DNA of 64,000 bases from Pseudaquabacterium terrae (GTDB lineage Bacteria > Pseudomonadota > Gammaproteobacteria > Burkholderiales > Burkholderiaceae_C). Shown here in pieces: positions 1 through 64,000 of the stretch. Numbering within the stretch: position 1 is the first letter of the stretch; the number at the start of each line of letters is the position of its first letter. The stretch covers positions 1 to 64,000 of the forward strand of contig NZ_JABRWJ010000013.1 of NCBI RefSeq assembly GCF_013266755.1. The letters run 5' to 3'. The position numbers were made by a program, and so were the translations under genes. The notes under the pieces were generated by a model. That model did no database searches. It was not told the DNA's origin and saw only the letters and a program-made list of their open reading frames with translations.

Positions 1-118
1 GTCACGCGCTCGATCTGATCAAGCAGATCCGGCCGTAGACAGAAACGCGAACCCAGATCTCACGCCAAGTGCCTGTGGCACAAGAACAAACTCGTTCGGC
101 GGGTGCTGGAACTTCGGC
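1..118. other. Left window edge, possible 3' tail of a plus-strand gene
   Basis: Positions 3-35 read HALDLIKQIRP followed by a TAG stop at 36-38 on the plus strand. This could be the last residues of a gene that begins outside the window, but eleven residues cannot identify it. The rest, up to the senB stop, shows no gene. If real, that gene converges on senB. Confidence 0.25.
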
Positions 119-1087
119 CTAGCTTCCGGCCGCCAGCATGTCCGCCACGAGGCGCTGCACGGCAGCGGCTTCCCTTTCCGGCGCGAAGTCCTGCGCCCGC
201 TCGGCGCACTGTCGGCGAAGCCGCGCGGCCCAGGCCGCATCCGCCTGAAATCGACGCAGTGCCGCCGCGAGGGTCTGCGCGTCGCCTGCTGGGAAATAGC
301 CCTCATAGTCCTCGCCCAGCAGGCCCACGTTGCCATCGATGCGGCTGGCGATCACGGGCAGGCCGGCGCGCACGGCTTCGATGACCACATGCGCGCCGCC
401 CTCCAGGCGGCTCATGTGCACGAGCGCCGTGGCACCGGCGATCGCGCTCAGCGTTTGATCGTGCGACAGGCCTCCCAACCACCGGTAATGCGGACAGTCG
501 GACATCGTCTGCCGTGCGGCGTCGGCCAAGCCTGGGTCGAGCGCCGCTCCGATGTGGTCGATGTGCACTCGCTCTTTCGGGTCCAGCGACCGAGCAGCTT
601 CCATCAGCGTCAGCGGGTCCTTCTCTGCGCGCAGATGTCCGACCGCGACGAACACCGGTGGCCGGTCGCCGGCGACCGCCGCGGGCACGCCGAGCGGTGC
701 GGATTGCACGATCACCCGGGCCTTGGCACGTTGCGCTCCGCTCAGGCGCATCAGCCCCAGCGGCTGCAGGACGATGAGGTGGTCTGCAAGGTCGAGCGAC
801 CGCTGAGCTTGTGGGGACGTGGCGATGTCGCGATAGAGATCGGTGCCCGTGAGCACCAGTGCAATGGGCCCTCCGGGCCGGGCAGCACGGAAGCGCTCGA
901 TCGACGGCGCGGACTTCCGCGCATGCAGCGCAATCAGCGCATCGGCTGGCTCATCCACCCACTGCTGCGTCACGCTGGCCTGCACGGCGGGTTGCAGAAA
1001 GTCCCGCCATCTGGCGGCCGTGTACCAGTTGCCGTTGTTGTCGGCAGCGGCGGCCGGTGAGACGATGATCACGCCAGGTCGGACCAT
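119..1087 (-). CDS. senB: Selenosugar synthase SenB-like glycosyltransferase
   Basis: This 322-residue protein has a GT4-like fold. The second Rossmann half carries the hinge motif GHLRAEKDPL near residue 150 and the donor-binding E-x7-E region EGGAHVVIEAVRAGLP near residue 230. There is no signal peptide. Its length and its partner gene match SenB, which joins selenophosphate to a UDP-sugar to make the selenosugar used for selenoneine. The ATG at 1085-1087 faces the senA start only about 30 bp away, so the pair probably shares a divergent promoter. The glycosyltransferase assignment is secure. SenB rests on family memory plus the SenA neighbour. No selenophosphate synthetase homologue (SenC) lies in the window. 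The alternative is an unrelated GT4 transferase. Confidence 0.78.
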   Translation of the reverse strand: MVRPGVIIVSPAAAADNNGNWYTAARWRDFLQPAVQASVTQQWVDEPADALIALHARKSAPSIERFRAARPGGPIALVLTGTDLYRDIATSPQAQRSLDLADHLIVLQPLGLMRLSGAQRAKARVIVQSAPLGVPAAVAGDRPPVFVAVGHLRAEKDPLTLMEAARSLDPKERVHIDHIGAALDPGLADAARQTMSDCPHYRWLGGLSHDQTLSAIAGATALVHMSRLEGGAHVVIEAVRAGLPVIASRIDGNVGLLGEDYEGYFPAGDAQTLAAALRRFQADAAWAARLRRQCAERAQDFAPEREAAAVQRLVADMLAAGS

Positions 1088-1117
1088 GGAGCGATCTTGT
1101 CACGTGTTAGCGAAGCG

Positions 1118-2299
1118 ATGAACGCACGTCGCCTTGCCGGGCCTGCGCTGGCCGCTGCGTTGCGCGACAGCCGGCAGCGGCTGCGGCGCCTCGTCGACGA
1201 TCTCGACGAGTCGCAGTGGCGCATCCCACACCAGGCGGGTATCAATCCGATCGCCTGGGAGCTCGGTCACGTCGCGTGGTTTGCCGAGTTCTGGACCCAG
1301 CGCGGCCCGCACCTCGTTGGCAGCGACGGCTTCGTACACGCCGCGCGGCCCGCCCGAATCGCCGGTCCCGACGAGACCTTCGATTCGGCACGATTGCCTC
1401 ATGCGCAGCGGTGGGACCTTCCCACGCCAGAGCGCGCCGAGCTGTTCGCGCGCCTCGAGGCTCAGCTCGCCGAAACGATCGCCGCGATGCCCACGGGTGA
1501 CAGCGACGCCGCGCTGTACTTCCACCGCCTCGCGCTGCTGCATGAGGACATGCATGCCGAGGCGTTCTGCTGGCTGCGGGCGACGCTGGGCTACCCGGCG
1601 CCGGAAGGTGCGCGTTTGCGAGCATTGCGTGGCGAGGGAGTGATCCGCCTTGACCGAGCAAGCACGTCCCTGGGCTACGTGGCGGACGAAGCGGGTTTCG
1701 CGTTCGACAACGAGCGACCCTCGATGGCCGTGCAGCTGGAGCCTTTCGAGATCGACAGCCGTTGCGTGACGGCGGGTGAGTTCTGTCGGTTCGTGAACGC
1801 GGGTGGCTACGACGATCCCGACCACTGGCCCGGTGATGCCGGTCTCTGGCGCCGCCAAGCGGCGCGCTCGCATCCGGCTCGCTGGCGGCTGGCAGCGCCA
1901 GGCGGCGAATGGCAGCAGCGATGGTTCGACCGCTGGTCGCCGCTCGATCCGAATCAGCCGGTGGTCCACGTCAGTGCCTACGAAGCGCAGGCCTACTGTC
2001 GCTGGGTCGGCCGGCGGCTTCCCACGGCGGCCGAGTGGGGGCACGCGGCGGCGACGCTGCCGGCTGACGCCTTCGACTGGGGCGACAGCGTCTGGGAGTG
2101 GACGGCTTCCCCCTTCCTGCCGTATCCAGGCTTCGTCGTTGGGCCCTACAAGGACTATTCGGCGCCGTGGTTCGGCGATCACCGCGAACTGCGAGGCGGC
2201 GCGTTCGCGACCCACCCACGCCTGCAGGATCGGCGCTACCGAAACTTCTTCCGTCCCGAGCGCTGCGACATCTTCGCGGGATTCCGAACGGCTCACTGA
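1118..2299 (+). CDS. senA: Selenoneine synthase SenA-like (EgtB family)
   Basis: This is a non-heme iron sulfoxide/selenoxide synthase of the EgtB family. An N-terminal DinB-like domain (about residues 5-150) supplies the three-histidine iron site, seen as His51 in ELGHVAW and His142 and His146 in LLHEDMHAE. A C-terminal formylglycine-generating-enzyme fold (about 185-393) contains RRLPTAAEW and ends FRPERCDIFAGFRTAH. Known family members couple hercynine to a thiol; SenA uses a selenosugar instead. The divergent SenB-like gene favours selenoneine over ergothioneine. ATG 1118 is chosen; a TTG at 1097 would add seven residues. The last seven bases overlap the 3' end of the convergent secreted-protein gene. 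A plain EgtB role remains possible. Confidence 0.8.
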   Translation: MNARRLAGPALAAALRDSRQRLRRLVDDLDESQWRIPHQAGINPIAWELGHVAWFAEFWTQRGPHLVGSDGFVHAARPARIAGPDETFDSARLPHAQRWDLPTPERAELFARLEAQLAETIAAMPTGDSDAALYFHRLALLHEDMHAEAFCWLRATLGYPAPEGARLRALRGEGVIRLDRASTSLGYVADEAGFAFDNERPSMAVQLEPFEIDSRCVTAGEFCRFVNAGGYDDPDHWPGDAGLWRRQAARSHPARWRLAAPGGEWQQRWFDRWSPLDPNQPVVHVSAYEAQAYCRWVGRRLPTAAEWGHAAATLPADAFDWGDSVWEWTASPFLPYPGFVVGPYKDYSAPWFGDHRELRGGAFATHPRLQDRRYRNFFRPERCDIFAGFRTAH

Positions 2300-2847
2300 G
2301 CAGGCCGCATCCGCTTCAGCTGCGTGCGGCTGTAAACCTGGAAGGGCTTGCCCGGCGGCGCCAGCTCGAAAGTCTCGACGAACTCGTCGTCGCCGGTGAA
2401 CTCGTAGGTCTCGCGCGCCTTCCAGGCGTTGTTGAAGTTCTCGAAGACCTCGCTCTCGAACACCAGCAGCGCGGCGCCCGGCTCGGACACCTGGCGGTAG
2501 GTATTGACGAAACCCTCGATGTGGAAGTGCCGCAGCACCAGCACCTTGCGCGCCTTGTCGTGGCTGAACATGCCGGTGTGCTCGTGCACTTCTCCTGCCT
2601 TGTTGCGCTCCTGCGGCGGGTAGGTCGACATGTTCGTCTCGTGGACGAAGCGGCCGCGCAGCACCTGGGCGTAGCGCCGCGACACGCTGGCCGTGCCGGC
2701 CTGGCCCTCGGTCGTACCCACCCAGTCGCCGAGCAGTCGCTGGATCGGCCGCCAAGGGTCGGCCGGCCGGTCCTGCGCCTGGCCGCACAGCGGCAACGCG
2801 GCGAGGACACAGGCCAGCGACAGGACGAGCAGGCGTAGCAGCTTCAT
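2293..2847 (-). CDS. Secreted protein of unknown function
   Basis: The 184-residue product begins with a clear Sec signal peptide (MKLLRLLVLSLACVLAALPL, cleavage probably after GQAQ). The mature part starts with WRPIQRLLGDWVGTTEG, a pattern seen in small beta-barrel proteins of the DUF1579/nitrobindin type, and then alternates short strands (RFVHETNM, VLVLRHFHIEGFV, ALLVFESEVFENF). It is likely a periplasmic beta-barrel that binds a small ligand, but no ligand can be named. It stands alone, converges on senA with a 7-bp overlap, and has no terminator of its own between the two genes. Confidence 0.7.
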   Translation of the reverse strand: MKLLRLLVLSLACVLAALPLCGQAQDRPADPWRPIQRLLGDWVGTTEGQAGTASVSRRYAQVLRGRFVHETNMSTYPPQERNKAGEVHEHTGMFSHDKARKVLVLRHFHIEGFVNTYRQVSEPGAALLVFESEVFENFNNAWKARETYEFTGDDEFVETFELAPPGKPFQVYSRTQLKRMRPAQ

Positions 2848-2916
2848 CGTGCAGTCCCCGGGATGGCGTCGGTGAACGCCAGTATGCGGCGCGCCTGCCG
2901 GTCTGCAGCCGGCGCA

Positions 2917-3702
2917 TCACATGCCGGCCCGGCGAAGCCACTCATCAAGCCGCTGGCGGTATTCGGGATGCTCCGTGCCGCCCAGGCGGTCCCACCACGT
3001 GAAGTACAGCCCCCGGTTGAAGCGGCCGTCGGCATGGTGCATGTCGTGATGCAGCGTCGTCGTCAGCCAGCGTCCCCACCAGCCGGCGAGCCAGGCGCGC
3101 GGCATCAGGTCGACGCCGGCATGTCCGAGCACGTTGCGCACGATCATGTGCACCAGGAAGATGCCGATCACCGACGGATGCAACGGCAGCACGGTCAACA
3201 CGAGCGGCAGGAACACCGCCTGGACCACGGCCTCGGCCGGCGCGAAGCTGTAGGCCGCCCACGGCGTCGGCGCCACCGATTGATGGTGGGTGCGATGGGC
3301 CCAGCGGAACACCCGGCGCTGGTGCAGCAGCCGGTGGGTCCAATAGAACCAGGCGTCGTGCAGCACGATCAACGCGGCGAGGCTTGCGATCAGGTAGGGC
3401 CAGCCATGGTCAGCAACGTCCTGGTACATGCGCAGCACGCCCGCCTGGACGCCGGCGACCATCAGCGCGCCGACGACCGAGAAGATCAGCACCGTGGACA
3501 TCGAGAACAGGAACTCGCGGCGCGGCTGGCCGGCCGCGGGTTCGCGCGTGCTCACCCGGCGGCTGGCCACCCAGTCGGCGGGCAGCAGCACCAGCACCCC
3601 GGCCAGCGTGGCGGCCGGCAACAGATAGCGCAGGAAGTCGACCAGCAGGATGCCCATCAGGGCATCGAGGCCGAACGCGTGAGTGAGGCAGACGGCAGGC
3701 AT
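2917..3702 (-). CDS. Sterol desaturase/fatty acid hydroxylase family protein
   Basis: This 261-residue integral membrane di-iron oxygenase has the family histidine clusters in order: HDAWFYWTHRLLH, HRTHHQS and HHDMHH. Four to five hydrophobic segments surround them, from the N-terminal ILLVDFLRYLLPAATLAGVLVLL through LIASLAALIVLH. Family members hydroxylate or desaturate lipid chains, sterols or carotenoids; the substrate here is unknown. The start at 3702 (MPAVCL) is chosen because upstream codons look non-coding; ATG 3657 is an alternative. It is divergent from an AraC-type regulator 155 bp away, which is a likely regulator. Confidence 0.85.
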   Translation of the reverse strand: MPAVCLTHAFGLDALMGILLVDFLRYLLPAATLAGVLVLLPADWVASRRVSTREPAAGQPRREFLFSMSTVLIFSVVGALMVAGVQAGVLRMYQDVADHGWPYLIASLAALIVLHDAWFYWTHRLLHQRRVFRWAHRTHHQSVAPTPWAAYSFAPAEAVVQAVFLPLVLTVLPLHPSVIGIFLVHMIVRNVLGHAGVDLMPRAWLAGWWGRWLTTTLHHDMHHADGRFNRGLYFTWWDRLGGTEHPEYRQRLDEWLRRAGM

Positions 3703-3857
3703 CGCAGTGCTTTCGTTGATGAGATGCCTGCACCCTAGGAACGGGCGCGCCGCACGTCGCGCCGGTTTGCTGCAGAAGCACGCCGTTTGTTGAAATCGCG
3801 CAGGCATTGCAGGATTCGGCAAGACTGCGAAGCGCCGCATCAACCATCGTCCGCCCG

Positions 3858-4919
3858 ATGCCGATTGCCCCTGTCCTCGTCCTGCGTGCGCTCGCCATCG
3901 GCGTGGCGCTGGCACTCGCAGTCGCGCTGCTGCGGGCGCCGGCGCGGGCGCGCCGGGTCCTGCTGCCCTTGCTGCTCTGCGTGATGGCCTACCTCTTGCG
4001 CGCGGCGCCGGAAATGGCGCAGGCCCCTGTTGCCGTGCTGCTGCCCCTGTCGATCGGTGCGCTGGGCTTTCCGGTGGCGTTCTGGTGGCTGGTGCGCAAC
4101 GGGTTCGAGGACAAGGCGGATGTGCCGCCGCTGGCCTGGGTGGCCGCCGGGTCGTTGCTGCTCACGGGGCTGATGCGGACGTCGCTGCTGCCGGGGGCTG
4201 CGCAAGCGGTGCCGAAGCTGGTCGCCGCGGGTTTCGTGCTGCTGGCCCTGTGGCGGCTGTGGGCCACGCGCAGCGGGGACCTGGTGGCGAGCCGGCGCAA
4301 GCTGCGCGGCTGGCTGCTCGGCTACATCGGGCTTCATGGCCTGGCGGTGCTGATGGTCGAGCTTCAACTGCAAGGCACGGCGGCACCGGCGTGGCTGGAT
4401 AGTCTCAACGTCGCGGTGATCCTGGCCGGCTTGCTGGTCGGCGCGGCCTGCCTGACCGGGGCCGATACGCGCGCGCTCGACACCTTGTTCGGCACAGAGG
4501 CCTCAGCGCAGGACAAGCCGGCGCCCGCCATGGAACCGCGGGCCGAGGCCGATGGGACGGATGCGCACCTCCTGCAGCGCCTGGAGCAGCTGATGACGGT
4601 GGACTGCCTCTACCGCGATCCCGAGCTGACGCTGGCCGGCCTCGCCCAGCGCCTGGGGCTGCCCGAGTACCGGCTGCGCGAGCTGATCAATCGCCAACTG
4701 GGCTACCGCAACTTCGCAGCCTTCATCAACGAACATCGCCTGCTCGAAGTCGAGCAACGCCTCGCCGATCCGGCCTGCGACCGCCGTCCGATCCTGACGC
4801 TGGCGCTGGAGGCCGGCTTCGGCTCGATCGGGCCTTTCAACCGCAGCTTCAAGGATCGGCAGGGCATCACGCCACGCGCATTCCGCGAGCAGCGCAGGGC
4901 GGCACCGCAGACCGATTGA
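3858..4919 (+). CDS. Membrane-anchored AraC-family regulator
   Basis: The 353-residue protein joins an N-terminal half of about six or seven hydrophobic helices (VLVLRALAIGVALALAVALL to VAVILAGLLVGAACL) to a C-terminal AraC double helix-turn-helix (about residues 245-345). Helices are visible in LTLAGLAQRLGLPEYRLREL and ILTLALEAGFGSIGPFNRSF, followed by the family signature GITPRAFR. This layout resembles membrane-bound AraC regulators that sense a lipid or envelope signal. It sits divergent to the fatty acid hydroxylase and may control it. ATG 3858 is preferred over an upstream start at 3807, because the intervening codons read as non-membrane, arginine-rich sequence. Confidence 0.82.
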   Translation: MPIAPVLVLRALAIGVALALAVALLRAPARARRVLLPLLLCVMAYLLRAAPEMAQAPVAVLLPLSIGALGFPVAFWWLVRNGFEDKADVPPLAWVAAGSLLLTGLMRTSLLPGAAQAVPKLVAAGFVLLALWRLWATRSGDLVASRRKLRGWLLGYIGLHGLAVLMVELQLQGTAAPAWLDSLNVAVILAGLLVGAACLTGADTRALDTLFGTEASAQDKPAPAMEPRAEADGTDAHLLQRLEQLMTVDCLYRDPELTLAGLAQRLGLPEYRLRELINRQLGYRNFAAFINEHRLLEVEQRLADPACDRRPILTLALEAGFGSIGPFNRSFKDRQGITPRAFREQRRAAPQTD

Positions 4920-4951
4920 GCAGCGCGGCGCGATGCCGCCGCAAGGTGTGC

Positions 4952-4981
4952 TTGCGCAAACGATCTAATGATCGTTAGACT
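4952..4981 (+). promoter_or_regulatory. Promoter and palindromic operator of the arsR-rhodanese operon
   Basis: A 16-bp near-palindrome, TCTAATGATCGTTAGA (4964-4979), lies between a weak -35 (TTGCGC, 4952-4957) and a -10 (TAGACT, 4976-4981) spaced by 18 bp. Its position suggests the ArsR-type product represses its own operon. No Shine-Dalgarno sequence precedes ATG 4988, and the predicted +1 falls close to that ATG, so the mRNA may be leaderless. Confidence 0.6.
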
Positions 4982-4987
4982 ATCGGC

Positions 4988-5641
4988 ATGAGAGAAATCA
5001 AGGACCGGCTGTACGAACAGGTCGCGCGCATCGGAAAGGCCGTGGCGAGCCCGAAGCGCCTGGAGCTGATCGAGCTGCTGTGTCAGGGCGAGAAGAGCGT
5101 CGAGCTGCTGGCGGCGCAGGCGGAGATCAGCGTCAAGCTGGCCAGCGCCCACCTGCGCGAGCTGCGCCTGGCGCGCCTGGTCGATACCCGCAAGGCCGGC
5201 AAGTACGTGGTCTACCGCCTGGCCAGCGACAGCGTGGCCGACCTGTGGGTCTCGCTGCGGGCGCAGGCCGAAGAGCGCCTGGTGGAGCTGCAGGTCGCGC
5301 TGTCGGACCTGGTGTCGCAAGGCGGCGAGCTCGAAGGCATCGATCGCAAGACCATGCTGAAGAAGGCGGCCGCCGGCGAGCTGCTGGTGCTGGATGTCCG
5401 GCCGGCCGAGGAATACGCCGTCGCCCACCTGCCGCATGCGCGCTCGCTGCCGGTGGACGAGCTGAAGAAGCGCCTCGCCGAGCTGCCGAAGGACATGCCG
5501 CTGGTCGCCTATTGCCGCGGCCCGTTCTGCCTGATGGCCAAGAGCGCGGTGGACCTGCTGCGCAAGCGCGGCTACCAGGCCTTTCATCTGAGCGATGGGG
5601 TCGCCGAATGGCGCGCCCGGGGCCTGCCCGTCACTACCTGA
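4988..5641 (+). CDS. ArsR-type repressor fused to a rhodanese domain
   Basis: The 217-residue protein has an N-terminal winged helix (about residues 5-95; VASPKRLELIELLCQGEKSV, LASAHLRELRLARLV) and a C-terminal rhodanese domain (about 115-217). The rhodanese loop YCRGPFCLMA places the catalytic cysteine at about residue 176. Such fusions act as sulfur- or persulfide-responsive repressors, in which the rhodanese cysteine reads the signal. It is the first gene of an operon with a metallo-hydrolase, an MFS transporter and a broken cysteine desulfurase, a sulfur-handling context. A palindrome overlapping its promoter suggests autoregulation. Confidence 0.87.
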   Translation: MREIKDRLYEQVARIGKAVASPKRLELIELLCQGEKSVELLAAQAEISVKLASAHLRELRLARLVDTRKAGKYVVYRLASDSVADLWVSLRAQAEERLVELQVALSDLVSQGGELEGIDRKTMLKKAAAGELLVLDVRPAEEYAVAHLPHARSLPVDELKKRLAELPKDMPLVAYCRGPFCLMAKSAVDLLRKRGYQAFHLSDGVAEWRARGLPVTT

Positions 5642-5657
5642 GCTCGAGGAGATAACG

Positions 5658-6413
5658 ATGTTCTTCCGACAACGCGCGGCCGAGCACGCCACGCTGTCCT
5701 ACCTGTTCGGCTGCGCCGGCATCGGCAAGGCCGTGGCCGTCGACGTGGTGGCCGGAGACGAGGACTGGTTCGTCGCTGAGGCGGCGCGCATCGGCGTGCC
5801 GATCTCGTACGTCATCGACACCCACGTGCATGCCGACCACCACTCCGGCGGCCTCGCGCTGGCGCGCCGCACCGGCGCGCCGTATGCGCTGCACGAGAGC
5901 AACCGCGGCCGCGTCGGCTTCGAATTCATGCCGCTGGCCGACGGCCAGCGCCTCGATGTCGGCAACGTCGTGGTCGACGTGCTGCACACCCCTGGCCACA
6001 CCCCCGACAGCGTGTGCCTGCTGGTGCGCGACCTGCGCCGCGGCGACGAGCCCTGGTTCGTGATCACCGGCGACACGCTGTTCGTCGGCGCTGTCGGCCG
6101 GCCGGACCTGGCCGGGCACGAACGCGAGATGGCGGCCCAGCTGCACGACAGTCTGCACGCCAGGCTGCTGCAGCTGCCCGTGGACCTCGAGATCTACCCG
6201 GGCCACCAGCCCGGCAGCGCTTGCGGTGCCGGCCTGTCGGGCAAGCCCGCATCGACGATCGGCTTCGAGCGGCGGTTCAACCCGATGCTCAAGTTGCCGC
6301 GCGATGTCTTCATCGAAGCGCTTGTCGCCGACATCCCGCCGAAGCAGCCCGGCAGCGATGACATCGTCGCCGCCAACCTGCGCGGCGCGCTGCCTGCAGC
6401 CGCGGCGGCTTGA
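5658..6413 (+). CDS. Metallo-beta-lactamase-fold hydrolase, persulfide dioxygenase-like
   Basis: The 251-residue protein has the metal motif THVHADHHSGG (His56, His58, Asp60, His61), the HTPGHTPDS motif with the next histidine, GDTLFVGAVGRPDL with the bridging aspartate, and YPGHQPGS with the last histidine. The GRPDL segment is typical of ETHE1/glyoxalase II-type enzymes, of which ETHE1 members oxidise glutathione persulfide. The pairing with a rhodanese-containing regulator supports a persulfide role, although a hydrolase is not excluded. The SD GAGGAG lies just upstream of ATG 5658, which starts 16 bp after the regulator stop. Confidence 0.83.
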   Translation: MFFRQRAAEHATLSYLFGCAGIGKAVAVDVVAGDEDWFVAEAARIGVPISYVIDTHVHADHHSGGLALARRTGAPYALHESNRGRVGFEFMPLADGQRLDVGNVVVDVLHTPGHTPDSVCLLVRDLRRGDEPWFVITGDTLFVGAVGRPDLAGHEREMAAQLHDSLHARLLQLPVDLEIYPGHQPGSACGAGLSGKPASTIGFERRFNPMLKLPRDVFIEALVADIPPKQPGSDDIVAANLRGALPAAAAA

Positions 6414-6417
6414 GACC

Positions 6418-7701
6418 ATGCAGTTCGGCCTGCGCGCCAACCTCGGCCAGGTGCTGCAGCAGTTGCTGCAGGTGCTGCTGGTCGGCATGACGATCGGCAT
6501 GATGCGCAACGTCGTGCCGGCGCGGGCCGAGTCCGAGTTCGGCGTGCCGCGCGGCTCGTTCATGCTGCTGGTGGCGTTCGTCGTCGCCTTCGGCTTCGGC
6601 AAGGGCGCGATGAACTTCGTCGCCGGCCGGCTGGCCGAGCGCATCGGCCGCCGCCGCGTGCTGCTGATCGGCTGGCTGGTGGCGCTGCCGATCCCGGTGC
6701 TCGTGTACTTCGCGCCGTCGTGGTCCTGGATCGTCGCGGCGACGGTGCTTCTGGGCATCAACCAGGGCCTGACCTGGTCGATGACGCAGACCGCCAAGCT
6801 CGACCTCACGCGCGCCGACCAGCGCGGCCTGGTGATCGGCTTGAACGAGTTTGCGGGCTACGTCGGCATGGCGATCGCCGCGGTGGTGACGGGTTACGCA
6901 GCGGCGCTGATGGGCCCGCGCGAGAGCCTGCTGTGGTTCGGCGCGGCGGTGATCGGACTGGCCACGCTGCTGAGCTGGCTGGTCGTGGCCGAGACCCTGC
7001 CGTGGGCGCAGGCCGAGGTGAAGGCTCCCGCGGCCACGACATCGCTGCGGCCACGTTATCCGAAAGGCGTCAGCCCGCGGCCGGGCACGGCCGAGGTATT
7101 CGCGCTGATGAGCTGGAAGGACCGTCGCATGGCCGCGCTGTGCCAGGCCGGCATGGTCGAGAAGTTCGTCGACGCGCTGGTCTGGGCCTTCTGGCCGGTC
7201 TACCTGCACCAGCGGGGCGTGAGCCTGGCGGGCATCGGGTGGATCGTCGGCCTCTATGGCTTCACCTGGGGCGGCGCGCAGTTCTTCACCGGCCGGCTCT
7301 CCGATCACATCGGGCGTCATCGCCTCAATGCGGCCGGCATGGGGGTGTGCGGCGCCGGCGTGGCGCTGCTGCCGCTGGGCAGCGGCATGGGGTGGTGGGG
7401 CGCATCGGCGGCGGTGGCCGGCCTCGGCATGGCGATGCTGTATCCCAACCTGAGCGCCGCGGTGGCCGACATTGCCCACCCGAACTGGCGCGCATCGGCG
7501 ATCGGCATCTACCGCTTCTGGCGCGACCTGGGCTACGGCATCGGGGCGCTCGGGCTGGGTGCAGCGGCTGCCGTCGGTGGGCAGATCGAAACCGCGTTCT
7601 GGTTCGTCGCGGCGGCGATGTTGCTGTCGGGCGCGGCGCTCCACCACTGGGGCGAAGAGACACATCCGCGACTGAACCCGGCGCAGCCGGCACACCCATG
7701 A
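6418..7701 (+). CDS. MFS transporter in the sulfur-related operon
   Basis: The 427-residue product has about twelve hydrophobic segments and the MFS loop motif GRLAERIGRRRVLL after helix 2, with its repeat GRLSDHIGRHRL in the second half. ATG 6418 follows the hydrolase stop by four bases, so translation is probably coupled. The upstream reading frame extends further but overlaps the hydrolase. Substrate is unknown; export or import of a sulfur compound or small organic acid is a guess from the operon. Its stop overlaps the start of the damaged cysteine desulfurase gene as ATGA. Confidence 0.83.
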   Translation: MQFGLRANLGQVLQQLLQVLLVGMTIGMMRNVVPARAESEFGVPRGSFMLLVAFVVAFGFGKGAMNFVAGRLAERIGRRRVLLIGWLVALPIPVLVYFAPSWSWIVAATVLLGINQGLTWSMTQTAKLDLTRADQRGLVIGLNEFAGYVGMAIAAVVTGYAAALMGPRESLLWFGAAVIGLATLLSWLVVAETLPWAQAEVKAPAATTSLRPRYPKGVSPRPGTAEVFALMSWKDRRMAALCQAGMVEKFVDALVWAFWPVYLHQRGVSLAGIGWIVGLYGFTWGGAQFFTGRLSDHIGRHRLNAAGMGVCGAGVALLPLGSGMGWWGASAAVAGLGMAMLYPNLSAAVADIAHPNWRASAIGIYRFWRDLGYGIGALGLGAAAAVGGQIETAFWFVAAAMLLSGAALHHWGEETHPRLNPAQPAHP

Positions 7702-8256
7702 ACCGACCGATCTACCTGGACCACAACGCGACCACGCCCGTGCACCCGGACGTGCTCGTATGTGCGCAAGGGCACGTCGATAGCGTCCATACTGCACGGC
7801 GCCGACCAGGAGCGCGGCCTGCGCCCGGGAACCGAGAACGTGGCGCTGATCGTGGCGCTGGGCGCCGCGGCCAGGTTGGCGCAGGAAGCGCTGCCCGGAC
7901 TGACCGACACGCTGCTGCAGCGCCGCGATCGATTGCATCGGCTGCTCGCCGATGCCATCCCCAGCCTGCAGCTGAACGGGCACCCGGACCATCGGCTGCC
8001 CAACACCTTGCACCTGTCCTTTCCCGGCGTCAGCGGTCGCGCACTGCTGCAGGAAGCGGCCGGGGTGGCCGCGTCGCTGGGTTCGGCGTGCCACTCGGCG
8101 AGCGATGCCGTCAGCGGCGTGCTGGCGGCGATGCAGGTCGATGCCGCCCATGCGGCCGGATCGGTGCGCCTCTCGGTCGGGCGCGCGACCTCCGAGGATG
8201 AGGTCGCGCACGCGGCCGCTGCGCTCGTGCAAGCCTGGCGGCAGCTCGCGGCGTAA
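7698..8256 (+). pseudogene. Cysteine desulfurase (NifS/IscS family) with internal deletion
   Basis: The first codons read MNRPIYLDHNATTPVHPDVL, the invariant NifS/IscS amino terminus. At about 7757 the sequence jumps to the late part of the family in another frame: VRKGTSIASILHGADQERGL, RPGTENV, then GSACHSAS with the active-site cysteine. About 200 residues are missing, including the pyridoxal-phosphate lysine, and the junction shifts frame. The 3' part is open from a GTG at 7762 to 8256 (164 codons) but could not form an active enzyme. The intact gene was the fourth member of the operon. The open C-terminal frame suggests a recent loss. Confidence 0.85.
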
Positions 8257-8443
8257 CCGGGCGCGGCTTGTCCGCACGCAGCACATGAACTGTCGGTCCA
8301 CTTGACACCTCGGCCTGCCCCACCCGCCGCCGGCGCGGACCATTGCGCTGCTTCCTTCCTCTGTGGAGCCTGGTGCCGTTCGTTCATGGAGCGCAACTTG
8401 CTTGGTATCGGCCGCACATCGTCGATGCACTACGGGAGCCGTC

Positions 8444-9247
8444 ATGGGGTTGTCAACACTGCACTCGCGTATCGCGGCCTGCCTCCTGGCCGGGATCGGG
8501 GTTCTGTTCTCCACCAGCCCCGCGTCGGCGGCGGCCGTCTACACGAGCTCCGCACGGTCGACCTTCACGCTCATTGCCCCGCCGGGGTTCACCGTCACCG
8601 ATCATCTCCCGTCGACGAGCACGGTGGCCACGGGCACCGCCACGGCGGCTGTGACCAAGCACCTGCGCTCCGCAGACGGCATTCATCCGGCCACGGTCGA
8701 CGCCGGGGTCACGGGCTCGGCAACATACCCGCCCGATTCGTCCTCCATGGCGGCCGTGCAGAGCGGCCATCACTTCATCGTGCCGCGCGTCGATGCCGAC
8801 GGCCCGCTGCCGACGGTCGAGATTGACTTCATCTACGAGATCTTCTGGGAAACCGACCTCTCGATCACGAGGCCCGGCTTCGAATTTGCCTCCGGCGGAG
8901 CGTATTTCGCCCTCAGCGGATTTCGTGACGGGATCACAGAGCTGACCCTCGATGCCGGTTTCCCTGGAAGCATCGTCACCGGTACGTTCCCGGACGGATC
9001 CGACGGATGGGAGTTCAACCCGAAGTACGTCGAGTTCGATGGCTCACCCGTGCACGAGAGCCACTCCCTCACGATCACCGGCACGATCACCGTGTTCTCA
9101 GGCAGGTTCGGCGCCTTCAGCGTGATCACCGACGCGGCCGGCAGCGCGGTGTCGATTCCCGAGCCTTCCACTGCCTGGCTGCTGATTGCCGCGCTTCCCC
9201 TGTTCTGGCGAGCGAGACGTTCCGCGGGCGCGGTGCGGAACCGTTAG
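8444..9247 (+). CDS. PEP-CTERM sorting domain protein
   Basis: The 267-residue secreted protein has a Sec signal peptide (IAACLLAGIGVLFSTSPASA) and ends in a PEP-CTERM signal: the SIPEPST motif, a hydrophobic helix (AWLLIAALPLFW) and an arginine-rich tail (RARRSAGAVRNR). Such proteins are processed by an exosortase and delivered to the outer surface, usually alongside exopolysaccharide. The central part is rich in Thr, Ser and Gly strands (LTITGTITVFSGRFGAFSVI) with no named domain. It stands alone; the 187 bp upstream hold no gene and no strong promoter that I can see. Confidence 0.88.
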   Translation: MGLSTLHSRIAACLLAGIGVLFSTSPASAAAVYTSSARSTFTLIAPPGFTVTDHLPSTSTVATGTATAAVTKHLRSADGIHPATVDAGVTGSATYPPDSSSMAAVQSGHHFIVPRVDADGPLPTVEIDFIYEIFWETDLSITRPGFEFASGGAYFALSGFRDGITELTLDAGFPGSIVTGTFPDGSDGWEFNPKYVEFDGSPVHESHSLTITGTITVFSGRFGAFSVITDAAGSAVSIPEPSTAWLLIAALPLFWRARRSAGAVRNR

Positions 9248-9334
9248 TCGGATCTGCCAGCGCCTGCGCCGGAAAACCTGTCGACGTCAACACCGGCACG
9301 TTGCTAGCCCCCCCATCGCGATCTTCCGGCCACC

Positions 9335-9505
9335 ATTCGCGCCGGCACGTTTCGCGATGACCTGTACTACCGGTTGAAGGTCATCAGTCTGAAGATCCCG
9401 ACGCTGCGCGAACGACAGGGTGACATCCTGCCGCTGGCCGAATCGCTGCTCGACAAGCATGCCGCCGAATCCGGCCGCAGCGCGCCGCGATTGCTGCTCG
9501 ACGTG
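9335..9505 (+). pseudogene. Fragment of a sigma-54-dependent activator AAA+ domain
   Basis: The plus strand reads IRAGTFRDDLYYRLKVISLK then IPTLRERQGDILPLAESLL. This is the FREDLYYRL...LPPLRER..DI segment found in every sigma-54 activator AAA+ domain. Everything before (Walker A, GAFTGA) and after (R-finger region, DNA-binding domain) is missing. The frame continues past the homology into unrelated sequence. It is a dead fragment of about 55 codons. Confidence 0.8.
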
Positions 9506-9517
9506 CGGCACTCCTCC

Positions 9518-9624
9518 GCCGCCCCGATCAACCCAACTCCCGCACCAATGCCTGCGGTCGCGCCCGTGACGATGGCCACGGGTCGCTGTGTCTGTTCTAT
9601 CGACATTTCGATTTCACTTTCCAT
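9518..9624 (-). pseudogene. N-terminal fragment of a short-chain dehydrogenase
   Basis: The minus strand from ATG 9624 encodes MESEIEMSIEQTQRPVAIVT and continues GATAGIGAG, the nucleotide-binding start of an SDR. Homology stops after about 35 codons, where the frame runs into sequence antisense to the sigma-54 fragment. The two fragments meet near 9510, so an old deletion or insertion joined the broken ends of two genes. Confidence 0.65.
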
Positions 9625-9693
9625 TGAAGTTTGGCTGGGGGCGGACTCGCGCCGTCGTGCAAACTGCGACTGGAGAGCCGCGTATCAAGCGCG

Positions 9694-9711
9694 ATATGAG
9701 GAACGTCATAT
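9694..9711. promoter_or_regulatory. Inverted repeat upstream of the SDR remnant
   Basis: ATATGA and TCATAT flank a 6-bp spacer between the SDR remnant start and the tetR stop. It may be a leftover operator of the lost SDR gene, possibly once bound by the adjacent TetR. Nothing else is visible in the 127 bp here. Confidence 0.3.
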
Positions 9712-9751
9712 TCGAGGCTGAGCGAGGACCAGATCTGAGGACCGGCGCCGC

Positions 9752-10327
9752 TCAACCGCCGGTCAGACCCTTGAATGCCGCGTCCAGCATCGATTGCGAG
9801 AGACTCGGATCGTCGACGGCGCGCGCCAGCACGAGGGCGCCCACCATCGTGGCCGTGGTCGCGAATGCGTGCTCTCGACAGCCGGGCTGGCCCAGGATGG
9901 GGGAGTGGCGCCCCACCAGGTCAATCAATTGCTTGATGCGGCGCGTAGCCGCATGCCGAACTTCCGGGGCCTGACGGGGAATCTCCGAGCCCAGAGCGGC
10001 AATCGGACAGCCGGTTTCAGCGGATTCGAGATGCGTCCTGGAAACGTAGGTCTTCACCAAGGTGCGAAAGGCCTCTTTAGGCCCCGCCGATGCAGCGCGT
10101 TGTTCCAGCGCCGCCACGCTTTCGGCGCCCGCCCGATCCGCGGCTTCGGCCAGCATCGCCTCGCGAGAGTCAAAGTGGGCGTAGAAGCCGCCGTGCGTCA
10201 GGCCGGCCTCTTTCATGATGCCGGCAATTGCCGCACCGTCATAGCCACTGCGCCGGATGGCGCGGGCAGCAGCTTCGAGGATTCGCTCATGGGAAACCTC
10301 CTTGCGGCTTGGCGTTGTCCTTCTCAT
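9752..10327 (-). CDS. TetR-family regulator at the end of the RND operon
   Basis: The 191-residue repressor has an N-terminal HTH (about residues 12-58) with GAAIAGIMKEAGLTHGGFYAHF as the recognition region. A C-terminal ligand domain carries the segment ETGCPIAALGSEI, common in the subfamily near SDR and electrophile-response genes. It starts 11 bp after the RND pump stop on the same strand, so it is probably the last gene of the efflux operon. It may instead be the old regulator of the truncated SDR gene downstream. ATG 10327 gives the usual TetR length. Confidence 0.85.
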   Translation of the reverse strand: MRRTTPSRKEVSHERILEAAARAIRRSGYDGAAIAGIMKEAGLTHGGFYAHFDSREAMLAEAADRAGAESVAALEQRAASAGPKEAFRTLVKTYVSRTHLESAETGCPIAALGSEIPRQAPEVRHAATRRIKQLIDLVGRHSPILGQPGCREHAFATTATMVGALVLARAVDDPSLSQSMLDAAFKGLTGG

Positions 10328-10338
10328 GTTTGCTGGCC

Positions 10339-13300
10339 TCAGACGATGGCCGCGGTCGGCGCGGTGGCCGGCGTCGGCGCGGGGCTTTCGCGCCGGACGC
10401 GAAACCAGGTGGCGTACAGCGCCGGCACGAAAACGAGGGTCAGCGCCGTGGCCACGACGAGGCCGCCCATGATCGAGATGGCCATCGGTCCCCAGAAGAC
10501 GCTGCGTGTCAGCGGGATCATCGCCAGCACCGCGGCGGCCGCCGTCAGCACCACGGGGCGCGATCGCCGCACGGTGGCATCGACGATGGCAACCCACGGT
10601 GCGACGCCGCGCGCAATGTCCTGATCGATCTGGTCGACGAGGATGATCGAGTTGCGCATGATCATTCCGCCCAGCGCAATCACGCCCAGCAGCGCGACGA
10701 AGCCGAACGGCGCCTGGAACAGCAGCAGCGCCGGCACCACGCCGATCAGTGCCAGCGGGCCGGTCAGGAACACCATGGCCAGCCGCGAAAAGCTCTGCAG
10801 CTGGATCATCAGCAGCGTCAGCATCACCGCGAACATGGCCGGGAACACCGCGAACAGCGCCTGGTTGGCCTTGTCGCTCTCCTCGATGGCGCCGCCTTCC
10901 TCGATGCGGTAACCCGAGGGCAGGTTGTCGACGATGGATTGCAGCGACGGCCGAATCTGCGCCGTGGCGTCCGGCCCCTGCACGCCGTCGACGACGTCGC
11001 TGCGCACGGTGAGCGCCATGTCGCGGTTGCGCCGCCACAGCACCGGCTCCTCGAAGCCGGGCTCCACGCGCGCGACCTGGGACAGCGGCACGGTCACGCC
11101 GCTGCGCGTGAACAGCTGCAGGTCGCCCAGGCCGATGCTTTTGCGCTCGTCGGGCGTGGCCCGCACGATCACATCCACGAGCTCCTCGCCGCGGCGGATC
11201 TGCGTCACGTGGGCGCCGTCCAGCGTGGTCTGCACGAGGCCCTGGATGTCGGCGGTGGACAGGCCCAGGAGCCGAGCCTTGTCCTGGTCGACGTGGACCT
11301 GTACCGAGCGAACCTGCTCGTTCCAGTCCAACTGGGTGTCACGCACCAGCGGGCTCTGGCGCACGGCGTCACGCACCCGGTAGGCGATCTCCCGTACCCG
11401 GGCCTTGTCGGGGCCGATGACGCGGAACTGGACCGGGAAGCCCACCGGCGGGCCGAACTCGAGACGCAGCACGCGCGCCTTGACGTCGGGCAGGACTTCG
11501 TCCCGGTCGAACAGGCCCATCAGCCGCGCACGTACCCGTTCCCGCTCTTCGATGCCCGCCGTCTTGATGACGAACTGCGCGAACCCCGGGTTGGGTAGTT
11601 CCGGCTGCACCGACAGGTAGAAGCGCGGTGTGCCCGCACCGGTGTAGGCGGTGAAGAACTCGATGTCCGGGTCCTTCGCCAGCAGCACCTCGAGCCGCTT
11701 GACCTGGCGCTCGGTGGCGGCGAACGACGCACCCTCGCGCAGCCGCAGTTCGACCAGCAGCTCCGGCCGCGATGCCGTGGGGAAGAACTGCTGCTGGACC
11801 ATCAGCATGCCGGCGCCCGCGATGCCGAAGGCCAGCACGGTCGCGCCCAGCACCCAGGCGCGGTGCTGTACCGCCCCGTCGATGAGGGCGCGCAGCCGGC
11901 GGTAGAGGGGCCGGTCGTAGACATCGTGGTGCATGCTGGCCGCCAGGTTCTTCGGCAGCAGCAGGACGCCGAGATAAGGCGTGAAGACAACGGCCACCAC
12001 CCACGACAGGATGAGCGCCAGCCCCACGACCCAGAAAATGCCGCCCGCGTACTCGCCGGCGATCGACTTCGCAAAACCCACCGGCATGAACCCTGCGGCC
12101 GTGACCAGTGTGCCGCTCAGCATCGGAAACGCCGTGGACGTGTAGGCATATGAGGCGGCACGCAGGCGGTCCCAACCCTCCTCGAGCTTCACCACCATCA
12201 TCTCCACAGCGATGATGGCGTCGTCGACCAACAGGCCCAGCGCGATGATCAATGCGCCCAGCGAAATGCGGTCCAGGTTCCAGCCGGCGGCGACCATCAC
12301 GGCCGCCACCAGCCCGAGCACCAGCGGCACCGAAGCGGCCACCACGATGCCGGTGCGCCAGCCCAGGAACAGAAAGGACACCGCCAGCACGATCGCCAGC
12401 GCTTCCAGGAACGAGCGCTCGAACTCCCAGACTGACTCCGCCACCACGCGCGGCTGATCCGCGTACTGCTGGATCTCCACGCCGGCCGGCAGCTCCTGCC
12501 GCACTTGCGCGAGCCGCTGTTCGAGCGCGCGCCCGAGGTCCAGCACGTTGCCTTCGCGCTGCATGGTCACGCCGATGGCCAGCACCGGCACGCCGTTGTG
12601 GCGGATGGTCAAGCTCGGCGGCTCCTCGGTGCCGGAGCGCACGGTGGCGATGTCCGCCAGTCGCAGCAGTTGGCCGCCCACTTCGAGCGTCACGTTGGCG
12701 ACGTCCGCGGCACTGCGCAGTCCACCGTCCACCCGCACCTGGACACGGTCGTGCGTGGCGTCGGCCGAACCGGCCGGGGCCACCAGGTTCTGGCGCGCCA
12801 GCGCGTCGAACACCGCCGTGGGCGGGATGCCGAGTGCGGCCAGCCGCCGGGTGGACAGCTCCACGAACACGCGCTCGGCCTGCTTGCCCAGCACGTCGAC
12901 CTTCGCGACGCCAGCCACGCCCTGGATGCGCCGCTTCACGTCTTCGGTAACGACCAACAGCTCGGCCATCGACAGCCCGGGCGCGCTCACCGCGTAGAGC
13001 ACGCTGTAGATGTCATTGAACTCGTCATTGAAGAACGGCCCGCGCACGCCGTCGGGGAACTCCTGCCGCGCGTCGCCGATCTTCTTGCGCGCCTGGTACC
13101 AGGCGTTCTCCAGGTCCGCCTTGCTGGTACCGCCCTTCATCCACAGCGTGATGCCGCCGTAACCCTGGCGAGCAAAGCTTCGCACGTACTCGAAGTGCTC
13201 CAGCTCCTGCAGCCTGCGCTCGATGCGGTTGAGCACCTGGTCCTGCACGTCCTGTGCCGTGGCGCCGGGCCACACGACGATGGCCGTCATCGTCGGGGCG

Positions 13301-13431
13301 GTGAAGTTGGGATCCTCCAGGCGCCCCAGCCGGCTGAAAGAGATGCCGCCGACGATGAGCGTCACGATGATCAGGAACAGCACCATCGGCTGATGCGTGA
13401 CCGCCCATTCCGAGAGGTTGAAGCGCTTCAT
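10339..13431 (-). CDS. RND efflux pump inner-membrane subunit
   Basis: The 1030-residue protein has the AcrB-type layout. One transmembrane helix (MVLFLIIVTLIVGGISF) is followed by a large periplasmic loop, a block of helices with the proton-relay aspartates in GLLVDDAIIAVEMM, a second periplasmic loop and a final helix block ending in VATALTLVFVPALYATWF. It exports drugs, solvents or other hydrophobic compounds through the periplasm with the adaptor and outer-membrane factor upstream. ATG 13431 overlaps the adaptor stop by four bases, which decides this start over a longer open frame. Confidence 0.93.
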   Translation of the reverse strand: MKRFNLSEWAVTHQPMVLFLIIVTLIVGGISFSRLGRLEDPNFTAPTMTAIVVWPGATAQDVQDQVLNRIERRLQELEHFEYVRSFARQGYGGITLWMKGGTSKADLENAWYQARKKIGDARQEFPDGVRGPFFNDEFNDIYSVLYAVSAPGLSMAELLVVTEDVKRRIQGVAGVAKVDVLGKQAERVFVELSTRRLAALGIPPTAVFDALARQNLVAPAGSADATHDRVQVRVDGGLRSAADVANVTLEVGGQLLRLADIATVRSGTEEPPSLTIRHNGVPVLAIGVTMQREGNVLDLGRALEQRLAQVRQELPAGVEIQQYADQPRVVAESVWEFERSFLEALAIVLAVSFLFLGWRTGIVVAASVPLVLGLVAAVMVAAGWNLDRISLGALIIALGLLVDDAIIAVEMMVVKLEEGWDRLRAASYAYTSTAFPMLSGTLVTAAGFMPVGFAKSIAGEYAGGIFWVVGLALILSWVVAVVFTPYLGVLLLPKNLAASMHHDVYDRPLYRRLRALIDGAVQHRAWVLGATVLAFGIAGAGMLMVQQQFFPTASRPELLVELRLREGASFAATERQVKRLEVLLAKDPDIEFFTAYTGAGTPRFYLSVQPELPNPGFAQFVIKTAGIEERERVRARLMGLFDRDEVLPDVKARVLRLEFGPPVGFPVQFRVIGPDKARVREIAYRVRDAVRQSPLVRDTQLDWNEQVRSVQVHVDQDKARLLGLSTADIQGLVQTTLDGAHVTQIRRGEELVDVIVRATPDERKSIGLGDLQLFTRSGVTVPLSQVARVEPGFEEPVLWRRNRDMALTVRSDVVDGVQGPDATAQIRPSLQSIVDNLPSGYRIEEGGAIEESDKANQALFAVFPAMFAVMLTLLMIQLQSFSRLAMVFLTGPLALIGVVPALLLFQAPFGFVALLGVIALGGMIMRNSIILVDQIDQDIARGVAPWVAIVDATVRRSRPVVLTAAAAVLAMIPLTRSVFWGPMAISIMGGLVVATALTLVFVPALYATWFRVRRESPAPTPATAPTAAIV

Positions 13432-14573
13432 GAGCGGCTCTTGGCGACGCGGGTGGGCCCGCCGTCGGGCGTGCGTTCTGGCGTGCGTTCGATGGCGCGC
13501 ACGGTGATGCCGGCATCGAGCTTCTGTGCACCGACGCTGACCACGCGGCTGCCCGCGGCCAGGCCGGTGACGTGCACCGAGGCGTCGTCGATGGCCACCA
13601 CCTGGACGGGTGTGAAGACCAGGCCCGTCTCCTTGCCGTCCAACACCCACACGCCTGCCGATCCGCTGGCCTTCACCAGCGCGGTGACCGGCAGCACCGC
13701 GGCCGCCGGCCCGGCGGGTTGTCTAGACAGGTTCAACTGCATGGTGCTGCCCAGGGGCAGGTCGGCGACCAGGGCGCGCGATTCCGGGGCCGCGGCGTAG
13801 CGCACGCGGAAGGTCCGGCCCTGCGCGCTGGCCACGGGAGAGAGCTCACGCAGCACCAGCCGCAGTGAAGAATTCGTGTCGCGCCAGGGCGTGGCCGTGG
13901 CCACGAGCGTGCGCACACGGCCCACCCACTCCTCCGGAAGCTCAGCGACGATCTCGCGCTCGCCCTCTCGGGCCAACGACAGCACGGTCTGGCCTTCGGC
14001 CACCACCTGGCCACGCTCGAAGCGCAGCGCGGTGATCACGCCGGCATAGGGCGCCACCAGCGTGGTGTAGCTATGCCGATTGCGTGCCAGGTCGAGGTGG
14101 CGGCGCGCCTGCTCCAGCCGGGCCGCGGCCGCGTCGGCGCGCGCCTTCTGGCGCTCGTGGTCGGCACTGCCCACCGAACCGTCGGCCAGCAGGCGGCGCA
14201 AGCGCGCCTCGTCCGACGCGGCCTGCTGCGCGTCGACCGACGCCGCCTGCGCCTGGTCGGCAGCGGCACTCATGGCCAACTGGTGGTCGGCCGGATCCAG
14301 TCGCGCGAGTGCCTGGCCGGCCTTCACGACGTCGCCGACCTCGACCAGCCGGTCCACCACCTTGCCGCCAGTGCGGAAACCCAAGTCGGTTTCGACACGG
14401 GCTCGGATGACCGCGGTGAACGAGCGCGTTTGCGAGGACGCGGTATCGACCACCGTGGTCACGAAGACCGGCTTGACGATGGGGGCAGGGGCGGGAGGTT
14501 CGCTGCAAGCGGTCAGCAGGACGCCGGCGGCGGCGATGGCCAGGAGGGAGACGGCGGGAAAAGTCCTGTTCAC
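13428..14573 (-). CDS. RND periplasmic adaptor lipoprotein
   Basis: The 381-residue membrane-fusion protein has a lipoprotein signal (LLAIAAAGVLLTACSEP; lipid Cys in LTAC). It then has a biotinyl-lipoyl-like half (GFRTGGKVVDRLVEVGDVVK), an alpha-helical hairpin rich in Ala, Gln and Arg (about residues 100-165), the second lipoyl half (YAGVITALRFERGQVVAEGQ) and beta-barrel domains. It bridges the inner-membrane pump and the outer-membrane channel. Its ATG overlaps the preceding stop and its stop overlaps the pump start, so the three genes are translationally coupled. Confidence 0.92.
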   Translation of the reverse strand: MNRTFPAVSLLAIAAAGVLLTACSEPPAPAPIVKPVFVTTVVDTASSQTRSFTAVIRARVETDLGFRTGGKVVDRLVEVGDVVKAGQALARLDPADHQLAMSAAADQAQAASVDAQQAASDEARLRRLLADGSVGSADHERQKARADAAAARLEQARRHLDLARNRHSYTTLVAPYAGVITALRFERGQVVAEGQTVLSLAREGEREIVAELPEEWVGRVRTLVATATPWRDTNSSLRLVLRELSPVASAQGRTFRVRYAAAPESRALVADLPLGSTMQLNLSRQPAGPAAAVLPVTALVKASGSAGVWVLDGKETGLVFTPVQVVAIDDASVHVTGLAAGSRVVSVGAQKLDAGITVRAIERTPERTPDGGPTRVAKSRS

Positions 14574-16066
14574 TGGGGCGTCCTCTCGGCAAGGGAAGTC
14601 ATGGCAGTGCCGGCTCGGGCCGGCGCGAAGCCGCCGCCCAGCGCCTTGTAGAGCTGCACGTCGGCCAGCACCTGCTGAAGGCGGCTGTCCGACAGCGCGA
14701 GTTCGCTGGACAGCACCGATCGCTGCACGTCCAGCAGCACCAGCAGGTCGATCTGCCCTTCACGCTGCAGCGAGTGCGCGCGCTGCAGCGAGCGGCGGCG
14801 GTGGTCGACGGTGCTGGCCAGCGCAGCGGCGCGCTCGGCCTCCTGGGCGCGCACGAGCAGGCTGTCCTCGACCTCCTGCACGGCGACCAGCACGGCCTTC
14901 TGCCAGACCAGCAACGCCTCCTCGGCCCGCGCCGACTGCGCGCGGATGCCGGCGTCGATGCGGCCGGCGTTGAAGACCGGCGCGGCAAACGCCAGCGCAA
15001 CGTTCGAGAAGTGCACCGGCGCGAGATCCAGCGCGTTCAGGCGCAGATCCTGGCGGCCGAGCAGGGCGCTCAGGAAGAGCTTGGGCCACCATTGCGCTCG
15101 CGCCTCGGCGCCGCGCAGCGTCTCGGCCGCGACGCGCGCCTCGGCAGCGATCAGGTCGGGCCGGCGCCTCAGGAGTTCGCTGGGCTGGCCGGTGCCGATC
15201 TCGCGCGCGGCAGGCCATGCAAACCCTGCGTTATCACCGACGACGCGCGCCGACGGGCTGCGGCCCAACAGCACGGCCAGCCGCGTCTGCGAGATGCCGG
15301 CCAGCATCCGCAGCGGCGGCAGCTGCGCGTCGAGCGCATCGGCCTCGGCGCGCGCGCGGTCCAGGTCGAAGGCGCTGGCCTCGCCTTCGCGCAGGCGGCT
15401 GCCGACGCGAACTGCCGTCTCGCGCTGGGCCGCGGCGAGGTCTTGCACGATGCGCAGTCGCTGCTCGGCGCCACGCAGCAAGAAGTACTGCCGCGCCACC
15501 TCGCTGGCCACCAGCAGCCGTGCGCCTTCCACACCGGCCGCTGCGGCGGCGGCTTCGGCCTGCGCCGCGTCGCGCGCCGCACGCACGCCACCCGCCAGGT
15601 CGATCTCCCAGGCCACGTCGACGCCGGCGCGCAGTGCACGTGTGTCGGGCATGCCTTGCTTGACCGGTGAGGGAAGTCCGCTGTCGCTGCGCGAGGCCGA
15701 CGCCTGCACGCCCACGGTGGGCCACAGACGAGAACCCTGGGCATCGCTGCCCGCGCGCGCCTGCGCGACGCGTTGCAGGGCGATTGCCACATCCTGGTTG
15801 GCGATCAAGGACTGCTCGACCAGTGTTGTCAGCGTCGGATCGTCGTAGCCGGCCCACCACGCGCCATCAGAGACTTGGACGGCAGCGGCTGCGGGACCGG
15901 CTTGCGCGAATGCCGCGGCCAGCGGCACCGAGGCCGCCGGAGGCTGTATCGGCGGCGCCGCGCAGGCAGACAAGATGGCCAGCGCCGTGGTGGCCGCCGC
16001 GAGGCAGATGGGCCGGGCGCCGGAGTGGGGATCGCGGTGTACGGCGGGCGGGATGAAGGGCTTCAT
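14570..16066 (-). CDS. Outer-membrane efflux lipoprotein (NodT/OprM type)
   Basis: This 498-residue TolC-family channel has a lipobox (LAILSACAAP). Two repeated outer-membrane-factor halves show the typical long helices and the DGAWWAGYDDPTLTTLVEQSL opening seen in NodT proteins. GQPSELLRRRPDLIAAEARV and APVFNAGRIDAGIRAQSARAE are family hallmarks at the repeat boundary. It is the first gene of the minus-strand efflux operon; ATG 16066 lies just inside a dense set of inverted repeats. The protein forms the trimeric exit duct for the pump. Confidence 0.93.
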   Translation of the reverse strand: MKPFIPPAVHRDPHSGARPICLAAATTALAILSACAAPPIQPPAASVPLAAAFAQAGPAAAAVQVSDGAWWAGYDDPTLTTLVEQSLIANQDVAIALQRVAQARAGSDAQGSRLWPTVGVQASASRSDSGLPSPVKQGMPDTRALRAGVDVAWEIDLAGGVRAARDAAQAEAAAAAAGVEGARLLVASEVARQYFLLRGAEQRLRIVQDLAAAQRETAVRVGSRLREGEASAFDLDRARAEADALDAQLPPLRMLAGISQTRLAVLLGRSPSARVVGDNAGFAWPAAREIGTGQPSELLRRRPDLIAAEARVAAETLRGAEARAQWWPKLFLSALLGRQDLRLNALDLAPVHFSNVALAFAAPVFNAGRIDAGIRAQSARAEEALLVWQKAVLVAVQEVEDSLLVRAQEAERAAALASTVDHRRRSLQRAHSLQREGQIDLLVLLDVQRSVLSSELALSDSRLQQVLADVQLYKALGGGFAPARAGTAMTSLAERTPQ

Positions 16067-16069
16067 ATA

Positions 16070-16123
16070 CTGTACTTGAGCGTCCACTAAGTGTAGTGGA
16101 ACATAATGGACTGTCAAGTACAG
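16070..16123. promoter_or_regulatory. Divergent promoter with nested inverted repeats (RND operon / tetR)
   Basis: Outer arms CTGTACTTGA (16070-16079) and TCAAGTACAG (16114-16123) are perfect inverted repeats. Inside them TCCACTA (16083-16089) and TAGTGGA (16094-16100) form a second perfect dyad. On the minus strand a promoter TTGACA (16117-16112), 16 bp, TACACT (16095-16090) runs through both, so a repressor bound here would cover the -35 and -10. The adjacent plus-strand TetR is the obvious candidate repressor of the efflux operon and of itself. Confidence 0.75.
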
Positions 16124-16133
16124 AAAGCAGCCG

Positions 16134-16790
16134 ATGCCCCCAACCGAGGACGATGTCGCGCCCCTGCCGCCGCCCCGGCGCGGCCGACCGCGCGACCCCG
16201 AGCGCTGCCGGCGCATCATGGAAGCGGCGCGCAGCCACTTCTATGCGCATGGTCTGGAGCGGGCCAGCGTCGATGCCATCGCCGCCGAAGCCGGCGTCTC
16301 GAAGATGACCATCTACAGCCACTTCGCTTCGAAGGAGGGCCTGTTCGAGGCGGTGGTTCGCGAACGCACCGATCGCGTGATGGGCGGGCTGGCCGGCGTC
16401 GAAGCGCTGGACCCGGAGCAGCCGCAGAAGGCGCTGCTGGCCATCGGAGAGCAGTTCCTCACGCTGGCGCGTGAGGAGCAAACGCTGGGGAAATTTCGCT
16501 CGCTCTACGGCGCCGCCGCGACGCAGCGCGAGGCGTGCCTTGCTTTCTACAGGCAGGGAGCCGACAGGCTGATCAGCGACCTGGCCGCTTATCTGCGCCG
16601 CGCTCATGCGCAGGGCACGCTGCAGGTACGGCACCCGCGTCAGGCGGCAGACTTGTTCCTGTCGATGTTCCTTGGCGATGGCCACATCCGCGGGCTGCTG
16701 ATGCTCGACATGCCCGATGCGCGGGAGAACAGGGCGCTGCTGCGGGAGGCGGTGCGGGTGTTCATCGCGGCCTACGCCAGGGTCACGTGA
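16134..16790 (+). CDS. TetR-family repressor divergent to the RND operon
   Basis: The 218-residue protein has a Pro/Arg-rich N-terminal tail, then a TetR HTH (about residues 24-70; ASVDAIAAEAGVSKMTIYSH, FASKEGLF). Its C-terminal domain ends with a helix set close to the AcrR/TetR_C_7 type (QAADLFLSMFLGDGHIRGLL). The tail RRGRPRDPER may add minor-groove contacts. Its position directly opposite the OMF gene and the nested operator between them make it the likely local repressor of the pump. The ligand is unknown. Confidence 0.87.
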   Translation: MPPTEDDVAPLPPPRRGRPRDPERCRRIMEAARSHFYAHGLERASVDAIAAEAGVSKMTIYSHFASKEGLFEAVVRERTDRVMGGLAGVEALDPEQPQKALLAIGEQFLTLAREEQTLGKFRSLYGAAATQREACLAFYRQGADRLISDLAAYLRRAHAQGTLQVRHPRQAADLFLSMFLGDGHIRGLLMLDMPDARENRALLREAVRVFIAAYARVT

Positions 16791-16791
16791 A

Positions 16792-16829
16792 GGCGCGGGG
16801 CGCGGTCGGAAGTCGATCCCCCCCGCGCC
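16792..16829. terminator. Hairpin between convergent tetR and enoyl-CoA hydratase genes
   Basis: GGCGCGGGG (16792-16800) pairs perfectly with CCCCGCGCC (16821-16829) across a 20-nt loop, starting two bases after the tetR stop. It has no clear T-run. It is a candidate terminator for the plus-strand gene, and possibly for both. Confidence 0.45.
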
Positions 16830-16856
16830 GGTGTTCGGGATGGCAATGCCTGCGTC

Positions 16857-17624
16857 TCACTGACGCGACCCATCTGGTGGCCGGCGCCGAGCGAATGCCG
16901 TGAATGCCTCGCGCGCCTCCGAACTCTGCAGCCGTCGTGCGAAGACTTCGTTCTCCCGCTCCATTCGCGCCACGAGCGTTTCGGGGTCCCGCATGAGCTT
17001 CTTGGTGGCAAGCAATGCACCGGCCGGCTGCTTGGCAATACGGTCCGCGACTTGTCGCGCCTCCTCGTGAAGCGCCTGCAATGGCACGCACCGACTTGCG
17101 AGTCCCCAGGCCACGGCCTCGGTCGCACGGACAGGCTCGCCGAGCGCAAACATCTTGAACGCGCGAAGGTGGCCTACGAGAGCGGGCATCAACTGGCTGG
17201 ACCCGGCCTCCGGCACCAAGGCCAGGTTCACGAACGGAGTCATGAGCACTGCGTTCTCCGCGAGGAGGACGTAGTCGCAGTGAAGGAGCATCGTCGTGCC
17301 CACGCCGACCGCGTGACCTTGTACCGCCGCCACCAACGGTCGAGTTGCCGTGACCAACGCACGAAGGAATCGCAGAACCTGCGGCTCCTTGGGGCCGGAA
17401 CCGGCTGCTTGGGCAGCGAACTCCGCAATGTCGTTGCCTGCCGTGAACGTCTCACCGAGCGCGCGGAACACGATCACCCGAATCGAGGGATCGCTCTCCG
17501 CGCCTTCGATCGCGTCGGCCAGCGCGGCGTACATGTCGTTCGACAAGGCGTTCTTCTTGTCGACTCTGGCCAAGGTGAGGGTCAGAACGCCCGCCCTCAG
17601 ATCCGTCTGCACATGCTCGCTCAT
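16857..17624 (-). CDS. Enoyl-CoA hydratase/isomerase family protein
   Basis: This 255-residue crotonase-fold enzyme hydrates or isomerises an enoyl-CoA. The oxyanion-hole segments are LGETFTAGNDIAEF and AVQGHAVGVGTTMLLHCDYV, and a catalytic-region glutamate lies in NLALVPEAGSSQLMP. Only one of the two classical glutamates is clear, so an isomerase or another crotonase activity is possible. It is the last gene of the operon SDR - nitronate monooxygenase - hydratase, 30 bp after its neighbour, and falls under the AACGATCGTT operator upstream of the SDR. Confidence 0.88.
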   Translation of the reverse strand: MSEHVQTDLRAGVLTLTLARVDKKNALSNDMYAALADAIEGAESDPSIRVIVFRALGETFTAGNDIAEFAAQAAGSGPKEPQVLRFLRALVTATRPLVAAVQGHAVGVGTTMLLHCDYVLLAENAVLMTPFVNLALVPEAGSSQLMPALVGHLRAFKMFALGEPVRATEAVAWGLASRCVPLQALHEEARQVADRIAKQPAGALLATKKLMRDPETLVARMERENEVFARRLQSSEAREAFTAFARRRPPDGSRQ

Positions 17625-17654
17625 CGCTCTTCTGCTCCGTAGTGGCCGTGCATG

Positions 17655-18662
17655 TCAGGCAAGGAGTTCGGCTTCGCGTTGCGCGTGCGGCTCCAGCATC
17701 TCGGCCATGCGCGAGCGGATGATCCGGCGCGCGTCGGCCATGATGCGGTCGATCAGCTCTTTCACGCTCGGGATGTCGTGAATGAGGCCGGCGACCATGC
17801 CGCAGCTCCAGGCGCCGGCGTCCATCTCGCCGCCGACCATCACCTTGGGGTAGACGCCGGCCACCTGCTCGTAGACATCGGAGATCTGCAGCGCCTCGCC
17901 TTTCTCGCGCTCGATCTCCAGCAGCCTGTCGACCCCCGCGTTCTTCAGCACGCGCTCGGTGTTGCGAAGAGGGCGCATCACCAGGCGCGTGTCGAGCTCG
18001 GTGGCCTCGACGATGGCCCGCTTGACGTTCTCGTGCACGGGTGCCTCCTTGGTAGCGACGAACCGCGTACCCATGTTGATGCCGTCGGCGCCCAGTGCGA
18101 GCGCTGCCACGAGGCTGCGCGCGTCGGCCATGCCGCCCGAGGCGACGAACGGGATCGACAACTCGTCGGCCGCCCGCGGCAGCAGGATCATGTTCGGGAT
18201 GTCGTCCTCGCCGGGATGGCCGCCGCACTCGAAGCCGTCGACGCTGACGGCGTCGCAGCCGATCTGCTGCGCCTTCAGTGCGTGCCGTACGGAGGTGCAT
18301 TTGTGGATGACCTTGATGCCGGCGGCCTTCAGCCCGGGCATGTACGCCTGCGGGCTGCGCCCCGCCGTCTCGACGATGCGCACCCCGCCTTCGGCGATCG
18401 CCTGGATGTACTCGGCATACGGGGGCTCCGAGAAGGTCGGCAGGAAGGTGAGGTTCACGCCGATCGGCTGGTCGGTCATCGAGCGGCAGCGCGAGATCTC
18501 CCGGGCCAGCAGCTCGGGCGTCTTTTGCGTCAGGGCCGTGATGATGCCGAGCCCTCCGGCGTTGGAGACGGCGGCCGCCAGCTCGGCGAAGCCGACGTAG
18601 TGCATGCCGCCCTGGATGATCGGGTGGCGGATGCCGAACAGCTTTGTGATGCGGGTTTGCAT
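17655..18662 (-). CDS. Nitronate monooxygenase (2-nitropropane dioxygenase-like)
   Basis: This is a 335-residue FMN-dependent TIM barrel. It begins with TKLFGIRHPIIQGGMHYVGF and has GLGIITALT, the catalytic-type histidine in ECGGHPGEDDIP, and phosphate-binding GGMADARSLVAALALGADGI. Proteins of this family within acyl-CoA clusters often oxidise substrates other than nitroalkanes or act as enoyl reductases, so the true reaction here is open. The start MQTRITKL at 18662 fits the fold; it lies 20 bp downstream of the SDR stop in the same operon. Confidence 0.88.
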   Translation of the reverse strand: MQTRITKLFGIRHPIIQGGMHYVGFAELAAAVSNAGGLGIITALTQKTPELLAREISRCRSMTDQPIGVNLTFLPTFSEPPYAEYIQAIAEGGVRIVETAGRSPQAYMPGLKAAGIKVIHKCTSVRHALKAQQIGCDAVSVDGFECGGHPGEDDIPNMILLPRAADELSIPFVASGGMADARSLVAALALGADGINMGTRFVATKEAPVHENVKRAIVEATELDTRLVMRPLRNTERVLKNAGVDRLLEIEREKGEALQISDVYEQVAGVYPKVMVGGEMDAGAWSCGMVAGLIHDIPSVKELIDRIMADARRIIRSRMAEMLEPHAQREAELLA

Positions 18663-18682
18663 TTGGTCTTGGTCCTTGTCGT

Positions 18683-19414
18683 TCAGAAGCGTTCCATGTA
18701 GGGCCGCAGGTCGAGCTCGTGGGTCCAGGCGTCGCGCGGTTGCGTGTGCAGGTACCAGTAGTTCTCGGCGATGTGATCGGGGTCGAGGATGCCGTCCTGG
18801 TCCTTCAGCGCGTAGCGCTCGGGGAAGCTGGTGCGGATGAATTCGGTGTCGATCGCGCCGTCGACAACGATGTGCCCGACGTGGATGTTCTTCGGACCGA
18901 GCTCGCGCGCCATCGACTGCGCCAGCGCGCGCAGCGCGTGCTTGGCGCCGGCGAATGCCGCGAAGTTGGCCGCGCCGCGCAGGCCCGCCGTTGCGCCGGT
19001 GAAGAGGATCGTGCCCCGGCCGCGCGCGACCATGCGCCGCGCGACCTCTCGTGCGTTGAGGAAGCCCGAGAGGCAAGCCATCTCCCAGATCTTGAAGTAC
19101 TTGCGCGCCGTTTCCTCGAGGATGCTGCACGGCACGTTGGCGCCGATGTTGAAGACGAGGACCTCGATCGGGCCGATCTCCGACTCGATCTTCTCGATCA
19201 GCGCCACCACTTCCTCTTCCTTGCGCGCATCCGAGCCGAAGCCTTGGGCGGTGCCACCTGCGTTGCGGATCTGCTCGAGCAGCGGCTCGAGCTTGGCGGC
19301 CTCGCGGCGCGTCACGCAGGCCACGTAGCCCTCCTTCGCGAAGCGTCGCGCGATGGCGCCTCCGGTGGCGTCGCCGGCGCCGATGACGAGCGCCACCTTC
19401 TTTGTCGATTCCAT
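18683..19414 (-). CDS. SDR-family protein with altered catalytic motif
   Basis: This is a Rossmann-fold protein of 243 residues. The cofactor loop reads VIGAGDATGGAIARRF in place of the usual TGxxxGIG, followed by VCxTRR (an Arg pair, suggesting NADPH) and VFNIGAN in place of NNAG. The active-site region reads FAAFAGAKHAL, so the expected YxxxK is FxxxK and the proton-donating tyrosine is missing; the usual serine region is FTGATAG. It may not be a normal dehydrogenase. Start 19414 is decided by AAAGGAG nine bases upstream; the ATG at 19423 abuts that SD. First gene of its operon, with promoter and operator just upstream. Confidence 0.83.
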   Translation of the reverse strand: MESTKKVALVIGAGDATGGAIARRFAKEGYVACVTRREAAKLEPLLEQIRNAGGTAQGFGSDARKEEEVVALIEKIESEIGPIEVLVFNIGANVPCSILEETARKYFKIWEMACLSGFLNAREVARRMVARGRGTILFTGATAGLRGAANFAAFAGAKHALRALAQSMARELGPKNIHVGHIVVDGAIDTEFIRTSFPERYALKDQDGILDPDHIAENYWYLHTQPRDAWTHELDLRPYMERF

Positions 19415-19432
19415 GGATTGCATCTCCTTTAA

Positions 19433-19478
19433 TAAACGATCGTTCATTCACAATACGACGACGAGCGACGCCTGTCAA
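19433..19478 (-). promoter_or_regulatory. Promoter and AACGATCGTT operator of the SDR operon
   Basis: On the minus strand TTGACA (19478-19473), a 17-bp spacer and TATTGT (19455-19450) form a good sigma-70 promoter. The palindrome AACGATCGTT (19435-19444), within AATAAACGATCGTTCATTCA, covers the expected transcription start. The same core occurs at every major promoter of the 19-35 kb island. Confidence 0.8.
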
Positions 19479-19494
19479 GCGCGCCCGTGTGGTG

Positions 19495-20568
19495 TCAGGC
19501 GGCAGGGCGCGACAGCAGCGGTATGTCGAGTGCGCGGTACCACGCGGCCACGTGCGACTCGACGTCGCCCGGGACGACGATGGCCATGCGCATGCGCTGC
19601 AGCCCGAGCGAGCGGCTCACACGGCGCAGCAGGGCACGCCTCCACCAGCCGCGGCGCGTGGCGGCCAGGGCGCGGGCGTACGAGCGCCTTGCCCGCGGCG
19701 GCGCGTCGTTCATCGCCTGCTCCACCCGGTCGTGCAAGCGCGCCCAGAAGCGTGCCGGCGCGCGCACCATGTGCGGCGCCGCCTCGGCCAGGTCGTTGAA
19801 CACGGTCGACGAGCTCTCCGGAAAGTGCACCAGGACGCCGAGGGCCAGCATCGCCGCCAGCACGGCCACGCGCTCGCCGACCTGCATCAGCGGCTCGAAG
19901 GACAACACGTGGTCGCCGGAATCGAGCTTCATCCACTCGAGCGCCGACCACAACCGCACGAGCAGCTCGCCCTGGGTCACCGGCACCGCCGTTCCAGCGC
20001 CCGGCGCGAACAGTGCGATCGCGTCGTCCCGACCTTGGTCGATCCGCTCGTCGAAAAGGCGAGGGTGCTCGCGCGCGAGCCGAGTGCCGCTCGCGAGCCA
20101 GTCGTCGTAACGCACGATGCGGTCGTGCTCCGCCGCATGAAGGCCGTGCGACTCGAACGCGACCACCTGGCGCAACTGGAGGTCCGCGGCGTCGCTGCTG
20201 CGCACCTTGGCCAGTTGTTCGACCGTGTCGACAAAGACGATGCGCGCCGCGCTGCGCTGCAGCGCCAGCCCGGCCTCGGCCGCCGTCGCATGCGGCTCGA
20301 TGCCGTGCACGATGCCGCCGAGGGCCTGCGCCGCGAGCTCGACGACCAGCCACTCGGGGCGGTTCTCGGCGAGCACGGCCACCACGTCGCCGGGACCCAC
20401 GCCGGCGGCGGACATGGCCATCGCGATGGCGCGGGCATCCTCGAAGAACTGCCGCCACGACACCGTCGACCAGATGCCGCGCTGCTTGTAGCGCATCGCG
20501 GCGCGATCGCCTTGCTCGGCGCAGCGCTTCCGCCACAACTGCGGCAGGGTCGAAAAGTCGCGCGCCAT
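19495..20568 (-). CDS. Truncated AMP-binding (acyl-CoA ligase-like) protein
   Basis: The 357-residue protein resembles the N-terminal half of long-chain acyl-CoA ligases: LPQLWRKRCAEQGDRAAMRY, GVGPGDVVAVLAENRPEWLV, DHVLSFEPLMQVGERVAVLA and APARFWARLHDRV. Where a ligase has the P-loop SSGTTGxPK it has FAPGAGTAVPVTQGEL. The whole C-terminal adenylation and lid region is absent. It should not activate acids. Full-length versions of such genes often accompany LIV-type transporters. It starts one base after the binding-protein stop, as last gene of the liv-like operon. It may be a decayed gene or a substrate-binding accessory. Confidence 0.75.
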   Translation of the reverse strand: MARDFSTLPQLWRKRCAEQGDRAAMRYKQRGIWSTVSWRQFFEDARAIAMAMSAAGVGPGDVVAVLAENRPEWLVVELAAQALGGIVHGIEPHATAAEAGLALQRSAARIVFVDTVEQLAKVRSSDAADLQLRQVVAFESHGLHAAEHDRIVRYDDWLASGTRLAREHPRLFDERIDQGRDDAIALFAPGAGTAVPVTQGELLVRLWSALEWMKLDSGDHVLSFEPLMQVGERVAVLAAMLALGVLVHFPESSSTVFNDLAEAAPHMVRAPARFWARLHDRVEQAMNDAPPRARRSYARALAATRRGWWRRALLRRVSRSLGLQRMRMAIVVPGDVESHVAAWYRALDIPLLSRPAA

Positions 20569-20569
20569 G

Positions 20570-21763
20570 TCAGGACACGCCCTTGCTCGGATCGAGCACC
20601 GGCGAGCGCGGCACCCAGACACCCTCGACGACCTGCTCGACGCGCGTCCATTCCGGGCCGATGTGGTTGTCGACGAAGCGCTGGGTGTCGTAGGACGCCA
20701 GGCCCTTGAAGCTCGACGTCTGCAGCGCCTTGACGAGCTTGTCGGTCGTGACGTCCCGTCCGGCCCGGGTCAGCTCCTGCACGAACCAGCTCGCGTAGTC
20801 GTAGAAGGCCACCGAGATGTCGTCCGGCTCGCTGCCGAAGCGCTTGCGGTAGCTGTCGTAGAAGGACTTGAGCGCACCGGTGGCGTGTCGCGGCAAGGTG
20901 ATGCCCCAGGTGCCGCAGCCGTACATCCCCTCCACGGCCTGCTTGCCGAGCGCGACCGTCAGCCCGGCCCGCCCGGGGCTGGCCGTGAGCACGTTGACGC
21001 CGGCGAGGCCGAGCTTCTTCACCTCCGCCGCGACGGCGATGGTCTCGCGGGTGGTCGTGGCGGTGACGATCAGGTCGGCCTTGGCTGCCTGCATGCGCGA
21101 CACCTGCGACGACAGGTCGATGTCGCCGACCTTGTAGCTCGCTTCGGCCACCAGCGGCAGATTGCGCGCGGCGAGCGCGGCCTTGACGCCACGGGTCACC
21201 AGGTCGCCGAACGCGCCTTCCTGGTAGACGATGCCGACGCGGCGGCTGCCCAGATGCTCCACCGCCCAGCGCACGGCGGCGGAGGTCGTCGAGTCATAGT
21301 GCAGGTTGGTCGTGAACAGCAGCGGCGTGGTGCCTGCGGCCTGGCGCACGAGGGCGGAGGCGGCATAGGGCCCGAACGTGACCACACCCGCGTCGGCGAC
21401 CTTCTTCGCCGTGGCCACGCACGGCCCGGAGCCGAACGGGCACAGCATCGCGAAGATCTCGTCCTTGCGCAGCAGCTTGTCGACCGCGCGCACGGCCTGC
21501 GGCGGCTGGCTGGCGTTGTCCTCGATCACCAGCCGGAGCTTGCGGCCGTGGATGCCGCCGGCGTCGTTCGCCTCGTCGATGCGCATCTGGATGCCGTTGC
21601 GGATGAACGGCATCGCGACCGCCACGGGTCCGGACAGGTCGAGATGCGTACCGAGCACGATCTCCTTGTCGGAGACGCCGGCGGCGAGCGAGCGGGAACT
21701 CCACACCGCAGGGGCGGCGATGGCGGCAGTGGCCTTGAGGATCGAGCGGCGGTTCAGGCTCAT
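20570..21763 (-). CDS. LIV-type ABC transporter substrate-binding protein
   Basis: The 397-residue periplasmic binding protein (type I, LivK-like) has a twin-arginine-like leader (LNRRSILKATAAIAAPAVW) followed by IVLGTHLDLSGPVA. The ligand-lobe segments include NDAGGIHGRKLRLVIEDNAS and VYQEGAFGDLVTRGVKAAL. In catabolic clusters such proteins bring aromatic or aliphatic acids rather than amino acids to the membrane complex. It is the fifth gene of the operon LivH-LivM-LivG-LivF-binding protein-AMP-binding protein, and its start overlaps the LivF stop by four bases. Confidence 0.92.
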   Translation of the reverse strand: MSLNRRSILKATAAIAAPAVWSSRSLAAGVSDKEIVLGTHLDLSGPVAVAMPFIRNGIQMRIDEANDAGGIHGRKLRLVIEDNASQPPQAVRAVDKLLRKDEIFAMLCPFGSGPCVATAKKVADAGVVTFGPYAASALVRQAAGTTPLLFTTNLHYDSTTSAAVRWAVEHLGSRRVGIVYQEGAFGDLVTRGVKAALAARNLPLVAEASYKVGDIDLSSQVSRMQAAKADLIVTATTTRETIAVAAEVKKLGLAGVNVLTASPGRAGLTVALGKQAVEGMYGCGTWGITLPRHATGALKSFYDSYRKRFGSEPDDISVAFYDYASWFVQELTRAGRDVTTDKLVKALQTSSFKGLASYDTQRFVDNHIGPEWTRVEQVVEGVWVPRSPVLDPSKGVS

Positions 21764-22509
21764 GCGAGTCTCCGTGGCGAGGTGGGCGGCGACGAAGCGC
21801 CGAGGTAGAAGTCCTTGATGTCGGCGCGCTGGCGCAGCGCCTCGCAGGAGGCCGAGGCGGCGACGCGTCCGAGCTCGAGCACGTAGCCGTGGTCGGCGGT
21901 GTTCAGCGCGATGGAAGCGTTCTGCTCGACCACGAGCACGGCGATGCCGGCCTGCTCCCGGATGCGCCTGACGATGGCGAACACTTCCTTGGTGAACAGC
22001 GGCGACAGCCCGAGCGACGGCTCATCGAGCAGCAGCAGGCGCGGCTTGGCCATGTAGGCACGGCCGATGGCCAGCATCTGCTGCTCGCCACCGGAGAGCT
22101 GCCCGGCCGGTTGCCGATGGCGCTCCTGCAGGCGCGGGAACCACTCGTAGATCTGGTCGACGTCGCGCCGCACCGCGGGGTCACTGCGGCGGGCGAAGGC
22201 GCCCATCGCGAGGTTCTCCGACACGCTGAGGAACGGAAAGACCTGCCGCCCCTCGGGCACGAGGACGACGCCACTGCGGCAGACGGCATCGGCATCGAGG
22301 CCGCCGATCTCCTCGCCGTCGAGCCGGATGCTGCCCTTGTGCGGCGACACCACCCCGGCGATGGTGTTGAGCAGCGTCGTCTTGCCGGCACCGTTGGCGC
22401 CGAGCACCGTCACGATCTGGCCCGCGTGCACCTCCAGGCCGACGCCGTGGAGGGCTCGCACCGGGCCGTACCAGGTCTCGACGTCGCGCACTGACAGCAG
22501 CGTGGTCAT
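21760..22509 (-). CDS. LIV-type ABC transporter ATPase (LivF-like)
   Basis: The 249-residue ATPase shows Walker A GANGAGKTT, Q-loop region VLVPEGRQVFPFL, signature QLSGGEQQM, Walker B RLLLLDEPSLGL and H-loop VVEQNAS. Size and the EGRQVFPFLSV segment mark it as the shorter LivF-type partner. It forms a heterodimer with the LivG-like ATPase encoded immediately upstream (2-bp gap) to power uptake. Confidence 0.94.
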   Translation of the reverse strand: MTTLLSVRDVETWYGPVRALHGVGLEVHAGQIVTVLGANGAGKTTLLNTIAGVVSPHKGSIRLDGEEIGGLDADAVCRSGVVLVPEGRQVFPFLSVSENLAMGAFARRSDPAVRRDVDQIYEWFPRLQERHRQPAGQLSGGEQQMLAIGRAYMAKPRLLLLDEPSLGLSPLFTKEVFAIVRRIREQAGIAVLVVEQNASIALNTADHGYVLELGRVAASASCEALRQRADIKDFYLGASSPPTSPRRLA

Positions 22510-22511
22510 GC

Positions 22512-23357
22512 TCAGGTTCCCAGGTAGGCGGTGATGACGCGCGGGTCCGACTGCACCTCGGCCGGCGTGCCGATCGTCAGCACGCGGCCCTGGTCCATCA
22601 CGATCGCGCGCGTGGCGACCGACGACACCAGCGACATGTCGTGCTCGACCATCACCACGGTGATGCCGAGCTCGGCCCGGATGTCGTCGATCCAGCCGGC
22701 GAGCTGGCGGGTCTCCTCGGGGTTGAGGCCCGAGGCCGGCTCGTCGAGCAGCAGCAGGCGCGGTTCGGCGGCGAGCGCGCGGCCGAGCTCGACCACCTTG
22801 CGGATGCCATAGGGCAGCTCGCCCACCGGACGATGGCGCAAGGGGGCGAGATCGAGCAGGCGCACGACGTTCTCGACCCGCGCGCGGGTTTGTGCCTCCG
22901 CGCGCCGCACGGACGGCAGGTTCAGCATCTGCGCCAGCAGGCTGCCGTGCCCGGCGCGATGGCGGCCGAGCAGCAGGTTCTCGAGCACTGTCGCGCCATC
23001 GAACAGCTCGATGTTCTGGAACGTGCGGGCGATGCCGTGCCGCACGACGTCGTGCCGCGCCACGCGCGTGATGTCGCGGCCGTCGAAGTGGATGCTGCCC
23101 ATCGTCGGGTCGAACACGCGCGTGATCAGGTTCAGCACCGAGGTCTTGCCGGCGCCGTTGGGTCCGATGATGGCGAGGACTTCGCCGGGCTCGATCGTGA
23201 AGCTCACGTCGCGCACCGCCTGCACGCCGCCGAACGCGAGGCCGATCGAGCGGACCTCGAAGAATGCGGGGACCGCCGGGGACGCCGCAAGGGACGCTGC
23301 CGCGGTGACGGCCCGCGGCGCGATGGCGATGCTGCTCATGGCCAGGCGCGTGCTCAT
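22512..23357 (-). CDS. LIV-type ABC transporter ATPase (LivG-like)
   Basis: The 281-residue ATPase has Walker A GPNGAGKTS, Q-loop ARTFQNIELFDGATVLENLL, signature ELPYGIRKVVELGRAL (LPYG instead of LSGG, common in LivG), Walker B RLLLLDEPASGLNPEET and VVMVEHDMSLV. About 32 residues rich in Ala precede the usual start (FFEVRSIGLAFGG). The ATG at 23357 is supported by its ATGA overlap with the LivM stop, with ATG 23339 as an alternative. It partners the LivF-like protein. Confidence 0.93.
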   Translation of the reverse strand: MSTRLAMSSIAIAPRAVTAAASLAASPAVPAFFEVRSIGLAFGGVQAVRDVSFTIEPGEVLAIIGPNGAGKTSVLNLITRVFDPTMGSIHFDGRDITRVARHDVVRHGIARTFQNIELFDGATVLENLLLGRHRAGHGSLLAQMLNLPSVRRAEAQTRARVENVVRLLDLAPLRHRPVGELPYGIRKVVELGRALAAEPRLLLLDEPASGLNPEETRQLAGWIDDIRAELGITVVMVEHDMSLVSSVATRAIVMDQGRVLTIGTPAEVQSDPRVITAYLGT

Positions 23358-24424
23358 CGATTGCGCTCCGATTGCATGTAGACCTTGTTGCGGTGGCTGG
23401 CGGAGGCCGTCACGAGTGGGTACTGCGCGAGCCACTTGCGCAGCCGCATCCAGCGCCCGTTCAGACCCGTCGGCTCGAGCAGGACGAAGAAGGTCAGCAC
23501 GCCGCCGTAGATGAAGAGCTCGAGTCCGAGCTGCGAACCGAGCCGAGCCGGCAGCATTGGCTTGAGCAGCGAGATGAAGGAGGGCAGCAGCGCGATCAGG
23601 ATCGCGCCGAGGATCGCGCCGCGGAGGCTGCCCAGCCCGCCAATGAACACCATCAGCACCAGCTGCAGCGACAGCGCCAGGCCGAACGTCTCCGGCGTGA
23701 TGTATTGCGTGTAGTGCGACAGCAGGGCGCCCGCGATGCCGCAGATGGCCGCCGACAGGCCGAAGGCGAGGATCTTCGCGCGCGCCACGCGGATGCCCAG
23801 CGCTTGCGCCGCGGCCTCCGAGTCGCGCAGACCGACGAACGCACGGCCGGTGGCCGAGCGCATCAGGTTCAGCAGCACGAGAAGCACCGCAGTGAGCACG
23901 GCCAGGCACAGGAAGTAGAACGGCACGGTGCCGCCGAGGCCGAATCCGAACAGCGTTGGCTCCGGCACCGCCAGGCCGTTGTGCCCGCCGGTGACGCCCT
24001 TCCAGCGGCCCAGCGCGTGCTCGGTGATGATGGAGAACGCGAGCGTCACCATCGCCAGGTGCAGACCGGACACGCGTATCGCCGGAACGCCGATGGCCAG
24101 CCCGGCCAGCGCCGAGGCGACCGCTGCGCCGGCCAGGGACAGCGGAAGCGGCCATCCTGATGCCAGCAGCAGGGTGTGTACGTAGGCGCCGATGGCTACG
24201 AAAGCCGCCTGGCCGAGCGATACCTGCCCGGTGAAACCCGTGAGCGTCATGAGGCCCAGGCTCGCGACGCACATGATGAAGACGAAGCTCAGCTCGCCGA
24301 CGTAGAAGGCCGGCAACACGAAGGGCAGCGCGGCGAGCACGAGGGCGAGTGCGCCGTAGGCGCCGCGCTGCGCCGGTGTGCGCAGGAGTCGGCGCGCCTG
24401 GTCGTAATCCGTTTCGTAGGCCAT
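23354..24424 (-). CDS. LIV-type ABC transporter permease (LivM-like)
   Basis: The 356-residue permease has about nine hydrophobic helices. The LivM hallmark GFTGQVSLGQAAFVAIGAYV sits near residue 65 and the EAA-like cytoplasmic loop SEAAAQALGIRVARAKILAF past the middle. It ends with a basic tail. It pairs with the LivH-like permease three bases upstream to form the membrane channel. Confidence 0.93.
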   Translation of the reverse strand: MAYETDYDQARRLLRTPAQRGAYGALALVLAALPFVLPAFYVGELSFVFIMCVASLGLMTLTGFTGQVSLGQAAFVAIGAYVHTLLLASGWPLPLSLAGAAVASALAGLAIGVPAIRVSGLHLAMVTLAFSIITEHALGRWKGVTGGHNGLAVPEPTLFGFGLGGTVPFYFLCLAVLTAVLLVLLNLMRSATGRAFVGLRDSEAAAQALGIRVARAKILAFGLSAAICGIAGALLSHYTQYITPETFGLALSLQLVLMVFIGGLGSLRGAILGAILIALLPSFISLLKPMLPARLGSQLGLELFIYGGVLTFFVLLEPTGLNGRWMRLRKWLAQYPLVTASASHRNKVYMQSERNR

Positions 24425-24427
24425 GGC

Positions 24428-25315
24428 TCAGACCCTCCGCCCGTGCGCGTCGCCGAAGAGGCCCCGCGGTCGCAGCACGAGGGCGCCGATGAGCACGAGA
24501 TAGGCCATCACGTCCTTGAATCCGTCGGCAAGGTAGACGCCGGCGAACTGCTCGACCAGGCCGATGACCAGCCCGCCGGCGATCGCGCCCGGGGCGCTGC
24601 CGAACCCGCCGAGCACGAGCGCGGCCAGCGCCTTGAGCATGACGGTCCACAGGCTCAGGTCCACCAGCGAAATCGGCGCGAGCAGGAGGCCGCACAGCGC
24701 GGCGATGGCGCCGGACAGGGCCCACACCAGGGAGTTCAGGCGTTTCACGCGCACGCCGCACAAGTAGGCGGCGAGCTGGTTCTGCGCGCTCGCGTGAACG
24801 GCGATGCCGAGCGCCGTGTGACGCAGGAACACGTACAGCAGCAGCGTCACCGCGAGCGCGGCACCGACGATGACCAGACTGAGGCTGGAAAGCACCACGC
24901 CGGCGACCTCCGTCGAGCGGTCGGTCCACGGCGTCGCATAGGTGCGCGATTCGGGGCCGAACGACATGCTCACCGCGCCGCGGATCATGAAGCCGATGCC
25001 GATCGTCAGCATGATCCCGGCGAACTGCGGCTGGCCGACGATGCGCCGCATGACCCCGGCCTCGAGTGCCCAGCACAGCACGGCCACGAGGGCCATCACG
25101 CAGGGCAGCGCGAGCCAGAACGACATGCCGGCCCGGGTGATCAGCCCCCAGGCGACGAATGCCGAGAGCATGACGACGTCGCCATGAGCGAAGTTCATGA
25201 CCTCCGTGGCCTTGTAGCCCAGGACCAGTCCGAGGGCGACCAGACCGTAGATCGCACCGCTGGCCATGCCCTGGGCGGCCAGCTGCGCTGCCTGTGTCAG
25301 AAGGGGGTCCATCAT
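24428..25315 (-). CDS. LIV-type ABC transporter permease (LivH-like)
   Basis: The 295-residue permease begins with QLAAQGMASGAIYGLVALGL and KATEVMNFAHGDVVMLSAFV, the LivH signature, and carries ALGIAVHASAQNQLAAYLCG as the coupling loop. It is the first gene of the six-gene transporter operon. Two ATGs lie at 25315 and 25312. No Shine-Dalgarno is present, because the operator palindrome occupies the space five bases upstream of the start. Confidence 0.93.
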   Translation of the reverse strand: MMDPLLTQAAQLAAQGMASGAIYGLVALGLVLGYKATEVMNFAHGDVVMLSAFVAWGLITRAGMSFWLALPCVMALVAVLCWALEAGVMRRIVGQPQFAGIMLTIGIGFMIRGAVSMSFGPESRTYATPWTDRSTEVAGVVLSSLSLVIVGAALAVTLLLYVFLRHTALGIAVHASAQNQLAAYLCGVRVKRLNSLVWALSGAIAALCGLLLAPISLVDLSLWTVMLKALAALVLGGFGSAPGAIAGGLVIGLVEQFAGVYLADGFKDVMAYLVLIGALVLRPRGLFGDAHGRRV

Positions 25316-25320
25316 GAAAA

Positions 25321-25352
25321 AACGATCGTTAGGTGAACGAGACTTGAATATA
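25321..25352 (-). promoter_or_regulatory. Operator and -10 element of the liv-like operon
   Basis: AACGATCGTT (25321-25330) lies five bases before the LivH start. A good minus-strand -10, TATATT (25352-25347), sits upstream, with only a weak -35 match. The predicted leader is about 25 nt and consists mostly of the operator. Confidence 0.7.
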
Positions 25353-25390
25353 GGTCGCCGATGTCGAGGCGATACCCGAGAGTTCCCGTG

Positions 25391-25439
25391 TTGACAGCGG
25401 CCGGAACGTGGATTAGCGTCCGTTCAGCAAACGATCGTT
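25391..25439 (+). promoter_or_regulatory. Promoter and operator of the acyl-CoA synthetase gene
   Basis: TTGACA (25391-25396), 17 bp and TAGCGT (25414-25419) form the promoter. AACGATCGTT (25430-25439) follows just past the expected start point. Together with the liv-like operator 100 bp away, it makes a divergent control region with two sites. Confidence 0.75.
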
Positions 25440-25460
25440 ATCTAACCAACGGAGACCCGC

Positions 25461-27089
<1,629 letters not shown>

Positions 27090-27111
27090 CGGGCCGAGCG
27101 ACATCCTGATC

Positions 27112-27133
27112 TGCTCGGCAACGATGCCGAGCA
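27112..27133. terminator. Perfect hairpin between convergent synthetase and thioesterase genes
   Basis: TGCTCGGCA, loop ACGA and TGCCGAGCA give a perfect 9-bp stem in the 51-bp gap between two convergent genes. It lacks T-runs but its symmetry and position suit a bidirectional terminator. Confidence 0.7.
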
Positions 27134-27140
27134 TGATTCG

Positions 27141-27959
27141 CTACTCTCGGTAGTAGACCATCTGGTGCGTGCTCGCCAGCAGCCGCTGCTGGTCGTCCCA
27201 GAGTTGCGCGGACTGATCGAAGTAGCCGTCGCGGAAATTCTGCGCGCGGGCGACCCCGAGCAACGGTCGATCGCCCAGTGCGATCAGCATTTGCGCGTCG
27301 GCGTGGAAGTAGATCGTCAGCGTGACCGTGCCGATCGGCACCCACAGTCGGCGACGGATGAAGATTCGCGGCATGAAGGTGTCGCACAAAGCCGTCAGCG
27401 ACGCATAGTCCAGCGGGCGCGGCGGGTCGTCGCGTACCCAGAGGCAACTCGTCGAGCTCGCCGCTTCGCCGCCGTCCCAGTCGCTCGGCATCTCGCCGGC
27501 CATCGTGCGCATCTCGTAGCGGCTCACCCAGGGCGGGCGGCCGGCGGAAGTTGCGCGTGCCAGCAGATCGAACGGCACGACCGGGGGCGGCGGCTCGGCC
27601 TCGGGCCGCGACCAGGTCGGGCGGCGCTTCGCAAAGACGGCGGTCGCCGTCGCGACCACGTCCCCGGACTGCGTTGCGACGATCGACCAGTGCTGCGTCG
27701 AGCGGTTGGTGCGCACGGGGTGGGCTGCGATCTCGTACACCCCGTCGGCGATCGCGCTGGCGAAGTTGATCGTGAATGCGACCGGATCCCCGAGGCGCGC
27801 CGGGTGCCGGAGCACGGACTGCATCAACGCCGCCGCGATCACGCCGCCGAAGGGACCGACCATGTTCGCGTACTGCGCGCTGGTGCCCGCGGCGAACCGT
27901 CCGTCGCCGAGGTCGTCGAGAGCGATCGCGCGATCGAATGGGTGCTCGGCTTCGGTCAT
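27141..27959 (-). CDS. Acyl-CoA thioesterase family protein
   Basis: The 272-residue protein has two hot-dog-fold halves. The first contains RFAAGTSAQYANMVGPFGGV and IAAALMQSVLRHP, with NRSTQHWSIVATQSGDVVAT. The second contains LWVRDDPPRPLDYASLTALC and TVTLTIYFHADAQML. It resembles TesB-like thioesterases, which release CoA from acyl-CoA and may relieve CoA trapping or act on an intermediate. It stands alone between a convergent synthetase and a divergent thiolase, with an operator-like sequence and a -10 directly upstream but no Shine-Dalgarno. Confidence 0.82.
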   Translation of the reverse strand: MTEAEHPFDRAIALDDLGDGRFAAGTSAQYANMVGPFGGVIAAALMQSVLRHPARLGDPVAFTINFASAIADGVYEIAAHPVRTNRSTQHWSIVATQSGDVVATATAVFAKRRPTWSRPEAEPPPPVVPFDLLARATSAGRPPWVSRYEMRTMAGEMPSDWDGGEAASSTSCLWVRDDPPRPLDYASLTALCDTFMPRIFIRRRLWVPIGTVTLTIYFHADAQMLIALGDRPLLGVARAQNFRDGYFDQSAQLWDDQQRLLASTHQMVYYRE

Positions 27960-27970
27960 GGGGATGTGTT

Positions 27971-27996
27971 CGTTAGCTTAACGATCTATCAGTATA
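27971..27996 (-). promoter_or_regulatory. Degenerate operator and -10 of the thioesterase gene
   Basis: CGTTAGCTTAACG (27971-27983) is an inverted repeat overlapping AACGATCTAT (27980-27989), a degraded form of the island's AACGATCGTT core. A minus-strand -10, TATACT (27996-27991), lies just upstream; the -35 is weak. Confidence 0.55.
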
Positions 27997-28033
27997 GAGC
28001 CGCTGACCGGGACGTCACCAGCGAGTGGCCCTC

Positions 28034-28083
28034 TTGACAGACGTGCAGGTTCTTGATTACTGTTCGTTCACCAAACGGTCGTT
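28034..28083 (+). promoter_or_regulatory. Promoter and operator variant of the first thiolase gene
   Basis: TTGACA (28034-28039) is followed by TACTGT at 18 bp (28058-28063). AACGGTCGTT (28074-28083) is one base off the island operator and sits at the expected start point. Confidence 0.68.
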
Positions 28084-28176
28084 GTCCAATATCGGGACTG
28101 GCATGCCGCACCTGAAGGGCATCCGTGCCTGGTGACTCTCCCCCCCCACCCCTTTCAAGCCACCGGAGGCCTTGCC

Positions 28177-29358
28177 ATGAGCCAAGACATCGTCATCTGT
28201 TCCCCCGTCCGCACCGCCATCGCCAGCTTCGGCGGCTCGCTCAAGGGCACAACCGCCGCGGCGTTGGGCGCGCATGTGATCACGGCCGCCGTGCGCCGCG
28301 CCAAGCTCGACCCGGTCCGGGTCGACACCGTCGTGATGGGCAACGTCATTCAGGCCGGCAACGGCATGAACGTCGCTCGGCAGGCCGCGGTCAGCGGCGG
28401 CCTGCCGGTCAGCGTGCCGGCGATGACAGTGAACCGCGTCTGCGGCTCGGGCGCGCAGGCGATCGCGACAGCCTACGCCGAGATCGCGGCCGGGCTGGCT
28501 CGCGTCGCGATCGCCGGCGGCATGGAGAACATGGACCGGGCGCCCTACCTGCTGCCCGGCATGCGCTTCGGCGCGCGACTGGGTCACGCCGAAGCCATCG
28601 ATGCGCTGCTGACGGACGGGCTGCACGACGCCTTCTCCGGCAAGCACTCGGGCTGGCACACCGAGGACCTTGTGGCCAAGTTCGATATCAGCCGCGAGGC
28701 GCAGGATGCGTTCGCGGCGCAGACGCAGCAGCGGTTTGCGGCGGCGCAGGCGGCGGGGCACTTCCAGGCCGAGATCGAGCCGTTCACGATCAAGACAGCG
28801 AAGGGCAGCGTGAGCTTCTCTGCGGACGAGTCGCCGCGCCCTGACACGACCGTGCAGACGCTGGCCCGGCTGAAGCCTGCGTTCCGTCCGGACGGCACGA
28901 TCACGGCGGGCAACGCGCCCGGCCTCAACGGCGGTGCTGCCGCGATGGTGGTATGCGATGCCGCTGCGGCGCGCGACCTGCAGCTCCAGCCGATGCTTGC
29001 GATCCGCGGCGTCGGCGTCGCGGCGGTCGAGCCCGGGTTCTTCGGCCTCGGCCCGTTGCCGGCGATCCGGCAGGCGCTGGAGCGCGCCGGCTGGAAGGTG
29101 GGCGACGTCGACCGCTACGAAGTCAACGAGGCGTTCGCGGCGATCGCGATTGCCGTGCGCGACGAGCTGAAGATCGATCCGGCCCGGTTCAATGTCGACG
29201 GCGGCGCGATTGCGCACGGGCACCCGATCGGGGCGACCGGCGCCATCCTCGTCACCAAGGTCGCACATGCGCTGCAGCGCACCGGCGAGAAGCGGGCCGT
29301 CGTGTCGCTGTGCATCGGCGGCGGCCAGGGCATCGCGCTGTGCCTGGAGCGGGTCTGA
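28177..29358 (+). CDS. Thiolase (acetyl-CoA acyltransferase) 1
   Basis: The 393-residue thiolase has the acyl-accepting cysteine in NRVCGSGAQAI near residue 89, the histidine loop GGAIAHGHPIGATGA and the second cysteine in SLCIGGGQGIAL. NEAFAAIAIAV is the usual preceding motif. It cleaves a 3-ketoacyl-CoA with CoA, or runs in the condensing direction. The start MSQDIVICSP at 28177 has SD GGAGG eight bases upstream, so the longer open frame is ignored. It is probably co-transcribed with the chaC gene behind a 60-bp repeat. Confidence 0.92.
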   Translation: MSQDIVICSPVRTAIASFGGSLKGTTAAALGAHVITAAVRRAKLDPVRVDTVVMGNVIQAGNGMNVARQAAVSGGLPVSVPAMTVNRVCGSGAQAIATAYAEIAAGLARVAIAGGMENMDRAPYLLPGMRFGARLGHAEAIDALLTDGLHDAFSGKHSGWHTEDLVAKFDISREAQDAFAAQTQQRFAAAQAAGHFQAEIEPFTIKTAKGSVSFSADESPRPDTTVQTLARLKPAFRPDGTITAGNAPGLNGGAAAMVVCDAAAARDLQLQPMLAIRGVGVAAVEPGFFGLGPLPAIRQALERAGWKVGDVDRYEVNEAFAAIAIAVRDELKIDPARFNVDGGAIAHGHPIGATGAILVTKVAHALQRTGEKRAVVSLCIGGGQGIALCLERV

Positions 29359-29365
29359 AGCCGCC

Positions 29366-29425
29366 ATGAGCCCGCCGGGCCGCCCCAAGGGCGAATACCG
29401 GAGGGCACAGCCCGAAGGTACCCCA
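29366..29425 (+). repeat. 60-bp interspersed repeat, single copy
   Basis: The unit starts ATGAGCCCGCCGGGCCGCCC and ends CCCGAAGGTACCCCA. It matches the tandem units at 63742-63861 (read on the minus strand) at about 53 of 60 positions. It is open in frame with the chaC start (MSPPGRPKGEYRRAQPEGTP then MSTLVL), and GAAGG near its end can serve as the Shine-Dalgarno for ATG 29426. It fills the gap between thiolase and chaC exactly. Confidence 0.85.
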
Positions 29426-30091
29426 ATGAGCACACTCGTGCTGACCCGGGAGCGGCTGCGCGAGACGCCGCTCGACACGCTTTTCGCCGGCCTGCCCCCG
29501 GGCTACCGCATCCGCAGCGAAGCGGAGCTGCGCTCGTCGCTCGAGGGCGTGCTCGAAGCTCACGATCGCGGCACGGATGTCCACGTGTTCGGGTACGGGT
29601 CGCTGATGTGGAACCCGGCGTTCGAGTTCAGCGATGCGGCTCGGGCACGGGTGCTCGGCTGGCATCGGCGCTTCTGCCTTCGCCTCGTCATCGCGCGCGG
29701 GACACCGTCGGTGCCGGGGGCCATGCTCGCACTCGACCGCGGCGGCTCGTGTGACGGCATGCTGTTCCGCATCCCGGCCGCCAAGGCATTTGCAGAGTTG
29801 CAGCTGCTGTGGAAGCGCGAGATGGCGACCGGGGCCTACGAGGCGAGGTGGATGGCCGTGCGGGCAGGCGAGCGACCGGTGCGCGCACTGACCTTCGTTG
29901 TCAACCGCGCGCATGAGCGCTACATCGGCGGCCTGCCGATCGAGCAGGTCGCCCACATGATCTGCACGGGCCAAGGCGCGCTCGGAACCAATCGCGCCTA
30001 TTTCGAGGACATGCTGCGCTCGCTGGCCGCGATGGGTGTGAGAGACGCCGGCATGGAGCGGCTGCGACGCGCCATCCTGGCGCGAAGCTAG
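29426..30091 (+). CDS. ChaC-like gamma-glutamylcyclotransferase
   Basis: The 221-residue protein has the ChaC nucleotide-like loop VFGYGSLMWNPAFEF near residue 50, then RVLGWHRRFCL and the C-terminal segment YIGGLPIEQVAHMICTGQGA. The family cleaves glutathione to 5-oxoproline and Cys-Gly. Here it follows a thiolase under the same promoter. An in-frame start at 29366 inside the 60-bp repeat would add 20 residues, but homology begins after 29426, so ATG 29426 is chosen. Its link to acyl-CoA metabolism is unclear; glutathione turnover may serve the GST-kappa-like isomerase nearby. Confidence 0.88.
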   Translation: MSTLVLTRERLRETPLDTLFAGLPPGYRIRSEAELRSSLEGVLEAHDRGTDVHVFGYGSLMWNPAFEFSDAARARVLGWHRRFCLRLVIARGTPSVPGAMLALDRGGSCDGMLFRIPAAKAFAELQLLWKREMATGAYEARWMAVRAGERPVRALTFVVNRAHERYIGGLPIEQVAHMICTGQGALGTNRAYFEDMLRSLAAMGVRDAGMERLRRAILARS

Positions 30092-30110
30092 ACAGCCGCG
30101 TCCGCTGTCT
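30090..30110 (+). terminator. Hairpin after chaC
   Basis: AGACAGC, loop CGCGTCC and GCTGTCT form a 7-bp stem starting at the last base of the stop codon and followed by GAACCTTCTT. It is a likely terminator separating chaC from the next promoter. Confidence 0.6.
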
Positions 30111-30143
30111 GAACCTTCTTCGCATCGCCGACGCGACTCCCGG

Positions 30144-30192
30144 TTGACACGCCGCATGGGTCGACCTATATTGTCTTTACTAAACGATCGTT
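30144..30192 (+). promoter_or_regulatory. Promoter and operator of the acyl-CoA dehydrogenase gene
   Basis: TTGACA (30144-30149), 17 bp and TATATT (30167-30172) form the strongest promoter in the window. AACGATCGTT (30183-30192) covers +4 to +13. ATG 30205 has no Shine-Dalgarno; the operator takes that space. Confidence 0.85.
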
Positions 30193-30204
30193 AGCGAATA
30201 AACC

Positions 30205-31986
30205 ATGAGCCAGTACAAGACCCCGCTGCGCGACTTCCAGTTCGTGCTGCACGAGTTGCTCGAGACCTCCGCAGTGATGCAGTCCTGCGGCCGCGACGAG
30301 TTCGACCGCGACACGATCGACCAGGTGCTGTCGGCCGCCGGACAGTTCGGCGAGGAGGTCATCTCGCCGCTGAACGCCCGCGGCGACGAGGAGGGCTGCA
30401 CGCTGCGCGACGGCGTCGTCACGACGCCGTCGGGCTTCCGCGAGGCGTACCAGCAATACATCGAGAACGGTTGGAGCGCGCTCGGCTGCAGCACCGAGCA
30501 CGGCGGCTCCGCGTTCCCCACGGTGGTGGAGAACGCGGTCAGCGAGATCTTCGGCGCGGCCAACATGGCATTGACCTCGTACCCCGGCATGTCGAATGCC
30601 ACCTACGTCAACCTACGCGCCAACGGATCGCCGGAACTCAAGGCCATGTACCTGCCCAAGCTGGCATCCGGGCAATGGGCCGGCACCATGTGCCTGACCG
30701 AGCCGCACGCCGGCACGGATCTGGGCCTGCTGCGAACGCGTGCCGAGTGGCAGGCCGACGGCAGCTATCGAATCACCGGCTCGAAGATCTTCATCTCCGG
30801 CGGCGAGCACGACCTTACCGAGAACATCGTGCATCTCGTGCTGGCCCGGCTGCCTGATGCGCCGACGGGAGTGAAGGGCATCTCGCTGTTCCTGGTGCCC
30901 AAGGAGATCCCGAACGCCGACGGCACCCTCGGCCGGCGCAACGCCGTCGTGTGCGGGTCCATCGAGCACAAGATGGGCATCCACGGCAACTCCACGTGCA
31001 CGATGAACTTCGATGGGGCGACCGGCTGGCTCGTGGGCGATGCGCACAAGGGCCTGGCCGGCATGTTCGTGCAGATGAACCACCTCCGGCTGGGCGTGGG
31101 CATCACCGCCATCGGCGTGATGGAGGCGGCCTGGCAGAAGTCGCTGCGCTACGCCAACGAGCGCGTGCAGGGCCGCGCGCCGGGATCCGGCACGGTGTCG
31201 GGGGCGGACCCGATCCTGCTGCACGCCGATGTGCGCCGCATGCTGCTGACGCAGAAGGCGTCCGTCGAAGGCCTGCGGGCGCTGGCGCTGTGGGCCTCCC
31301 AGCTGATCGACCTGAGCCACGCGCATCCCGACGCCGAACGGCGCCGCGACGCGGGCGCGCTGCTCGCGCTGCTGACGCCCGTGGTCAAGGCCATGGCCAG
31401 CGATACCGCACTCGAGTCGACGCTCACGGCGATGCAGGTGCTCGGCGGGCACGGCTACGTGCGCGACAACGGCGTTGAGCAGCACGTGCGCGACGTGCGC
31501 ATCGTCGGGCTCTACGAGGGCACGAACGGGGTGCAGGCAATGGACCTGCTCGGCCGCAAGGTACTGGCCGACGGCGGGCTGCGCATGGCCGGCTTCATCG
31601 AGCATGTCTCCAGGCAGGCAGAGGCCCAGCGGGACCAGCCGGGCCTGCAGGAGTTCGCCGCACCCGTGGTCGAGCTGGCACAGCGCCTCGCGGCGGTGAC
31701 ATCGGAACTGGTGGAGCTGTCGACGGGCGACGTGCATGCCGCCGGCGCGGCCAGCGTGCCGTACCTGCGGCTGGTGGGTCACCTGGCGCTGTCGCACGTG
31801 TGGTTGCGCGCGGTGCAGGTGGCGCTGCCGAAGAGCGGCTCGGGCGACCCCTTCTACGCTTCGAAGGTCGCCACGGCACGCTTCTACTTGCGCCGCATGA
31901 TGCCGCAGTGCCTGGCGCTGTGCGAGGAGATCCGCGCCGGTGCTGCGCCCGTGATGGACCCGTCGATCCTGTTGAGCACGCCATGA
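30205..31986 (+). CDS. Acyl-CoA dehydrogenase with C-terminal extension
   Basis: The 593-residue flavoenzyme is longer than ordinary acyl-CoA dehydrogenases (about 380). The core has MCLTEPHAGTDLGLL, the flavin segment ISGGEHDL, GIHGNSTCTMNFDGATG and the catalytic-region motif LYEGTNGVQAMDLLGRKVL. About 140 further residues form the helical C-terminal domain seen in FadE/DmdC-type enzymes. It introduces the double bond into the acyl-CoA made by the synthetase. An ATGA overlap couples it to a 73-residue protein. The acid chain type cannot be read from sequence. Confidence 0.92.
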   Translation: MSQYKTPLRDFQFVLHELLETSAVMQSCGRDEFDRDTIDQVLSAAGQFGEEVISPLNARGDEEGCTLRDGVVTTPSGFREAYQQYIENGWSALGCSTEHGGSAFPTVVENAVSEIFGAANMALTSYPGMSNATYVNLRANGSPELKAMYLPKLASGQWAGTMCLTEPHAGTDLGLLRTRAEWQADGSYRITGSKIFISGGEHDLTENIVHLVLARLPDAPTGVKGISLFLVPKEIPNADGTLGRRNAVVCGSIEHKMGIHGNSTCTMNFDGATGWLVGDAHKGLAGMFVQMNHLRLGVGITAIGVMEAAWQKSLRYANERVQGRAPGSGTVSGADPILLHADVRRMLLTQKASVEGLRALALWASQLIDLSHAHPDAERRRDAGALLALLTPVVKAMASDTALESTLTAMQVLGGHGYVRDNGVEQHVRDVRIVGLYEGTNGVQAMDLLGRKVLADGGLRMAGFIEHVSRQAEAQRDQPGLQEFAAPVVELAQRLAAVTSELVELSTGDVHAAGAASVPYLRLVGHLALSHVWLRAVQVALPKSGSGDPFYASKVATARFYLRRMMPQCLALCEEIRAGAAPVMDPSILLSTP

Positions 31987-32204
31987 TCGCCCATGACTTC
32001 GTTGCCCGTCCCGTCGCGCTGTGGGCGCTGCAGTTCCCCTCGCTGCGCGCCGATGCCGGCGCCTACGTCTTCCCCTGCGACGAGCAGGGCAACGTGCCGC
32101 TGCACGACCTCGGCCGCCGGGCCCTGCTGGACTACCTCTTCGCGAGGCACATGGTGGGCCGCACGCTCGCTCGGCCGCGCCTGCTCGCCGTTGCGCAACA
32201 CTGA
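31983..32204 (+). CDS. Small protein coupled to the acyl-CoA dehydrogenase
   Basis: The 73-residue protein starts MIAHDFVARPVALWALQFPS, with its ATG overlapping the dehydrogenase stop. It continues with PCDEQGNVPLHDLGRRALLD and YLFARHMVGRTLARPRLLAV. It has no signal or membrane segment. The strict overlap and protein-like composition argue that it is real. I do not recognise a named family; an accessory or assembly role for the dehydrogenase is only a guess. Confidence 0.65.
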   Translation: MIAHDFVARPVALWALQFPSLRADAGAYVFPCDEQGNVPLHDLGRRALLDYLFARHMVGRTLARPRLLAVAQH

Positions 32205-32218
32205 ACGATCGAAAGGGT

Positions 32219-32228
32219 AACGATCGTT
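32219..32228. promoter_or_regulatory. AACGATCGTT operator upstream of tetR
   Basis: A perfect copy of the island operator lies 45 bp before the tetR start. A partial copy, GAACGATCGAAA, lies about 15 bp further upstream and overlaps the end of the small protein gene. A possible -10, CATACT (32238-32243), follows, so the site would cover the -35. Autoregulation is expected. Confidence 0.8.
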
Positions 32229-32272
32229 TGTCTATGGCATACTGTGCGCCGTAGACCTCACGAAGGAACCCC

Positions 32273-32839
32273 ATGCGCTACTCGGCCACCCACAAGCAGG
32301 AAACGCGCGAGAAGCTCATCAACACGAGCCGCGAGATCGCGAAGAAGGACGGGTTCGGCGGCACCGGCGTGGATGCCTTCATGAAGGCCATCGGCCTGAC
32401 CGGCGGCGCCTTCTACACGCATTTCGAGTCGAAGGCGGAGCTGTTCGCCGAGTTGGTCGAGCACGAGCTCGAGTTCAGCACCGAGATGCTCGCCGGCGAC
32501 GAGGACGCGCCGGCGGACCACGTGGCGCGCAAGCTCCGCAGCTACCTGAGCAGCGCGCACGCGCTGCACCCCGAAACCGGCTGCGTGCTGCCGACACTCG
32601 GCCCGGAGATCGCGCGCGCGTCACCCGAGGTCAAGGCCCGGGTGGAGAAATCGCTCAAGCGGCTGCGCGACGCATGGTCCGAGCGGCTGGACGATGACGA
32701 CGCCGGTTGGGCGCTGCTCGCGCAGTGCGTGGGCGCCTTGATCCTGGCGCGTGTGGTCGAGAGCGAGCGCACCCGGCGCGAAATCCTCGGCGCGAGCCGC
32801 CGCTTTCTCGAACGGGCAGAGAAGGCGCCGCGGAAGTAG
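32273..32839 (+). CDS. TetR-family regulator, probable master repressor of the acyl-CoA island
   Basis: The 188-residue protein has an HTH at about residues 8-55 (GTGVDAFMKAIGLTGGAFYTHF, SKAELFAELV). A ligand domain contains HPETGCVLPTLGPEIARASP, the same subgroup feature as the TetR at 9752. Its own promoter carries the palindrome found at seven other promoters in the island, so it is the best candidate for the protein binding that motif. The effector would be expected to be an acyl-CoA or the imported acid. SD AAGGA lies five bases before ATG 32273. Confidence 0.88.
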   Translation: MRYSATHKQETREKLINTSREIAKKDGFGGTGVDAFMKAIGLTGGAFYTHFESKAELFAELVEHELEFSTEMLAGDEDAPADHVARKLRSYLSSAHALHPETGCVLPTLGPEIARASPEVKARVEKSLKRLRDAWSERLDDDDAGWALLAQCVGALILARVVESERTRREILGASRRFLERAEKAPRK

Positions 32840-32929
32840 CACGGCGATCAGCGGGGCCAACCCGAACGTGCAGCTGCTCGCGTCTTCCACGCCGAGCTCG
32901 TTGCGCCACGAACGCCCGCTCGAACGCTC

Positions 32930-33330
32930 TCATGGCAGCGTTTCGACGGTGCCCACTGCTGCGCCGGGCGCGGCTGCGGAAAGGCGCACGGGCACGACCT
33001 TGTGAAACGGCGTGTCTGCGATCGGGTCGCGGTGCGCTGCGTCCGTGAGCCAGTTCAGCGCGGGTCCGCGAAGCACGCGCCGCCCGTCTCGTCCGGATGC
33101 GACTGGCCATAGCCGTGAGGAAGGATGAAGTGGCCGCGGCGCATCGAGGCGTTTGCATGGGCGCGAACGACAAGGCGGCGCGCGCCGGCTCTCGACCACC
33201 ACGCATCCATGGTCGGCAATGCCGAGGTCCGCCAGGTCCTGCGGGTGGACGTACATGGCGCCGTCGGGGTCGGCGCGCTTGGCGGCCGGGTCACGCAGGA
33301 TCTGGTTCGCGTTCTGCAACCGCCGTTGTC
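32930..33330 (-). pseudogene. C-terminal remnant of a molybdopterin oxidoreductase
   Basis: Reading the minus strand, one frame gives LQNANQILRDPAAKRADPDG and AMYVHPQDLADLGIADHG. A second frame takes over with RAHANASMRRGHFILPHGYG. The first frame returns with GPALNWLTDAAHRDPIADTP and FHKVVPVRL. This is the molybdopterin-dinucleotide-binding C-terminus of a DMSO-reductase-family enzyme, broken by at least two frameshifts and lacking all the catalytic N-terminal part. It abuts the thiolase stop. The stretch 32840-32929 shows nothing recognisable. Confidence 0.82.
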
Positions 33331-33333
33331 GAC

Positions 33334-34518
33334 CTAGGCTACTTCGAACAGCCCGGCCGCGCCCATGCCGCCGCCGATGCACATCGTGACGACCACGTAG
33401 CGGGCGTTGCGGCGCTTGCCTTCGATCAGCGCGTGGCCCACCAGGCGCGAGCCAGTCATGCCGTAGGGATGGCCGATCGAGATGCCGCCGCCATTGACGT
33501 TGAGCTTGGCGGGGTCGATGCCCAGTTGATCTCGGCAATGGACGACCTGGCAGGCGTAGGCCTCGTTGAGCTCCCACAGGCCGATGTCGTCGATCTTCAG
33601 CCCGTGCGTCTTCAGCAGCTTGGGGACTGCGAACACCGGGCCGATGCCCATCTCCTCGGGCGGGCAGCCGCTCACGGCGATGCCCCGGTAGATGCCCAGC
33701 GGCCTGAGCCCGCGCCGCTCGGCCACCGCACGCTCGACCAGCACGCAGGCGCTGGCGCCGTCCGAGAGCTGGCTCGCGTTGCCCGCCGTGACGACGCCGC
33801 CGTCGATGACGGGCTTGAGGCTGGTCAGGCCTTCGATGGTCGTATCCGGGCGGTTGCCTTCGTCGCGCGCGAGCGTGACTTCGCGGTACGAGAGCGCGCC
33901 GGTGACCTTGTCCGCTACGGCCATGGTCGCCGTGATCGGCACGATCTCGGCATCGAACAGCTTCCTTTCCTGGGCGCGGGCGGTGCGGCGCTGGGCCTCG
34001 AGGGAGTATTCGTCCTGCACCTCTCGTGAGATGCCGTACTTGCGCGAGACGAACTCGGCCGTCTGCAGCATCGGCATGTAGGTGTGTTCGACCCGGGCAA
34101 CCAGCTTCGGGTCGGCCTGTTCGCTCACCAGTTTGAAGTAGGGGCCCTGCACTGCGGAGATGTTCTCCTGGCCGCCGCCGATGGTGACGTCCATGCCGTC
34201 GACGATGATCTGCTTGGCCGCGATGGCCACCGCCATCAGGCCCGAGGCGCACTGGCGGTCGACGGTCTGTCCGGGCACCGACAGCGGCAGTCCGGCGGCA
34301 AGGGCGGACAGCCGGCCGATGTTCATGCCCGACGTGCCGCCGGGCATGGAGGTGCCGATGACCACGTCGTCGACTTCCGCGGGCTCGATGCCTGCGCGCG
34401 CCACGGCGTGTCCGAGCACATGGCCCATCATCGTGGGCGACTTGATGTTGTTCAGCGAGCCGCGAAAGGCGCGGCCGATGCCCGTGCGGGCGGTGGAGAC
34501 GATGACGGCTTCTCTCAC
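33334..34518 (-). CDS. Thiolase (acetyl-CoA acyltransferase) 2
   Basis: The 394-residue thiolase has the reactive cysteine in [15 protein letters not shown] near residue 87, [29 protein letters not shown] and [16 protein letters not shown]. It differs clearly from the first thiolase, with GHPYGMTG in place of GHPIGATG, so the two likely act on different chain lengths or branched intermediates. Its start overlaps the stop of the HCCA-isomerase-like gene by four bases, placing both under one operator-controlled promoter. Confidence 0.92.
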
Positions 34519-35105
34519 GCGAGCTTCTCCTTGATCAGGTCGAGACGGTCCTGGCCGAAGAACATCTCGTCGCCGACGAAGGTGGTGGGCGCCCCGAAGA
34601 CGCCGCGGCGTACCGCTTCTTCCGTGGTGGCGCGCAGAGCCGCCTTCACGTCAGGGGCGTTGACGAGCGCGTCCACCTCGGCCGGCGGAAAACCTGCGTC
34701 CGCGAGCACCTGGCTGGTCAACTGCGCGTCGTTGAGGTCCAGCGGCTCGATCCACAACGCCTTGAAGGCGGCCGCGAGGAAGTCCTGCAAGCGCTGGGGC
34801 ATGCGCAACTGAACACCGGTAGCCACGCGCATGAGGTGCAGCGTGATGATCGGGAAGTACGGATTGATCACGAGTGGCACGCCGTAGCGCTTCGCGTAGC
34901 GCAGGTAATCCATGTTCACGTAGCGGCCCTTGGCGGGAACGGTCACCGGCGACGCATTGCCGGTCGCCTGGAACACGCCGCCGAGCAGCATCGGCCGATA
35001 GACGAGCGTCGCGCCCGCATCGGCACAGATCTTCGGCAACTGCGTCCAGGCCAGGTACGACGCGGGACTGCCGACGTCGAAGAAGAATTCCACGGTCTTG
35101 CTCAT
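34515..35105 (-). CDS. 2-hydroxychromene-2-carboxylate isomerase-like protein (DsbA/GST-kappa fold)
   Basis: The 196-residue protein starts [20 protein letters not shown], with the serine that activates glutathione in the GST-kappa/HCCA isomerase group instead of a CxxC. It ends with [20 protein letters not shown], carrying the cis-proline loop. Family members isomerise aromatic ring-cleavage products; many in fatty-acid clusters have no known substrate. Start 35105 has SD GGAGG eight bases upstream, so a longer frame is rejected. First gene of the two-gene operon with thiolase 2. Confidence 0.87.
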
Positions 35106-35122
35106 AGGGTTGGCCTCCATTA

Positions 35123-35171
35123 AACGAGCGTTTACCAAACGAAGACTATGCTATGGTGTGGCCGATGTCAA
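35123..35171 (-). promoter_or_regulatory. Promoter and operator of the isomerase-thiolase operon
   Basis: On the minus strand TTGACA (35171-35166), 17 bp and TAGTCT (35148-35143) precede AACGAGCGTT (35132-35123), one base off the island core and with perfect TAAACG/CGTTTA arms. It again covers the expected start region. Confidence 0.75.
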
Positions 35172-35209
35172 CGGGATCGACACCTTGCGACTCGGAAATG
35201 CACTGCGCC

Positions 35210-35689
35210 ATGGAAGACACCAGCACACGCTGCCCCTATCGGGAACTTCGGGACCTCACGCGTTCGATCGGCCAGGTCTACGAGTCTTCATTCGCCGAGG
35301 CCGGGCTGACCGCGACTCAGCACTCGCTGCTTTCGGAGATCAAGCGGCTGCGGGCGGCGCGCAACGTGGATCTGGCGCGCGCCATCGGCCTGGACCCCTC
35401 CACGCTCAGCCGCAATCTCAAGCCGCTGCTGGCGGAGGGCTGGGTGAGGATCGAGGAGGGCGAAGACGCGCGAAGCCATCGCGTGGTCCTGACCGAGAGC
35501 GGGATGGAGCGGCATGCTCTAGGCCAGCGCCAATGGAAGATTGCGAAGGCGAAGGTGCTCCAGGTGCTGGGTCTGCATCGTGTAGAGCGGCTCTGCGGCC
35601 TGGCCCAGGAGTGCCGTTCCGCGCTTACCCTCTTGTCGCCCCGCGGTGGCCCGCCAGCCGCGCCGAGTAGAGGCCGAAGCGGACCGTGA
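35210..35689 (+). CDS. MarR-family regulator
   Basis: The roughly 159-residue winged-helix protein shows YRELRDLTRSIGQVYESSFA, then GLTATQHSLLSEIKRLRAAR, the recognition region LARAIGLDPSTLSRNLKPLL and the wing VRIEEGEDARSHRVVLTESG. It ends with a Pro/Arg-rich tail. Starts at 35153, 35165, 35198 and 35210 are all in frame with no strong SD; 35210 gives a typical MarR length. It is divergent from the isomerase operon and could add a second layer of control there. Confidence 0.82.
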   Translation: MEDTSTRCPYRELRDLTRSIGQVYESSFAEAGLTATQHSLLSEIKRLRAARNVDLARAIGLDPSTLSRNLKPLLAEGWVRIEEGEDARSHRVVLTESGMERHALGQRQWKIAKAKVLQVLGLHRVERLCGLAQECRSALTLLSPRGGPPAAPSRGRSGP

Positions 35690-35808
35690 TAGACACTTTT
35701 GGTCCGGGCACGAATGTGGTCCGGCCCATTGCCGGGCATGGTGGATCTTTGGCTCAGGCGTTGCTCAGGCGGCGGGCTTGCGTCATTCCGCGCCGGGGGT
35801 CAGCGTTC

Positions 35809-35828
35809 CTCCTTTCGCACGAAAGGAG
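35809..35828. repeat. Palindrome covering the integrase ribosome-binding site
   Basis: CTCCTTTCG, CA and CGAAAGGAG form a 20-bp palindrome. Its right arm contains the Shine-Dalgarno (GAAAGGAG) of the truncated integrase. It could fold in mRNA and mask translation, or be a binding site. The 146 bp between marR and the integrase hold nothing else that I recognise. Confidence 0.6.
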
Positions 35829-35835
35829 CCACCTC

Positions 35836-36570
35836 ATGTCGACGACCCGCACCCCCGGCATCACGATCGATGCCGATGGCCGCTTCTTCATCGACAAGCG
35901 CTATCGCGGCGTGCGCATCGGCATGCGAGTCGGGCCTGTCACGCAGGAGCAGGCAGAGCAGCGCCTGCGAAGAGAGATGGCGCAGGTCGACCTTGCCCTG
36001 GCCAATCCTTCACGACCGAGGTTCGCCGACTGTGCCGCGCGCTACCTGCTGCAGTCGCAAGGCCTGCGCAGCCTCGAAGCGATCCGCATCCACGCGCGCC
36101 AGCTCGATCCTTATATCGGGCACCTGGAGCCGCATCAGATCCACGACGAGACGCTCGCGCCGTTCGTTAGCGCGCGCATTGCGAGCGGTGCCTGCGCGAC
36201 GACGATCAACCGCAGCCTGGAGGTGGTGCGGACGATCCTGCACCGTGCGGCGCGCCCGTATCGCGACGAGAAGGGGCGCCCGTGGTTGGACGCACTGCCG
36301 CCGCTCATCACGATGCTGCCGGAGTGCAGGCGGCCGCCGTACCCGATCACGTGGGATGAGCAAGATCGGCTCTTCCCCAAGCTGCCGGCGCACTTGGCGC
36401 GCATGGCGCTGTTCGCGGTCAACACCGGCTTGCGCAACAGCAACGTGTGCGGGCTGCGCCGGCGTTGGGAAGTCCCTGTTCCGGAGATCGGCCGCAGCGT
36501 CTTCGTGATCCCCGTCGAGGCCATGAAGGCCAAGCGTGCACACATGGTCATCCTCAACGACGCGGCGTGG
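35836..36570 (+). pseudogene. Truncated tyrosine recombinase (phage-type integrase)
   Basis: The product reads like an integrase: an N-terminal arm-binding region (GITIDADGRFFIDKRYRGVR), a SAM-like core-binding region (HARQLDPYIGHLEPHQIHDE) and the start of the catalytic domain with the box-I arginine in FAVNTGLRNSNVCGL. Homology stops at HMVILNDAAW near 36570. The HxxR box and catalytic tyrosine are missing, so it cannot recombine DNA. The frame runs on into unrelated sequence. It marks an old integration boundary between the acyl-CoA island and the glycan locus. Confidence 0.83.
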
Positions 36571-36843
36571 CCGGTCAGCGGTCCGATACGTTCAGCTGAA
36601 CGTGTCGACGGCGATCGGCTGGCGGCGCGCGTCGAACTTCACGGTGATCGCGTCTCGGACTCGGCCACCGCCGGGCACCTTTGCCGCCTGTTTGTGAAGG
36701 CCGGGATCGACGTGTTCCTCTCCATGCCGATGTCCCCGGAAACGCTTCGGGCCCACCTCGGAAAGGAACTCGGTTTGCGATGGATCGCGCCAAGCGAGGG
36801 TGCAAGGTGCACTTCAACGCGAGCGACGCGACGGAAGGCTACT
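36571..36843. other. Unassigned DNA between integrase remnant and receptor gene
   Basis: This 273-bp stretch follows the point where integrase homology ends. The plus frame reads FVKAGIDVFLSMPMSPETLR and the minus strand VRDAITVKFDARRQPIAVDT; both look protein-like, but I recognise neither. It may contain remnants of mobile DNA. No clear terminator for the receptor gene was found. Confidence 0.4.
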
Positions 36844-39177
36844 TCAGAGTTTCAGCTCCAGCCGCAGTTGCAGGTTGACATGGCTGGGACCGCCGCTGAT
36901 GTGGCGCGTTCGCTCAGCGGCCAGCGGTCCGCGTCCGTCGGGGTCGAAGTCGCTGAAGCTCTCGTTGGCGTGGTCACGTGGCAGCAGGTTGTGGGCCATC
37001 AGGCGCAGGCCCGCCGCAGGGCTGAAGGTCCACAGCGCGAACATGTCCCACTGGCGCTTGGCGGTCGCGCGTGTGGTCTCGTCGGCAGCCCATCGGGTCA
37101 GCGTCGACGGCACCCAGTTGAGGTTGCCACCCAGCGTCAGCGGAATGCCGCGCAGGCGGTAGTCGGCGCCCAGGTTGCCGGTGGCCTTGCTCTGCTGGTC
37201 CAGCCGGTTGTCGGGCCCGGGCACGCTGTCGACCCGGCTGCGCAACAGCGCCAGGTTGGCGCGCATCTCGACGGGCGCGGAGCCGGCGATCAGCTGATCG
37301 AGCCTGAACTTGCTCTCCAGCTCGATGCCCTGCGCGGTGGCGCTGCCGATGTTGCGCGAGCGGCGCACATAACGTGGGAACGGGCTCCAGTGGACGGTGT
37401 TCTCGAGCTCGACCGTGCTGCGCATCAGGTCCTTGATGCGGCGATGGAACAGGTTGGCGCTGAGCAGGCCGCCACCCTGCAGGTAACGCTCGAAAGCCAG
37501 GTCGATGCCGGTCGCCAGCTCGGGTTCGAGGCTGGGGTTGCCGGCGTTGTCGGGGCTGCTCTCGCCGTTGCTGCCGGTCGCCGGGTCGTAGAGCCGGTTG
37601 ATGCTGGGCCGGCCGATCAGCGACCCCGTGCCGGGCGCGCGCCAGCTTCGTGTCAGGCTCAACCGCACCTGGTCGCGCACGCTGGGGTCGGGCTTCCACA
37701 GCAGGTGGACCAGCGGTGTCATCACGCTGTTGCGGCTTTGCGGGCGCTGGCCCCGGCCGTCGTCGCCGCGCGTCGCGATGCCTTCCCAACGCAGGCCGGC
37801 GTGGAAGGACCAGTGTTTGTCAGGCGCCCACTCGTCTTGTGCATAGGCCGCCACGCGTAGGGTGCTGGCCGCGAAGTCTTCGCCCGCATCGGCCAGCGCC
37901 GGGTCGGGCACGCCACCGATCAGGGTGGTCCGGGTGTCGTTGCGCCGGGCGCCTTCGGCTTCCATGCCCAGCACCAGGTTGTGTTCCGAGCCATCGCCGC
38001 CCAGCATGCGGCTGCCCTTGGCGTTGAGCTGCAGACCCTTCTCCCGTGAACTGCTGCGGTCCTGCTGCGACCGGAGCTCGCTGTGGTCCGCCCTGAACTC
38101 CTGGCGGGCGTTGGCATGGCGCGATCGAGAGCTGCGCAAGGTGCCGCCGACCTCGACGCGCCAGTCGGCCAGGCGCTGGCGAACCTGCAGCTGCAGGCGT
38201 GGGCCGAAGAAGCGGTAGTCACCGTAGCCGTGGCCAGACTCGGCGTGTTCCGGGCCGGCGCGCTTGTGGCGCTGGTCGATCTCGAAGCGGTAGCGGTGCT
38301 CACCCTGGTTGGCGAACAGACCGGGCGAAACGACCAGCGAATCGCCGTCGCCGCCCAGCCGCCATTGCAGCCGCGCGCCGAGGTTCAGCCCTCGGTTCGC
38401 GCCCGCATCGTGGCTGCGCGAACCGCGGTCCTCGAGCAGCTCACCCGTGGCGATGTTCGTCACCTGCGTCTCGCTGAAGCTCTCGCCCCGGCGCCGGTTC
38501 GCAAACAGCCCGGCCGACAGCGTGTAGGTCAGGTCGCCGGCGCTGTCGTTGTGCGACCAGGCGCTGCCCAGCGACGGTTCACCGTTCGACACGCCCGTCC
38601 CGATGCGCCAGTCGTTGAGGCGCTTGCGGAACCCTTCACGGGTGATGATGTTGATCGTCCCGGCGATCGCCTGGGCGCCGGTTTCGGCGGTCGGCGCGCG
38701 CAGGATCTCGATGCGCTCGATCTGCTCCGGCGTCAGGCTGTCCAGGCTGAAGCCGGGCGGCAGCCGCTGGCCGTCGATCAACAGTTGCGTGAAGCCGCTG
38801 CCCAGCCCGCGCAGCTGCGGCGGGCCGCCGCGCCCGGGCGCGCCGGGCGTCGTGACGCCGGGCAGTCGGCGCAGCACCTCGCCGACCGTGGCATCGCCGA
38901 ACTTGTCGATCTCTTCGCGGCCGATGACGATCTTCGCCGCCGTCGACTGGCGCCGCTGCTCCGTGTCGGTGCTGCGGCCGCCGATGACCTCGACGCGTTG
39001 TTGGCCGGCTGCAGGTGCCGATGCGGCCGAGGCCGCGGGCGTCGACGCCGCGGAGGCAGCGGGCGCTGCGGTGGCGGCGGCGCGGAGGGGTGGTGGGGTC
39101 TGCACTTGTGCCGCCACCATCGTCGCCAGCGCCATCGACGGTGCGAGCACGAGGCACAAGCACACAGGCCAGCGCAT
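36844..39177 (-). CDS. TonB-dependent outer-membrane receptor
   Basis: The 777-residue protein has a signal peptide (VCLCLVLAPSMALATMVAAQ) and an Ala/Pro-rich linker. A plug domain follows (about 65-180; EEIDKFGDATVGEVLRRLPG, RGLGSGFTQLLIDGQRLPPG, TGAQAIAGTINIITREGF), then a long beta-barrel ending LQLRLELKL. It ends in Leu rather than the usual aromatic residue. As last gene of the seven-gene glycosidase operon it most likely imports oligosaccharides across the outer membrane. It begins five bases after the esterase stop. Confidence 0.9.
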   Translation of the reverse strand: MRWPVCLCLVLAPSMALATMVAAQVQTPPPLRAAATAAPAASAASTPAASAASAPAAGQQRVEVIGGRSTDTEQRRQSTAAKIVIGREEIDKFGDATVGEVLRRLPGVTTPGAPGRGGPPQLRGLGSGFTQLLIDGQRLPPGFSLDSLTPEQIERIEILRAPTAETGAQAIAGTINIITREGFRKRLNDWRIGTGVSNGEPSLGSAWSHNDSAGDLTYTLSAGLFANRRRGESFSETQVTNIATGELLEDRGSRSHDAGANRGLNLGARLQWRLGGDGDSLVVSPGLFANQGEHRYRFEIDQRHKRAGPEHAESGHGYGDYRFFGPRLQLQVRQRLADWRVEVGGTLRSSRSRHANARQEFRADHSELRSQQDRSSSREKGLQLNAKGSRMLGGDGSEHNLVLGMEAEGARRNDTRTTLIGGVPDPALADAGEDFAASTLRVAAYAQDEWAPDKHWSFHAGLRWEGIATRGDDGRGQRPQSRNSVMTPLVHLLWKPDPSVRDQVRLSLTRSWRAPGTGSLIGRPSINRLYDPATGSNGESSPDNAGNPSLEPELATGIDLAFERYLQGGGLLSANLFHRRIKDLMRSTVELENTVHWSPFPRYVRRSRNIGSATAQGIELESKFRLDQLIAGSAPVEMRANLALLRSRVDSVPGPDNRLDQQSKATGNLGADYRLRGIPLTLGGNLNWVPSTLTRWAADETTRATAKRQWDMFALWTFSPAAGLRLMAHNLLPRDHANESFSDFDPDGRGPLAAERTRHISGGPSHVNLQLRLELKL

Positions 39178-39182
39178 CGACT

Positions 39183-41135
39183 TCAGCGCCCGTAGCGCCG
39201 CCCGGCCGACTCCAGCGGCCAGTCGTCGGTGCGCAGCGGTGGCAGCGGCAGGCCGTCGCCGCCGACGATGTTGGCGTCGCTGGGGTTGTTGACCCAGGCA
39301 TAACGCGCCGCCACCGGCATCGGCACGGCGGGGCTGTGCAGCACGATGCGGTCGCCGTCGAAGCGGGCTTGCGCCGGCAGCCAGCGGCGGTCGGCGCCAG
39401 CCAGGAGGAAGCCGCGCAGCGGCTCGCCGGCGCGGGCGGTGCGCAGGCCGCCCGCGGTGGCGCCGAAGCGCAGCTGCAGTTCGCTGCCGCTCACTTCGTG
39501 ACCTAGCAGGCGCGGGCCGCCGGCCGGTGCGGCGCGCAGGCCCTGCTCGTGCAGGGCCAGCGCAGCCAGCCGGTGACCGAGGGTGCGCTTGTCGCGTGGA
39601 TGGATGTCGACCTCGTCGCCGACGTCGATGGCGGCGGCCATGCCGGTGTGCGGCAGCGCCAGCGCCGCGGCCTGGCTCTCGCGCAGTTCGGGCCAGCCGC
39701 CGGCCCCGGGCACGTTGTCGGCCAGCCGCAGAAAGGAGGCGAGCTGGACGAAGAAGAACGGCAGCTTCGGATCGCCGAACTGGCCGCGCCAGTCCTGGAT
39801 CAGGCGCTTGAAGCCGCCGGCATACGCTTCGGCGCGCCCGACATTGGTCTCGCCCTGGTACCAGAGCACGCCGCGCACCGACAGGCCGTGCAGCGGGGCG
39901 ATCAGGCCGTTGTGGGCGAGGACCGGTGCATCGTTGGCGCTCGGCTGAGCGGGGGCCGCGATCTGCTCGACGCGCGCGCGCCAGGCGCCGGTCAGCGGGA
40001 CGGCGCCGGCCGCGGTGTCCAGCCGCATCGAGGCCGCATCGCCGTGGAAGCCGCCACCGCCGCCCGTGTCGGTGACGCGCACCGCGATCCAGTTGGCGCC
40101 CACGCGCAGCAGGCCGGGGGGCAGGGCATAGCGGCGCGGCTGCTCCCATCCGCACTGGCCGCCGACCCGCTGGCCATTGACCCAGGTCTCGTCGCAATCG
40201 TCCACCTTCGCCAGGTGCAGCTCGGCCGCGCCGACCGCCTGCGCGGTGGTCAGCTCCACCCGCTTGCGCATCCAGACGACACCGTCGAGGTTGGCCAGGC
40301 CCTGGCCCTCCCACTCGTGCAGCGCCTGAAGCGTGGGCCAGTCGGCGTCGATCTCGCCGGCGGCGGACCAGCCGCCCGGATCGACGCCGTCCAGCGGCAG
40401 GCCGGGTTGCCATGCGGCCACGCGGCCGCGCAGGTGCTCGCGCAGGGCGGCGCCGAATGTCGCGTTGTCGGCCGGCAGCGCACGCACCGCGGGCGCCAGG
40501 TCGGGATCCTGCAGCGCCGCGTCGCGGCGCACCCAGGTCTCGAGCATCGAGCCGCCCCAGGCGGTGTTGATGAGGCCGATCGGCACGCCTTGCACCGCCT
40601 GCATCTGCCGCGCGAAGTGGTAGCCGACGGCGCTGAACTCGCCGACGCGGCCGGGCTCGGCCACGACCCAGGGCGCGGGTGCGATGTCCGCCTCGGGACG
40701 CACGCTGGCACGCAGTGGCACGCGCAGGTGGCGCAGCTGCGCACTCTGAGGCGATCCGATCTCTTGCGGGCCGGTGTCGGTCTGCGCCAGCGGCCACTCC
40801 ATGTTGGACTGGCCGCCGAGCAGCCAGACGTCGCCGATCAGCACGTCGCGCAGCTCGATGACCTGGTCGCCCTTGACCCGCAGGCGGTGCGGACCGCCGG
40901 CCGGCAGCGGGGCAAGCTGCGCGTGCCAGCGGCCGTCGGCGCCGACACGGGTGCCGGCCCGGCGGCCGCCCAGTTCGACCGTTAGCGTCTGGCCCGGGGT
41001 GGCCTGGCCCCACAGACGCAGCGGGCGGTCTCGCTGAAGCACCATGTGCTCGCCGAACACAGGGGACAGGCGCACTTCGGCGTGGGCAGTGGCGGCCAGC
41101 AGGCTGAGCAGCAGGGGCAGGGCAGTCTTCTTCAT
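39183..41135 (-). CDS. Sialate O-acetylesterase-family acetylesterase
   Basis: The 650-residue secreted protein (signal peptide LPLLLSLLAATAHA) has an SGNH-type catalytic domain split by an inserted region. The serine is in LLGGQSNMEWPLAQ, VLWYQGETNVGRAEAYAG is the conserved block, and the Asp-His pair is in VDIHPRDKRTLGHRL. The insert (about 230-370, with WVNGQRVGGQCGWEQPR) looks like a beta-sandwich. Homologues in plant-glycan loci remove acetyl groups from hemicellulose, which fits acetylated xyloglucan better than sialic acid here. Its ATG overlaps the GH31 stop. Confidence 0.88.
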   Translation of the reverse strand: MKKTALPLLLSLLAATAHAEVRLSPVFGEHMVLQRDRPLRLWGQATPGQTLTVELGGRRAGTRVGADGRWHAQLAPLPAGGPHRLRVKGDQVIELRDVLIGDVWLLGGQSNMEWPLAQTDTGPQEIGSPQSAQLRHLRVPLRASVRPEADIAPAPWVVAEPGRVGEFSAVGYHFARQMQAVQGVPIGLINTAWGGSMLETWVRRDAALQDPDLAPAVRALPADNATFGAALREHLRGRVAAWQPGLPLDGVDPGGWSAAGEIDADWPTLQALHEWEGQGLANLDGVVWMRKRVELTTAQAVGAAELHLAKVDDCDETWVNGQRVGGQCGWEQPRRYALPPGLLRVGANWIAVRVTDTGGGGGFHGDAASMRLDTAAGAVPLTGAWRARVEQIAAPAQPSANDAPVLAHNGLIAPLHGLSVRGVLWYQGETNVGRAEAYAGGFKRLIQDWRGQFGDPKLPFFFVQLASFLRLADNVPGAGGWPELRESQAAALALPHTGMAAAIDVGDEVDIHPRDKRTLGHRLAALALHEQGLRAAPAGGPRLLGHEVSGSELQLRFGATAGGLRTARAGEPLRGFLLAGADRRWLPAQARFDGDRIVLHSPAVPMPVAARYAWVNNPSDANIVGGDGLPLPPLRTDDWPLESAGRRYGR

Positions 41136-44113
41136 CGGGTCGGGTCTGAGGGGTCGAAGCGCAGCGTCGTTGCGCGGCCCTGGTAGTTCACGGTATGGGT
41201 CTGTTCAGACCGGCCGGGCGGTGCCATCAGACGCACGCGCAGCTCGCGCCGCGTCACCATGCCGGGATAGCGCCCGTGGCGCGGGCCGATGTGCAGCGTG
41301 CGGCGCGCATCGTCCCAGCGCAGGGCGGTGGTGGCGCGCTCGCCGCGTTCGTAGGCGTAGGTCTCGCCGTCGTCCTCGTAGAGCGTGAAGCCGCCGTCGG
41401 CACCGGGGTAGACGCGGATCTCCCAGGGCGCCTCCGGGCTCTGGCCGGTGTGCTCCACCACCGGGCCCAGGGGCACGATCGCGCCGGCGCGCACGAACAG
41501 CGGGAATTCGTCCAGCGCATAGTCGCGCTCGGTGCTGCGGCCGCCGGCGTGACGCTCGCCGGTCCAGAAGTCGAACCAGTCGTGGCCGGCAGGCAGCAGC
41601 GTCGCCTGGCGTTTGTCGAGCTGGCGCTGCGTCCTGGCCAGGTCTCGTTGCTGGCTGGGCGTGCGCCAGGCCAGGCGCAGCACCCGGTTGCCGCCCGCTT
41701 GATAGAAGTCGATGCGCAGCTTCAGCGTCTGGCCTTCGCGCAGCGTGAGGCGGTGGCTGGTGAAGCGCGCGCCGCCGATGGCCCAATCGTCGACGACGAG
41801 TTTGTCGTCCAGCCACAGGCGGAAGCCGTCGTCACCCTCGACGCCGATCTCGTGCTCGCCCCCTTCGCTGGCGGTGATCTCGCCGGTCCAGCGCGCCGAG
41901 AAGCGGTTCAGGCCGCTGAGGCCGGGCGGGAGGCTGCCGAGCGGCGGGTCGGGCCAGTGGTGGTCGACCACCGTGTCGATGGTGCGGCTGGCGGGCTTGT
42001 CGAAATCGATGCCCTCGAAGTACTCGAGCACCAGTCCGCGTTGCCCGTCGGGCGTGCGCAACTGGGTCGCCGGCACCGTGGCCGGCGGCGGCAGCACCGG
42101 GTGGAACATCGGCCGCGTGATCGGCTGCACCAGGAAGGCCGGGCCGAACATGTAGGTGTCGTCGACCTTTCGCAGTGCGGCCTGGTCGGGGAAGTCCATC
42201 GCCAGGCCACGCATCATCGTGTAGCCCTCGTGCGTACAGCGCCAGGCCAGGCCGTAGAGGTAAGGCAGCAGCTGCATGCGCAGGTGCGCCGCGCGCAGCA
42301 GCGAACCGTACATCGCCGGGTCCAGCGTCTTGAAGAGATAGGGCTCGCGATCGATCGAAGTGCCGTGGATGCGGTAGACCGGGTTGAAGATGCCGAACTG
42401 GTTCCAGCGCGCGTAGAGCTCGCGGTAGGCCGGGTTGCGCTGCCCGTCCGGGAAGTTGACGAAGAAGCCGCCGGTGTCCTGCGTCCAGTACGGCAGGCCG
42501 GCCATCGAGACGTTCAGGCCGCCGGCGATCTGCGCGCGCAGCGTGGCCCAGGACGCCGTGGTGTCGCCGGACCACGGCAGCGCGGCATATCGCTGCTGCC
42601 CGGCCCAGGCCGAGCGGGTGAGCGTGAGCGCGCGCTTGCCGCCCGGGCCGGCGGCGCGCTGGCCTTCGTAGACGCCGCGGGTCGTCACCAGGCTGTAGAC
42701 GTTGAGGTAGCGCGTGGTGTCGCCCATCGCGGTGACGCCCAGGGCCTTGATGTCGGCCTCGACTTCCCGCGGGTCCCACGCGGCGCCGCCCACCTCCACT
42801 TCGGTGCCGTCCATCCACAGCGCATCGACGCCGACGTCGAGCAGGCCCTGCTTGACGTGCTTGAAGTAGATGCGGCGGCCTTCGGCGCTGAAGGCGTCGT
42901 AGATGCGCGCGCGCTTGGAGATCCAGTGCAGCGGCTCGAAGCGCAGGCCCTTCGCATCGAGCTCGCGGGCCAGCGCGGTGTCGTTGCCGACGCCCGGCCA
43001 GATCGACGCCATCAGCTTGACCTTGAGCTTGTCGTGCAGTTCGCGCGTCATGGCGGCGGGATCGGGGAAGCGTTCGGCGTCCCAGACCATGCCGCTCCAC
43101 TTGCCGTCCCATTCGCGACCATTCGGCCCGTCCTGCTCGCCGCCCCAGTACTGCCAGTCCTGCACGATGTAGTCGAGCGGGAAGCGTTCGGCGCGGAAGC
43201 GCCGCACCACCTCCAGCAGCTGCTGCTGCGTCTGATAGCGCTCCTTGCTCATGAACAGGCCGAAGGCGGCCTTCGGGAACATCGGCGCGGCGCCGGTGAG
43301 CTGGCGATAACCCCGGATGACCGCGTCCATGTCGGCGCCGGCCACCAGGTAGTAGTCGGCGCCGGCCGGCGCGCTTTCGGCGCGGAAGGTGGCGCCGTCG
43401 GGCCGGTCGCTGAAGCTCATCTTCGAGTACACGTCCCACAGCAGGCCCCAGCGCCGCGTGGAGACCATGAACGGCACGACGATGCCGATGTTGGTCTGCA
43501 CCAGCAGCACGTCGCGGCCGCGGTAGTCCATGTAGGGCTGGTCGTACTGGCCCAGGCCGTACAGCGATTCGTCGGGCGTCAGCGTGAAGGTCTGCGTCAG
43601 CGCGTAGCTCAGGCTGCCGGCGATCTCGACGCGCTGCAGCTCGGTCGGCGCCTGGCCGCGCTCGCGCGTCAGCAGGCGGCCGTCGGCGCCGAAGAAGGCC
43701 AGCGCGCCGCTGCGCTTGTCCACCGTCACCCGCACCGCGGGCCCGGCGATGGTCAGCGTGTCGGCGCTGTCGCTGACCTCGCAGGCGACGGCCTTCGGGC
43801 GGACCACCACCACCAGGCTGGGCTGGGTGGTGTGCGCCTCGCCCAGGTGGGCCGCCACGCGCACCAGGCCGGCGCCGTAGAACAGCACGCTCTTGGTCAG
43901 GTCGCCCGACCGGAACTGCACGCCCTCGGCCACGCGCCGCCAGGCGAAACCACCCGGCGTGGGCCCCATGCGCAGGGCCCGCAACTGCCCGGCGCCATCC
44001 AGGGCGGAAGGCAGCGCCGTCGCCGCATCGGCCGGCAACGCCAGGGGGCCGGCCGAGGCGCAAGCCAGTGCGCCGATGAAGTCGCGGCGTTTCAGTTCAA
44101 TGGGCTTCGTCAT
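41132..44113 (-). CDS. GH31 glycosidase with a PA14 insert, probable alpha-xylosidase
   Basis: The 993-residue exported enzyme (twin-arginine-like leader ELKRRDFIGALACASAG) has the GH31 N-terminal sandwich (about 70-270) and the barrel. The nucleophile is Asp435 in ALWMDGTEVE and the acid/base Asp517 in LPWSGDTTAS. A PA14-like domain (about 692-818; LVLEYFEGIDFDKP to GNRVLRLAWR) interrupts the C-terminal sandwich between DTYMFGPAFLVQP and LLPAGHDWFDFWTG. Characterised alpha-xylosidases with PA14 carry it near the N-terminus, so this placement is unusual. Likely it removes xylose from xyloglucan oligosaccharides; alpha-glucosidase is the alternative. Confidence 0.88.
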   Translation of the reverse strand: MTKPIELKRRDFIGALACASAGPLALPADAATALPSALDGAGQLRALRMGPTPGGFAWRRVAEGVQFRSGDLTKSVLFYGAGLVRVAAHLGEAHTTQPSLVVVVRPKAVACEVSDSADTLTIAGPAVRVTVDKRSGALAFFGADGRLLTRERGQAPTELQRVEIAGSLSYALTQTFTLTPDESLYGLGQYDQPYMDYRGRDVLLVQTNIGIVVPFMVSTRRWGLLWDVYSKMSFSDRPDGATFRAESAPAGADYYLVAGADMDAVIRGYRQLTGAAPMFPKAAFGLFMSKERYQTQQQLLEVVRRFRAERFPLDYIVQDWQYWGGEQDGPNGREWDGKWSGMVWDAERFPDPAAMTRELHDKLKVKLMASIWPGVGNDTALARELDAKGLRFEPLHWISKRARIYDAFSAEGRRIYFKHVKQGLLDVGVDALWMDGTEVEVGGAAWDPREVEADIKALGVTAMGDTTRYLNVYSLVTTRGVYEGQRAAGPGGKRALTLTRSAWAGQQRYAALPWSGDTTASWATLRAQIAGGLNVSMAGLPYWTQDTGGFFVNFPDGQRNPAYRELYARWNQFGIFNPVYRIHGTSIDREPYLFKTLDPAMYGSLLRAAHLRMQLLPYLYGLAWRCTHEGYTMMRGLAMDFPDQAALRKVDDTYMFGPAFLVQPITRPMFHPVLPPPATVPATQLRTPDGQRGLVLEYFEGIDFDKPASRTIDTVVDHHWPDPPLGSLPPGLSGLNRFSARWTGEITASEGGEHEIGVEGDDGFRLWLDDKLVVDDWAIGGARFTSHRLTLREGQTLKLRIDFYQAGGNRVLRLAWRTPSQQRDLARTQRQLDKRQATLLPAGHDWFDFWTGERHAGGRSTERDYALDEFPLFVRAGAIVPLGPVVEHTGQSPEAPWEIRVYPGADGGFTLYEDDGETYAYERGERATTALRWDDARRTLHIGPRHGRYPGMVTRRELRVRLMAPPGRSEQTHTVNYQGRATTLRFDPSDPTR

Positions 44114-45579
44114 CAGGCCTTGTCCTTGTGAAGTGGCGCCGCACCGCAGCGCACCAGCCGCGCACCGTGCGGCGGCACGGTGAGCGCGCGGGTGCCGCCA
44201 GGCAGGTCGGCGCGCGCCCAGCAGTCGCGGCGCGCGTCGGGCAGCCAGCCGGGCAGCGGCGCATGCCACGGCGCCTCGCCCGTGTTGAGCCATGCCGCCC
44301 AGGTGCCCTGCGGGCCGTGACAGACGAAGCGGTGGCCGTGGGCGCTGCTGTGCCATTCGCGCGCGCCGGGCACGCGCAGCAGCGCCAGCACTTCGGGGTT
44401 GGTGACCACCCGCAGCGTCCAGTCGTCGAGCCGGCGCAGGTCGTTGCCCAGGATCAGCGGGCTGCGCGCGCAGGTCCATGCGGTGAGCATCAGCAGCTGC
44501 TCGTCGCGGGTGAATCGGGTCTCGCGCTCGCCGCGGGCCGGCGGTTCGCCATCGAAGTTGCGCAGGCCGATCCTGCCCACCGGCAGCATGTCGGCGTCGG
44601 GCCAGGCGCCGGCGCGCGCGTGCGGCGCCCACTTCACCAGGTTCGCCAGGTTGTCGCGCAGTTGCGGCCAGGTGTCCCAGAAGTCGTTGCACACGCGCCA
44701 CTGGTTGGCGTGAGCCTGCAGGTGCGCCGCCTGCTCCAGCAGCGACGGGCCGGGCGACAGGCTCAGCACCATGGGCCGGCCGGTGGCGTCGATGGAACGG
44801 CGGATCAGGGCCACCTCTTTCGCGTGATAGGACGGCGCGGCGATGTCGTCGACCTTGACGAAGTCCACGCCCCATTCGGCGAGCTGCGCGAACCATGCGC
44901 GGTACCAGTCGAAGGCGCCCGGGTGCTCCGGGTTGACGCCGCACATGTCGGTGTTCCAGGCGCAGGTGGAACCCGGGTTGGCCGCCTCGTGGCAGCGGAA
45001 GGTGCTGCCTGCGATGGGCAGTTCCAGCCCGACCGCCTGGCGCGGGATGCCGCGCATCAGGTGCACGCCGAAGCGCAGCCCGAGGCGGTGCACCTGCGCG
45101 GCCAGCGGTGCGAAGCCGCGGCCGCCGGCGGCGCTGGGAAAGCGGTTCGGCGCCGGCTGCGGGCGGCCATGCGCATCCAGCAGCAGCGGCGCGAAGGGCC
45201 GGTACCACGACGAGGTGGCACCCGCCTCGTACCACTGGATGTCGACGGTGGCGGTGTCGTAGCCGAAGGGCAGCAGGCGCTCGGCCAGGATGCGCGCGTT
45301 GTCCAGGTACTCCGCTTCGGTGACGCTGGCGCCGAAGGCGTCCCAGCTGTTCCAGCCCATCGGCGGCGTCGGCGCCCAGGCGTGGAAAGGCAGCCCCGGC
45401 TCGGCCGCAGCGGTGGTCGTGGTCGAGACCGCGGTGGCAGCCGCCGTGGGCAGGCCGGCCATCGCGGCGAGCCCGCCGCCGACCACGGCACGCACGAAGC
45501 CGCGGCGGCCGGGTTCGTCAGGGGGCTTGGCAGCAGGGGTGTCCATCGGCGATGCGGTGCAGGTCATGTCGCGGATCAC
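44113..45579 (-). CDS. GH27-like glycosidase, divergent
   Basis: The 488-residue exported protein (RRGFVRAVVGGGLAAMAGLP leader) opens with the GH27 signature PTPPMGWNSWDAFG. It has the likely nucleophile in GVDFVKVDDIAAP and a likely acid/base in WPDADMLPVGRIG. The usual YxKYDxC is replaced by VKVDD, so it belongs to a divergent branch whose substrate could be alpha-galactosides or beta-L-arabinopyranosides. GTG 45579 overlaps the GH97 stop; ATG 45567 or 45546 are alternatives. Its stop shares one base with the GH31 start. Confidence 0.85.
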   Translation of the reverse strand: MIRDMTCTASPMDTPAAKPPDEPGRRGFVRAVVGGGLAAMAGLPTAAATAVSTTTTAAAEPGLPFHAWAPTPPMGWNSWDAFGASVTEAEYLDNARILAERLLPFGYDTATVDIQWYEAGATSSWYRPFAPLLLDAHGRPQPAPNRFPSAAGGRGFAPLAAQVHRLGLRFGVHLMRGIPRQAVGLELPIAGSTFRCHEAANPGSTCAWNTDMCGVNPEHPGAFDWYRAWFAQLAEWGVDFVKVDDIAAPSYHAKEVALIRRSIDATGRPMVLSLSPGPSLLEQAAHLQAHANQWRVCNDFWDTWPQLRDNLANLVKWAPHARAGAWPDADMLPVGRIGLRNFDGEPPARGERETRFTRDEQLLMLTAWTCARSPLILGNDLRRLDDWTLRVVTNPEVLALLRVPGAREWHSSAHGHRFVCHGPQGTWAAWLNTGEAPWHAPLPGWLPDARRDCWARADLPGGTRALTVPPHGARLVRCGAAPLHKDKA

Positions 45580-47522
45580 GGGGCGGACCGCGCGTCAGGC
45601 CGCGGCAGCGGCTCCAGCACCACCGCGGCGCCGCCGGCGGACGCCAGGCGCAGCGTCAGCACGTCGCCGCGCTTCACGGTGCGCACGCTGCGCCGGAGCT
45701 CGCGCGCGACCTCGCCGTCTTCCCACACGGTGGCCCGGTAGGCGCCCGGGGGCAGGAAATTCAGCGGCACGCGCTGCGTGCGCGCCTCGTCGCCGGTCAT
45801 CGCGCCGACGTACCAGGCCTGGCCATGGCGCCGCGCGAGCACGATGTCGCGGCCGGGCTCGCCGTCGAGGAAGCGCGTCTCGTCCCAGGCCGTGGGCACG
45901 CGGCGGATGAAGTCGAAGCCGGGCTCGCCGTGGTAGTTCGAAGGGTCGTCGGAGACCATCTGCAGCGGGCTGTCGTAGACCACGTACATCGCCAGCGCCT
46001 GGCCGCGCGTGGTCTGCGTCTGCGGCATCACGGCGCGCACCTCGAAGGCCGAGGCCGTGGCATTGCGGAAGCCGCCGGGCGTGTAGTCCATCGGCCCCAC
46101 GAGCATGCGCGTGTACGGCAGCATCAGGTTGTGCTGCGGCGTGATGCGCTTATCCATCTTGTTCCACTCTGCGCCGAGCACGCCTTCCTGCGTGATGTAG
46201 TTCGGGTAGGTGCGCTGCAGGCCGGCGGGGACGTAGGCGCCGTGCAGGTCGAGCAGCATCCGGCGCCTGGCGGTGGCCTCGGCAACGCGCTGGTAGAAGG
46301 CGACCATGTCCTGGTCGTCGCGGTTCATGAAGTCGACCTTGATGCCCTTGATGCCCCAGCGCGCATAGGTGTCGAGCACCTCGTCCATGCGCGGCGCCAG
46401 GTGTTCCCAGTGCACCCACAGCAGCAGGCCCACGCCCTTGTCGGCGGCGTAGCGCACCAGCGCTGGCATGTCGATGCCGTCGGCCGCGCGCGTGATGTCG
46501 GTGCCGGGCAGCGCGTCGCAGCAAGGGCCGGTGCCGAAGGCCCAGCCGGCATCCATCAGGTGGTAGGGGAAGCCGGATTCGGCGGCGAAGTGAATGAAGC
46601 GCTTGTACGCGGCCAGGTCGGGCTTGACGCCCTCGAGCGGACCCGACCACCAGTCCCACGAGGTCTTGCCGGGCTTGACCCAGGAGAAGTCCTGTTGCGG
46701 CGGCGGGTTGAGGTGGCCGACCAGGTGCGACTCGATCAGCTCGCCGGCACGGTCGGCCATCATCACGGCGCGCCAGGCGGTCCTGAGGCCGCCGGTCGAG
46801 ACGAAGGCCGGGCCCGGGCGCTTGGGTACCGCGGACAGCTGCACCCGCAGCGCCGATCCTTCGCGGCGGAACGAAGCGCCGGTGTAGCCCTCGAGGTGGG
46901 CCTGGGTGATGGCGTAGTGGGTGCGGCCCGCGGGCGTGGCGCAGACCACCGGCACGTCGTAGGCGGCGTCGGTCTTGAGCTGCGAGATGCGCAGGCGTTC
47001 GAAGTTCAGCTCGTGCGCGCCGTAGTCGGTCGGCGTGACCAGGCACGACGGGTCGCCCGCCGGCACGAAGGCCGTGCGCTCGCCGCGCAGCTTCACCGGG
47101 GCCGCGTCTTCCAGGCGGTAGCGGAACGCGACGCCATCGTCGTAGGCGCGCGCGTCGATGAGCAGCCGCCGCCCGCCGCCGGCTTCACGGAAGGCGAGGG
47201 TGGCGCCGCGGTAGTGGTCGCGCGCGCTGGAGGCCTTGGTGGCGACCAGCGGGATGCTGCGGTTCACCGTCGCGTCCTCGCGCGTCTCCAGCTTCAGCGC
47301 ACCGAAGGCCGGCGCGCCGTCGAGCTCCAGCCCCAGCGGCGAGGTGGCGATCACGGTTTCGCCGCGCCGCACGATGCTGAAGCTGCTGCCGTCGTCGGCG
47401 ATGTGCAGCGCGGTGCGTCCGTCGGGCGACGCGATCACGGCGTCGGCGGCTCGGGCCGGGGCCATGGTCAGCGCCGACAAGGCGCAGACCGCGAGGATCG
47501 TTTGCAGGTGCTTGTGGTTCAT
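45576..47522 (-). CDS. GH97 glycosidase
   Basis: The 648-residue protein has a signal peptide (TILAVCALSALTMAPARAAD), an N-terminal beta-super-sandwich (ASPDGRTALHIADDGSSFSI) and a TIM barrel (about 265-540; SWDWWSGPLEGVKPDLAAYK, FPYHLMDAGWAFG). IKGIKVDFMNRDDQDMV has an aspartate at the nucleophile position of retaining, alpha-galactosidase-type members, and a C-terminal sandwich follows. It would remove terminal alpha-linked hexose, most likely galactose, from imported oligosaccharides. It starts two bases after the GH127 stop. Confidence 0.88.
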   Translation of the reverse strand: MNHKHLQTILAVCALSALTMAPARAADAVIASPDGRTALHIADDGSSFSIVRRGETVIATSPLGLELDGAPAFGALKLETREDATVNRSIPLVATKASSARDHYRGATLAFREAGGGRRLLIDARAYDDGVAFRYRLEDAAPVKLRGERTAFVPAGDPSCLVTPTDYGAHELNFERLRISQLKTDAAYDVPVVCATPAGRTHYAITQAHLEGYTGASFRREGSALRVQLSAVPKRPGPAFVSTGGLRTAWRAVMMADRAGELIESHLVGHLNPPPQQDFSWVKPGKTSWDWWSGPLEGVKPDLAAYKRFIHFAAESGFPYHLMDAGWAFGTGPCCDALPGTDITRAADGIDMPALVRYAADKGVGLLLWVHWEHLAPRMDEVLDTYARWGIKGIKVDFMNRDDQDMVAFYQRVAEATARRRMLLDLHGAYVPAGLQRTYPNYITQEGVLGAEWNKMDKRITPQHNLMLPYTRMLVGPMDYTPGGFRNATASAFEVRAVMPQTQTTRGQALAMYVVYDSPLQMVSDDPSNYHGEPGFDFIRRVPTAWDETRFLDGEPGRDIVLARRHGQAWYVGAMTGDEARTQRVPLNFLPPGAYRATVWEDGEVARELRRSVRTVKRGDVLTLRLASAGGAAVVLEPLPRPDARSAP

Positions 47523-47524
47523 GC

Positions 47525-49477
47525 TCAGGCGAGTTGCCAGTAGAGGCTGTAGCGTTCGTGCGCGATGCGGTGGAAGGGGGCGAGGTCGATCTCGCGACCG
47601 GGCGCGGTGGTGCGGAACTGCAGCGGCGCGCCGGTGGGGCGCACGGCGTCCCGCAGCGAACGGCCTTGCAGCGCGAGCCGAGGCAGGGCCGTGTGCCCGG
47701 ACGCCAGCACCCCGCCGTAGGCGTATTCGCTGGCGACGAGGTCGGCGCCCGGCTGCAGGCCCTCGGTTCCCAGGCGGGCGGCCAGCACCAGCGGGCCGAC
47801 CATCACGGCCGCGATGTCGCTCGCGCCGGGCAGCGCCTGCAGGTGCAGGCGCATCGGCAGCGTGACGTCGAGCACGTCGCCCGGACGCCAGAGGCGGTCC
47901 AGCTCGACATAGCGGCCGGGCTCGGTGCGCTCGACCAGCGGTCGCCCGTTCAGTTTGATCGTCAGGTGCTGGCACCAGGCGGGGTGGCGCAGGCGCAGCG
48001 CGAAGCGCACCGGCGTGCCGGCCTCGATCGCCAGGCGGGTTCCGGCCTCGTCGGGGAAGCGCGTCGTCTGGCGCAGGCGCACGCCATTCTCGGCCCAGTC
48101 CAGCGTCGAGGCGATGAACCCGTTGACGTACAGCGCTCGAGCGTCCTCGGCGTCCTGGAAATAGATCGAATCGCCCAGCTTGGCGAAGCTCTCCATGCCG
48201 GTGCCGGTGCAGCACCAGAACGAGCGCTCGGGCGTGCCGTACAGCTTGGGATAGCCCGGGCGCGTGGCCTGGAAGTAGGTGACCATGCCGGAGAGCGGGT
48301 CCTGCGACGCCAGGATGCCGTTGAGCAGCGCGCGTTCGTAGTAGTCGGCGTAGGCCACCGAGGGCTCGGCGGTGAACAGCGCGCGCGTCAGCCGCAGCAT
48401 GTTGTGGGTGCAGCAGGTCTCCATCGTTTTCGCCGAGCCGAGCCGCTGGGGCGCCTCGGCCGGCGGGAAGAAGTGCTCGCCCTCGCCGTTGCCGCCGGTG
48501 GCGAACGAACGCTGGTGCACGACGTTGCCCCAGAAGTAGCGCGCCGCTTTCGCGTAGCGCGTTTCGCCGGTCGTCTCGGCGAGGCGGGCGAAGCCGATCA
48601 CCTTGGGGATCTGGGTGTTCGAGTGCAGGCCGTCCAGCGTGTCCCTGCCTTCGGCCAGCGGCTCGAGCAGGGCCCGGTGGTCGAAGCGCTGCGCCAGGTG
48701 CAGGTAGCGCGCCTCGCCGGTGAGCCCGTGCAGGTCGGCGAGCACCTCGTTCATGCCGCCGAACTCGATGCCGAGCATCTGCTGGAAGCGTTCGTCGCCG
48801 ATGCCTTGCGTCGCATCCACCATCCAGTCCGCCAGGCGCGTCAGCACGGGCTGCGCGCGGGGATGGCCGGCATGCACGTGGGCATCGCGCAAGCCCGCCA
48901 GGATCTTGTGCATCGTGTACCAGGGCACGCCGGTCACCGGCCGGCCCGCGATCACGTTGCGCAGTTGCGCGTCGCCGTCGGCGAAGGCGCAGACGAGGCC
49001 GCTGCGGGCCGCCTGCTGGCAGGCGTGCAGTTCGTCGACGACATGGGCCACGCGCCGGCGGAAGGCCCCCTGGCCGGTGGAGACCCACATCATCGAGCAC
49101 GCGCTCAGGTAGTGGCCCAGCGTGTGCCCCGGGCAAAGGTCTCCCGATTCCCAGCCGCGGTAGCGCGCGGCCTTCGGCGCCAGCCCGGCGTTGCTGCGGA
49201 AGCCGTGCAGCAGCCGGTCGACGTTGAGCGAGAGCAGGTAGCGCTCGTCGAGCGCGCGGGCGTCGTCGAAGGGCCCCGGCAGCAGGCGCACGCGCGACAG
49301 CGGCAACGGCCGCGCACCGCCACCGCCACCGCCACCGCGGACGGGCGCTGCGGCGGCGGCCTGCGCGCCGGGTGCGATGGCCGCGAGCAGCGGTGCCGCC
49401 GCAGCGCCGGCGAGCAGCCGGCGGCGGTCGGTCACGCGACGACCCCCTGCGACGGCCTCATCGACTGCCTCATCCAC
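47525..49477 (-). CDS. GH127 beta-L-arabinofuranosidase
   Basis: The 650-residue enzyme has the GH127 alpha/alpha-barrel (LSRVRLLPGPFDDARALDER, GWESGDLCPGHTLGHYLSAC, GGMNEVLADLHGLTGEARYL). The zinc-cysteine site is visible as METCCTHNMLRL (Glu and Cys) and FWCCTGTGMESFAKLGDSIY (paired Cys, one the expected nucleophile). A leader with RRR before a hydrophobic stretch suggests export. GTG 49477 is the upstream start; GTG 49435 (VTDRRRLLAG) would put the leader at the terminus. It removes beta-linked arabinofuranose. The operon gap to the previous gene is 16 bp. Confidence 0.9.
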   Translation of the reverse strand: MDEAVDEAVAGGRRVTDRRRLLAGAAAAPLLAAIAPGAQAAAAAPVRGGGGGGGARPLPLSRVRLLPGPFDDARALDERYLLSLNVDRLLHGFRSNAGLAPKAARYRGWESGDLCPGHTLGHYLSACSMMWVSTGQGAFRRRVAHVVDELHACQQAARSGLVCAFADGDAQLRNVIAGRPVTGVPWYTMHKILAGLRDAHVHAGHPRAQPVLTRLADWMVDATQGIGDERFQQMLGIEFGGMNEVLADLHGLTGEARYLHLAQRFDHRALLEPLAEGRDTLDGLHSNTQIPKVIGFARLAETTGETRYAKAARYFWGNVVHQRSFATGGNGEGEHFFPPAEAPQRLGSAKTMETCCTHNMLRLTRALFTAEPSVAYADYYERALLNGILASQDPLSGMVTYFQATRPGYPKLYGTPERSFWCCTGTGMESFAKLGDSIYFQDAEDARALYVNGFIASTLDWAENGVRLRQTTRFPDEAGTRLAIEAGTPVRFALRLRHPAWCQHLTIKLNGRPLVERTEPGRYVELDRLWRPGDVLDVTLPMRLHLQALPGASDIAAVMVGPLVLAARLGTEGLQPGADLVASEYAYGGVLASGHTALPRLALQGRSLRDAVRPTGAPLQFRTTAPGREIDLAPFHRIAHERYSLYWQLA

Positions 49478-49493
49478 TGCCTCAGGGCCGCGT

Positions 49494-50762
49494 TCACAGA
49501 TCGGGGGTGATGCGGACCATGATCACGCCGTGCGACGCGACGGTGCCGCCGTAGCTGCCGCGCACGGCGTTCGTGACCTGCTTGGACCACAGGTCCTTGA
49601 CCTTGGCCTTGAGGCCGGCCGGCAGGTTGAGCTGGTCCCAGGCCACCTTCATCTGCGCCGGTGCCTTGCCGCGGTTGAACAGCACCACCGCGTGCTCGCC
49701 GCCCTTGAGCGGCCGCGCCCAGATCTCGAGCTCGCCTTCCTTCCAGATGCGCCGCGCCTGCTGGCCGAGAGCGTCCTGGTCGACGGCGATGACATCGGCG
49801 TTGGTCAGGATGCGCCGCGTGTCCGCGTCCATCTTCGACAGGTCGTTGCCGGCGATCAACGGCGCCGCCAGCATCGCCCACAACGAGAAGTGCGACTCGT
49901 ACTCGGTGCTCGTCATGCCGCCGTTGCCCACCTCCAGCATGTCGGGGTCGTTCCAGGCGTTGGGGCTCGAATGGCGCCAGCGCTCGGCCTGCAGGTCGAG
50001 GATGTTGACCATGCCGATCGACCAGTCCTTCTTGCCTTCCCAGGCGTCGAAGATGTCGCCGGTGGTGCGCCACAGGTGGCCGACCGCGGGCGCCCAGCGC
50101 TCGGGCTGGTTGACGCCCCACTCGCAGATCGACAGCACGATGTCGCGGCCCGACTCGCGCAGCGCCTTGGCCATGATGGTGTAGGCGGCCTCGGCGTTGC
50201 GCGGGCCGGTGTGGCACCAGTCGTACTTCAGGTAGTCGACGCCCCACCTGGCGTACTGGCGCGCATCCTGGAACTCGTGGCCGGCGCTGCCGGGGCGGCC
50301 GCCGCAGGTCAGCGCACCGGCGTCGGAGTACAGGCCGAACTTCAGCCCCTTCGCGTGCACGTAGTCGGCCAGCGCCTTGATTCCGCTCGGAAAGCGCTCC
50401 GGGTCGGCCACGATGTTGCCGTCGGCATCGCGGCTCTTCTGCCAGCAGTCGTCGATGACGATGTAGCGGTAGCCGGCGTCCTTCATGCCCGAGGCGGCCA
50501 TCGCGTCGGCCTGCTGGCGCACCAGCGCCTCGTTGATGTTGCAGCCGAACTTGTTCCACGAGTTCCAGCCCATCGGCGGCGTGGGCGCCAGCAGGGGCTT
50601 GGGGACCTCGAGCTTCAGCGTCTCGTGCCCGAAGGCCGGCGCCGTGCAGGCGGCGAGCAGGGCCGCGGCCGCAGCCAGCGACGGCAGGGCGGCCCAGGGC
50701 TTGGCGAGGGCCGGACCCGGTGCGTCGGTGCGGATCGGGCGGGAGGGCATGGTGGTGGACAT
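49494..50762 (-). CDS. GH27 alpha-galactosidase
   Basis: The 422-residue exported enzyme (ALPSLAAAAALLAACTAPAF; the Cys may be lipid-modified) has the full GH27 set: PTPPMGWNSWNKFGC, YRYIVIDDCWQ, the nucleophile in DYLKYDWCHTG and the acid/base in NAWNDPDMLEVG. It removes terminal alpha-galactose. It is the first gene of the seven-gene minus-strand operon that ends with the TonB-dependent receptor. ATG 50762 is chosen because upstream in-frame codons fall in the promoter region. Confidence 0.94.
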   Translation of the reverse strand: MSTTMPSRPIRTDAPGPALAKPWAALPSLAAAAALLAACTAPAFGHETLKLEVPKPLLAPTPPMGWNSWNKFGCNINEALVRQQADAMAASGMKDAGYRYIVIDDCWQKSRDADGNIVADPERFPSGIKALADYVHAKGLKFGLYSDAGALTCGGRPGSAGHEFQDARQYARWGVDYLKYDWCHTGPRNAEAAYTIMAKALRESGRDIVLSICEWGVNQPERWAPAVGHLWRTTGDIFDAWEGKKDWSIGMVNILDLQAERWRHSSPNAWNDPDMLEVGNGGMTSTEYESHFSLWAMLAAPLIAGNDLSKMDADTRRILTNADVIAVDQDALGQQARRIWKEGELEIWARPLKGGEHAVVLFNRGKAPAQMKVAWDQLNLPAGLKAKVKDLWSKQVTNAVRGSYGGTVASHGVIMVRITPDL

Positions 50763-50843
50763 CGATATGAATGAGAGAAGGGTGGCCGGCGGCAACCTGG
50801 CGAGGACCGCCAGCGTTTGATGTGCCGCTAAATCAGTTGGGAT

Positions 50844-50858
50844 GATAGTTCGGCTATC
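50844..50858. promoter_or_regulatory. Inverted repeat in the glycan-operon promoter region
   Basis: GATAG, TTCGG and CTATC form a short dyad in the 173-bp gap between the GH27 start and the lacI stop. This unusually AT-rich stretch also holds TTGAAT on the minus strand (50873-50868). It is a candidate operator for one of the neighbouring LacI proteins. Confidence 0.45.
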
Positions 50859-50935
50859 GCATTAACTATTCAAGGAAAACACCTATCCGGTGCATCGGCC
50901 GCGACGACCGCCCCAAGACGCGTCGACCCGCGTCC

Positions 50936-52054
50936 TCAGGCGATGGCCAGCCGGGTCCGCCGTGGTGCGGCCAGTGTTGCGCCCGGCACGACCTCGGTGG
51001 GCAGGACGATGTCGAACGGCCCGGGGTAGGGCTCGCCCCGGCGCAGTGCCTCGATGCGCTGCATCAGCAGCTCGACGGCGCGCCGTCCCATCTCGTGCAG
51101 CGGCTGGCGTACCGTCGCCATCTGCGCCGCGCGGGCCATCAGGGTGTGGTCGTAGCCGATGACGGAGATGTCGTCGGGCACGCGCAGCCCCCGCGAACGC
51201 AAGGTCTCGATGCAACCGAAGGCGATGGCGTCGTTGCCGCCGAACACCGCCTGGGGCAGCGGCCGGCCATGGTGACGCTGCAGCCAGGCCCGCATCGCCT
51301 CGCGGCCGCCCTCGACATCGAGCGGCGCGCGAACCACGTGGCCGGGCGCAGGCTTGACACCCGCTTCGGCGTGAGCGCGCAGGTAGCCTTCGACGCGCTG
51401 ATTCGCCCCCAGGTATTCGGACGGGCCGCCGACATGTAGGATCCGACGGTGCCCCATCGCGAGCAACTGGCGCACCATCTCGTGGGCGCCGGCCTCGTCG
51501 TCCGACATGATGTTCACCACGGCGCTCAGCGGACGGTCGGCCTGCACCGACACCATCGCCGTGTGCCGCGGCAGCCATGCCGAGCCGTCGTCCTGCAGGC
51601 GCGGACCGAGCAGGATCAGGCCATCGACGCGGCCGTCGCACAGGGCCGGGATGCGGGCCGGCGCTTCGCCCCAGTCGCCCAGCGCGAAGACGGCCGGCGC
51701 CTGCCCGGCGGCCGTGGCACCCTGGATGACCCCGCTGAACACCTCGAGGAAGTACAGGTTCGGCTCCTCGCCCAGGAAGTTGGCGACGAAGCCGATGACA
51801 TTCGTGCGCTGGTTCGCGAGCGCGCGCGCTGTGGCGTTGGGCCGGTAGCGCAACTGCTGCGCCGCGGACAGCACGCGTTCGCGCGTCTCCGCCGACACGC
51901 GCGCCGAGCTTCGGCCACTCCGGTTGAGCGCCGACGAGGCCGCCATTTCCGACACGCCTGCTGCACGGGCGACGTCGCGAAGCGTCGGCGCGTCGCGGCG
52001 GCGCCGCGTGCTCTGCGGTGTCGGGGGAGGCGGCTTCGACTTCGAAGTGGGCAC
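50936..52054 (-). CDS. LacI-family regulator 1
   Basis: The 372-residue regulator has an N-terminal HTH and hinge (about residues 24-75; TLRDVARAAGVSEMAASSAL, RVSAETRERVLSAAQQL) and a periplasmic-binding-protein-like sugar domain (VIGFVANFLGEEPNLYFLEV, ILHVGGPSEYLGANQRVEGY, GNDAIAFGCIETLRSRGLRV). The recognition helix reads MAASSALN where most LacI proteins have TVSRVLN, so its operator should be non-canonical. GTG 52054 is the start. It lies upstream of the large operon and is divergent from the ROK gene. Confidence 0.9.
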   Translation of the reverse strand: MPTSKSKPPPPTPQSTRRRRDAPTLRDVARAAGVSEMAASSALNRSGRSSARVSAETRERVLSAAQQLRYRPNATARALANQRTNVIGFVANFLGEEPNLYFLEVFSGVIQGATAAGQAPAVFALGDWGEAPARIPALCDGRVDGLILLGPRLQDDGSAWLPRHTAMVSVQADRPLSAVVNIMSDDEAGAHEMVRQLLAMGHRRILHVGGPSEYLGANQRVEGYLRAHAEAGVKPAPGHVVRAPLDVEGGREAMRAWLQRHHGRPLPQAVFGGNDAIAFGCIETLRSRGLRVPDDISVIGYDHTLMARAAQMATVRQPLHEMGRRAVELLMQRIEALRRGEPYPGPFDIVLPTEVVPGATLAAPRRTRLAIA

Positions 52055-52162
52055 GGATGCTCGGGGCGGGCGTCCGCCACGGGCGGGCGGCGCACTCTAG
52101 CATCGGCCTTCGCCAGGAGTCCGTTACGCTTGCCGGATCGAAGCGGGTCGGAGGGGCGCACA

Positions 52163-53392
52163 TTGATAGTCGACAAGACCGAGGCTGCGGGCCACCAGCA
52201 GTTGCTCAAGAGCATCAACCGGATGGCCCTCGTCCGGCATCTGTGCACGCACCCCGGCCTGTCGCGGGCCGATCTGGCGGGGGCGGTGCAGCTGACGAAA
52301 TCGACCATCAGCATGCTGGTGCGCGAGCTGATCGACGAAGGGTGGATGGTCGAACACGAGGTGGTCGCCACCGGCGATCTCGGGCGACGGCCGACGCCGC
52401 TGTTCGTCGACCCCGGGCGCCTGGTGCTGCTGGGGGCGGAAGTCGGCATCGATGGCGTGCGCGCGGTGATCACCTCGCTGACCGGCGAGGTGCTGGCGCA
52501 GGCGCGCTCGGGCTACGGCGGCGCCCGCAGCGCGAAGGCCAGCATCGGCGTGCTGGCGGCCACGATGCTGAAGGTCGCCGGCCGGCTCGACGGCGCCAGG
52601 CAGCGGGTCATCGGCATCGGCGTCGGCCTTCCGGGCGGCGTCGACGAAGCCAGCGGCATCCTGCATTTCGCGCCGAACCTGAGCTGGCGGGACGTGCCGG
52701 TCGGCGAGCTGCTGGCCGAGAAGCTGGCGGGCTCGGCGCTGGCCCGCGTGCCGCTGTTCCTGCAGAACGAGGCGGACGTCGCGGCCATCGGCGAGATGGA
52801 GTTCAACCCGGCGGAGTTCATCGATCCGCTGGTGTACGTCAGCCTGAACCAGGGCGTCGGTGCCGGCGTGATCGTCGGCGACCGGCTGCTGCGGGGCCGG
52901 CACGGCTTCGCGGGCGAGGTCGGCCACATCGTGCTGCAGGTCGGCGGTCCGGTGTGTTCGTGCGGGCGCCGCGGTTGTGCCGAGGCCTTGATCGCCCCGC
53001 GCGCGATGCTGCCCGGTCAGGATGAGGACGATCCGCTGGCCGAAGTCCAGCGGCGCCTGCAGGCCGGTGAAGCGCAGATGCAGCGCGCGGTGAAGAAGGC
53101 AGGCAACCACCTCGGCGTGCTGCTGCAGAACCTGGCCGCGGCGTACGACCCAGGCTGCATCGTGCTGGGCGGGGCGGTGATCGATCTGGGTGAGGCTTTC
53201 GTGCAGCCGGCGATGCGCACGCTGAACGACTACGCGCAGGCGGCCGGGCTCTCGCCGCCGCCGGTGCGCATGTCGCGCTTCGGTGCGGATGCCGTGGCCG
53301 TGGGCGCTGCGGCGCTGGCGCGCCACCGGATCACGCGGCCGCTGATCGGACCGATGCCCGTCGTCGCGCGCGACGCGGTCGCTGGCGCCTGA
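52163..53392 (+). CDS. ROK-family (NagC/XylR-type) regulator
   Basis: The roughly 409-residue protein has a winged helix (GLSRADLAGAVQLTKSTISM), then a ROK sugar-kinase-like domain. This carries GIGVGLPGGVDEASGILHFA, the glycine-rich GEVGHIVLQVGG and the zinc motif CSCGRRGCAEAL. This is a repressor layout, as in NagC or XylR, sensing a sugar released by the glycosidases. The TTG at 52163 has SD GGAGGGG at good spacing; ATG 52223 would cut the N-terminal helix. It is followed five bases later by a second lacI gene, so the two are co-transcribed. Confidence 0.88.
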   Translation: MIVDKTEAAGHQQLLKSINRMALVRHLCTHPGLSRADLAGAVQLTKSTISMLVRELIDEGWMVEHEVVATGDLGRRPTPLFVDPGRLVLLGAEVGIDGVRAVITSLTGEVLAQARSGYGGARSAKASIGVLAATMLKVAGRLDGARQRVIGIGVGLPGGVDEASGILHFAPNLSWRDVPVGELLAEKLAGSALARVPLFLQNEADVAAIGEMEFNPAEFIDPLVYVSLNQGVGAGVIVGDRLLRGRHGFAGEVGHIVLQVGGPVCSCGRRGCAEALIAPRAMLPGQDEDDPLAEVQRRLQAGEAQMQRAVKKAGNHLGVLLQNLAAAYDPGCIVLGGAVIDLGEAFVQPAMRTLNDYAQAAGLSPPPVRMSRFGADAVAVGAAALARHRITRPLIGPMPVVARDAVAGA

Positions 53393-53397
53393 AAGAC

Positions 53398-54486
53398 GTG
53401 GCCACCGCGCTCAAGATTCGCAGGTCCAGCCAGGCCGCGACGCTGGCGGACGTCGGCCGCGAAGCCGGCGTCTCGGCGATGGCGGCGTCGGCCGTGCTCA
53501 ACGCGGCGAAGACCTCCACGCGGATCTCGGACGAGACGCGTGCACGAGTGCTCGCCGCCGCCGAGAAGCTGCGCTACCGGCCGAACGCCACCGCGCGCGG
53601 GCTGGCGCACCGGCGCATGAACACGCTGGGCGTTGCCGCGACGCTGGTGGGCGACGAGCCGAACCAGTACTTTCTCGAAGTCTTCAACGGCATCATCCAG
53701 CGGGCAGCCGCGAGCGGACAGACCGCCACCGTCTTTACGCTGGGCGACTGGGACGAAGCGGCGCGGCGCATCCCCGACTTCTGCGACGGCCGCATCGACG
53801 GCCTGATCCTGCTGGCGCCGCTGCTCGAGCCGGATGCCACGCCGTGGCTGCCCGAACACACGCCGATCGTCTCGGTGCACGCGAACCATGCGATCGCCGG
53901 CGTCGTCAACCTGGAGTCCGACGAGGAAACCGGCGCCTTCGAGATGACCCGCCGGCTGCTGGCGATGGGTCACCGGCGCATCCTGCACGTGGGCGGGCCG
54001 CCAGGCGCGCTCGGCGCCGAGCGGCGAGCGCGCGGTTACCTGCGCGCCCACGCCGAGGCCGGTCTTGCGCCGCCGGCGGACCATCTGCTGCGCGGGGCCT
54101 ACAGCGTCGAGGCGGGGCGCGACGCGCTGGAGTCCTGGCTGTGCCGGCACCGCGGCCAACCGCTGCCCGACGTGGTATTCGCCGCCAGCGATGCGATCGG
54201 GCTCGGCTGCACGGAACGGCTGCTCGCCCGCGGCCTGCACGTGCCCGACGACATCTCGGTGGTCGGCTTCGACGACACCGTGCTGGCCCGCACCGCCCGC
54301 ATGGCCACCGTGCGCCAGCCGCTGCGCGAGCTTGGCGCGAAGGCGGTCGACGTGTTGCTTGCACGCATTGACGCGCGGGTGCAGGACCGCGCGTACAGCG
54401 GCCCGCGCAACATCGTGCTGCCGACCGAAGTCGTGGTCCGCGCGACCCTGGCGGCGCCCCGCAAGGCGCGGCTGTCCATCGCCTGA
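53398..54486 (+). CDS. LacI-family regulator 2
   Basis: The 362-residue regulator is a close paralogue of LacI 1. The HTH is TLADVGREAGVSAMAASAVL, the sugar-domain segments are QYFLEVFNGIIQRAAASGQT and ILHVGGPPGALGAERRARGY, and the C-terminus (LPTEVVVRATLAAPRKARLS) matches almost word for word. The recognition helix again has MAAS instead of TVSR. GTG start 53398. The two LacI proteins probably arose by duplication and may each control one of the two glycosidase operons. Confidence 0.9.
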   Translation: MATALKIRRSSQAATLADVGREAGVSAMAASAVLNAAKTSTRISDETRARVLAAAEKLRYRPNATARGLAHRRMNTLGVAATLVGDEPNQYFLEVFNGIIQRAAASGQTATVFTLGDWDEAARRIPDFCDGRIDGLILLAPLLEPDATPWLPEHTPIVSVHANHAIAGVVNLESDEETGAFEMTRRLLAMGHRRILHVGGPPGALGAERRARGYLRAHAEAGLAPPADHLLRGAYSVEAGRDALESWLCRHRGQPLPDVVFAASDAIGLGCTERLLARGLHVPDDISVVGFDDTVLARTARMATVRQPLRELGAKAVDVLLARIDARVQDRAYSGPRNIVLPTEVVVRATLAAPRKARLSIA

Positions 54487-54511
54487 GCTGCCGGCACCCT
54501 GCCGATCGGGC

Positions 54512-54811
54512 CTAGCGGTGACGCTGCGGCGGCGCGTGGGGCTCCATGCCGGCGGCGAGTGCGTCGGTGATCGCGGCGATGTCGCTGGCGATGTCGGCGA
54601 TGGCCACGAGTGCCTCGCTCAGCAACGCCCCGGCAGGCCGCAGCAGGGGGTCCGCGTGCATCTGCACCAGCGCCGGACGCAGGTCGTCGCACAGCGACTG
54701 CAGACGCTCGCCCTGCACCGCGACGGCCGCCAGCCCGGCCACCATCTGCTGAACTGCCCGCTCAGGACGTACTTGCCCTGTCGGGCGGGTCGAGTTGATT
54801 GCACCATCCAT
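54512..54811 (-). CDS. Small hypothetical protein
   Basis: The 99-residue protein is mostly helical and Ala/Leu-rich (QQMVAGLAAVAVQGERLQSL, LLSEALVAIADIASDIAAIT). It has no signal or cysteine motif. ATG 54811 has SD GGAG nine bases upstream. It converges on lacI 2. I do not recognise it. Coding seems likely from the SD and composition, but a spurious frame in GC-rich DNA cannot be excluded. Confidence 0.5.
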   Translation of the reverse strand: MDGAINSTRPTGQVRPERAVQQMVAGLAAVAVQGERLQSLCDDLRPALVQMHADPLLRPAGALLSEALVAIADIASDIAAITDALAAGMEPHAPPQRHR

Positions 54812-54853
54812 CAGCGCTCTCCAGTCGGAACTGCATCAGGCGAATGATCGCTC

Positions 54854-54869
54854 CGATCAGAACTGATCG
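54854..54869. promoter_or_regulatory. Palindrome upstream of the small protein gene
   Basis: CGATCAG, AA and CTGATCG form a 16-bp palindrome with a nearby half-copy (TGATCG at 54845-54850). It lies in the 195-bp gap between the small protein and the hydrolase gene and could be an operator. Nothing else was seen in the gap. Confidence 0.45.
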
Positions 54870-55006
54870 AACACTGAATTTGTGAGAACTTTCGGGCTGA
54901 TCCGGTTTGCGCTGCACTGCCCAGGCAGCCACGGTGGGGAAGGTGCCCGTCGATTTCGACGCGTCACGCGGCCCTGGGTGGTGGCGGGGAGGCCATCATC
55001 AGGCGC

Positions 55007-55822
55007 TCACTGTCGATCCAGCCAGGCGCGGTAGGCGTCGAACCAGTGGTCGCTGGTGGCGTCCTGCGTGCGCAGGCCGAAGCCGTGGCCGCCGCGTTCG
55101 TACAGGTGCAGCTCGGCGCGCTGGCCGGCCCGCCGCCAATCGTCGAGGATGTCCGGATGGCGGCGGTCGAACAGCGGGTCGTCCGCGGCCTGGGCCAGGA
55201 ACAGCGGGGGCACCGGCGACCGAGGCACGGTGCCGGCGAAGCCGCCGTAGATCAGCGCCAGGCTGTCGGGCATGTCCGCGGGCGCGGCCTGCGCCACGAG
55301 CGCGCGGCCGCATCGCGCGCCGGCCGAGAAGCCCAGCACGCCCAGGCGCGCCGGGTCGAAGGCGAAGTCGGCGGCGTGCGTGCGCAGCCAGCGCATCGCC
55401 GTGCGGGTGTCGTCGACGGCCGGGCCGTGGGCGGCGAGGTCGCCGTCGGCAGCGACCTGCTCGGCCAGGCGTTGCCAGGCCAGGGGCAGCGCGCGCTGGA
55501 AGGCGCGGTCGTCGACGTCCGTCGGCTGGGTCCGGTAGACGAGCACGAAGGCGGCATAACCGGCCTCGGCCAGGCGCTGGGCGACGGGCAGCCCTTCGTT
55601 GTCGACGGCGACGAAGAGGAAGCCGCCGCCCGGCACGACCAGGACGGCGCGGCCGTTGCCGCGACCCACGGGCGGAAGCACCGGCAGCAGCGCCGCGGCG
55701 CCCACATTGCGCAGTACCGCTTCGCGTTCCAGCTGCGTGCACTGCCATGCGCTCGCTTCAGGCGCCATCTGGATCGCCGCCGGCAGCGCCATCGGCAGCG
55801 ACGGCGACGCCGGGGTCTTCAT
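55007..55822 (-). CDS. Alpha/beta hydrolase (carbohydrate esterase-like)
   Basis: The 271-residue protein has the alpha/beta-hydrolase fold: oxyanion segment VVPGGGFLFVAVDNEGLPVA, nucleophile elbow GVLGFSAGARCG, acid region AQAADDPLFDRRH and histidine in RGGHGFGLRTQ. It lacks a signal peptide, so it would act in the cytoplasm. Proteins of this kind (BD-FAE/xylanase-associated esterases) remove acyl groups from sugars. Its ATG overlaps the MFS stop; it is the last gene of the right-hand operon. Confidence 0.85.
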   Translation of the reverse strand: MKTPASPSLPMALPAAIQMAPEASAWQCTQLEREAVLRNVGAAALLPVLPPVGRGNGRAVLVVPGGGFLFVAVDNEGLPVAQRLAEAGYAAFVLVYRTQPTDVDDRAFQRALPLAWQRLAEQVAADGDLAAHGPAVDDTRTAMRWLRTHAADFAFDPARLGVLGFSAGARCGRALVAQAAPADMPDSLALIYGGFAGTVPRSPVPPLFLAQAADDPLFDRRHPDILDDWRRAGQRAELHLYERGGHGFGLRTQDATSDHWFDAYRAWLDRQ

Positions 55823-57165
55823 GCGCGGGTCGGCGTCGCCGGGTCGGCTGCGTGCGGGAACGGCGCCAGCCACGCCAGGATCACCGGCGGCACCGAGAAC
55901 AGCAGCACCAGGCCGAAGAAGGTGGCGTAGTCGTGGCCGACCGCACTCCACACCCAGCCGCTGACGGTGCCGGTGGACCACTTGGTCAGCGCCATCACGC
56001 CCGTGGCCATCGCGTAGTGCGCCATGCGGAAGGGGCCCGGAGCCACCTGCTGCATCATGTACAGCATGTGGCCGACCGAGCCCATGCCGAAGCCGAACTT
56101 CTCGGCCGCGACGATCGCGCCGATCCACAGGGGGTCCGTGGGCAGCGACGTGGCCAGGTAGAAGTAGGTCAGGTGCGGCACGTTCAGCACCAGCGCGAGC
56201 ACGAAGAACGAGCGCGGCAGCGTGCGCCGCGCCACCAGGAACCCGCCCAGGAAGGCACCCGCGATGAAGGCGATCGTGCCCACCGTGCCGTTGATGTGGC
56301 CGAGTGCCGCATTGTCCATCCCCAGCCCGCCGGCCGTGCGCGGGTCGAGCAGGAACAGCGGCCCGAACTTCTCGATGAAGCCTTCGCCGAAACGGTAGAA
56401 GAAGATGACGGCCAGCATCATCCAGATGTGCGGCTTGGCGAAGAAGCTGGCCCAGGCCTCGCGCATCGTGGCGACGCTGCCGGCGCCGGCGCGGCTCGCC
56501 GTCGCGGGCGGCCCGCCTGGCGGCAGCACGCGCAAGTGCCACAGGCCGAACGCCGCCATCGTGGCAGCGGCCATCGACACCACGATCATCCAGCACTGCA
56601 CCCAGGGCAACCCCTGGTGCTCGTGCAGCCAGCCGGTCAGCGAGACCAGCAGCCCCGAGCCGATCACCGCGCCCAGGTTCCAGCACATGCCCTGCAGGCC
56701 CGAGTAGCGCGCCTGGTCCTTCAGCGAGACGGTGCTCATGAACACACCGTCGGCGCAGGTGTCCTGCGTGGCGCTGGCGAAGCCGGTGATCCAGAAGAAC
56801 GCGAGCGAAAGCCGGAAGAAGCCCTCCAGCGGCAGGCAGAAGGCCACCAGCCCGAGCGAGGCCGCCATCACGAACTGCATCGTGATGACCCACCAGCGCT
56901 TGGTCCGATGCGCCTCCAGCAGCGGTGCCCACAGCGGCTTCAGCACCCACGGCAGGTACATCTGCGAGGTGTAGAGCGCGATGTCCTCGTTGGGCACGCC
57001 GAGGTTCTTGTAGATGATCGCGGCGACGACGCCGACCATCACGTTGGGCAGGCCCATCGCGAGGTACAGCGTGGGCACCCAGGCGAGCGGGTGGCGCCGG
57101 CGCGCGGCGCCGAAGGCCGTGACGGTCGGGGTGGTCGGGGCGGTGGTGTCCATCGGGCTGCTCAT
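55819..57165 (-). CDS. MFS transporter, AmpG-like, of the glycan locus
   Basis: The 448-residue transporter has about twelve helices. It opens with VPTLYLAMGLPNVMVGVVAA and YLPWVLKPLWAPLLE, and includes WITGFASATQDTCADGVFMS and YSGLQGMCWNLGAVIGSGLL. This resembles AmpG-like permeases, which carry sugar oligomers across the inner membrane. With the TonB-dependent receptor it would complete uptake of oligosaccharides for cytoplasmic hydrolysis. Its start overlaps the GH9 stop and its stop overlaps the hydrolase start. Confidence 0.88.
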   Translation of the reverse strand: MSSPMDTTAPTTPTVTAFGAARRRHPLAWVPTLYLAMGLPNVMVGVVAAIIYKNLGVPNEDIALYTSQMYLPWVLKPLWAPLLEAHRTKRWWVITMQFVMAASLGLVAFCLPLEGFFRLSLAFFWITGFASATQDTCADGVFMSTVSLKDQARYSGLQGMCWNLGAVIGSGLLVSLTGWLHEHQGLPWVQCWMIVVSMAAATMAAFGLWHLRVLPPGGPPATASRAGAGSVATMREAWASFFAKPHIWMMLAVIFFYRFGEGFIEKFGPLFLLDPRTAGGLGMDNAALGHINGTVGTIAFIAGAFLGGFLVARRTLPRSFFVLALVLNVPHLTYFYLATSLPTDPLWIGAIVAAEKFGFGMGSVGHMLYMMQQVAPGPFRMAHYAMATGVMALTKWSTGTVSGWVWSAVGHDYATFFGLVLLFSVPPVILAWLAPFPHAADPATPTRA

Positions 57166-58952
57166 GGCTTGGCCGCCGGCGTCAGGGCCTGCAGCGCCGC
57201 CGAGACGTAGACCAGCGGCGCGTTCCAGTTGATGGCCACTTCATTCGTCGTGTAGCTGCAGAAGCGGTCCAGCCAGGCCTTGGCCGCGGCTTTCGAGGGA
57301 TAGGACATCGGCTTGCAGTCGTCCGAGTCCTCGTGCCGTGGCCCGCCGACGATGAAGCCCGGCACCGGGTCGGTCACGCCGTCGGCGCCCGACGGTCGGT
57401 GGTGCGGTTCGCGTGGCGAGCGTTCACCGAAGCCGGTGACCATCGAGAAGCCGGTGGGGTGGCGGCCGAGCACGAAGTCGAGCGCGGCCTGCGCGGCATC
57501 GAGCTGTCGGCGGTCGCCGCTCACCCGATAGCCCTGGATGAGCATCAGCGCCTGGTTCAGCGCCACCGCATTGCTGCCCCAGTAGAAGTCGTCGCGCTGC
57601 ATCGCGACGCGGTACGCCGACGCCTGCCACTGCGCGGCGAGCTTGCCGGCCAGCGTGGTGATCTGCCGCGCGATCTCGGCCCGGTCGGCCGCGGGCGTGA
57701 GGCGCTCGCGGTGGTGCGCCAGCGTGATCCAGGCCAGGCTGCCGACGTCGCCCCAGCCGGGCACGCCGGCCGGCGGGGCCTGGGCTTTCAACGCGGCCAG
57801 GTAGGCATCGTCGCGCGTCGTGACGTACAGCTCGGCCGCGGCCCAGGCGAATTCGTCGCCGAGCTTGCGGTCGTCGTAGCCGCCGGTGTGGATGTCGGCC
57901 GGCTGCTGGTAGACGACGGCCGGATGCGCCTGCGCCCAGCCCCATGCCGCCTTGGACGCGGCCAGCAGGCGTGCCGACAGGCCCGGTCGCTGCGCCTCGA
58001 AGGCCACGAAGACGCGGCTGGCCTGCGCCGCCACCGCGGCGAAGTCCAGCGTCGCGGCGGTGGACTTCATCACGACGTAGCGCTCGTTCTTCGGCACGTG
58101 CGGCATCACGACGCCGTCGAAGCCCTTGTCGGTGAGCTTGTGATAGACGCCGCCGTCGGCCGGATCCTGCATCGCGAGCATCCACTCGAGGTTCCACAGC
58201 ACCTCGTCGAGCAGGTCGGGCAGCGCGTTGCCGCTTTCTGGGATGTTCAGGCGCTGATGCGCGAAGTGAGCGGGAAAGTGTTCCCACGCGGCGAGCAGCG
58301 TGTACGTCGTGATGCCCGAATTGACGATGTACTTGTTGTAGTCGCCGGCGTCGTACCAGCCCTTGGGCGCGCTGATCACCGTGCCCGCGGGGCGGCCCGG
58401 TCCGGCGGCCGAGGCATGCACCAGCACGCGGGTGTCGGGGTGGCCGGCCGGCCGGGCCCAGGGGCCGGCGTGTTCGGTCTTCAACTCGATGCCGGCGCGG
58501 TTGAAGAAGAAGGCCCGCAGCGCGGCCGCGTTCACCGGCTCGTAGGCCCGCGCGCCGATCACGAAGCGTGCCGACTCGGGCAGGTCCGCGACGTGCAGGC
58601 GGTACTCGCCCGGCGTGCGCAAGCTCGAGAAGTCGGCCAGTCGGAGCGACTCCTGTGCCGGCTCCCAGTGCGCGGACGGCGTCAGGCGGCCGCTGAAGAC
58701 CTCGCGCCCGGTGGAGGCGTCGATGACGTCGAATCGCTCTGCGGCCCCGGCGGGCACCACGGCCCATTTGGCCGCCCCCGGCAGGAAGCCGACCTGGTTG
58801 ACCTGGATGGTGCTCGAGGCGGCAGCCGTGGTGGCCGGGAGCGCTGCCGCGCCGGGCGCGTTCGCCGTGCTGCAGGCCTGCAGGATGAGGGCCAGGGTGG
58901 CGGCGGCGGCGGCGGCGGCTTGCACGGGGTTGCGGTGGTGTCGGGTCGGCAT
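57162..58952 (-). CDS. GH9 endoglucanase-family lipoprotein
   Basis: The 596-residue enzyme has a lipoprotein signal ending in LILQACST, so it is probably surface- or periplasm-anchored. It then has an Ig-like CelD_N domain (about 45-130; IQVNQVGFLPGAAKWAVV) and the GH9 alpha/alpha-barrel. The catalytic aspartates are in KGWYDAGDYNKYIVNSG, the conserved His in REPHHRPSGADG and the proton donor Glu in SYTTNEVAINWNAPL. It cuts beta-1,4-glucan and is the only backbone-cleaving glucanase in the window. It begins 26 bp after the deacetylase stop. Confidence 0.92.
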   Translation of the reverse strand: MPTRHHRNPVQAAAAAAATLALILQACSTANAPGAAALPATTAAASSTIQVNQVGFLPGAAKWAVVPAGAAERFDVIDASTGREVFSGRLTPSAHWEPAQESLRLADFSSLRTPGEYRLHVADLPESARFVIGARAYEPVNAAALRAFFFNRAGIELKTEHAGPWARPAGHPDTRVLVHASAAGPGRPAGTVISAPKGWYDAGDYNKYIVNSGITTYTLLAAWEHFPAHFAHQRLNIPESGNALPDLLDEVLWNLEWMLAMQDPADGGVYHKLTDKGFDGVVMPHVPKNERYVVMKSTAATLDFAAVAAQASRVFVAFEAQRPGLSARLLAASKAAWGWAQAHPAVVYQQPADIHTGGYDDRKLGDEFAWAAAELYVTTRDDAYLAALKAQAPPAGVPGWGDVGSLAWITLAHHRERLTPAADRAEIARQITTLAGKLAAQWQASAYRVAMQRDDFYWGSNAVALNQALMLIQGYRVSGDRRQLDAAQAALDFVLGRHPTGFSMVTGFGERSPREPHHRPSGADGVTDPVPGFIVGGPRHEDSDDCKPMSYPSKAAAKAWLDRFCSYTTNEVAINWNAPLVYVSAALQALTPAAKP

Positions 58953-58978
58953 GGGGATGGGAGAAACGTTGGCCGGGC

Positions 58979-59743
58979 TCAGCGCTCGGCCCATTGCAGG
59001 TGCACCACGCGCCAGCCGTCGTCCTTCAGGCGGCGCAGCAGCAGCGGCAGCGCCGCGGCGGTCTGGTCCTGCGCGTCGTGCAGCAGCACGATGCCGCCGC
59101 CCCGCTCGCGCAGGCGGGTGATGAGGCGGTCGGCGAGCATGGCCGGCGTCTGGCCGGGCACCCAGTCCTCGATGCCCACGTCCACCGACATCACCGTGAT
59201 CCGCTCCTCGCGCAGGCGCTCGCGCAGGGCCGCGGATTCGCTGAGGAAGGGAAAGCGCCAGGCCGGCGCCTCGCCGCCCAGCACGTCGCGATGGGCTTCG
59301 CGCATCGCCTGCAGGTCGGCGCGCTGGTCGGACGGCGCCAGGTCGGCGAAGTTCACATGCCGGAAGCCGTGCATGGCCACGGTGTGGCCCTGGGCCTGCA
59401 CCTGGCGTGCCAGCGCGGCGTGACGCCGCTGCGGTTCGCCGTTCATGAAGAAGGTGGCCTGGACGCACTCGGCCTGGAGAGCGTGCAGCACCTGCGGCGT
59501 GGTCTCGGGCCGCGGGCCGTCGTCGAACGTGAGCACCACCTCGCGCGGGACCAGCGGCAGCGGGCCGTGCTGCACGCGGCCGTAGGCGGCGCCCTCGCGC
59601 GGCAGCACCAAAGTGCGGTGGGTGCCGAGCGCCGTGGCCTCGCAATCCGTCGTGACTGGCGGCGACGACGCGACGGGTCCGGCACAGCCGGCCAGCGCCA
59701 GCAGCAGCGCCGGCACCGCGCGGGCGAACCGTCCTGCGGTCAT
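58979..59743 (-). CDS. CE4 polysaccharide deacetylase lipoprotein
   Basis: The 254-residue protein has a lipobox (LALAGCAGP) and a NodB-homology domain. It shows VVLTFDDGPRPETTPQVL (metal Asp), FRHVNFADL in the zinc-histidine region, RFPFLSES and the C-terminal GGGIVLLHDAQDQT. It would deacetylate a polysaccharide or peptidoglycan. In this operon it may act on acetylated hemicellulose. Its ATG overlaps the GH2 stop. Confidence 0.88.
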   Translation of the reverse strand: MTAGRFARAVPALLLALAGCAGPVASSPPVTTDCEATALGTHRTLVLPREGAAYGRVQHGPLPLVPREVVLTFDDGPRPETTPQVLHALQAECVQATFFMNGEPQRRHAALARQVQAQGHTVAMHGFRHVNFADLAPSDQRADLQAMREAHRDVLGGEAPAWRFPFLSESAALRERLREERITVMSVDVGIEDWVPGQTPAMLADRLITRLRERGGGIVLLHDAQDQTAAALPLLLRRLKDDGWRVVHLQWAER

Positions 59744-61782
59744 GGCGTGACCTCCCACTCGACGCGGTCGCCGGCACCGTGGTCGCCACGCACGGCGATC
59801 TGCTGCCGTCCCGGCGCCAGCACCACGCCGGGCCAAGTCGCGATGCGGTTCACCACCGCGGCCGTGCCCACCGCTCGGCCGCTCACTTCCAGCGTCAGGC
59901 GGCGTGCATTGCTGTAGGCCTTGAGCGTCACCGCGCCGGCCGGACGCGGGCTGAAGCGGCGGCTCGCGATGTGCACCATCGGCGTCTTCGACCAGTGCGC
60001 CTGGTAGAGAAAGTACGCGTCCTTGCGGTACCGTCGGTCGTAGGTGACCAGGCCCTTGTCGTTGATGCCGTTGGCGTCGCCCTCGTGGCGGCCGGCCGAC
60101 GCATGGTCGAAGCCGAGCCAGACGAAGCTGCCCCAGAAGAAGGGCCGGCGCGAGATCTCGGCCGCATAGGTCTCGTGGAACAGCGCCTGGTACTGCTCCG
60201 GGTGCCAGCGCCCGCCGGGCTCGGGGCGCTGCGGCGGGTCCTGCTGCTGCAGCACGCTGGCGCCGGCGCCGTACTCGCCGAGGCCGATCGGCTTGGCCGG
60301 AAGCTTCGCGCGCAGGCGGTCGGCCCACGGACCGATGTCGGCGAACTGGCCGTCGTACCAGCCCCAGTAGCGGTTGTACGACGCGAGGTCGGTCTGCAGC
60401 GCCATCGGATGATCGTCCGGCGCGCAGCAGTGGGCGTAGCTGGTCAGGCGCGAGGGGTCTTCCTGCTTGGCCAGCGCGTGCAGCTCGGCCAGCAGGCGGG
60501 TGATCGGCTCGTCGGCGCGGTAGACCTCGTTGCCGACGCCCCAGACCGCCACCGAGGCATGGTGGCGGTTCTGCCGTACCAGCTCGCGCAGCTGCTGGTG
60601 CAGGTTGTCGCGGAAGGCGGGCGTCTCCTGCATCTGCGCGTTCAGCGGGATCTCGGTCCACAGCACCAGGCCCAGCTCGTCGGCGCGCTCGTAGGCGCGC
60701 GGCGGATGCTGGTAGTGCACCAGGCGCAGCGCGGTCAGGCCCATCTCCTTCAGGATGCGCAGGTCCTCGTCGACCTCGGCATCGCCCACCGCCACGCCGC
60801 GGCCGGGCCGGCCGGCGTGGAAGTAGTTGACGCCGACCAGCGGGTAGGGCCGGCCGTTGAGCAGGAAGCCGCGCTGCGGATCGACGTCGAACCGGCGCAG
60901 GCCGATCGGCAGCTGCACGCTGTCGGCGACGCGCCGGCCATCCAGCAGCTCGACCTGCAGGCGGTACAGGTGCGGGTCGTGCACGCCCTGCCACAGGCGC
61001 GGCTTGGGCACGTGCAGCAGCACGCTGGCGCGGTGCGGCGCCGTGGCGGCGAGCTGCACCGGCTGGTGCTGGCGCAGCACGACCTGGCCTTCACCATCGC
61101 GCAAGGTGAGCTGCAGCGCACGTGCGGCGGCGGCGCCGTGGTTGCGCAGGTCGACATGCACTCTCAGCCGCGCCGCGGCGGCGACCAGCGCTTCGGTGTC
61201 CACCGTCACGCCCGGGCTGCCGTGGTCCAGCAGCTCGATGTGCGCGGCATCGGTCTCGATCAGGCGCACCGGCCGCACCAGGCCACCGAAGACGGTGAAG
61301 TCGCCGCCCAGCGGCGCCACGTGCTTCAGGGCGCCGTTGTCCACCCGCACGGCCACCAGGTTGCGGCCAGGCTTCAGCAGCGGCGTGATGTCGATCCGAA
61401 AGCGCGCGTAGCCGCCTTCGTGACGGCCGGCCAGGCGGCCGTTGACCCACACGTCGGCGGCCAGCGTGGCGCCGTCGAATTCGAGGAACCGGCGCCGGCC
61501 GGGCGTCGCGCTGACGGGCCGGTCGATGGTTCGGCGGTACCAGCCGGCACCGCGGTGGTAGGGGCCCCCGACCTCGCCGTCGGGCGCGTTCCAGGTGTGC
61601 GGCAGCGTCACGCGCTGCCAGGCGTCGTCGTCAAGTGTCAGCTCGGCCGCGCCCGCCACGTCGGCGCGGTGGAAACGCCAGGGGCCGTCCAGCAAGGCGG
61701 CGGTGCGCATGGCGCAGGCCGCATTGGCCGCCAGCAGGCCTGCGCCGAGCAGGGCCGCGCGCACGACCGGAAGCCACTTCAT
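59740..61782 (-). CDS. GH2 glycosidase, beta-galactosidase-like
   Basis: The 680-residue secreted enzyme (VVRAALLGAGLLAANAACA) has the three GH2 N-terminal parts: a jelly roll (DGPWRFHRADVAGAAELTLD, GGYARFRIDITPLLKPG), an immunoglobulin-like domain, and a TIM barrel. The acid/base Glu is in VAVWGVGNEVYRA and the likely nucleophile Glu in PIGLGEYGAGAS. It would remove terminal beta-galactose or a related sugar. Start 61782 overlaps the stop of the next GH2 gene, showing tight coupling. Confidence 0.9.
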   Translation of the reverse strand: MKWLPVVRAALLGAGLLAANAACAMRTAALLDGPWRFHRADVAGAAELTLDDDAWQRVTLPHTWNAPDGEVGGPYHRGAGWYRRTIDRPVSATPGRRRFLEFDGATLAADVWVNGRLAGRHEGGYARFRIDITPLLKPGRNLVAVRVDNGALKHVAPLGGDFTVFGGLVRPVRLIETDAAHIELLDHGSPGVTVDTEALVAAAARLRVHVDLRNHGAAAARALQLTLRDGEGQVVLRQHQPVQLAATAPHRASVLLHVPKPRLWQGVHDPHLYRLQVELLDGRRVADSVQLPIGLRRFDVDPQRGFLLNGRPYPLVGVNYFHAGRPGRGVAVGDAEVDEDLRILKEMGLTALRLVHYQHPPRAYERADELGLVLWTEIPLNAQMQETPAFRDNLHQQLRELVRQNRHHASVAVWGVGNEVYRADEPITRLLAELHALAKQEDPSRLTSYAHCCAPDDHPMALQTDLASYNRYWGWYDGQFADIGPWADRLRAKLPAKPIGLGEYGAGASVLQQQDPPQRPEPGGRWHPEQYQALFHETYAAEISRRPFFWGSFVWLGFDHASAGRHEGDANGINDKGLVTYDRRYRKDAYFLYQAHWSKTPMVHIASRRFSPRPAGAVTLKAYSNARRLTLEVSGRAVGTAAVVNRIATWPGVVLAPGRQQIAVRGDHGAGDRVEWEVTP

Positions 61783-64000
61783 GGCGATCCGACCTCGGCG
61801 AACACGCGGCCGGTCAGGCCGGAGGGCTGGCCCGCCTGTGCGCGCACCAGCACGGTCAGCGTGCGCCAGCCCGAGCCGGCGACGATCGGCACGGTGAGCG
61901 GGCTCGCCTCGAAGGCGGTCTTCTCGCCCAGCTTCACGCCGTCGGCCCACACCTCGGCCTGGCCCACGATCTCGCGGAACACCAGGCGGCCGCGGCCGTC
62001 GTTGCGGTCGGCGCGCAGCTTGAGGTTGGCACGGTAGGCGCGCCAGGGCCCGGCCTCGGGTGTCTGCCTGATCGGCGGCGTGCCCCAGCCCCAGCTGTTC
62101 ATGTCGTTGCCCGCCAGCACCTGGTTCGGGTCGGGACGCTCGGCCTGCGGCGCCGAGATGCGCCAGCCGTCGACCCGGGTGATCGCCTCGGCCACCGGCA
62201 CCGCAGCGACCGGCGCGGCCTGCTGCACCGGCAGCACGAGCTCGGCGCCTTGCAGCCCCGGCGCACTGGCGCGCAAAGTGAGCGTGCCCTGGCTGTCGCG
62301 CCGGCTCTGCAGGATCACCTGCGCCAGGCCGTTGAACAGCGAGCGTTCGGGCGCCTTCGACGACTCGTGCGAGTTCGGGTCGCCGTTGCCCACGCCGATG
62401 AGCCGGCCCGCGCCCGCCACCTCGAAGCGCACCGGGAGGTTCGCGGTGGGCACGGCGCGGCCCTGCGCGTCGACGGCGCTGACCACGACCGCGATGGCGT
62501 CGCGGCCGTCGCCGGCCAGCGCGGCCCGGCCTGCGGCGCCGGTCAGGTCGGGCATCGCGCGGTCGGGGATCAGCACCAGGCGCACCGGCTCGCCGGTGGT
62601 CTCCACCCCGTCACGGCCGAGCTCGCGGCCGGCCTGGGCGCCGCTGCCCAGCGCCACCGCCTCGAGCTTGCCGGGCGCGTAGGGCACCTGGAAGCTGACC
62701 ATGTCGATCGGGTCCACGTCCTGCTCGCCGACGGCCTGGCCGTTCAGCAGCAGCCGCACCCGCGGCGCATTGCTGGCGACCATCACCTTCACCGGCCGGC
62801 CTTCGCGGCCGGCCCAGTTCCAGTGCGGCAGCACCTTCACCACTGTGCGGTCCTTCACCCAGTGCGCGCGGCGGACGTGGAACGCCGCCTTCGGCGCGCC
62901 GGTCAGGTCGATCGCGCCGAAGAAGGTGCTGGCGCTCGGCCACTCGAAGGGCGTGGGCTCGCCGTGGTAGTCGATGCCGCTCCAGACGAAGGCGCCGGCG
63001 AGGAACGGTCGCTTGGCGATCTGCTTCCACGACTCGCGATGCGTCGCGCCCCACGACGAGGGCTCCTCGTCGTAGCCGGCCAGCACCTGCGCCTGCGGGT
63101 CGCTGGCCCAGGCGCCGCGCGTCATGAAGGCCGAGGTGTCCTCGCTGCTCAGCAGCGGCCGGCCGGGGTGCTCGCGGTGGTAGCGGTCGTAGGCCCAGAT
63201 CTGGTAGTTGATGCCCACCACGTCCAGCGCCTGGGCGGCGTTGCGCTCGGCGAAGAGGCCGTCGTGCATGCCTGCCGTCACGGGCCGCGTCGGGTCCAGG
63301 CGCTTGATGCTGGCCACCAGGCGCCGCGCCATCTCCAGGCCTTGCTCGGTGCTCTGCAGCGGCTCCTCGTTGAAGATCGACCACAGCATGACGCTCGGGC
63401 GATTGCGGTCGCGCCGCACCAGCCACTCGAGCTGGGCCGTGACCTCCGCGCTGGCGCTGAAGTTGCGGTTCTCGTTCATCACCAGAAGGCCCAGGCGGTC
63501 GGTGAGGTCCATCACCTCGGGTGCCACGGCGTTGTGGGCGAAGCGGATTGCGTTGACGCCCATCTCCTTCAGCCGCCGCAGCCGGAATTCCCAGATCGCA
63601 GCGGGCACCGCCACGCCGACGCCGGCGTGGTCCTGGTGGATGCAGACGCCGTGCAGCTTCAGCGGCTGGCCGTTGAGGAAGAAGCCGCGCTCGGCGTCGA
63701 AGCGGATCGTGCGGAAGCCGGTGTGCAACTCGGCGCGGTCGAGCTCATTGGACAACCTTCGGGTTGCGCCCTCCGGTGTTCGCCCTTCGGGCGGCCGGGC
63801 GGGCTCATTGGACAACCTTCGGGCTGCGCCCTCCGGTGTTCGCCCTTCGGGCGGCCGGGCGGGCTCACGGGCCGGGGCGGCCGCGGCGCCGCGCAGCACC
63901 GCCTCGACCTTGTACAGGCGCGGATCGCTCACCGACCACAGCTGCGGCCGCGGCACGGCCAGTTCCAGCGTCGCCGTCTGCGTGGCCAGCGCAGCCACGC
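61779..64000 (-). CDS. GH2 beta-galactosidase-like enzyme, 5' end outside window
   Basis: At least 739 residues are present; the jelly-roll start lies beyond the right edge. Visible are the Ig-like domain, the barrel with acid/base Glu in LWSIFNEEPLQS and nucleophile Glu in LLSSEDTSAFM, a DUF4982-like domain (VKVMVASNAPRVRLLLNGQA), a further beta-sandwich (VRFEVAGAGRLIGVGNGDPN) and a C-terminal jelly roll. Two tandem 20-residue inserts (EPARPPEGRTPEGAARRLSN) interrupt it between VLRGAAAAPAR and LDRAELHTGFRTI, encoded by a 60-bp repeat. The frame stays open, so it may still be expressed. Confidence 0.88.
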   Translation of the reverse strand, partial: VAALATQTATLELAVPRPQLWSVSDPRLYKVEAVLRGAAAAPAREPARPPEGRTPEGAARRLSNEPARPPEGRTPEGATRRLSNELDRAELHTGFRTIRFDAERGFFLNGQPLKLHGVCIHQDHAGVGVAVPAAIWEFRLRRLKEMGVNAIRFAHNAVAPEVMDLTDRLGLLVMNENRNFSASAEVTAQLEWLVRRDRNRPSVMLWSIFNEEPLQSTEQGLEMARRLVASIKRLDPTRPVTAGMHDGLFAERNAAQALDVVGINYQIWAYDRYHREHPGRPLLSSEDTSAFMTRGAWASDPQAQVLAGYDEEPSSWGATHRESWKQIAKRPFLAGAFVWSGIDYHGEPTPFEWPSASTFFGAIDLTGAPKAAFHVRRAHWVKDRTVVKVLPHWNWAGREGRPVKVMVASNAPRVRLLLNGQAVGEQDVDPIDMVSFQVPYAPGKLEAVALGSGAQAGRELGRDGVETTGEPVRLVLIPDRAMPDLTGAAGRAALAGDGRDAIAVVVSAVDAQGRAVPTANLPVRFEVAGAGRLIGVGNGDPNSHESSKAPERSLFNGLAQVILQSRRDSQGTLTLRASAPGLQGAELVLPVQQAAPVAAVPVAEAITRVDGWRISAPQAERPDPNQVLAGNDMNSWGWGTPPIRQTPEAGPWRAYRANLKLRADRNDGRGRLVFREIVGQAEVWADGVKLGEKTAFEASPLTVPIVAGSGWRTLTVLVRAQAGQPSGLTGRVFAEVGSP
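63742..63861 (-). repeat. Tandem pair of a 60-bp repeat inside a GH2 coding sequence
   Basis: Two head-to-tail 60-bp units (63742-63801 and 63802-63861) differ at about one or two positions. On the minus strand each reads ATGAGCCCGCCCGGCCGCCC near its start and CCCGAAGGTTGTCCA at its end. They keep the GH2 frame, adding 40 residues at a domain border. A diverged single copy lies at 29366-29425. Confidence 0.9.

What the first reader, a model, noticed from the sequence alone, without database searches (positions are those of the whole stretch)
19433..35171. One palindrome, AACGATCGTT, at eight control sites: a probable single TetR regulon
Exact copies lie at 19435, 25321, 25430, 30183 and 32219. 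One-base variants lie at 28074 (AACGGTCGTT) and 35123 (AACGAGCGTT), and a degraded form at 27980. All sit in promoter regions of the acyl-CoA island. Genes covered: SDR/nitronate monooxygenase/hydratase, LIV-type transporter, acyl-CoA synthetase, thioesterase, both thiolases, acyl-CoA dehydrogenase, HCCA-isomerase-like protein and the TetR itself. This defines a self-contained uptake and degradation system for an unidentified carboxylic acid.
Basis: partly seen in the sequence, partly recalled or inferred. Interest (0 to 1): 0.78.

Follow-up and report, generated by a model that had tools for sequence, protein, structure and literature searches.

The report
Conserved TetR switch for acid breakdown
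A repeated DNA sign-post marks eight gene switches in one stretch of a bacterial genome, and other bacteria from Variovorax to Pseudomonas carry the same sign-post beside the same repressor gene, so this is very probably one repressor-controlled set of genes for taking up and breaking down an unidentified organic acid.

Summary
Confirmed and strengthened. AACGATCGTT is exact at the five stated places; the 8.04 Mb genome has one other exact copy. The operator appears to be longer: two AACGnnCGTT palindromes with centres 15 bp apart (25 bp). 25 of 26 loci with a close TetR relative have the palindrome within 200 bp upstream, against 0 of 27 with other TetR genes (one of the 27 is a borderline relative). 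So the adjacent TetR (32273-32839) is very probably the regulator. Five of eight sites follow a TTGACA promoter and cover its start region: repression by blocking polymerase (inferred). The recurring core is TetR, SDR and a kappa-GST-like protein; beta-oxidation genes, a LIV transporter and varying ligases are added. The sixth exact copy (before etfB) belongs to a different conserved motif. Substrate and inducer unknown. An apparently undescribed member of a known kind.

The parts
19420..19444 (-). operator of the SDR-NMO-ECH operon (palindrome 19435-19444; partner palindrome weak), 5 bp after a TTGACA-17-TATTGT promoter
   Evidence: matrix score 19.5, rank 8
25321..25345 (-). tandem operator of the LIV transporter operon (palindrome 25321-25330 plus half-site)
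   Evidence: matrix score 26.9
25415..25439 (+). tandem operator of the acyl-CoA ligase gene (palindrome 25430-25439)
   Evidence: matrix score 31.7, rank 1
   Evidence: matrix score 24.1, rank 6
28059..28083 (+). tandem operator of the thiolase A - ChaC genes
   Evidence: matrix score 29.1
30168..30192 (+). operator of the acyl-CoA dehydrogenase gene (palindrome 30183-30192; partner weak)
   Evidence: matrix score 21.8
32204..32228 (+). tandem operator of the TetR gene (palindromes 32204 and 32219), 44 bp before its start; probable autoregulation
   Evidence: matrix score 26.1
35123..35147 (-). tandem operator of the HCCA-isomerase-like / thiolase B operon; the MarR gene starts on the other side
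   Evidence: matrix score 27.4
32273..32839 (+). TetR-family regulator, proposed repressor of the set
   Evidence: Pfam TetR_N 4.8e-9; relatives with the same operator; AF2 model pLDDT 86.4
16857..17624 (-). enoyl-CoA hydratase/isomerase
   Evidence: Pfam ECH_1 3.7e-48
17655..18665 (-). NMO / FabK-like flavoprotein; nearest solved chains 6e2a (nitronate monooxygenase) and 2gjl (PA1024)
   Evidence: Pfam NMO 2.6e-61; 4.4e-114 and 7.7e-114
18683..19414 (-). SDR, the most conserved enzyme of the set
   Evidence: Pfam adh_short 7.9e-35; 73-85% identical in the TetR-relative loci where it was found
19495..20622 (-). short AMP-binding protein without the C-terminal domain (true start not settled; similarity begins at about residue 18-24)
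   Evidence: Pfam AMP-binding 1.2e-28; relatives 41-50% in L010, L012, L051
20570..21763 (-). LIV-type substrate-binding protein
   Evidence: NCBIfam PRK15404 1.1e-21, below its cut-off
21760..22509 (-). ABC ATPase (LivF-like)
   Evidence: translation; relatives in place in L010, L012, L051; no family search run on it
22512..23357 (-). ABC ATPase (LivG-like)
   Evidence: translation; relatives in L010, L012, L051; no family search run on it
23354..24424 (-). permease (LivM-like)
   Evidence: translation; relatives in L010, L012, L051; no family search run on it
24428..25315 (-). permease (LivH-like)
   Evidence: Pfam BPD_transp_2 6.2e-38
25461..27089 (+). acyl-CoA ligase of the family named 3-(methylthio)propionyl-CoA ligase
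   Evidence: NCBIfam NF005426, 939 bits against cut-off 822
27141..27959 (-). acyl-CoA thioesterase
   Evidence: Pfam 4HBT_3C 1.8e-24 and 4HBT_3 3.2e-15
28177..29358 (+). thiolase A
   Evidence: NCBIfam TIGR01930 420 bits, cut-off 240.55
29426..30091 (+).
   Evidence: Pfam ChaC 5.2e-39 on the ORF 29192-30091; start; relatives in L010, L051, L161
30205..31986 (+). acyl-CoA dehydrogenase with PF12806 C-terminal domain
33334..34518 (-). thiolase B
   Evidence: NCBIfam TIGR01930 392 bits, cut-off 240.55
34515..35138 (-). HCCA-isomerase / kappa-GST-like protein (DSBA fold, [10 protein letters not shown] and no CxxC there); the start is probably the internal Met at residue 12
   Evidence: Pfam DSBA 7e-40; PDB relatives HCCA isomerase and GST kappa
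35153..35689 (+). MarR-family regulator; relatives beside the TetR in L012 and L051
   Evidence: Pfam MarR 2.3e-9

Best explanation
The eight sites are operators of one autoregulated TetR-family repressor encoded at 32273-32839. The operator is a pair of AACGnnCGTT palindromes with centres 15 bp apart (25 bp); some promoters keep both palindromes, some one palindrome plus half-sites. Without inducer, dimers (probably two, cooperatively) sit over the -10 and start region of target promoters and block RNA polymerase. A pathway metabolite, most likely an acyl-CoA or reactive unsaturated intermediate, binds the C-terminal pocket and releases the repressor, switching on uptake (LIV transporter), CoA activation (ligase), a beta-oxidation spiral (acyl-CoA dehydrogenase, hydratase, SDR, thiolases), a thioesterase and an accessory glutathione-linked part (kappa-GST-like protein, ChaC). 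Shown by sequence: sites, promoter geometry, gene families, conservation of the operator with the TetR. Inferred: binding, two dimers, repression, inducer class, roles of single enzymes. The confidence given is for one regulon under this TetR; the inducer class is a guess.
For: Sites exact and nearly confined to this stretch. Matrix from 31 distinct sites of other genomes' loci (25 loci scanned, 21 gave sites): the eight best positions of the window are the eight sites (31.7 to 19.5); then shifted registers of the same sites and 4967 (12.3), next unrelated 2.0; reversed-window maximum 5.0. Matrix from 8 sites of 7 loci labelled Pseudomonas: the same eight on top (29.2 to 19.2), reversed maximum 9.9. 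25 of 26 loci with close TetR relatives have the palindrome (at most 1 mismatch) within 200 bp upstream of TetR, expected 0.066 loci; 0 of 27 other TetR loci have it in either 200-bp flank, and no matrix score of 12 or more in 91,337 positions of those. Operators recur before the same genes elsewhere: SDR, LivH, ChaC, GST-like gene, FadD/ACAD. TTGACA begins 39-40 bp before the palindrome at FadD, thiolase A, ACAD and the GST-like gene, 34 at SDR.
Against: No binding or expression data. LivH and thioesterase promoters have no TTGACA at that distance. One of the 26 loci (L100, 52% identical TetR, no SDR or GST-like match) has no site, and L023 (41% identical, counted among the 27) has none either; L101-L103, with TetR only 40-44% identical, were counted among the 26 because they came from the stricter 1e-40 search. 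Many of the 26 are close kin (six Pseudomonas, three Cupriavidus-type), so they are not 26 independent cases. Operators 19420 and 30168 have one good palindrome. The template used to pick training sites was suggested partly by the window's own 32204/32219 pair, though no window sequence was in training. The role of the MarR is untested.
Confidence: 0.9

Rival explanations
1. The sites belong to another regulator, for instance the MarR at 35153, the TetR-like gene at 16134, or a general fatty-acid regulator of the FadP kind whose motif has a similar core.
For: A similar core (ACGATCGT) inside a longer conserved motif stands before etfB in this genome and in relatives, among them G003, which has the exact 10-mer there but no TetR match better than 8.9e-25. 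A published TetR-family regulator, FadP, is proposed to control fatty-acid degradation in Burkholderiales (passages of PMC5343134 and PMC12543098). MarR relatives sit beside the TetR in L012 and L051.
Against: The etfB motif has AAAATaGcACGAtCGTtCGATTTT-like flanks that the window sites lack, and by eye no 15-bp tandem. A MarR match was found in 2 of the distinct loci compared (L012, L051; flanks differ in length), the operator in 25 of 26. In the six Pseudomonas loci the operator lies between TetR and SDR, with no match to the MarR or to the TetR at 16134 in the stretch held.
Confidence: 0.05
2. The TetR acts as an activator or dual regulator rather than a simple repressor.
For: Not excluded by sequence; the site for the TetR gene itself lies upstream of its own -10 (by eye).
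Against: In four target promoters the palindrome starts 10 bp after the -10-like hexamer and the partner position overlaps it, a position typical of repressor sites (general knowledge).
Confidence: 0.04
3. The palindromes are chance, or copies of one promoter multiplied by local duplication, without a common regulator.
For: Several promoters share TTGACA and CGTTCACCA-like upstream sequence.
Against: Flanks otherwise differ, target genes are unrelated families, and the motif is conserved at corresponding promoters in other genera.
Confidence: 0.01

Closest known systems
FadP (TetR family, betaproteobacterial fatty-acid degradation; Kazakov 2009, not held, known here through passages of PMC5343134 and PMC12543098)
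   Same: TetR-family regulator of many beta-oxidation operons in Burkholderiales; unknown inducer
   Different: FadP is described with 12 operons and 27 genes throughout the R. solanacearum genome (PMC12543098 passage); here eight local operators, another gene set, and relatives in Pseudomonas. FadP's motif was not seen; that the etfB motif is FadP's is inference.
LiuR / LiuQ, PsrA, FadR regulons
   Same: regulators of acyl-CoA catabolism in Proteobacteria (PMC5343134 passages)
   Different: LiuR is MerR and FadR GntR; [quoted passage not shown] their motifs were not compared here
AcuR and NemR
   Same: AcuR is the best NCBIfam match (44.5 bits, cut-off 247); NemR among structural matches (4yze_D, TM 0.78)
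   Different: far below the family cut-off; targets differ (recalled)
P. aeruginosa TetR of PDB 2fd5 (PA3133, name recalled)
   Same: closest solved structure by profile (9e-21) and by fold (8.7e-7)
   Different: 27% identical; no known role used here
P. aeruginosa PA1024 and its neighbourhood (neighbour genes recalled)
   Same: the NMO-like protein matches PA1024, an NADH:quinone oxidoreductase whose genome context is said to suggest a part in fatty-acid catabolism (PMC10033279 passage)
   Different: no operator test was made in P. aeruginosa

Membership tests
TetR-family transcriptional regulator | N-terminal TetR HTH, all-helical fold | tested here: met
   Pfam TetR_N 4.8e-9; 10-helix AF2 model matching solved TetR proteins
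TetR-family transcriptional regulator | palindromic operator near its own gene | tested here: met
   window and 25 of 26 loci with close relatives
TetR-family transcriptional regulator | binding to operator and release by ligand | not testable with these tools
   needs EMSA or reporter
FadP regulon | FadP motif at the sites, or FadP orthology of this TetR | not testable with these tools
   FadP motif and sequence not available; window sites differ from the etfB-type motif in flanks and tandem
AcuR (NF051457) | score above curated cut-off | tested here: not met
   44.5 bits against 247
3-(methylthio)propionyl-CoA ligase (NF005426) for the ligase | score above curated cut-off | tested here: met
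   939 against 822; a family name, not a tested substrate
Kappa-class GST / HCCA isomerase | DSBA fold with Ser in place of the CxxC | tested here: met
   that this Ser is catalytic is recalled
Kappa-class GST / HCCA isomerase | glutathione-dependent activity | not testable with these tools
   needs assay

The most novel reading that the evidence does not exclude
TetR, SDR and kappa-GST-like protein form a portable control-and-chemistry cassette for CoA-dependent degradation of acids that pass through a glutathione-dependent isomer or adduct; ChaC then recycles or trims the glutathione part, and the repressor senses that electrophilic intermediate. Different genomes plug in different ligases and transporters, and one Cupriavidus genome keeps three copies.
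Probability: 0.25. Interest if true: 0.65.

Novelty: new member of a known kind. Interest (0 to 1): 0.5.

Why it matters
It gives a defined repressor, operator and gene set that recur from Variovorax and Cupriavidus to Pseudomonas, for a catabolic route whose substrate is unknown. The operator can be used to find further copies in sequenced genomes, and the varying ligases and transporters beside the recurring core offer a way to deduce the substrates. The recurrent glutathione-linked genes point to an uncommon chemistry in a beta-oxidation setting.

Tried and rejected
Sixth exact genome copy (C45:147116) as a regulon member: it lies before etfB, which would fit, but the promoter carries a different, longer motif, seen by eye in 14 of the 15 upstream stretches printed (L064 lacks it), also in genomes without a close TetR relative; rejected. 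Site 4967: matrix score 12.3, before an ArsR-rhodanese gene; left out. L136 in this genome (C1:1081141, score 13.7): its place among the listed ORFs gave no clear target; left out. ORF 35686-37860 with a weak phage-integrase match: it overlaps a TonB receptor on the other strand; dropped. HIP/steroid-like pathway (recalled KstR2 analogy: NMO, SDR, hydratase, thiolase): considered from memory, not tested. Methylthiopropionate as substrate from the ligase's name: not accepted, because thiolases and a LIV transporter do not follow from it and the adjacent ligase differs between loci. Invariant C104 (17 of 17 aligned) as a thiol sensor: the GC pair also occurs in 2fd5 and 3dpj, so it is not diagnostic. 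Not examined: most of the 87 plasmid records with a TetR match (84 under 60% identity; of the three at 60-80% two were fetched, L050 and L051). Literature, listings only: the 10-mer (11 papers, none on this by title), LiuQ/TetR (33), HCCA isomerase with TetR and beta-oxidation terms (35: none; 41, 67), PA1024 (40), FadP (42), ChaC with GST (62), kappa GST with TetR (83) showed no description of this regulon in the rows shown (capped lists); passages were read in PMC5343134, PMC12543098 and PMC10033279. Only open-licence PMC papers are held.
Full report
Observation. AACGATCGTT is exact at 19435, 25321, 25430, 30183 and 32219, has one mismatch at 28074 and 35123 and two at 27980. The whole genome (8,039,486 bases, 56 contigs, unnamed) has 6 exact copies; 5 are these, and the reversed pattern has 1. 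With one mismatch allowed the genome has 97 places (6 exact included; reversed control 20), so the 10-mer with a mismatch is weak evidence alone.

Operator form. In the six Pseudomonas loci L014-L019 two palindromes stand 15 bp apart between the TetR and SDR genes, as do 32204 and 32219 in the window. Read this way, 25321, 25430, 28074 and 35123 carry a half-site 15 bp from the palindrome: CGTTN5AACGN2CGTT has 4 exact copies in the genome, all four at these places; with one mismatch there are 27 places in all (4 exact included), and 42 for the reversed pattern. TCGTTN5AACGA has 3 copies, at 25326, at 27970 (the 'degraded' site) and at C45:268097; reversed control 1.

Independent test. In 25 loci of other genomes I took every 25-mer matching at least 13 of the 16 fixed positions of AACGNNCGTTN5AACGNNCGTT (32 sites, 31 distinct; 4 loci, L009, L093, L098 and L099, gave none) and built a symmetrised matrix. 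On the window its eight best positions are 25415, 28059, 35123, 25321, 32204, 27965, 30168 and 19420 (31.7 to 19.5): the eight sites. Then come shifted registers of the same sites and 4967 (12.3); the next unrelated position scores 2.0, and the reversed window reaches 5.0. The template was partly suggested by the window; its sequence was not in training. With 8 sites from 7 loci labelled Pseudomonas (L011, L014-L019) the same eight come out on top (29.2 to 19.2; reversed maximum 9.9).

Which regulator. Close TetR relatives were collected with the search for related loci (13 loci), from plasmid records (2 loci, L050 and L051) and from whole genomes by a 1e-40 search (13 of 299 genomes of the family matched, the window's own included). 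Of 26 such loci (TetR 40-74% identical), 25 have the palindrome with at most one mismatch within 200 bp upstream of TetR (expected 0.066 loci); L100 has none. Of 27 loci with weaker TetR matches (L023-L049) none has it in either 200-bp flank, and the matrix finds no score of 12 or more in their 91,337 positions; L027 has a one-mismatch copy farther away. Two cautions: the line between the groups is an E-value (L023, 41% identical at 1.1e-36, fell among the 27 and has no site; L101-L103, 40-44%, fell among the 26 and have one), and several of the 26 are close kin. In 30 other stretches of the window's own genome, fetched for partial pattern matches, the matrix gave one hit of 12 or more (L136, 13.7) in 89,769 positions. 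The HTH region is strongly conserved among the relatives.

Regulon across genomes. TetR, SDR (73-85% identical) and the HCCA-isomerase-like protein recur together in most of the loci. Exceptions: L012 shows neither SDR nor GST-like gene on its 10.8 kb contig, L009 no GST-like gene, L100 neither, and in L007, L008 and L013 the GST-like gene in the cluster is only 34-36% identical. Operators stand before SDR, TetR, the GST-like gene, LivH, ChaC and FadD/ACAD genes in different loci. In Variovorax L051 SDR-NMO, thiolase B, ACAD and the LIV genes are all present, with operators before ChaC, between GST-like gene and SDR, before LivH and before TetR. The C. lacunae genome has three TetR copies with operators (L008, L159, L160); L160 carries NMO, ACAD, thiolase B, a 70% identical ligase, GST-like gene, TetR and SDR. 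The adjacent ligase is only 24-30% identical in L007, L008, L010 and L051, so substrates probably differ. Against: L052 and L053 have the SDR but no TetR match and no matrix hit of 12 or more (two one-mismatch 10-mers in L053).

Promoters and mechanism. TTGACA starts 39-40 bp before the palindrome at FadD, thiolase A, ACAD and the GST-like gene and 34 bp at SDR; LivH and thioesterase lack it. -10-like hexamers (TATTGT, TAGCGT, TACTGT, TATATT, TAGTCT) follow at 17-18 bp (read by eye). At these five promoters the operator covers the -10 and start region; blocking of polymerase is inferred. Binding, cooperativity and inducer are not shown.

Chemistry. Ligase, acyl-CoA dehydrogenase, hydratase, SDR, two thiolases and a thioesterase make a plausible beta-oxidation set with uptake by a LIV-type transporter; that the SDR serves as the 3-hydroxyacyl-CoA dehydrogenase is a guess. 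The NMO-like protein is nearest to 6e2a (nitronate monooxygenase) and 2gjl (PA1024); PA1024 is described as an NADH:quinone oxidoreductase (PMC10033279, passage seen). ChaC (29426-30091) lies behind thiolase A; relatives were found in 2 of 23 loci searched (L010, L051) and in L161 directly behind a second TetR relative of the L007 genome. The GST-like protein has [10 protein letters not shown] without CxxC, and its solved relatives are HCCA isomerases and kappa GSTs. A glutathione-dependent step is therefore a reasonable lead, not a result.

Comparison. FadP, LiuQ and PsrA are TetR-type regulators of acyl-CoA genes in Proteobacteria (PMC5343134 and PMC12543098, passages seen). The sixth genome copy of the 10-mer, before etfB, lies in a longer motif conserved in relatives and may be FadP's (inference; its motif was not seen, and the 2009 paper is not held). 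In the rows listed by my paper searches I saw no description of this TetR or operator; closed papers and RegPrecise could not be searched.

Verdict. The finding is real, the single-regulon reading is well supported, and the operator is better described as a 25-bp tandem. It is a conserved, apparently undescribed member of a known kind, with an open question about substrate and the glutathione link.

Noticed in passing
29426-30091 (+): ChaC-family gene behind thiolase A, with relatives in the related clusters L010, L051 and L161.
   Followed up: partly
19495-20622 (-): AMP-binding protein of about 350 residues without the usual C-terminal domain, conserved at the end of the LIV genes in L010, L012 and L051.
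   Followed up: partly
G000:C45:147116 (L006, L054): Conserved palindromic motif AAAATaGcACGAtCGTtCGATTTT before etfB in most relatives printed, plus TTTACGTAAAC nearer the gene in some; probably sites of other acyl-CoA regulators.
   Followed up: partly
L008, L159, L160 (one Cupriavidus genome): Three separate copies of the TetR-SDR-GST-like system with operators in one genome; in L159 the GST-like gene matches in two pieces and in L158 an SDR match looks like a remnant.
   Followed up: partly
4967 and 4988-5641 (+): ArsR-rhodanese fusion gene with an AATGATCGTT inverted repeat in its promoter, probably its own operator.
   Followed up: no
9752-16790: RND efflux set (pump, membrane-fusion protein, outer-membrane factor) with a TetR gene at 16134-16790 (families read by eye from the translations) and another TetR domain in the ORF 9752-11038.
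   Followed up: no
36844-61950: Polysaccharide-use genes: TonB receptor, GH31, GH127, GH2, alpha-galactosidase, acetylesterase, ROK regulator and MFS transporter.
   Followed up: no
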